This document shows positions 1-30,820 of a stretch of 30,820 bases of DNA, piece by piece. The DNA comes from Perkinsus chesapeaki (Eukaryota; Perkinsozoa; Perkinsida; Perkinsidae). The notes below the pieces were generated by a model. The model saw only the letters and a list, made by a program, of their open reading frames with translations, was not told the DNA's origin and did no database searches. Each line of letters opens with the position of its first letter. The stretch's first letter is position 1. Both the position numbers and the translations under genes were made by a program. The stretch lies in contig JAAPAO010000386.1 in assembly GCA_013115145.1 (NCBI GenBank), positions 1-30,820 on the forward strand, written 5' to 3'.

Positions 1-721
1 TGGTACGAAATATGTTTATAGCTTGGATCACATCGAACTTCATACCATGATGAAAGCACATTGTCACCCGACATGAAGCGATGCGCGATATGAGGTGCGT
101 GAGTTAAATGCGGCGAAGAAGTTCTTGGCGAGTGACACCTCTATTAATGTAAGACGAGGAATGGTTAGCAGTGTAGCTTTTTCGATGAGGAATTTCCGAC
201 ACTTTTTGTTCCCGTTCGTTGGGTGAAGGTGCGCGAATTTTGAACCCACCGATGTAGAGCTACGAATCATTAGATCGGGAATCTGATTCCCATCACGTTC
301 AAGCGGTAGTTTGAACTCGAAACTTTCATAAAGAAGATTTTCATTACCCGGCTGCTTTTTAGGTGAGACCTTCGTTTGCGCGTTTCCTGTATCTTCCAAA
401 GTCCACTGAGAATATCTCGAAAGAGGCGCGCATCGCGGAAGGATAGAATGCCATTGGGGTTGATCAAGGTGAGGTCGTTGGCCTACGGAAATATTTCTGA
501 CGCATCCTGGAGGAGAATTGGTTCAGCGTCGAAATATCTACCAGACTTTTGCAGAGACGGCCTGAAGTCTCCATTTTTGAACCGCAGTAGGAAACGAGAA
601 CCGACGAGAGTCTGCCGGAAATTTGCCAAGTCTTGTCGCATCCGTCTGCCGAGCATAAATAGAGCGTCGCCGAGTGCAGATGTCGTGGAGAGGTTTGTCT
701 ATAAATTATTTTTTAGTTGTG
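1..721 (-). pseudogene. Decayed protein-coding fragment, family unknown
   Basis: On the minus strand a coding-like reading runs from about 720 down to the window edge but changes frame. About 660-485 reads RRMRQDLANF and GSRFLLRFKNGDFRPSLQ. It meets an in-frame TAG near 482 and continues as ANDLTLINPNGILSFRDARL to about 400. A second frame then carries ENLLYESFEFKLPLERDG and LTLIEVSLAKNFFAAF to about 110. A third frame at 105-1 reads LTHLISRIASCRVT and KFDVIQAI. The last block recurs at 5184-5286 with mostly synonymous changes, so that frame was once selected as protein. The TAG could hide a short intron, but the frame changes argue for decay. I do not recognise the family; a dead transposon or a broken host gene are both possible. 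Confidence 0.45.
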
Positions 722-1313
722 GATGATATGACAAGTTCACTCTGGACCCAAGACACTTGAGAATGGCAAAGTGAAGGTTGCTGACGAAAGCCGAGGAATG
801 TAAGTGAGGGGGGGCTATTATAAGCTCATAGATTTCAATGCTTTCGCGTATTCGTCTTGAATTAATTATTCCTCATCGCCTTACCCCTTTTACCAGGTTA
901 ATCGTAGGCATTATGGGGGGTCTCGCTCTCGCGGGTTAAGGAGGCCTCGGCGTGGATTTGGTAAATCATATGAAGTATATATTATGAATTATGCAGAAAA
1001 TTTCTCACTTGCGTATTCTTGTATTCTTGTACCGATGCGACTCGTGAGGCAAAATTCCCACAATATCAGATGAAAATTTGTTCATTCCGTGCGCGCCCTA
1101 TAGTAGAATATCTGATATGGATACCCTAAGCAAACCCAGAAAGTACTGGAGCTAGTTATATAAGTTCGAAGCGCCACTTGACCTGCCTCTAATTAATTAC
1201 AGTCTGGTAAAAAAATTGTCCAGCGCCGATCTGAATGTGATGTAGGTCGAGTCTGAGGATGAAAATGGTAGCACTAGATCAGAAATTTGTTGCTCTTTCC
1301 ATTGGTATACGAT

Positions 1314-1511
1314 TCACCTGCGCACGGTCCCTATCCCCTGAGAGATTAGAATCTTAAAAAATTTCTGGCGGCCCAACGTAAATTTTCGAACCTTAATCTC
1401 GCATTTCTCCGCAACCTGATCGAATCTGACATCATCCAAGACACCGTTGTAATCAGGATGCCATGCACTTTCGATTGGTGCTTGAACCTCCCGGAGTTGG
1501 TGAAGTTTCAA
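1314..1511 (-). pseudogene. Possible decayed coding fragment, 65 codons
   Basis: An open frame on the minus strand contains a protein-like stretch (ESAWHPDYNGVLDDVRFDQV, then EKCEIKVRKFTLGRQKFF). It has no recognised domain and no paralogue in the window. It lies upstream, on the same strand, of the broken fragment at 1-721 and could belong to the same decayed gene. The opposite strand at 1463-1702 is also open but repetitive (TCTAGACTTCGTC-type repeats around 1560-1600) and looks unlike protein. Chance cannot be excluded. Confidence 0.2.
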
Positions 1512-1652
1512 AAAATCGCCTTTTTGGGTGCTTCAACCATCTAAAAATGAAGCGCAGCGCAAAGACTTCGTCTAGACTTCGTCAAAGACGTCTAGACTTC
1601 GGTGTCAGGAACCAACCAGCTCAGTTGATTCGAGTAAAAATGTCTGGCTGGA

Positions 1653-1925
1653 ACAGGCAATGCATTTCCGTTGAATACAATAAAGCTTATCAGATAAACT
1701 GAAAAAGAGTAGTCAAGAACGGTTTTACTGTCCCTTGTTAAATGCGTGAGTGATCACCAGCTCAGGGCGATAGTATCCGAATCATAATTACAATAAATCG
1801 GCTTTTGTTTGTCCTGTCATCCAGGCTCGGCGGTCGGCGACCGCCGGTCGCGCGACCGCGGACTAGGGCGAACGAAGTGCCAATCATGGAAAATGGTTTT
1901 TCGAGCGCTGGTCGCAGCCGGCACA
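1653..1925 (-). repeat. Relic third copy of the secreted-protein promoter and first codons
   Basis: This stretch aligns by eye with the 5' flank of the gene at 2470-2973 (positions 2966-3215). Shared blocks include ATAAAGCTTAT, AGATAAACTGAAAAAGAG, GAGTGATCA, AGGGCGAACGAA and GGTTTT..CGAGCGCT. On the minus strand it even keeps a start reading MHC, like the neighbour's MHC, but the frame ends after about 14 codons and the rest of the gene is absent. It is best read as a third tandem unit whose coding part was lost, leaving promoter and leader. The 1828-1858 part is rich in GGTCGCG/CGCGACC and can fold on itself. Confidence 0.6.
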
Positions 1926-2253
1926 TTGGCGCGGGGGACACGAACTGTGCTATTTAAAGTGTAACGCGCGGTTAAAGATACCTGTATATTCTATACCCAC
2001 TTCCTGGGACGGGTGGCCCGGGCAACCGGTTTAAGGGCAAGATTCGTTTTAGCCTGTCGAATTTCGGCTGGGCTTCTCGTGGTACAGATTCTTTACTAGA
2101 GAGAGTCCACTGAAGATTCCACGATTAAGTAATCTGTGCTGAGCGAGTCCAGCAATCGTTCAATGCAAGGAAAGACTCGGATTAAACATAGACGCGTGCC
2201 TTGCCTGGTCCGATACAGGATCGTAAAAGCAGGGAAGTAGGCTAATAATTATG
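1926..2253. other. Intergenic, no gene seen
   Basis: No convincing reading frame on either strand. It lies between the relic promoter copy and the paired hairpins downstream of the secreted-protein gene. Confidence 0.5.
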
Positions 2254-2324
2254 CCTCAATAGGCCGGGTGTAAAATTTACACCCAGCCTATTGAGGGACT
2301 GAGGGATTTACACTGTAAATCCCT
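2254..2324. repeat. Pair of single-nucleotide-centre inverted repeats
   Basis: Two hairpins lie back to back. The first (2254-2296) has 21-nt arms around a single A at 2275 with one mismatch, which would be a G-U pair in RNA. The second (2302-2324) has perfect 11-nt arms (AGGGATTTACA) around a single C at 2313. The arm sequences of the two are unrelated apart from the TTTACA core. They lie about 150 nt beyond the stop codon of the minus-strand gene ending at 2470, so they could sit in or near its 3' end. Confidence 0.9.
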
Positions 2325-2429
2325 AACTCGGTAAACACTAAAATAAACTCAAGGCTGCTATAGGTTCAATGTCACTTCATTATCGGCAAATCAAATGCAA
2401 ATGTTACAACTATCAAAATCTAATTAAAT

Positions 2430-2455
2430 CTCGGCAGCCACGTGGACTTGCCGAG
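2430..2455 (-). promoter_or_regulatory. Conserved hairpin in the 3' UTR of the first secreted-protein gene
   Basis: CTCGGCA (2430-2436) pairs with TGCCGAG (2449-2455), with a partly self-complementary CCACGTGG in the loop. It begins 14 nt past the stop codon. The same hairpin, at the same distance from the stop, follows the paralogue at 3843-4313, while much of the surrounding UTR has diverged. That points to an RNA-level or 3'-end processing role, though recent shared ancestry alone could also explain it. Confidence 0.55.
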
Positions 2456-2469
2456 GACATCCTTCGACT

Positions 2470-2973
2470 TTAATGGACGCCACCAGCAAGATGATACACC
2501 ACGACTCCTGCCCAAACAATCCAGCTTCCGGCGATAACTCCACTCTGGTTAGACCTGCTCACATCCCTCAGGTTGCCGCTTGGAGGACCAGTCGTGCTTG
2601 TCGTTGATGGCGAAAGCACTTCCTCCTCTAAGGGAATAGTCATGGACTGCAGGAACTCCATAAAAGTCGGAGTCCCTTCTGAACCGGGAGATGGTTCTAT
2701 GGTGTCAGACGAGTCGAAGCTATGCTGGAGATCTTCCCAAGCCTGTTCCATCGGTGAAGCCGTAGTAGGAGACAGAACCAATTCGCTGAGCCTGTCAGCT
2801 ATAGACTTGGTCGTCGTCGCCGGAAGGATGGCAGTAGTGTAAGGGCCGGGGGTGGTGTCATTGCTTGAAGGGTAGTCTTGAAGGTGGTCAGATAACCAGT
2901 CCATGTTCAGATCGTCGAACAATGTTGCAACAACTAGGCGGAGCATAGTTAACCAGAGCACGAAGCAATGCAT
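2470..2973 (-). CDS. Small secreted or surface Ser/Thr-rich protein, paralogue 1
   Basis: A single-exon frame of 167 residues. It starts with a hydrophobic stretch typical of a signal peptide (LWLTMLRLVVATLF). A central region is rich in Ser, Thr, Pro and acidic residues (residues about 35-140), and a hydrophobic C-terminus (GSWIVWAGVVVYHLAGG) could be a membrane anchor or a GPI-attachment signal. It shares SIA[DE]RL[SA]ELV and SPMEQAW[EK]DLQ with its tandem neighbour at 3843-4313, which confirms the frame. Similarity extends through the upstream 250 nt and a hairpin just after the stop. The family is not one I recognise and looks lineage-specific. The Thr runs (ATTTKS, TTSTTG) could be O-glycosylated. 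No catalytic motif is visible. Confidence 0.8.
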   Translation of the reverse strand: MHCFVLWLTMLRLVVATLFDDLNMDWLSDHLQDYPSSNDTTPGPYTTAILPATTTKSIADRLSELVLSPTTASPMEQAWEDLQHSFDSSDTIEPSPGSEGTPTFMEFLQSMTIPLEEEVLSPSTTSTTGPPSGNLRDVSRSNQSGVIAGSWIVWAGVVVYHLAGGVH

Positions 2974-3225
2974 TTTGCTTGAATATGATAAAGCTTATAA
3001 GATAAACTGAAAAAGAGCAGTCAAGAACAGTTTTATTGTCCGTCATCGAATGCATGAGTGATCAAGTTCAGGGTCATACTATCCGAGTCATTATTACGAT
3101 AAAGCATTGCTCATCCTGTTATTTGAGGTCGGCGGTCGCGCGGTCGGGTGGTCGCGGGCCAGGGCGAACGAAATGTCAATCGTGGAAAACGGTTTTCGAG
3201 CGCTCTGGCGTTTCCCGTCGCAACG
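2974..3225 (-). promoter_or_regulatory. Conserved 5' flank of paralogue 1
   Basis: This 250-nt flank is shared, with substitutions and small indels, with 1660-1925 and more weakly with 4400-4520. A GGTCGCG-rich block and the block GGGCGAACGAAATGTCAATC, followed by GGAAAACGGTTTTCGAGCGCT, are the best kept. It presumably holds the promoter and 5' leader of the gene reading leftward from 2973. If the organism trans-splices a leader, the acceptor would lie here too, but I cannot place it. Confidence 0.5.
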
Positions 3226-3801
3226 CTCCATGTGCGGCTGTCTGACAGCTGCTGTCGAAGTGGGGAATTGCAATGCAGGCCACCGGCCAGCGTTGCTGCT
3301 TGTTGCGGCCCACTCAGACGGTCTGGCTAAGAGAGGATCAACCTGACCGGTCGCTATCAGCGGTTTATATCTTATAGCGCTAGTTTATGTCTTGTGAAGC
3401 TTATAACGACTCGTTCTAAACTTTAACCGATGCCGATACCACTGTTGCAGTAACAGGGCTACTGTAGCACTGAAGAGCTGCTCTTCAAGAGCACATAATC
3501 AGTGATTATTGGTCATTCCTCTAATCGACAGGCCTAAGAGATCGTCTTTAGTTAGTTTCTCATCATCAGGGATTCGGGTTTCACGGGGGCGTGACGTCCC
3601 GGACGTCCATCCCAACGTGAAACCTCCAAGGTTAGCCTCGGGCTTCATCCCCCATAAAAACTAAACGGCTTGTATGTATTTTATACTATGAACTTGCGTG
3701 AGCACTAAAATAAACTCAAGAACATAACTCATATAAATCGTTTTATCCCGTCGACGAAAACTCATGGTGCAAAATGTGACAATAATCCAATCTTAATTAC
3801 T
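3226..3801. other. Intergenic DNA between the two paralogues
   Basis: No gene seen. It contains GAAGAG/CTCTTC arms around 3473-3487 and GTTTCACG/CGTGAAAC arms flanking about 30 nt of GC-rich sequence around 3578-3625. The right part (about 3700-3730) shares CACTAAAATAAACTCAAG with 2337-2354, so the duplication unit includes the 3' flank. Short open frames at 3036-3346 run through the conserved promoter and look spurious. Confidence 0.5.
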
Positions 3802-3828
3802 CTTCGGCAGCCTCGTGGACTTGCCGAG
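3802..3828 (-). promoter_or_regulatory. Conserved hairpin in the 3' UTR of the second secreted-protein gene
   Basis: CTTCGGCA at 3802-3809 and TGCCGAG at 3822-3828 form the counterpart of the hairpin at 2430-2455. The stem is slightly altered and the loop is almost the same. It also begins 14 nt downstream of the stop codon. The preserved position in two genes is the main evidence. Confidence 0.55.
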
Positions 3829-3842
3829 CACCCTCATCGACC

Positions 3843-4313
3843 TCAACGACGACCACCGTTGCCAAGGTGTACAACTGCTATTACCAACCACACCAGCCAG
3901 CTCCTCCCGACAGCTCCGGTAGCTTTAGCGTAGCTCACCCTCAAGTACCCGCTCGAAGGAGTAGTCGTACTTGTCGTTGAAGCTGATAGATCCTCTTCAG
4001 AGAGAATCGTGATTGACATCAGCTCTTCCTCAAAGGAAGGAGTCTCACTCTCCGACAAGTCCAGACGATCTTGAAGGTCCTTCCAAGCTTGCTCCATTGG
4101 GGAGGGAGTGGTTGCTGGTGATACCAATTCCGCGAGCCGTTCGGCAATAGACTTAGTAGTCGTCGCTAGCTCAGGCACTATGGTAGTCATTACGAAACCG
4201 GCAGTGGTGTCGTTGTCCAACCCGTAGCCGAAGGGCGGCTCCACCTCGATCCCGTCGAAGAATGAGCCGCCAACCACGTACACCATAGTTAGCCAAATCG
4301 CGATAGAGTACAT
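3843..4313 (-). CDS. Small secreted or surface Ser/Thr-rich protein, paralogue 2
   Basis: A single-exon frame of 156 residues, a tandem paralogue of the gene at 2470-2973 and on the same strand. It has the same plan. The signal peptide includes IWLTMVYVVGGSFFDG. An acidic Ser/Thr-rich body contains ATTTKSIAERLAELVSPATT and SPMEQAWKDLQ. The C-terminus is hydrophobic (SWLVWLVIAVVHLGNGG). Conserved positions cluster in the SIAERL...PMEQAW...DLQ block, which is predicted helical and may be the functional core. The N-terminal 20 residues after the signal and the region after the core are much more diverged. This pattern fits a rapidly evolving exposed protein. Function unknown. Confidence 0.8.
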   Translation of the reverse strand: MYSIAIWLTMVYVVGGSFFDGIEVEPPFGYGLDNDTTAGFVMTTIVPELATTTKSIAERLAELVSPATTPSPMEQAWKDLQDRLDLSESETPSFEEELMSITILSEEDLSASTTSTTTPSSGYLRVSYAKATGAVGRSWLVWLVIAVVHLGNGGRR

Positions 4314-5174
4314 TTAGATTTAGTCTAATGAACTGAAAACTGTACGAATAACATCCAGTGCCATCCTCAGTCACATTCAGGAAATCTAAATCCGCCGGCT
4401 CACAATAACGTCTAGTTAATGCACTAAAACGTTATTCATTTCCCAACCTCGACGGCTGCGGTCGCGGACAGGGGCGAGCGAAATATGATATCTGGAAATG
4501 GGCAAGTTTCGAGCGCCTCGGAAACACTCCTTTGGCCCCCGTCAATGAGTCTCAATGAGGGCTCATTGCAGATTAGTTAGAGCAAGCGCAATTAACGGGA
4601 GGTTCTAGCCCTGACGAGCGCTGTAGTGCCATTACAGGGGCAACCCATTGAACTGGGGCGATCTACTGAGATACAATCGGGCCCCTGCAGTAGCGGAGTA
4701 TCGAGCTCAATGAACGTTTTTTAAATTGTACATTGAGTCTAGTATTTTGTATTCGTTGAAGTCACAACGGTATCTAGGAGCAACTCCTACAGAAATGTCG
4801 CGACTCGCGAGTGATACTCGCGAATTTTATTCATATCAGTAGCTAAGATGTCGTATTACATATTGAGCATATCTGTGCAGTTTTCTATGTCTACCATCTC
4901 TAATGCTGTATAGATTATACAGTATAATACTCTCTTATTGCTCAGATACCTCCTCACTTCGCAGTGCTGCAAGTTGGATTGAAGACCCTTATTAAGGGTC
5001 CCTTGAGGGCTTTAACGTAATTGTTCTCTCCGTCTATACCAGACATACGTTTCTACTGCAAAATAGTAACCATCGAGTTGGTTAATAGCTTTACATTCGT
5101 CGAGTCGATCAGACTATGTTAGTCCGAATCGTGCTGCTCGATCGAGTAGAGCAAAAGGAGTTGAGAAGCTTAAG
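4314..5174. other. Intergenic DNA with a faint promoter-repeat copy
   Basis: 4400-4520 keeps weak similarity to the 5' flanks at 1660-1925 and 2974-3225 (GGTCGCGGACAGGGGCGAGCGAAAT, GGAAAT.GG, TTTCGAGCGC). That supports its role as the upstream region of paralogue 2. The rest has no gene I can support. At 4984-5000 there is a perfect 8+1+8 inverted repeat, GACCCTTA-T-TAAGGGTC, and CTCGCGAG-type palindromes lie near 4803-4825. Confidence 0.5.
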
Positions 5175-5324
5175 TTAAGGGGAGATGATACGAAGTTTGA
5201 TAGCTTGGATCACGTCGAACTCGATTCCATGACGAGAATGTATTGTCACGCGACAGGAAGCGATGCGCGATATGACGTGCGTGAGAAAGAGATATGGTCT
5301 GGATTCCATATCTCTCTCTACCAT
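5175..5324 (-). pseudogene. Second copy of the conserved coding fragment
   Basis: A 49-codon minus-strand frame (Met at 5324, TAA at 5175) contains LTHVISRIASCRVT and GIEFDVIQAI. It matches the third-frame block at 1-105 (LTHLISRIASCRVT, KFDVIQAI). Of the codon differences between the copies, about half are third-position synonymous changes (TCA/TCC, CGG/CGC, GGT/GGA, GAT/GAC, ATA/ATC), the mark of past selection on this frame. A second minus frame through the same DNA is also open but not conserved. The 5290-5319 part is an inverted repeat (AGAGATATGG/CCATATCTCT). It is either a fragment of a dead gene or one exon of an unrecognised gene. Confidence 0.45.
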
Positions 5325-5627
5325 GCGCTGTGTTGGAGAACAGTACTACATTGGCAAAAGCAATGTACCGCATTCGGCCCCCACTCGAATACCTCCTAGC
5401 TATTGCCTGGGAGCATATTACAGCGTTTACATAATTTTTTGACAATTAATATTTGCACAGACCGGTGTATCCTAGACACGCAATGCTTGTTGATGTGCAG
5501 CCTACTGGGCTTCACTAAGGCCCCTTATATAATGCAATAATGAAAGACCATATTGACCGTCTACGCAATGAGTCACTCCGAATAAGCACAGGTTCAAATC
5601 CCGGTTATGGCAGCTTTGGTGAGTATG

Positions 5628-5656
5628 AGGATGTATCTAGGCCCTAGATACATCCT
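5628..5656. repeat. Perfect 14+1+14 inverted repeat
   Basis: The arms AGGATGTATCTAGG and CCTAGATACATCCT flank a single C at 5642. It is intergenic and has no sequence relation to the other inverted repeats in the window. Confidence 0.9.
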
Positions 5657-5976
5657 AGATTCTAGGGATATACTTTATCTTCAGATACTCGGAGGCCTCG
5701 ATCATCACGTTGGGCTACGGCGGAGATGGAAAACTTTCTAAGGCGAAAAGGTAACTTTGCAATTACGCCTTACGATAACCATCTATTGTCGTCCACACTG
5801 TGGAGTACTGTGCGGTTTTTTCCCATCCCAATGCTATTTCGATTTGAAATAGTCACCTCTTTTCGAAGGTTTACATATGACAAATGAGATTATGAGCTAT
5901 TTCATGCTCGCTCAATGTTCTTTGCGCAGGCTGAAGCTCTGCCTTGAAGATAGGAATACATACGAAAAAGGGATAC

Positions 5977-6005
5977 ATGAAGTCACTTTATTAAAGTGAC
6001 TTCAT
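5977..6005. repeat. Perfect 14+1+14 inverted repeat
   Basis: The arms ATGAAGTCACTTTA and TAAAGTGACTTCAT flank a single T at 5991. It is intergenic, 320 nt from the previous one, with the same geometry but different sequence. Confidence 0.9.
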
Positions 6006-6646
6006 TACTGCGGAGTTTATATTCGCAGGGATTTTCGGTTCTCAGAAATTCGCCGTTTATTCTGAGTTACTTCAGGCGAGATTTTGTCGAGCCTCGAAGG
6101 GATCCGTAAAGAAATCGGGGCACTTGAACGATGTAGAGAGGCGCTTGCAAGCGAGACATCACGGGCTGGTGTTCAAGGTGGGTGAGGGAGTAAAAATGAT
6201 AATAATTTTCTCATTTATGAGAGTGCCATGTAAATTAGGCTTTAGAAGGAGTGTGCGACTCAGTGTCTATTGAATAGATAGTATGATACTATTAGTATCT
6301 CTGGAAACCCTCGCGGCATGTAAATCAGCTGATCGACTTGACAGTCGAAGTGCTACGATGCTGCCTACAAACGGTTCCAAGACACGTCACTTGTGAAATA
6401 ACCACTTTCGCGCAGAATGAGAAATGGTTGATAAGTGGAAGCGAACGGTTCTCGTTGGCTACTACTAAGCACATCATAGGCGTCCAGGGTAATGGTCTAT
6501 TGTTCGTAAATTACTACGAATTTCGTGGGTGGGTAAGCGCATTGCATCGAATGCCAGCAAGGGATGAATTTTACTGCAGCTTGCTGGGTTCGTTCGCACA
6601 AGTTTGCAATAGGCATACACCTTCTCGTGAGATTTACTGCTAAGTT

Positions 6647-8982
6647 ATGTTGCCAGGTATTGTAGATGGATTCGAAGATGCTAGAGTATACATAACTAAC
6701 CAGTTACAAAGGATTAAAGTGCAGGTAGATTACTGCGTGATCGATTCAGGATTTCTGAATTCATAATAGAATACTCCATAACTTTCCTAAGAATCTATCG
6801 CTTTCTGAATCAGGAAGCTACGCTGGGCTTAGAGCGCCGATGCTGTGCGAGCATGTGTCGGACTCTTCATGCGAATGTTTTATCAGATAGAAGAAGAATC
6901 AGATGCCACGGAGGAATTCGGGCAGAAATACGGAACCCAGAGTAGCACGGATCTGCGAGCTCGACGAAGCGGCTGCCTCATGCTCTTGCATGAGATGAAG
7001 AAATTGGTGAGTGCCCCAAGATTCAGCCAAGATTACTTTGCCAAATTCTTCGTTCTGCGCACCGCTGCTGTGATGGCAGCAGGCTCCGCTGCCTTCACTA
7101 AAACTTCTAAACGGCTCACTAAAACTGCCTTCACTTAGGGACGGCAGGTTTAGGCTGCTAAGAAGTTGAAAAGTTGGAAAACTAGTTACAGTTAACAGCT
7201 ATCTAAGCTGTTATAAGTTATTAAGATAAGTCATGAAAATACTAACAGTTATAGCTTATAGCCGTTTGTATTTTTATGACGTTCCTACCTTAACGCTTAG
7301 TTGGAAAAAGTTGTTCGACTTGATCTGTTCAAGTTCAGATTGTTCAATCTGCTCCAGCCAGTGTCAGGTGTCAAATACAGTGTCCCTCTAATGTTCAGCA
7401 TTAGAGAGGCACTGTATCTGAATTAGATAATCTGGTGACGCTGGTGCATCTATTTGTCTCACTGCCTTGCCCCAGTGCGATAATCTCATATTTCTAAATG
7501 GAAGCGGCCGACTCTTTGCTTCATGTTGCTTGTGTTACAGATAGGACTGCTATATGGCGAAGTAGAAGAGTTTCGACGAGATTTGAGAATGCACTTGAAG
7601 AGCCAGTTGGCAATTGCGTTACCAAATGCAAATGATGAAGAGGTGAGCTTGCAAGCACTGGACCGATCTGCATTGCAGATTCTGCAAATATACTGCCGCT
7701 ACTGGTGTGTGTGCACTCCTCAGTATTTTAGTTTCTACTGTACTCTTTTAGCTTGAAGAGGCTCTTGATAAAGGCATTGACTTGAGGCAAGTGCTCAAAA
7801 AAAGAAGTTCCACCGGTCGCGTTATGAAACTGCAAGAATTACAAGATCAGTAAGATTCCACTTCTTGACTGTATATGACGTTCGTTATTCTCGGCACTGA
7901 GGGCTAAGCGAAATCCCGTCAGACGATTCTTACAATGTGGCTGTGTGAATGTGTACAGCAGCACGCAGATGCGTAAGGTCATTTCTCTTGCAGGCGATCG
8001 GCGGTCGTTCTTCTGGAGAAGTCAGTTGTGGAAACGCAAGAAATGATGTCCACGCTAGCCGTAGGATTCATTCTGACACCTCTAGCTGCTATTGGCTACT
8101 CTTTAGCTGCTTATAAACCATCAGGGAGGGCTTCTTGATAGTATCGAGTTTGATGTTGTGAATAGCAAATACAATGCAGGTAAGGAGGCTCTGACTGAGG
8201 CAGGCTGCCTCTATGGTGTAATAAGTCTTAAAGTTTAATAAGTTTACTCACGTGTACCTATTCGCAGCGAATTCGTGTCCATTGTGAATAATAGCTAGCA
8301 CTATCTGTCCAACTTTATCGCTAAATCCATGCTTGATAAGCTAGGGTGTTATGTCTCACGAATAGCGAGTGAACAGGTCCTCATGTGCCGTTGTTCCGTC
8401 TTCTACAGTGTGTTTACTACTCGAGGTTTCCTCCCATTGACTCGGGGATGAGGAAATATTGAATAGGAACTAATCAATTACAATCCACTTAACGTCGCAT
8501 TATACATGAACAGCTTTAATGAGTAAAACGTTACGACCTGAGAGATGTATAGACGCGGTGGTCCCGAATTATGCGCCTTATGGTCAGCGAAAGTGGTCCC
8601 CAGATACTAAGTAATAATTTCTCATTGTTTTAGATAAGACATACCGGTCTTTAGTCGATACCAGAAAGAACCAGAGGCGTACTCAGCTGTGTATGCTAGG
8701 CTGCGGCTGTTGCTGCGTGCTTGTCATTGCTCTTATTGTAAGTTGTCATCACACTATGGTATGCAATTGTACAATTGCAAGCATGCAATCACTATGATTT
8801 ACAAAAATCTCTGTAAGTTCTTTCCCATTGTGTATTGGCATAGTATGGGCAGCTGCCGGCATAGATTATATACAAAATACACTAAGTTGTCGAAGCAACC
8901 AGAACATCAACATGAAACAGTATTCAATAGTCCCTTTTTTCAGGTTTTAGTTCTCCTTTTGTTATTCGGTCGTCGCGCATGA
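6647..8982 (+). CDS. Syntaxin-like Qa-SNARE, 8 exons, 226 aa
   Basis: Syntaxins drive membrane fusion by pairing their SNARE helix with R-, Qb- and Qc-SNAREs. I join exons 6647-6724, 6887-7006, 7541-7642, 7752-7849, 7994-8060, 8107-8179, 8634-8737 and 8944-8982. All junctions are GT-AG, phases are consistent, and the frame ends in TGA. The N-terminal half (residues 1-130) is helical and acidic, the place of the Habc-type regulatory domain. The SNARE motif reads LLEKSVVETQEMMSTLALLI followed by NHQGGLLDSIEFDVV, with the zero-layer glutamine at about residue 161 in the usual syntaxin context (.HQG.LLD.IE). A Cys-rich juxtamembrane patch (CMLGCGCCC) leads into a C-terminal tail anchor (about 199-222) ending FGRRA. 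The cysteines are likely palmitoylation sites. Syntaxin assignment is firm; the target membrane is unknown. The second-exon acceptor could instead be at 6819. Confidence 0.85.
7375..7417. repeat. 19-bp-arm inverted repeat in a syntaxin intron
   Basis: The arms 7375-7393 and 7399-7417 match at 17 of 19 positions around a 5-nt loop (TTCAG). It lies inside the 534-nt second intron of the syntaxin gene. Confidence 0.85.
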
Positions 8983-9049
8983 CTCGCACACGAGCACGTT
9001 TTGTTGAGTTGGTTAATTAATATCAGCTTTGGAATATATCCAAAAAGAC

Positions 9050-12000
9050 ATGGGGAAATCGACATTGGATTTAACGCGAAACCAGCTCTTGTCGAAGTTT
9101 GGCGAATCGAAACGAGATATCATAGGTAAGCTTGGAGAAATGGCAAGGACCAGCAAGATTAACAAGATTTTTACCGGTGAGTTTGGACTTCTGCATCAGA
9201 TTCTGTGCTGAGAAGCTGCCATCGTAAACCAGTCGATTTGCAAGAATACCAAAAGGTCAGTTGAGCAGCTGGTTCGATTCGCCAGACTCGAGTGGGTTAC
9301 AATTCACATTTGTTTTACGCCGAAGGAGGGATTAATTTTGAAATGTCTCCAAGTACGTTACTTACGGTACGTATATAGGTGACCAGAGAGAATGGGGGGA
9401 TTCTGAGGGGGTTATCATTTGCGACTCAAAGGCAAATAATATCTAATATTTAATCGGAGTGAATTGCAAGCCAAGGTGCACTGTAAAGTTGAAGTGGGGG
9501 ACTTTGCTGAGAAATCTATTATTCCTTGGAAGCTGTTATCAGCTGCCATATCTTGGCCGATACATACAACAACTGGAACAAATCGCGACATGGTTCGGCG
9601 TGTAGATTCAGCGCATCGCTTCTAATCAGATTGAAGGTCTGGTTGCGAATGCGGTACGAGAAGCTCGACGAGCAAAGTCAAAAGCTGAGTCACGTCTCGA
9701 GGAGACTGTCCCTGAGAGTAGTCCTGCAATGTCCTGCTCCACCTACGCCTCTCTTTGATACAGGAAAAGCATCGATGAGATCGGATGTGAGCTCACGGAA
9801 CGACCCTAGATTGAAGCCAGTGGTCGATCTACCTAAACAGAGGCCATTCCATCTCCAACGTGCTCAAGTAGGCTGGAATTGGCTCGTTACTCCCCGTTCA
9901 ACAGTGGGCCCAATATAGTATACTTTCGTAGTAGTAGGGCACTAGTACTGCTACTAGAGTTGCTTGAGGGGCAGGCGGGCCTTCAGAATTCCGATACAAA
10001 AACGCACAGTTGAAACATTTGAGTCAGTATTCAGAACCAGGCAAAACAAAAGCAAACGCATTAGCTCTTAAATACATGGAAAGATGAACTTGCATGAATT
10101 GATTCATGAGCGTTCATTAAAATGATGGTTAATAACTTGCAATTAACAATTGAAATTAACTAGTACCATGCAACAATCACGTTCTTATGCCCTAAAACTT
10201 CGCCCGCCAACAACATCATCTCCTGGCACCTCCACGCCCCTCGGCTAAATTTAGAAATGTCGTAGCTATGCGGAGCGCTATGGTTCTGCATCGTGAACTA
10301 GGTGTTAAATACGGACTTACTTAGACTCACAGAAAGTATAGATTCAGCTCGCCAAAAATTATGAAATGGTTACATGCAGGAAATGGCGTTCGTTGTCCGT
10401 TATATCAAATAATATCTTCCAGGCGGCCAAAGCTGGTCTCGGTATTATACCTGTGGACCAATACGAGCTCATAGTTCAATACGATTCCCATATGCATAGC
10501 ATAGAAGAAAGGGAACGAATCAGGATGGAAAAGAAAAAGAAGGAAGTGGGTATCGTGCCTGTGTTACACGATGCAGAGCGCGGAGTTCTAATTGTCTGGG
10601 CTGTCAGGACTACAAGAATGCGCTTGATGCGCAGATGTCGGTGAAGCACGGCATCACGGCGAAGGAGACCGCGGCACGAGAAGGTGAAAGACTAGCTATG
10701 GTAAGTAGTATATTTCCTGGCGCGTGAGAAAGTTGGGGTTGGGTCCAGTTGGAAGCTCGAGAGCAATCGAGACGCGATGATGAGAAACGAGCGGCACTGA
10801 TGAAGCAGAAGAGGCTCGAGATGATACAGGCTGCTCAAGAGGTGTGCCAAGGGGATACGTAGCGCCTTTTTAACTATACGGCAATGTGTATATGGTGCGG
10901 GTGCAAATGTATTATTAAATATATGGTGAATAGATTGCATGCCACCTCCGATGCTGTGGAGACATTCTGTACCCAATGTGAGTATCCTGCTAGAACACCG
11001 AAGGGTGAAATGGGAACGCTCGTCACACATTGCATCATGAAGGCGTGCGGTACCGTTATGTTATCATCTATTCCTCGGCATAGAATGTTCGTCATCACGG
11101 ATATGCCGTACCATTACGATGATAGCATATGCTGCAGATGACATGCATTTCATAAGGTGCCAACAATATGTTTGTGCCTTACTCCCAAACAAGAGAGATA
11201 ATGCATCGTCCACGATTCTGGATTTCAGAAATCTGTTTACAGAATCTGGAAACTCATTTGAGTGACTTGAAATGGCTAGAGCACTCATCCGGCACAACTT
11301 GCGGCCCACAAGTGCTTTTTTCGTCGCAAGGTAAGAAAGCCACATCGCCACCCTCATAAAGCTCGAAAATAATTCTGCATTTCATGGATTCGCACCGTCA
11401 TGTAGTTGGGGGTGATCTCGCTATTAGGCTGAGCGATCGATACAGAGGAGGCAACGGCGTGAGATGGCTGAGAAAGAGGCGGAACGAAAAGAAGGATTAG
11501 AAAGGGTAAGGAAAGGGGGATTTAGCAACTCACTTTTGAAACCGTGTCTTTCAAGCGGTTTACATCTGCGAAATATATTGACTATTCGAGAAATATTGGT
11601 ATTACTATCATTGAATTCCTTAGAGAGCTTCTTATATGTCTATTACACAGTGAAATAGCTGCTGTACGAGCCGATGTGGTGCTCGGTCAACTTGGTAGGC
11701 GAGCACATTAAGCAAGCAGACTGCTTCAAACAGTGGCGGAAGAACCTCCCACCTCTATGAAAATATGCCCCTTTATGGTTCGAATTGCGAAGGAATAACT
11801 GGTTTCATTATAGAAAATACGCTTCTCGTGCTTCGCGAGTCGTGGAAAAGTAAACATGGTACCTGCTCCCACGGTTGCGGGCCCCACCAAAGCAACCCAT
11901 AGTTATTCTATGACTCCCTGTTATAAATCAGATGCAACGAGAGGCACGTGAGGCTGCAGTCGAGGAGAAGAGACGAGCTGCTGCTAACAGGAGACGTATT

Positions 12001-14175
12001 ATGGACATCAACCAGGATATTAAAGGTCGGTCTTATAACGTGGAGAGAATGGGAATTCTACTATTTCAGATGCAATTGACGCAAAACAGAAGGCGAAGAA
12101 GGAGGAAGCTGAACAAGCAGAGATCCTTATAAAACAGCAGGCAAGCGGTCGCCTTTGGTTTCCGACCTCCACACTTGGCCTGTTGGACAGTTGGCTGCGG
12201 CAGAGGCAAATGAGAAGGCCAAGATTGACGCTTTGAACAAACTGAAAGATAGGATAAAGCAAATCTCCAACACGATCGGGAAAGCTGTCGGTGACGAGAA
12301 CAAAGTAGGCTGTGCGTTGACATAAGATATTTGTACTCTTCATTTTATGTTGGATGCGACACGAAACCGACTGGCAGTCGGCGACTGCAACCTAGGCATT
12401 TTGCTTCGAAGCTTCCCATCGGCTTTGTCAGATAGGATTCGTTCGGAAAACCGAGACCTCAAGTCTATGTGTTGTGGAAAATGGATCACTTCACCGCTAT
12501 GGACTATCTAACCTCCTGTGCATCCACAATCTCCTAGTCGAATCGCTACAGAAAATATTCTCTCGATGCCGATTGAGGGGAAAATCGGCCGGAAATTCCG
12601 GTCGATGGTCCGGTCCGGTCGGTCGGGGTTTGAGGGAAATTTCACACAATTCCGGTCCGGAATTGTGTGAAATTTCCCCAACATTTTCTTTCCTAGGACC
12701 TGCACGCATTCATTGGGTGTTTTGAGCGATACTTATACATTTAGTACCAGTTGTCAGTGCAATTGCTCAGAAACGGGAAGAGGAAGAGGACCGCCGACTT
12801 GAGGCTCATTTGCGTGCAGCAGAAATTGCCTCCAGAAAAGTAAGGGCGGCCAATATGTGGCTGCGTCCCGTTTATGTTTAAAGTTTATGGCGAAAATGGC
12901 TATGTGAGCTCTCCTCCATTCAAGGCGAGAAGTGCTACGCTTATTTTTTCGGATGATCGTCGAAGATACAGAGCGTCGATCCTGGAAAGGGCTGTCCGTT
13001 TTCGAATAGTAGATTCCTGTATGTGTTAGGCCGATGCCGATAAGCGCTCAAGGCAAGAAAAGGCGAAAAAGGATATGCTAGACACGCTTGCACAACAGGT
13101 AAAATCTTCCGAGTGCGAAGCTTGGAGTTGCCTTTTAGGTTCAAGAGAAGGCGGAGCTGAGGAAGCTCGAAGCCAATAGCAATAAACTCCAAGTGAGCCG
13201 GCTAGCGAAGCTTCGCTAACATTGTGATAAATAACCGTTCATTAGAGTGGACGGTTTGCTGAGAGCTGATACATCGGCTAAGTCAATCCAGCAACCGAGT
13301 CTCGAAGTAGAATTCGTGTAGCTATGATACTAGCTTGTAGTTTGGTCATATCGATTCATTCGCTATCACAAATAGGCTGCCTATTTGATGTCATTGAAGC
13401 AACCGCAATGAGTGCCTATTATAGGCACTCATTGCGGTTGCTTCAATTATATAATATTACGCTCTGACTGATGGCCATGTGTGCTCGTTTCTCAGCGTCC
13501 TTACATTTGCTGAGCAAATTTTACTCATTAGCTTCCGTCGACGTGGTCAGGAAAGGATCCAGCCTTACGGTCAGTGTTCCCAACGCGGAAATATAACAGA
13601 ATTTTATGTGTGAAAATATGATCCTAGACCCGAAGTGCACTTCCTCTGGGAACATGTAATTGATGTATCTCAATTATTTCCTCGAGATGATATGTCATCA
13701 TTGATAGCGACTAGTGGGCTCTATGTAGGGTAAGGTGTCGAGAGAGATGGCATTGGAGGCGTTGCGAAAGGAAGCTGAGGAAGAGGAAGACAGGAAACGT
13801 ATGAGGGCAAATATGGACAAAGAGCTCGTAAAGGCGTTGTCAGCAGCGCACTCGACATGCCCTGCTCGATTCAGGAAAAGCAAATACGCTTTGTTAATTT
13901 GACTACCGAGGAAGACAGGATGGACGCCGATCTGCAACGTCGCGAGCTAGAGTTCAATCAACCTCTGTTCCGGTATTTTACTTGGTGTCTAGCCAATTAT
14001 CTTACGCTTCTGATTATCTATCAGCGCTCTATATATTAAAACTTTCAAAAGGTTTACCTCTTAGAATCTTGAATGTGCTACGCTTGGAGAGAGAGTTTGT
14101 CTATTACTGTGGTATGTCAGGCAAATGGCAAGTCGCAAGTTTAAAGAGGAAAAGACCAATAAGCTCCTATTGTAA
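9050..14175 (+). CDS. Long charged coiled-coil protein, about 20 exons, about 545 aa
   Basis: From 9630 the exon chain is secure: 9630-9717, 9764-9867, 10423-10545, 10608-10700, 10749-10841, 11446-11505, 11932-12025, 12070-12140, 12191-12304, 12771-12839, 13030-13098, 13139-13192, 13729-13827, 13875-13972, 14121-14175 (TAA). Every junction keeps phase. Residues from about 190 are Arg/Lys/Glu/Ala-rich helix (DYKNALDAQMS, RRQRREMAEKEAERKEGLER, EALRKEAEEEEDRKRMRANM). The C-terminus is RKFKEEKTNKLLL. The 12141-12190 intron is GC-AG. The N-terminal part is less sure: likely exons are 9050-9125, 9200-9255, 9286-9366, 9408-9431 and 9476-9592, needing introns of 28-44 nt. It resembles trichohyalin/plectin-homology-type axoneme or basal-body proteins, plausible in a zoospore-forming protist, but I cannot name it. 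9050-9592 could be a separate gene. Confidence 0.75.
12634..12678. repeat. Perfect 22+1+22 inverted repeat
   Basis: The arms 12634-12655 and 12657-12678 are exactly complementary around a single T at 12656. It sits in the 466-nt intron (12305-12770) of the coiled-coil gene, preceded by GGTCCGGTCCGGTCGGTCGG-type GC-rich repeats at 12590-12630. Confidence 0.95.
13369..13447. repeat. Paired perfect inverted repeats, 9+1+9 and 27+1+27
   Basis: 13369-13387 is CAAATAGGC-T-GCCTATTTG. Five nucleotides later, 13393-13447 has perfect 27-nt arms around T13420. Both lie in the intron 13193-13728 of the coiled-coil gene. Both centres contain a short GCCTAT core (GCCTATT in the first, GCCTATTATAGGC in the second), so one may have seeded the other. 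Confidence 0.95.
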
Positions 14176-14320
14176 TCACACGCTCATCCTACTGCACGTT
14201 GCTGAAGTAGATGAGATGAAGTTGTTATCTACCGGTAGTTGCGTTCGTAGCCACCTGTAACGCCGAGACAAAACACTTTCAGCGTTTATTCGGGAGTATT
14301 GAGAACCGCTCACTATCTTG

Positions 14321-15304
14321 CTATCGAGGTGTCAAACCGCAGATTCTAATCGGCCAACGGGAAGAAAATTTTATATTAGTTAACTCGTTAAAGCCGGTAA
14401 AACCGGAGAACACACCAATTGGTTCTTTATCAAAATGGCGAAGCCATTGTGATGAATTTATTCCCCTCTTTTCCTGGCCAATGTCTACGAAGAAGTGATA
14501 AAGGTCAACAGTTAAGACTAGTAACTACGGACAGTCGTGGGCTCCGTTGCAGCATGCCAGCATATCCCCGGCGGACATCAAAGCCTTCTTCTGGCCCTTC
14601 GATTCCATGCACACTCTGTAGTTGAAGGCTTCGGTGACAGCAAGTGCCCAGCAGCTACCGCAGTCCGATTGGTCCCTGCAAATTGAGGCACAGCTGCGCA
14701 AGTGATCGATATTCGCCTACCTGACATGTCCAATAATATCTTTGCATTCATTGAACCCAACGCGAGCATCGAAGCTATCGGGCAAGGTCTGTAGATCGTC
14801 TCCTAAGTAGTCTTTCTGGGCAAGTGATCCTGACCTGTCTATGAAGGTACCGCACAGCCTCTTGGCGTCGCGAATGGTGAGCCCTGCAACACAATGGTGA
14901 GACTATCATGGTCAGAGTTGAGTGAGACTACCTTCAAATCTGCCCTGCTTGACAGAAGCTGTCCATCTGCTTTGTTTAGAGTTGATCTCATCAACGAGGC
15001 CCTGCAGGATTGCAGGCTTAGTCTCATCGAAAAGATCGGATATATCATCTCCTGAAATAGCCTTGGCTGGCGTTCCCAACTCCTCTGCGAAGCGGCCGAA
15101 GTGTTCAGCTTCTTCATCACTCGTATACGAATGCCCTGACCAAAAGTAGTCACGAGGGTGGTGCCCGCAAACGGCGACACCTTTGCGATGCCTGAGTTCA
15201 TCGAACATGAACTTGACAGACTTAAGTTCATCTACAACGATGCCTGACGCTAGATATAAAGAAAGGATGAGTGTCATGACGACTGTTGAAGGATAGGGGG
15301 TCAT
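14321..15304 (-). CDS. Cathepsin B-like cysteine protease (C1), truncated after the active-site cysteine half
   Basis: Exons on the minus strand are 15304-14932, 14883-14721, 14675-14533 and 14484-14321, with introns of 48, 45 and 48 nt. The start carries a signal peptide (VVMTLILSLYLASGIV). A propeptide shows the cathepsin B motif AKRLCGTF. The mature enzyme begins LPDSFDAR (about residue 158), followed by DQSDCGSCWALAVTEAFN with the nucleophile Cys near residue 187 and the oxyanion Gln near 181. Next come SAGDMLACCNGAHD and a less certain last exon (SSQWLRHFDKEPIGVFSG) that ends in TAG. The expected His and Asn catalytic residues, occluding loop and C-terminal domain are missing. Only 145 nt separate this stop from the convergent coiled-coil gene. 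It is therefore a truncated or pseudo-enzyme, unless the assembly lost the end. It would be secreted or lysosomal. Confidence 0.8.
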
Positions 15305-16478
15305 TGGATCCGAACGTCCGGCTTACTGTATGATATCAGTAAGAACAGTCCCAGGAATAACTTACACCCCATGGCTAACCACGGGCGCCGAAAACCCTAA
15401 CGACGTGTTGCTTGTTCCTCGTTCATATGGTCGAACACAAGGCGAGAAGGGAGTCTACAAAGGCTTCTACTTATTCAGCTTACATTCGCAGGAGGATTTA
15501 GCTGTGCGCGCATGTACAAGGGAGCGAGCGGCGCGCAATGAATAACACGAAGTTAGGCTAACGTATGCGTGCAACCGTGTAGATCACATAGCTAATGGCA
15601 AACTGTGCAACTATTTACGAAGGGCAGTGAAAAGATAACCATTCTCAGCTACCTACACTGACTAAGTTAAACTGAAATCCTAGCAGTGCTAGGCTAGCAC
15701 AGCTAATCTCAAGCTAGTGCGGTGCACTAAGTGCACATAGAGTGACATAGCCCATAATCTATTTCGTTCTGTGGCCATGTCGAGCCGCGCTTCTAAGTGA
15801 GGCGTGATATGCTACGAACTGACTCATATTTGATCAATAACTGACAGTTATTGCTGCGAGCAGTCGTTCGGCTTCCACCATCCCCACTTCGCTTGTGGCT
15901 TCAGTCGATGCGGCAAGTATCGGGGGCTGCGCTCAAGGAGACAAGCTTCAAAAGGCAAGGAGGGATATGAAGAACTTATCGTGCAGCACTACAGTATTCT
16001 GGTTCCTTTGTTGTGTTATCCTTAGGAGTTCATCAACTAATACCGCGCCACTCGCGCCTCATAGCGTAAGGCGTTTTAAGGTGAGGTGAGCGAGGTGCAC
16101 CTTATAGTCAAAATAGTAAGGTTGTGAAGGAGCCTTGCCGAAAAATTGTAAGGCGCCTTAAGGTTTTTGCACCTTGTGACGTCTAGTGAAATATGCCCCC
16201 GGACCTCCTCCAGTAATGCTTGACAGCACAGCTAATATCTCAGCTACAGGAGTATACGAGTTCATGAATACCTTCATTCATCTATGTCTAAGACATAATG
16301 TCTTCAGGTATGCAGCTACTGCGTGGCGCGTCACGCGCTCCCTGGAGCATTCCTGCGCTAAGTCAGTGTGACTTCATTGATACTTGGTTTTTCCCAAGCC
16401 TGCCTCTACCAGAATATGTCTGGGTGCCAAAGTCGGTCTCAAGGACCCGGGTGTAGTCATCGCTGTGTACTTCACTTC
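15305..16478. other. Spacer between divergent protease genes
   Basis: The cathepsin B-like gene reads left and the aspartic protease reads right, so this 1.17 kb should hold both promoters. The frames open at 15330-15545, 15895-16089 and 16186-16371 show no domain or conservation. Local features: GTGCTAG-G-CTAGCAC near 15689-15703, and a cluster of related AAGGCG/TTAAGG/GGTGCACC words at about 16066-16175. Confidence 0.45.
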
Positions 16479-17657
16479 ATGCGGGTTGCTTCATTCATGT
16501 TTGGAATTTTGGGTTCAGTTAGCCTACCCGTTGGTGATGGACACTTGCTAGAACTCGACGCCGTACATGGAAATATACCTGGTTATGAAGGTCGGCCTGG
16601 CTTATATTGTCATATCAAGGATCTAGGGTTGTGGGCTGTGGTGGACACTGGCGCCCCGATATTCCACTTAATCTGGAGGGAATGGTTTGAGTCTGTCATG
16701 GGCCCCCATTCATGTGGTCTCTTACACGCTGGTTGTTATGTATGCAAGACTCCATGTGATCCTCGGCATGCCGTAACTCGTGTTGAAACTTTTTTAGATG
16801 GTACAAGCATAAATATCTTCGAGCATGAAGATGACTTGAAGATAGGGTCTGTGGACGTGGGCAAAATGAAGTTCCAGCTTACATTTGGCCAAGATCCCCC
16901 ACCTAGTGTATACCCGGTTTTCAATCTACTCGGTTTGAGACGACAACCCGAAGGCGGTTTCCCCCCGCTGCTCTACCAATTGATTGATAAGAAGCCCAAA
17001 ATGGTAAACAGCAAAACATTCGCTATTTAGCTTGATGAAAAAGCTCCTAACAGGGACTTATATTTTGGCAAGGTCCTATTGGGTGGTGGTGACCCAAACC
17101 GCTACAAGCACCCATTACTATACCTGACTTTTACAGATGCAACATATTATATGGTACCACTGAGTAGTATGCAAGTTGGTGATGGTCATCCACCTATAGG
17201 TATTTACTGGAACATATTGCTCGATAGTGGGAGCAACGCACTGGTTGTACCACCAATTCACTTTGACGCAATTATGGAAGATATCTCTGAAGCGGTTGGA
17301 CAGCCGCTTAGGTGGAATCCGGCAGCTAAGCTATGGTTAATTCCGTGTAGCTACTATAACTCAATGCCAAAGTTGATGCTTAACTTGGGCCCTAAAGGGG
17401 AGGTTCCCATCATTATGAGTAATGTTAATTATGTGCGTCCAGATAGCAAAGGCGAGAAATGCTCGATTATGATCTTAAAACGGGATATACCTTACTGGAT
17501 CCTTCCCGCTTCGGCTTTAATCGGGTATTACTTCGAGTTTCAAATAGATAATAGACGAGTGGGAATTGCTGAAACTGTTACTCAAAGTACTTCCCTCCGT
17601 CACTTCAACGGGTCGGTACTCGCCGGATCTCCGAGTGGTGCAAAGTTATCTATTTAG
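16479..17657 (+). CDS. Pepsin-like aspartic protease (A1 family), secreted
   Basis: The reading begins at Met 16479 with a signal peptide (RVASFMFGILGSVSLP) and gives about 383 residues, a normal pepsin length. Catalytic aspartates lie in VVDTGAP (about residue 56) and LLDSGSN (about 240). PVFNLLGLR matches the FDGILGL position and the C-terminus (IPYWILPASALIGYYFEFQI, then RVGIAE) is canonical. The usual flap tyrosine context is not recognisable (DGTSINIFEHEDDLKIG). Between the two lobes the same frame meets one TAG at 17028-17030. It ends a 27-nt GT...AG segment (17004-17030) whose removal restores a continuous protein joining KKPKM to LDEKAPNRDLYFG. So the options are an ultrashort intron, read-through, or a disabled gene. 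Cysteines (GLLHAGCYVCKTPCD) suggest disulfides. Likely role: digestion in the secretory or vacuolar pathway. Confidence 0.85.
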
Positions 17658-18297
17658 TCAACCTCCACTTGGGCAGGTAGATGCCTTAGCTGATATGATC
17701 TGACCATAGACTAAGGACTCGACCAGCTTCCAAGTCTTTGAACTATTCCACTCAGATGTATTATCAATCTTTGTCTCTTCATATGTCTGCGTGCTCAAGC
17801 GCACGAGTGCTTCGCTCGGGCCGAGCTATGGCAGTCGTTCATCAACACAAGTGTTACGGTCGTAGGCAGGCCCTTGTTAATAGGTTAAGGTGCTTCGGTT
17901 TGTTGAATCCTATAACCTATTGAATCAGAAGTATTGATAAGTCCTTTCCCTTTTTGAGACCTTAATGGCTCAGAGTTCAGTCCAGAGTGGCAATCAGGCA
18001 GATGCGTACAACTCCTACCCAAGTCTGATTCTGTTTTTGTAGACCGATCACAGTTCCTACCCAAAACCCATCAACCCGACTCGTCCGTGAGGGACGTATC
18101 AATCTGTCTATCTGTATCTTTATCTATAATTCTGTGATCCGATTTTCCAATACCTCCATAGCGTTCCATTTCCGAACAACTGTTCCAACTTGAACTTTCA
18201 AGTGAAACAAGAGGTACCCTGATCATGGCCTCCACCGATGAAGGAAAGCAACAGCCTTGCCAAGGCGTGGAACAATAACTATCATTTCCGAATTAAG
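17658..18297. other. Intergenic, mostly no gene
   Basis: Nothing convincing is coded here. A short frame from ATG 18238 (MKESNSLAKAWNNNYHFRIK, then a GTGAGT donor at 18297) looks like a first exon but I could not connect it in phase to the next coding-like stretch. Confidence 0.35.
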
Positions 18298-18533
18298 TGA
18301 GTCGTACGGAGAAATGTTATCAAGTTGATAACGCGACAACATCGCAGGCACTCGTTCTTGCACGTTCGTTCGTTAAGGAAATGCAACTCTTGAAAGTCTT
18401 GTAACTCCCCTTACAGATGAGCCATATTTTATTGAGGGAGATTGTCGAGCAAAGAGAGAAGGGTATCCCGCACTCTGACGAGCCCGATGGCTGTGGTGAC
18501 CGTGGCCACTGGCTGTTCAAACTTCAACTCTGA
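18298..18533 (+). CDS. Possible small protein, exon structure unresolved
   Basis: Two plus-strand stretches look coding. In 18350-18398, ALVLARSFVKEMQLLK runs up to a GT. After an AG at 18416, a frame from 18417 to a TGA at 18531-18533 reads MSHILLREIVEQREKGIPHS and DEPDGCGDRGHWLFKLQL. Joining them needs a 21-nt intron (GTCTTG...TTACAG), shorter than any secure intron here. A possible first exon is 18238-18296. A perfect 8+1+8 inverted repeat lies at 18316-18332. No domain recognised. The antisense frame 18320-18520 is judged a shadow. Confidence 0.3.
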
Positions 18534-18746
18534 GCTACCCATTCATGGGCTACCACTCAACATCGTTATGAAGCATTATTCTGATTTCAATACTCGTGAT
18601 TACATTATTCAGATTGAAGAAAGATTCGAGTGTTCTGTGGCGGATTCAAAATGTTATCATTTGTCTTCTAGCGATCGTTTCTAAAGCTTGAAAGTTTCTT
18701 GTTGTGAGTTATCTCAGAACGCAAGTACAACAAAAACAAAGACAAT

Positions 18747-19266
18747 TCAAATGCTATGGCCAGTGTTGATGCCAACTGCGCTCAAACTAGTGATCGGTTG
18801 CGGTGTAATAACAGAAGCTTCAACATCCGCCTTGCGCTTCTTAACCTGACATTGAAGATCATAAATGTTCCACGAGCTGCCACACTCACCAAATCTAACG
18901 CCGTATCCCCAGCTGCGATGACATACGGACAAGTACGAGAATCCGGACCATCTAGCTTGGAAGGCAGGAGGGGTAGGACCAACCGTAACTGTCAGAGTAA
19001 AGTTGAGCATCCGGTCCATTTGGGGGGGGGAGTTGCATGAAGCATACCCATGAGTTCGGTCCGAAAATCTCCTCAATGTTGGTTAATACTGAACCGGAGT
19101 CGTAGAATCGGGGACCTATTGGGCACCAAGTCTTCGGAGCAATCTCTAGAAATCTGAAAGAAACGACGGTACCGATATATTCCAAGTATCCGACTCTACA
19201 TGAAAGAAGAGAGATTCCATCGGGGACAATAACAAAAAATAACAACTGCAACGTCTGAGTATGCAA
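18747..19266 (-). CDS. Possible secreted cysteine-containing protein broken at a C9 run
   Basis: From Met 19266 a hydrophobic start (LQLLFFVIVPDGISLLSC) resembles a signal peptide. The frame then reads VSFRFLEIAPKTWCPIGPRF, TNIEEIFGPNSWVCFMQLPP and reaches nine consecutive C (plus-strand G9 at 19022-19030). Beyond the run the original frame dies within 20 codons. A one-nucleotide shift enters a long frame (MDRMLNFTLTVTVGPTPPAF, SYLSVCHRSWGYGVRFGEC, SSWNIYDLQCQVKKRKADVE) ending at 18747. An alternative is a GTATGC intron of 58 nt leading into a third open frame (DSRTCPYVIAAGDTALDLV). So either a homopolymer sequencing error or slippage mutation splits a roughly 190-residue protein, or the gene is spliced. 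No family recognised. It lies 208 nt downstream of the DHHC gene on the same strand. Confidence 0.45.
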
Positions 19267-19474
19267 ACGGCAAAGCCGAGCAAGGAGCTAACTGTTGAGG
19301 CGGTGAACGGTCTTGGACCATCTCGAAGTATCGCAGTTCCCTATTCTATATATCGCGTATTGAACCCCTCTGGGTCCTATAATCTCCTCAACACCCGCAT
19401 TAACACACTCTTTTTGATCTAGAGGACCCTATCGCAACCCTTTCCACATCGACACACATACATTTACTCGTAGC

Positions 19475-21125
19475 TTACTCTGCTTTATAGGGACGCTTCT
19501 CCAAATAGGTAACGTTCCTCATCATCTGCCCTAGCTGACCCCAAAACATGAATACCAAACCAATAAGAGAGCCAAACGTTGCAAACAACATCAACGTTGC
19601 GGCACCAGCACAGGACTGAGAAAATAACCAACGTTATTCGTGAAGGAAAAAAGTCGGAGAATTTGGTGAAAACCGATTGCTCCATATTTTGCCAAAGGCG
19701 CTGACTCTCAGGCTAAGACGCCAACCTGTACAGAGTTCGGTTAAACTGTGCATGGTTGCGGTAAAGTGGCACTAAATGATTGAGGCATTCGGGTGGAATC
19801 TAGAGGTAGCCGTTTGCCTTCTTCAGCTCTACAATATCGGGTGAAATTAATCAAAAACTCGCTTTTACTTTCCCTGTAGCCGACCACATGCATATAATCA
19901 AACACTTACTCCACAAGCCTAGTTTTATTAGAACTCCAAGCAACGGCCTTAATGTCTGAAATTCGACATCAACTTACCGGCATGATGGCCCTCAAATGTA
20001 CATATATCCCTATTGGTATAGATATGTGACCGTAAGTTATGTACTGCCAAGTATTAAGGCGAACAGCAAAAAGCAGCTGACTGAAATTCTCGCGCAGCAG
20101 AACAGTCGACCATATCATGAATCTGATCACGGTTGATAGGACTTAAACCGAAGGTGATGATTACTGCGCGTAGATGCATGCAGCGGAGCCGAAGACGAAA
20201 ACCAGCAGGAACGATCCTTGATTGCGAGCGCCGACACAGTTACCTTAACAAGGCTGGAGATTGCACCGCACATCGGATGCTTACCGGTGACTTCACAGTG
20301 GTGGTCCATTTTGTCCACACAGCGATTGCACTTCGAGCAATGGTGCGCTCGAGGCGGTTTGTAACTGTGCCGAAAATGCGTGTCGCTGAATTGACTTTGG
20401 GATATTACTTTTTGCACCATTCACAGTATCGCGGGGCGTATAGAAAGTTAGCTTCCTCTGTGTCGTGAGATCGCGGTGATTTCCGAACTCGTAATTCGTA
20501 TCTTTTGGATGATTTCGTTATTGTGTGCATGATCGAGTGCTACTGTCCTGTGGCCTCCATGTCGGGTTTGCGGTCTCCTTTTATAAAGCCCGGATCAGCT
20601 CTCACAGCGTGGTAGAAGTTGACGGCCAGCTGAGAGCAGGAGAAGGAGACATATCAATCCGATACGACGTGCTTGTTCGGAAGGAGATGATACCTATGGC
20701 CTCGGAAAACACATAGAGGTTGATTTTTCCCACACACCCTCGGCAGTCAAGCAGTGGAGATTCTTCGCTCTCCACTGTGAAGCCGCCTGCACTCAAGCGA
20801 TTCGTGTGGGGTCTATAATGAGCTAGCGTGTACGCATTATCAGTATTAAAATTGGAATATGAATTTGTTTTTTTTCTAAGTAAAGACCGACACAAACTCC
20901 CTCACCTGTAGACACAGCCACACAGCGAAGATACCGTGCAGTAGGCTCCAAACAGGGCCGGTGTTCCGGGCCACTAGTATGTTCTAAATAAGATAGTAAT
21001 TAGCATTCAAGGTATAAAGGGATGGTTACTGGTAATAACCAGGCCACTCCTATTGTTGGCACCACGGTTACAAGCCCTAATACGAGAGCTCTACCGACCT
21101 TTATCAGTACAGCCCAGGGGCTCAT
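19475..21125 (-). CDS. DHHC-type protein S-acyltransferase, 8 exons, 265 aa
   Basis: DHHC enzymes attach palmitate to cysteines of membrane proteins. Minus-strand exons: 21125-21030, 20983-20906, 20629-20544, 20501-20409, 20364-20285, 20243-20165, 20122-19978 and 19615-19475 (TAA). All are GT-AG and in phase, with short introns of 41-46 nt and three longer ones. TM1 includes [19 protein letters not shown] and TM2 [19 protein letters not shown], followed by the family motif ADPGFIKGD. The Cys-rich domain reads RYCEWCKN, then [20 protein letters not shown], then [17 protein letters not shown]3 is [17 protein letters not shown] and TM4 [20 protein letters not shown], ending [11 protein letters not shown] at the usual TTxE position. 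The catalytic Cys is near residue 141. The usual P-W after DHHC is replaced ([10 protein letters not shown]), an atypical loss of the conserved Trp. It probably resides in the Golgi or endomembranes. Confidence 0.9.
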
Positions 21126-21517
21126 GGGAATGTGAACTAAATATATACCATAACCATTATAGTACTTGCAACGATAATAACAAGGTTGCGACCAAATATA
21201 AACGAGACATGACTCGGGTTCGAATCCTGCTGGCAGCAATTCTAATGATATTTATTTGCACGCATGAACAGCGCAAGATCACCCTAAGTATTTGTTGGGG
21301 TAATGGCGTTGACCTAAACTCGGTTTCGGGCTCCGAAATGCGTTGAATTCTACAATGGCAATATTTCCATTAGTATTTGAGATGGAAAATGTATTTGCAT
21401 GTTTCACATAATTATATTACTTCTTTCTAGTCGTATTATACACTTCATTACCACACACACGTCGAAGATTATCAAGAGCAATGTTGATTTATTTTATCAG
21501 CAGTTTGCAGCATAACC
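21126..21517. promoter_or_regulatory. Divergent promoter region of the DHHC and K+ channel genes
   Basis: The two genes start 392 nt apart and read away from each other, so control elements for both should lie here. The minus frame upstream of 21125 remains open to 21239 but crosses no recognisable exon. A GGTTCGAATCC box at 21217-21227 resembles a Pol III B box, without a foldable tRNA around it. No TATA-like element can be claimed. Confidence 0.4.
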
Positions 21518-24500
21518 ATGGCTGCAGCTCACAGGAAACGTTCTAACGCACAACCATCTTCAATGACTATAGCACAGGCCTTGACGCGTCAGAGTAGTCA
21601 ACCTTAACAACCACTCATACCGCTCCATTGTTTAATCAGACTCGAAAGGGGCATCCCTCGGGGCGCATGGACCTGCTCAACACGAGCTAGTTAAATGCAT
21701 GCGAGACATCACTGGAGAAATCGCCAAGGCGGTCCTATTGGACGTGCAAGCATCTATAGGTCAGAACACACGTTGAAAGCATCGACAAAGGCATCGACTT
21801 CAGATGAACTGTCACAGAATTTAACGGCAAAGTTAGATGCCGTATTGGCCGGTATTGTACCTGTTGATGGAGCCAGCACTCCATCGACTGGGGGTAGAGG
21901 AGCAAAGGTCACCTTCGAGAACAACGGTGAGGAATGCTCGAATGGTAGGAGAGACAAATCTGCAGATATTGCTAAGGCGACTGCTGCCCTGTTGAGGGCT
22001 GATAGCCTCTCAGCCGGTCATAAGCAGGCTGCCACAGCTGAAGGTATTGTATTCCGGAAAAGAATGGTTAAGATACCGTAAGCGGAATTGGTGCTTGCCG
22101 CCTTGCTGTTTCAACTGAATATCCTCCATTATTGATAAGCTACCCTTCATTCACTGTGCATATCTTCACGGGGTTGAGTAAGCAAGCTCAACGTATCTTC
22201 TCACCAGCACGTCAGTCCTTACTGCCTTTCATTGGCCGTTCTCAAGCGAGTCAATACCACTGACTTGTTGCCAGGCGCTATTGCGATTGGTAGCATTGTG
22301 AGAGTCACCATTCAGATAAGCATCCGTAGTAAGTATCCCTCCTTCTTGTGCAGTAAAGTTATAAGCCCGACCCCGTCGACCCCCGTGCCTGATCTTCCTG
22401 GTACACCTCAAGATGCCCCACAACCCAGAACCGAGGCGAAATCTCCTGATGACAAAACCTCTTCTTCATCATCGGGCTCCTCTGGGGACTTGTCTGCTCA
22501 TGAGAGGGCGCGTCGCAGAGAGGCCAGACGGGTGAGAGCGTCCTTGCTAAAGTTCACGACAGACGGCAAGACGCCACATGGCGAGACGGGACCAACGGTC
22601 AAGCGTCGGGGCAGCTTTGATCGGGCCGAGTTGAGGGAGGCGAGAGGGCACAAAGGCATTGAGAGCGATGCCGGCGGCGGGGGCGGCGGCGGAGATGAGA
22701 AGGCATCACCAGTAGAGGAAAAAGAGATATCCACCCCTAAGGCTAGAGTCAGGAGGGACAGCCTGGTGTCAGTAAGCAGTCGATATCGACATCGAAGAGC
22801 TTCTGATCATGCTGGATACTTTACAGGAAGTTTCTGTACTTTATCATACAATTTTTATTTATATTCCTTATTTTCCATTATACTGCATTTAAATCGTCTC
22901 TAGTAACAGATATTATACCATATCTGACGTATAGTAGATATAGACGGTGATGGTAAAGGATGCGAAAAGTCCGCAGTTTCCTTGTCGAACCCGAGGTCTT
23001 TGTTTCCTTCTTTGTTTTTGCATCTCGAACCTTGCAGTGGTGGCAATCCCATCAACATCTAAGAAAACCACTGGTCTGAGAAACATGCTTCATATACGCA
23101 CATGTACACTAGCCTAAAACTAATACACCTTCATCAGCTTAGAGATGACAGCGACAGTGAGGACGACGGCAAAGCCCCTCCGCCCGACTTGCAGCACGGC
23201 CATCTGAAGGACCTCCTGCAAAGGTGAGCTCAAAGGTGAGTTAAATCGGTATCCAGCATGTTTGTAGATATAACGAAGAGGAGCTCGAAGATAAGGCTAT
23301 TGCGTGCGCTAGGGCAGCCACGGTGGCGGCGAGCAAGGTCTCGGATAGACAAAGTAGGTATAGAAGGACAGCCAGATCGAGACAAGGATTCATATAGCCA
23401 ATGTGTGCTGAATGATTATAGAGGCTTTGATAGGAAATATGTTACTAGTGATACGGAGTAGGAGATATAATAGAAAGGAGTTTGTTAATGCCCAAATCTT
23501 ACGCATCCATTGCTATATGCACTTACTCCACTTAGATGTTGCCAAGAAGGCAACCAGACGACACGGGGTGAATCTCCTATCATTATCTAGCAAATTAAAC
23601 TTACAAGGCATTATCACGGAAGAGTCTGTCGAGAACAGTAAGGCTGGTGAGCTAGATAATGCCTTAGTCCGCTCTAGTGGGGATCACCGAGCAACTGCGT
23701 GAGATGGTCACCTCTGCTGGCACCGCGGTCAAGGGATTTTTCAAGGAGCCGGTGAACCCATTATCAAGTAGGACTGGATGCTTGTCGGAGATATGCTCAT
23801 CTCTGGTTCGGTGCATTGCAAGTGCACGGTTAGTCGGGAGTTAGGTCCCCTGATGCTGATGAGTGTGCTTTACCGCAATCTTGTGGTTTGACTTTGTTCC
23901 GACGAGCATCTGTAGAGGGCAAAGAGGGTAGAAAAATGTGTTAGTGTTATTTTCATATGCTACTTTGTATGAAATGCGTAGATTGTTGTGATGGTGCTTG
24001 TACGGTGAGACACGTTATCCGAGCCGATAGGTGTGGAAGGGTTTGCTGTACTGCGTCTAAAATGAACTTGGACTATCCATTATTGTGCCAACTATATCGA
24101 ATGCAATAGTAACTGGTACAGAAGGCATGGTGTATCTTTAATAGAGGCTCGGGTATGTATAGTACTAGTAAAAAGTAATATAGACTTTCTGTACCGAAAA
24201 TAGCAACTCAAAAAACAGAAAACTGTAGACTAGAGTTCTTTGTCTTTTATTGTACAATCTATGATAGACTATTTACTAATGAGAATAACCAAGTAGATGA
24301 AGCTGAATCTCTGTTAGTCTATATGTAACTTACCACTCAGCCTTCTGTCATCAGGTGGTCGTATAATGTGGGATATGATCGTTGCTGCCGCCCTAGTGTA
24401 CGTCATTCTCGGTATACCCTTTGAAGCGGCCTTTGTGGTGAGCAAGCTACTGCTGCTCGTTGCCTTGCCACATTTCCGCCTCTCAGGCCAGAGAAGGATA

Positions 24501-27500
24501 CTATCCGTCCTCGCAGCTACTCCTCGACGCGTAAGCGAAAGGTCTCTGGTTCGATTCCTGGCTGATGCTTTTTTCTTGATAGAATCCTCCTTGTAGACGT
24601 TGCCCTGCAGTTTCATACCCAGTTCAGTGAGAATGGCGCATTGATATCGAGCCGGAAGCGGATTGCTAGACGGTAGGCTTCGTCTGGGGTTGCTATTCTT
24701 ACTCAACGTACACGAGTGCCAATGAAAGTGGAGTCTTCGTCAAATGTTAAGCCTTCATCCTCATGCTTGTTACCGATCGATGTCATCGGTTGGAGGTTGT
24801 TATGGAATGAACAACCCGAAACCCGAATTTGAAATACTCGACAAATCATTTATCAACCGTTCCTATCGAATAAGACTTTCACGGTTTTCAGTCGGTCAAT
24901 AAGTTGTCCTCCAAAACTATAGAGGTTGACGCGTGCATTCTGTGCGACAGAAAGATTCTTATCGAGTTTACTATAGCAGGAAGCCTTTGTTCTTCACCAT
25001 TACCTGGAATTTATCATTTGTGGATCGTCGCCTGATGGCTGTCCCCGGTCGTCAGGTACTTCAAGTCCTGGCTCTGGCCAGAACTGCTGACATCCATACC
25101 GTGGGGACTGGTGGGTCTGAGTAGCTATGATGAAGACCTAACCTCATCGTGCTCAGTTCATTCCAGCATACTCTCGTGAACTGTCTGCTATCAAATTGGG
25201 AAGGACGGTATCACTGTCGAGACTGGGCAACATGAGTATGACAATTATGGCTAAGGTGGAGCATCGAGTGCAGAGCGAGATCTGGTGGATTGTACTGGGA
25301 GTCTTGAAGCTGGTATGTCAGTGTACAGCGAGCTGCCATGGCATGACAATAGAGTCTATCTCCTCCACACTTCATCCCATCACCTCACACTCGTCCTACA
25401 CCTTATTAGCATTAGTCTGGTTTAAGGGCTACTGGGCCCAAAGGTTCGGGCACGAGTTTCAACGTTGGACACAGGCAACCTCATGGAAGCGCGCATCTTT
25501 CGGAGGAAATATAAAAGCAACTTTAGTGTTATCCTGTTTATTGGGGACTTATGACTTGGAACTGTCGTGATTCTGGCAATACCGAGTATCTCTTCGATAC
25601 TCGTTAGAGTCACCTTTAGGTATCTGCGTTGTTGGTCATGTGCCATTGGGGAGCATGCTTGTGGTGGCTTATCGGCAAGGTAGGTAAAGTAACTCAGCAC
25701 TGTTGCTGCTGCTGCTGCAGCTCCTAAGACTCCATCGGCTCCTTAAGCAACGGTCTCTTTCATAACATCAACTAACCGATGTTATGAAAGGGTAGGCCAG
25801 CGCCGGATGCTATCTTCAGCTAAACCCACCATACACGCTCTTCCTCTATGAGAAATTATATCTAGTGCGTTCTGCGATGTGTTAGTTAAGTCTCCGAGAT
25901 TACGAACTGTCTTGGATAACCGAACTGGACATGGCCGATGCCTCCCAAATCCATCAGTATGTCGCTGCACTGTAAAAGAGGGAGATAAGTTAACAATTCA
26001 TATAAGTCGGTCAGATACTTTATGACCACAACGCTGACCACTGTCGGTTATGGTGACGTTACACCTGAAACCCATGTTGAACGGGTTTTCTGCATTTTTG
26101 CCGAGATTGTCGCCGGCAACGTGAGGAGCGTTGTGCCCATTGCTTGTATTGTTTTTCTTGTTTTGTGCGTGCATGCCACGTGTGCGGAAATAAGTAGAGT
26201 AATCGTTTGTAAATATACTTGTTAAATGTTAAAGATATCTGGGTAATTGCTCGAGTGTCGATTATAATTCTCGTCGATACTTCTGATCGATTCGTAAGAA
26301 TCTATCACACCCGCCTGCGGGTCTTTGTGTCACAAGGGTATAGCGCTTGAAAGACTTCCCAGCACGCGAATGGTTGCTTCCGCTGCAGTGCGTTCATATT
26401 CGTCATGAAATTTATGCCCATTCATTCTCTTCTAATTGCAGAATGGAGGTCTCAGTCTAGTGCGGCCCTGCGCACGCGAAATATAAATTCTTGACCAGCT
26501 TGCCCAATAAATTCGAAGATACCGTATAATTATTAGCATGTATTATGACCTCCCATATGAGTATCTCTGGGAGCGTTGAACCAGTAACAATGATTTCAAT
26601 CATTCCATTCCCTGCTTGTTTTTATACCACATTTCTTCCACATGATGTGGGCCACATCCCTGTAGGTATTCGCGCTTTTCTCTGGTCTTCTATGTGCTCT
26701 TATGTTGACCTATGATGAGAGTGGCGCTCAATATCGAGCGAAGTTGAAAGATGCTATGAGGTCGGTATGAGGGAATATGCACCCATTGTCGGCTTTCTCA
26801 ACAACTTGTGCGTGAGAGGCGGCAATAAGTGGTTGATAGCATTTAGAAACTGTCTTACCTAATCATATGGCTCACCATTTCTTTCGATGATCATTTAAAA
26901 ATAATGAGTTTAATGATGATGTCAGGTCAGTTCAGTTTCCAAACTATCTGAGCTAGAATAGTCATGTCAGCAGTAATGCTTCATATCCGATACTAGTGAA
27001 CTGCCCTTTGATATGGTATAATATTACTCATGATTTTTATGCTTTACAGTATTAAATAATACTTATTAATAATGTTAGTTGAACTTATAGTACACGGTTC
27101 CGCAACACGTCCTCAGCAACTAGGTTTTTTGCTCATATTGCATATTTATTCGATATTAATGTCGTATGAGTATAAAGTATATATATTTTGTGCGTATTAT
27201 TACCAATAAAGATGTTGTGTATTATTGGTAATAATACGCACAAAATATATATACTTTATACTCATACGACATTAATTAAGATGTTGTGTAATCCTATATT
27301 TTTCCTAGTATACCCCGAGTAAGAGCTATCGATTAGTGCATAGCATCTTAACCCCTCTAGATCGTCGAGTTGCTGGATAAGTTGCAGTTCGCACGCACGT
27401 CCAAAGTGAGAGTATCGCAGTTATTGATTAATTTTGATATACTTTTTATTATGTGTCGTGAGGTGTGGGAATCGGTGACCTAGGGGTTCTAATCCGTGAA

Positions 27501-28725
27501 CGGCGTCTTAGCTTGAATACATATAGACCCGCACCGAAGTGAGAAATTGTGAGCAAAGATGCTAAGAAATATTGAGAGAAATGTAGGCGAAGTGAAACTC
27601 TGTCATCTGTAAAAAATCGACTGGGAAGCGAAAGAACTACCGTGCATGACAATTCCGCAAAATGGACATTTTGTATTTTTCGAACTACATATCGCGACAA
27701 ACATACGTGGCAGTATCAAAGACCTGAACTGTTAAAAAGTAGCTTGGACTCCGTGAAAGAATCCGACGGCTATCGGATATCTGCGGTGATTGCTGTTAGA
27801 TACATGAACAAGCATAAGCTCGAGTCGGGGCTTAGGATAAGAGTCAGGAACTTCCTTCATCAGTTATTTGAGAACCAAACCAATCTCGAGGTGAATTTCG
27901 TGGCGCGGTGACGCTTGATGAGCTGGGTGGTGCTGGTTCTATGAAACCAAATCAACCCTGGGAGTCGCTCATTTTTGATTATATTTTTCTGGGGATTTAT
28001 TTCAACAAAAAAAACCTCAAAACATTTTTTCATATTTTTCCGTTCAGTCTCGGCGAGCCTTGGTGGAGTTTTTGAGAACGAGTGAGAGCCTGCAGCGTGA
28101 CGTCTATGTTGGTTTGATGGGCAAGATGCTGAAAAGATACTCCTGGTTCCGGGGCCTCACTCACGAGATTCTCGGCAAGGTAAGTTGTAGTTTCTAGAGG
28201 CATGTGAGCGTGGGAAGAATCGATATTATTAAGAATATATCTAGTATAGGCTTATCTCATAATAAGAAGACCTTCTTCCTATCATCAGATGAGATACTGT
28301 TAAAGTGTATTGTTAATTGTTCTTCTTCTTCTGAATAATAATAATAATATCCGACTGATGAGATCGGGAGCTTGCTCACTCTAGTCAGCACTTTGCGCCA
28401 AGAACGATATAACCATCATCATGATGGTTATATCGTTCTATGTTGGCAACATATGGGCCAACATATGCGCCTATGGGCAAATGCCGGCCATGATGGCATC
28501 ATGGCCGGCATTTGCCCGATGAACCGTTTACACTATGCCACCACACAGCGGTCTTGACCTGCGAGATCTCCCGCGGTGGTGGGCACAATTGTTGACTGGC
28601 TTGGAACTTGCTCAGGTGTGCTCGGTATGTGAAGATATTTATTATGCACCTATGGATGTTATGATATATGCTAAAGAGAGCGCTGATGGTATGTACTTTG
28701 TTGTTAGAGGAGCCATTGAGCTGGG
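21518..28725 (+). CDS. Voltage-gated-type K+ channel with cyclic-nucleotide-binding domain (EAG/CNBD superfamily), 20 exons resolved, 3' end open
   Basis: Exons: 21518-21593, 21640-21759, 21804-21926, 21966-22077, 22354-22771, 23138-23223, 23268-23353, 23678-23767, 24355-24437, 24487-24530, 24583-24672, 24980-25110, 25167-25312, 25620-25679, 25886-25971, 26015-26120, 26666-26760, 27800-27890, 28048-28179, 28616-28725; all GT-AG and in phase, about 761 residues. Residues 1-370 are cytosolic: low complexity, Ser/Pro/charged, a Gly7 run, a DDSDSEDD acidic patch. S1 reads RIMWDMIVAAALVYVILGIP, S2 ILLVDVALQFHTQFSENGAL, S5 VMCHWGACLWWLIGK. The pore is LYFMTTTLTTVGYGDVTPET (filter TVGYGD, about 593-598). 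S6 contains VFALFSGLLCALML. A C-linker with NFLHQLFENQT precedes a CNBD start (YYAPMDVMIYAKESADGMYF). S4 (KLGRTVSLSRL) has few basic residues. The 24980-25110 exon is the least certain. CNBD completion lies in 28726 onward and was not resolved. Confidence 0.9.
25757..25790. repeat. Perfect 13-bp-arm inverted repeat in a channel intron
   Basis: CTTTCATAACATC (25757-25769) and GATGTTATGAAAG (25778-25790) flank an 8-nt loop. It sits in the 206-nt intron between the S5 exon and the turret exon, downstream of a short CTG/CAG run (about 25703-25721). Confidence 0.9.
26121..26665. other. Channel intron, pore to S6, 545 nt
   Basis: Bounded by GTGAGG and CTGTAG. No exon-like frame or repeat stands out inside. 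Confidence 0.6.
26761..27799. other. Channel intron, S6 to C-linker, about 1.04 kb
   Basis: Donor GTCGGT after ATGAG and acceptor TGTTAG before ATACATG give an in-phase join (DAMRYMNKHKL). The intron is AT-rich and contains the 55-bp-arm inverted repeat. The minus frame 27449-27700 shows no domain. Confidence 0.6.
27155..27276. repeat. Giant perfect inverted repeat, 55+12+55
   Basis: The arms 27155-27209 and 27222-27276 are complementary over all 55 positions. The 12-nt loop AGATGTTGTGTA (27210-27221) occurs again immediately outside the right arm (AAGATGTTGTGTA at 27278-27290). The arms are AT-rich with a GTGCGTATTATTACCAATAA core. There are no obvious transposase genes or target-site repeats. 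If transcribed with the channel pre-mRNA, it would form a 55-bp RNA duplex. Confidence 0.95.
28180..28615. other. Channel intron, C-linker to CNBD, 436 nt
   Basis: Bounded by GTAAGT and GCTCAG. It contains TTC and AAT triplet runs (about 28318-28350) and the paired inverted repeats at 28401-28517. Confidence 0.65.
28401..28517. repeat. Paired perfect inverted repeats, 19+1+19 and 21+1+21
   Basis: 28401-28439 has perfect 19-nt arms (left arm AGAACGATATAACCATCAT) around C28420. 28475-28517 has perfect 21-nt arms around G28496 and a GCCGGC-containing stem. Between them ATGTTGGC and GCCAACAT form a weaker third stem (28440-28465). The whole lies in the intron before the CNBD exon. Confidence 0.95.
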
Positions 28726-30689
28726 GTAAGGGATATGGTTAAAGTTTGGCCACTCACAATTGATTGGTAAATCTCCATTGTAAAAACTTGACCGATATGG
28801 GCAAAGATTTCTCAATCTCGAAGTGTCCCTTCTCGCGGTACCATAGGCATTGTCATTCTTTCAGGGAATCCCCAGACGCCCAATCTGTACTCAACACCAA
28901 TGCCTCTGGAGGATCTCCTCGAAGTCAGAGAACTGGTATGTTGGCAGCCGTCAGCTGGTTAGTCACTTAACAATCAGCTAGGTTGTAGCTCGCCTCATTA
29001 GCCTTGGTTCATTGCTCGATTCACGGTACTGTCATCGTTGGTGAACAACTTAAGCTATCTACTCCTACGTTTTGAACTTAGTTGGCTTTTCTGGATCTCA
29101 GAAGTAGCAATACCACTTCAAACCGTTTTAAAGAGGTGCTTCACTGGGGTCACGTACGGTGTCTATTCTGCACCTGCGTATGGATCAATGAAGACTAATC
29201 ATCAGGAAGCCTTCTTTATTTCTCTTTGCTTTTACCAACTTTGTCTAACTCTCCTTTTGTACTAGTTTTTTATTAAAGCTTCGGCTTCTATAGTTAAGGC
29301 GATCCGTGGACTAACAGGAGTATGTTAATTTATAGCACTTTTTTCTGGTAACTCATTTCAATCGAGGACCTCTGCCATCGGGAGTCAACGCACTTTATAA
29401 CTCTTTTCTGTTATATATCTCATTTTCGACCCTGTCGCGCTGGAAGGTCTACACCATCACCCATCCCTCATTAGACACCGATGCCGGCAGTGAAGTTGAT
29501 GGGTTGATGAGACGCCAAGTGACCTTTGCCAGGATTGCTAGCACCAGTCACCTTAATACTATCAGTAAGACGGCAGGCTCTTTCCATTTGGTGGAAGATC
29601 ATTTGGATGTATTTCAAGCGAGAGCATTGCATGATCGACTTTCCGATCAGTTTTGTCATCCTTGGTAAGCATAATAACAATATAAGCTAACAGACCAGTG
29701 TTATATCTATATAACACTCTATATAACACATATATCTATATATCTATATCTATATAGAGGCACCCGCGCTATATCTCCGCCCGAGTGCGGTAAATGTGCG
29801 CACAACTACTACACTTGTTGATGAAGGGTGTAGTAGTTCTGAGAGCTTAGGATAAAACGTTTTTATTTAATAGTATATTCTGCCTCAGACCATTTGCTTG
29901 GTGCGGCTACCAGGATGTACGGTGACTTCTACACAAGCTCTGGCCCCGTAGGGTCCTCATCTGACCTGCTAGCCATAGGCAAGTTCATCTTATGTCTCAC
30001 TGCCATGATCACTTACCAGGAAACCAGAATTCTAAAGACGCTGACGCAACGTTTAGGAAGACCAATATGGGTGCTGGTTCATACTGTGGACAGATGAGCT
30101 TGTTCGCTCCATACATCTGGCCACGTACGGCGATATGCACCTGCTTCTGTGAGGTGTAAGTTGGTAGCATTCATCATAGCCTTACAAGTCGATTAACGGT
30201 TATGGCAAAAAATGAACTGGTTGTTAGATGATAGACAGTGCTTGCAAGGCTTTTGTGCTGTGGTCTAGGTTGGGTGAGACGCTTCGGGAATCCGGAGGAC
30301 AGTAGCAGAAAATTAGAGTCAAATTCATTCAAATATTGTGAGGCGCCAATGGTGTGCATTGAGCCTAATTGCGCGTCTCCCTCTGAAGGAGAATACTGCA
30401 ATCACCGCCGCATTACGGGGCCTCTCTAATCTAATGGTATGTCATCAAATCAGTTACCATATAGACACGGCGAGATTCAAAGAGAAGATGTATGAGTCAG
30501 AAGATTCAAAGTAGGTTGATTGGCATACCATCTATTGAGTGGCCTCATTAGAACTTTGTATAACGAGAAGGCTCTTTGTGTGGCAGCGAGAGAGGGTCTA
30601 GTGAGTATAGTAAGTCCGGGCGGAATATATAATGAAACCGAATACGCTTAGCAACTCTACTACATATGACTGTATGTTAAATTTAAAGG
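28726..30689 (+). other. Probable 3' part of the channel gene or a following gene, exons not resolved
   Basis: Several plus-strand stretches look coding but could not be joined in phase. 28862-28933 (acceptor TTTCAG, donor GTATGT) best reads NLYSTPMPLEDLLEVREL, which resembles the end of a CNBD. About 29450-29664 reads THPSLDTDAGSEVDGLM, SHLNTISKTAGSFHLVEDHL, DVFQARALHDRLSDQF and then a GTAAGC donor. 29886-30097 reads AATRMYGDFYTSSG and DLLAIGKFILCLTAMITY. 30238-30429 has a Cys-rich tail (APMVCIEPNCASPSEGEYCN). An inverted repeat with 11-nt arms (AACTACTACAC) is at 29804-29838 and TATATC-rich repeats are at 29700-29758. The channel CNBD should continue somewhere here. Confidence 0.35.
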
Positions 30690-30820
30690 CTTTAACTATA
30701 TTGTTATACTCCTTCCACTGTTCCTTTAACTATATTGGTATACTCCTTCCACTGTTCCTTTAACTATATTGGTATACTCCTTTCACTGTTCCTTTAACTA
30801 TATTGGTATACTCCTTTCCC
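30690..30820. repeat. 34-bp minisatellite, at least 3.9 copies
   Basis: Unit CTTTAACTATATTGGTATAC followed by TCCTTCCACTGTTC. Copies start at 30690, 30724, 30758 and 30792; the last is cut by the window end. Copies differ at only one or two positions (GTTATAC versus GGTATAC in the first, TTTCAC versus TTCCAC in the third), so the array is young. No reading frame is implied. Confidence 0.95.

What the first reader, a model, noticed from the sequence alone, without database searches (positions are those of the whole stretch)
2254..28517. A recurrent class of inverted repeats with a one-nucleotide centre
Perfect or nearly perfect inverted repeats whose arms are separated by exactly one base occur at 2254-2296 (21-nt arms, one mismatch), 2302-2324 (11), 4984-5000 (8), 5628-5656 (14), 5977-6005 (14), 12634-12678 (22), 13369-13387 (9), 13393-13447 (27), 18316-18332 (8), 28401-28439 (19) and 28475-28517 (21). 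Arm sequences are unrelated, so this is not one dispersed element. All lie outside confirmed exons. Arms of 14-27 perfect pairs are far beyond chance in 31 kb, and the constant odd centre suggests one mechanism: fold-back priming or intrastrand template switching, or a hairpin-shaped mobile element like the double-hairpin elements known from organelle genomes. Perfect arms imply recent origin or continuing correction.
Basis: partly seen in the sequence, partly recalled or inferred. Interest (0 to 1): 0.75.

Follow-up and report, generated by a model that had tools for sequence, protein, structure and literature searches.

The report
Transposon excision scars in Perkinsus
The mirror-image repeats look like scars left where a cut-and-paste mobile element jumped out and the cell sealed hairpin-capped DNA ends; such scars are known from laboratory transposons, but this oyster-parasite relative seems to carry very many of them while the elements that made them have not been found.

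Summary
In detail: all 11 inverted repeats are present, and the one-base centre is a sharp excess in a wider sample of the genome (29 of 107 short-spacer repeats). The arms are not all unrelated: neighbouring palindromes share one 8-mer, T. The basic unit is T(1-7)+rc(T)+T(2-8), 22 nt; it occurs 60 times at <=1 mismatch in 271,187 bases (about 0.06 expected), far above any other geometry tried. Longer palindromes extend past T into the flanks. In repeated sequences, copies without the scar carry one T-like 8-mer and the scar is a clean 14-nt insertion (45 of 48 comparisons empty), including two sites in this window against 8 paralogues. This is the footprint expected when a DNA transposon with 8-bp target duplications leaves hairpin-capped flanks with a one-base tip, as hAT elements do: the hairpins are opened several bases away and the ends rejoin, often through the 8 complementary bases of T. 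Template switching and self-mobile hairpins are not supported. hAT transposase remnants occur, but no resident element with 8-bp duplications was found in the sample. New variant of a known kind; hAT is likely, not proven.

The parts
2254..2329 (.). Long-arm footprint, T=GTGTAAAT: left palindrome 2254-2296 centred on the complement of T8, right palindrome 2302-2324 (decayed arms to 2329) centred on the complement of T1
   Evidence: same T read from both palindromes, predicted order
4985..5006 (.). 22-nt footprint, T=ACCCTTAA, one mismatch (overlaps the listed 4984-5000 palindrome)
5628..5667 (.). Footprint, T=ATCTAGGG: left palindrome with 14-nt arms; right side trimmed to AGA.T.TCTAGGG (5657-5667)
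   Evidence: 11 of 11 of the predicted partner signature
5977..6005 (.). Footprint, T=ATAAAGTG (22-nt unit 5977-5998, one mismatch) whose right palindrome has 14-nt arms
   Evidence: no separate partner signature (best 8 of 11)
12588..12678 (.). Long-arm footprint, T=ACCGGAAT: decayed left palindrome around 12595, right palindrome 12634-12678 with 22-nt arms
   Evidence: partner signature 10 of 11
13369..13447 (.). Long-arm footprint, T=AATAGGCA: left palindrome 13369-13387 (9-nt arms), right palindrome 13393-13447 (27-nt arms)
28401..28517 (.). Long-arm footprint, T=CCATCATG: left palindrome 28401-28439 (19-nt arms), right palindrome 28475-28517 (21-nt arms)
15679..15700 (.). 22-nt footprint, T=CCTAGCAC; 14-nt insertion absent from 8 of 8 paralogous copies
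15715..15736 (.). 22-nt footprint, T=TAGTGCAC, one mismatch; 14-nt insertion absent from 8 of 8 aligned paralogues (7 of these scored, all empty, by BLAST)
1830..1851 (.). 22-nt footprint-like unit, T=GCGGTCGC, perfect, in a GC-rich 15-nt tandem repeat; least certain
3472..3493 (.). 22-nt footprint, T=GAAGAGCA, perfect
3586..3607 (.). 22-nt footprint, T=GGGACGTC, one mismatch
4907..4928 (.). 22-nt footprint, T=TGTATAAT, one mismatch
6278..6299 (.). 22-nt footprint, T=ATAGTATC, perfect
7666..7687 (.). 22-nt footprint, T=ATCTGCAA, perfect
12367..12388 (.). 22-nt footprint, T=CCGACTGC, perfect
13505..13526 (.). 22-nt footprint, T=ATTTGCTC, one mismatch
16283..16304 (.). 22-nt footprint, T=TATGTCTT, perfect, just upstream of the aspartyl protease frames; the paralogue L089 aligns too poorly here to show an empty site
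26637..26658 (.). 22-nt footprint, T=CCCACATC, one mismatch
18316..18332 (.). Listed 8-nt-arm palindrome with no partner by exact-T pairing; compatible with chance

Best explanation
The repeats are excision footprints of a cut-and-paste DNA transposon that makes 8-bp target duplications and leaves hairpin-capped flanks, most likely hAT-like. Steps: (1) insertion duplicates an 8-bp target T. (2) On excision the transposase nicks each flank one base outside the element; the free 3' end attacks the other strand, so each flank becomes a hairpin whose single tip base is the complement of the base next to the element (T8 on the left, T1 on the right). (3) The cell opens each hairpin some bases from the tip, leaving a 3' overhang that is an odd-centred palindrome. 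(4a) When both overhangs hold all of T, they can anneal through the 8 bases rc(T), giving T(1-7)+rc(T)+T(2-8), a net 14-nt insertion. (4b) Opened farther away (up to 20 bases past T here) and joined after partial trimming, they give two long palindromes, left centred on T8' and right on T1', with the same T. Shown: the sequence structure, its geometry, and its absence from paralogues that keep one T-like 8-mer. Inferred: the transposase, the hairpins, the opening nuclease and the annealing step.
For: Geometry scan: T length 8, overlap 1 gives 60 sites at <=1 of 14 mismatches, 0.06 expected; four even-overlap geometries with the same number of compared bases give 0 or 1, ten third-order Markov shuffles none. 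Pairing: 42 pairs of odd palindromes (arms >=7) share T; for the 36 at centre distance 7 this follows from the geometry, but the 6 at 30-76 bases are all in the predicted order, 0 reversed; 10 shuffles give no pair of either order. Of 29 odd palindromes with arms >=9, 14 have a >=10 of 11 partner signature on the predicted side, 1 on the wrong side (both members of a pair counted). Insertion: 45 of 48 paralogue comparisons over 14 footprints are empty, two footprints in the window against 8 paralogues. Target bias: T at position 2 / A at 7 pooled 53 of 126 (P=2.5e-4), the Hermes pattern nTnnnnAn (passages of PMC10368747, PMC10512250). Ac/Ds footprints have palindromes centred on the complement of the base next to the transposon ends, arms up to 20 nt in yeast (passages of PMC5873905). 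Kat1 hairpin mostly one base from the repeat start (passages of PMC4763223). hAT dimerisation domain: 4 matches.
Against: No element with terminal inverted repeats and 8-bp duplications was found in the sample, although the footprints imply many past insertions. The hAT matches are few, short, and not shown to lie in intact elements. The target bias is modest, and I noticed it on part of the same list before testing it. Geometry (7,1) is also above expectation: 10 sites against 0.74, of which 5 are neither low-complexity nor overlap an 8-bp unit; a minor 7-bp class or noise. Some of the 60 are low-complexity (for example L019 2803). One odd palindrome in L052 has its left tip four bases inside the expected place (read by eye). 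The 16 aligned copies of one ~330-nt repeat hold no footprint at <=2 mismatches. Two of 48 comparisons score 'filled' and one ties; both 'filled' are L018 1245 and 9368 against each other, where each copy has its own footprint a few bases apart. With longer flanks a third weak 'filled' appears (window 1830, 83 against 79 bits). At least three odd palindromes (window 18316 and 15844, L009 1670) have no partner.
Confidence: 0.85

Rival explanations
1. The source element belongs to another superfamily with 8-bp duplications (such as Merlin) or to an undescribed hairpin-forming transposase; the footprint mechanism is the same but the enzyme is not hAT.
For: Merlin elements make 8- or 9-bp duplications and remnants occur in Perkinsus marinus (passages of PMC8101967). 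No hAT element with intact ends was found here.
Against: The Merlin catalytic domain PF12762 has 0 matches in this genome. Palindromes centred on the complement of the flanking base are documented for Ac/Ds (PMC5873905 passages). The T bias fits a hAT consensus.
Confidence: 0.2
2. Fold-back priming or intrastrand template switching during replication or repair.
For: It produces perfect inverted repeats; the 27155-27276 repeat, whose loop sequence recurs after its right arm, looks like this.
Against: It predicts variable spacers and lengths, not a fixed 8-mer with one-base overlap, nor long pairs sharing T in one order (6 to 0), nor a 14-nt net insertion beside a single T in the empty copies.
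Confidence: 0.04
3. A domesticated transposase or programmed excision removes insertions almost completely (as internal eliminated sequences are removed in ciliates), so that scars far outnumber elements.
For: 46 footprints (<=1 mismatch) in 240,367 bases outside the window, with no resident element of matching type in the sample. The organism is a Perkinsus, an alveolate (71% match to P. chesapeaki).
Against: No nuclear dimorphism is known in Perkinsus (recalled). Mutated footprints (40 sites at 2 mismatches and 78 at 3, against 2-9 and 17-25 in four control geometries) suggest that the scars are old and inherited. Absence of elements was tested in under 1% of the genome.
Confidence: 0.1
4. 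Assembly or amplification fold-back artefacts.
For: Fold-back artefacts create inverted repeats (general knowledge); raw reads were not available.
Against: Fixed geometry, a graded mismatch spectrum, avoidance of open frames (7 of 58 against 40.8% of bases) and clean placement within aligned repeat copies.
Confidence: 0.02
5. Functional RNA hairpins or regulatory palindromes kept by selection.
For: Long perfect arms; mostly outside open frames.
Against: Rfam finds nothing in the window (0 matches). Different sequences, private to single repeat copies where tested. An RNA hairpin would not need a one-base centre.
Confidence: 0.01

Closest known systems
Ac/Ds (hAT) excision footprints in Saccharomyces cerevisiae, Arabidopsis and Candida albicans (PMC5873905, PMC1978519; passages seen)
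   Same: Odd-centred palindromic insertions at the empty site, centred on the complement of the base beside each transposon end; arms up to 20 nt reported in yeast; microhomology-assisted joining; 8-bp target duplication for Ac (PMC10512250 passage), 7 bp for the Ds site of PMC1978519.
   Different: There: one engineered site, many alternative products (28 different footprints in C. albicans). Here: a natural record at many sites, and one product class, T(1-7)+rc(T)+T(2-8), makes up 36 of 42 strict pairs (a scan that favours this class). I did not see this exact class described in the passages; the Lazarow 2012 and Yu 2004 papers were not held.
Hermes and Kat1 hAT transposases
   Same: Hairpins on flanking DNA (PMC4763223 passage); Kat1 hairpin formed mostly one base from the repeat start (same passage); Hermes target pattern nTnnnnAn with 8-bp duplication (PMC10368747, PMC10512250 passages).
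   Different: The Perkinsus enzyme is not identified; the target bias is weaker (53 of 126 pooled).
P nucleotides of V(D)J coding joints, long ones in scid cells (recalled)
   Same: Palindromic additions from off-centre opening of hairpin-capped ends.
   Different: Different recombinase; no 8-bp target duplication (recalled).
Introner elements of Amoebophrya (PMC7789003, passages seen)
   Same: An alveolate with inverted repeats of 8-20 nt and short direct repeats in non-coding DNA.
   Different: Those inverted repeats pair the two ends of whole introns with 3-5-nt direct repeats; here the palindrome is the whole insertion.
Double-hairpin elements of organelle genomes
   Same: Two neighbouring hairpins.
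   Different: Those are sequence families; here each unit copies its own target.

Membership tests
hAT excision footprints | 8-bp target duplication | tested here: met
   Peak at T length 8, overlap 1: 60 sites at <=1 mismatch, 0.06 expected; even-overlap controls 0-1; a far smaller excess at length 7 (5 clean sites, 0.74 expected)
hAT excision footprints | Palindromes centred on the complement of the base next to each transposon end (T8' left, T1' right) | tested here: met
   6 of 6 long-distance pairs with a shared T are in this order; partner signature 14 of 29 predicted side, 1 of 29 wrong side; known rule from PMC5873905 passages
hAT excision footprints | Absent from copies never visited; a single T there | tested here: met
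   45 of 48 comparisons over 14 footprints; 14 of 81 footprints had a usable paralogue; alignments. The empty copies often carry T with one or two changes
hAT excision footprints | Target preference nTnnnnAn | tested here: inconclusive
   T at position 2 / A at 7: 53 of 126 pooled against 26.75% expected, P=2.5e-4, but weak; only 10 of 60 have both
hAT excision footprints | hAT transposase genes in the genome | tested here: met
   Dimer_Tnp_hAT: 4 matches over cut-off; DUF4371: 2, one of them at the same locus; short, interrupted frames
hAT excision footprints | Resident elements with terminal inverted repeats and 8-bp duplications | tested here: not met
   In the window, sample and four hAT loci, none with >=12 of 14 matching ends; 6 hits at >=9 of 10, of which 4 are one repeat array in L015 and 2 do not extend. 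Under 1% of the genome was tested
hAT excision footprints | Hairpin-capped excision intermediates | not testable with these tools
   Needs biochemistry
Merlin transposons | DDE_Tnp_IS1595 transposase | tested here: not met
   0 matches in this genome
Template-switch / fold-back mutations | Variable spacer and length set by local microhomology | tested here: not met
   Spacer excess at 1 and unit length 8
Double-hairpin mobile elements | Copies of one hairpin sequence at many sites | tested here: not met
   Genome searches with 13300-13500 and 1-9000 return the palindromes 13393, 2254, 5628 and 5977 only as their own reverse match (best candidates only); each unit copies its own target

The most novel reading that the evidence does not exclude
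Perkinsus carries out near-quantitative excision of newly inserted hAT-like elements, by a host-controlled or domesticated transposase coupled to a repair route that opens hairpins at least 8 bases from the tip and rejoins them through the full reverse complement of the target duplication. The genome then keeps thousands of stereotyped 14-bp scars and almost no elements: a heritable relative of programmed DNA elimination in a non-ciliate alveolate.
Probability: 0.1. Interest if true: 0.88.

Novelty: new variant of a known kind. Interest (0 to 1): 0.62.

Why it matters
A genome with very many excision scars of mixed age is a natural archive of how a eukaryote opens and joins hairpin-capped breaks, otherwise studied at a few engineered loci. 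The main product implies opening at least 8 bases from the tip and annealing through the target duplication. The scars add 14 bp each, would mislead palindrome-based annotation of this genome, and give a way to count past transposition even where no element survives. They also pose a question: where are the elements?

Tried and rejected
Self-mobile hairpin element: rejected, no shared sequence among the four palindromes searched and each unit copies its own target. RNA function: Rfam 0 matches. The 1190-1546 repeat as the source element: it looks like a mariner-type element with TACAG...CTGGTC ends (a recalled resemblance), and its 16 aligned rows hold no footprint. The 156-nt repeat in L018 9463-9618 as the source: inverted ends in one copy but no 8-bp duplication that I could see (by eye). 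L028 as an intact hAT element: its transposase part is single-copy or diverged, and the repeat at its left end is another family. Loss of end-joining as the cause of long palindromes: not supported, since a weak Ku match with three stop codons inside and a DRMBL match exist. Merlin: 0 matches. Geometries (10,3) and (12,5) share the odd centres and the centre distance 7 with (8,1) and are taken as the same events.

Limits: the 240,367 sampled bases outside the window are mostly contig starts, not a random draw, so 'thousands' is an extrapolation (46 per 240,367 gives about 6,800 in 35.4 Mb). L049-L068 and L081-L092 were fetched because they are copies of sampled or window sequence, so one search is not a random sample. 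The open-frame test excludes L008 (58 of 60 units). Low-complexity targets were dropped but not. For the 36 pairs at centre distance 7, shared T and order follow from the geometry, so I do not count them as an order test. The match of L012 4880 against L017 (59 bases, 76%) is weak evidence of an empty site. No other eukaryote genome could be scanned. 'Not in print' rests (open-licence papers; listings, with passages of seven papers seen).

Full report
1. The observation. In the window 11 repeats with arms >=9 have spacer 1, against a mean of 0.17 in 12 shuffled windows. Odd-centred palindromes with arms >=7 number 170 and even-centred ones 26; ten shuffles give 166 odd ones in all, 16.6 each. 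The organism is a Perkinsus: the aspartyl protease frame at 17031-17657 is 71% identical over 62% of the query to a P. chesapeaki protein.

2. The structure behind it. An alignment of two duplicated stretches in L018 showed 14-nt insertions private to one copy, of the form X-c-X'-d-X. A scan for X-c-X'-d-X with spacers 0 to 4 found 42 cases with X of 6 or more at spacers (1,1), every one with X of exactly 6 bases, and at most 3 at any other spacer pair. Reading in the bases on each side gives T(1-7)+rc(T)+T(2-8), with T an 8-mer. Scanning T lengths 5 to 14 and overlaps 0 to 4, length 8 with overlap 1 gives 60 sites at <=1 mismatch of 14 (0.06 expected); 36 are perfect (a few are low-complexity). 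Even-overlap geometries with the same number of compared bases, (7,0), (9,2), (11,4) and (13,6), give 0 or 1. Of the other geometries, (10,3) and (12,5) score because they share the odd centres and centre distance of (8,1); (7,1) has 10 sites against 0.74 expected, of which 5 are neither low-complexity nor overlapping an 8-bp unit, perhaps a minor 7-bp class. Sites with 2 and 3 mismatches are also in excess (40 and 78, against 2-9 and 17-25 in the four even-overlap controls), as expected for a decaying older population or for trimmed joints.

3. The long palindromes belong to the same class. Take a left palindrome as T1-T7, then the complement of T8, then the complement of T7 onward; and a right palindrome as its mirror with the complement of T1 at the centre. 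Then T can be read from each member. Among odd palindromes with arms >=7 there are 42 pairs within 200 bases that give the same T. For the 36 that lie 7 bases apart (the 22-nt unit) this agreement and the order follow from the geometry. The other 6 lie 30 to 76 apart; there T is read independently, and all 6 are in the predicted order and 0 in the reverse, with none of either order in ten shuffles. They include 2254/2302 (GTGTAAAT), 13369/13393 (AATAGGCA) and 28401/28475 (CCATCATG); one, in L025, has a low-complexity T. For 5628-5656 the right member is trimmed (AGA.T.TCTAGGG, 11 of 11 of the predicted signature), and for 12634-12678 the left member is found at 12588 with one mismatch. 4984-5000 and 5977-6005 lie in 22-nt units with one mismatch. 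Of all 29 odd palindromes with arms >=9, 14 have a near-perfect partner signature (10 or 11 of 11) on the predicted side and 1 on the wrong side (members of one pair are counted separately, and members of 22-nt units can hardly score in this test).

4. They are insertions. In families of repeated sequence the footprints tested are private to one copy. In the window, 15679-15700 and 15715-15736 are 14-nt insertions missing from all 8 aligned paralogues, and one paralogue (L083) has a footprint of its own that the window and the other seven lack. The same holds for four copies of the L009 4051-4600 family and for L069 in a third family, where 8 other copies lack the insertion, 5 of them with T, CTGATAGC, unchanged. 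Overall 14 of 81 footprints at <=1 mismatch had a paralogue spanning the site: 45 comparisons were empty, 2 filled, 1 tied. Both 'filled' scores come from L018 1245 against 9368, where each copy has its own footprint a few bases away. With longer flanks the count was 25 empty, 3 filled, 1 tied, before the last family was fetched. A repeat of 16 aligned rows had no footprint. Footprints avoid open frames: 7 of 58 inside frames of >=120 codons that cover 40.8% of the bases, 1 of 58 against 22.3% for >=200 codons. A 14-bp insertion would shift the frame.

5. Mechanism. An 8-bp duplication of T, palindromes centred on the complement of the base next to each end, and arms that run on into the flank are what excision with hairpin-capped flanks predicts. 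[quoted passage not shown] cerevisiae (passages of PMC5873905); Ds footprints in Arabidopsis are explained by hairpin formation, opening and microhomology joining (passages of PMC1978519); the hAT enzyme Kat1 forms the hairpin mostly one base from its repeat start (passages of PMC4763223); Hermes prefers 8-bp nTnnnnAn targets (passages of PMC10368747 and PMC10512250). Here T shows T at position 2 or A at position 7 in 53 of 126 pooled positions (26.75% expected, P=2.5e-4; position 1 has P=0.03, positions 3 and 4 none). I infer that each opened hairpin leaves a 3' overhang. If both overhangs contain all of T, the left one ends in rc(T) and the right one in its complement, so they can anneal over 8 bp and give exactly the 22-nt unit. 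If the nicks lie farther out and the ends are joined otherwise, two long palindromes with the same T result. The arm lengths put the nicks up to 20 bases beyond T (centre 13420, 27-nt arms).

6. What is missing. hAT dimerisation domains occur at four loci and a related domain, DUF4371, at two, one of them the same locus, but the frames are short and interrupted. No element with inverted ends and 8-bp duplications turned up in the sample, which is under 1% of the genome. Merlin, another superfamily with 8-bp duplications that is reported in P. marinus (passages of PMC8101967), has no catalytic-domain match here. So the footprint mechanism is well supported, the hAT origin is likely, and the element itself is unknown. 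With 46 units per 240,367 bases outside the window, a plain extrapolation gives about 6,800 in the genome; the sample was not random.

7. Verdict. Footprints of this sort are known from engineered hAT sites. A genome loaded with them, with one stereotyped 14-bp product class and no matching element found so far, is to my knowledge new.

Noticed in passing
A dispersed repeat follows at about 27299-27399.
   Followed up: partly
window 16321-17708: Aspartyl protease gene (Pfam Asp) with relatives in the same genome at 89% (C536) and 77% (C357).
   Followed up: partly
window 1190-1546: Dispersed repeat with TACAG(T/A)CTGGTC ends, about 25 listed matches; looks like a mariner-type non-autonomous element (recalled); no footprints in the copies aligned.
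   Followed up: yes
window 2470-2994 and 3843-4313, minus strand: Two related small predicted proteins with a signal-like start and a shared TTTKSIA(D/E)RL motif; local duplicates (also 1657-1909 against 2965-3204, 78%).
   Followed up: no
L052 (C168:55200-55750, reversed): A long odd-centred palindrome pair whose left tip lies four bases inside the place that the 8-bp model predicts; not explained.
   Followed up: no
L008 8425-8460: Overlapping chain of odd palindromes (three 22-nt units at <=2 mismatches in 36 bases), perhaps a second visit to an existing footprint.
   Followed up: no
L007 4207, L012 4667, L017 4682, L023 96, L025 5647: Five units of the same shape but with a 7-bp T; a possible minor 7-bp target class.
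   Followed up: partly
window about 5588-5615: GGTTCAAATCC resembles a tRNA T-arm / B box (recalled motif); ARAGORN finds no tRNA in the window.
   Followed up: no
L069-L080 (copies of the 72-nt start at L028 444-515): A dispersed repeat family starting TGCAGCGAGAGAGGGTTGGCTGGCTCGCA, of unknown type, with several footprints.
   Followed up: partly
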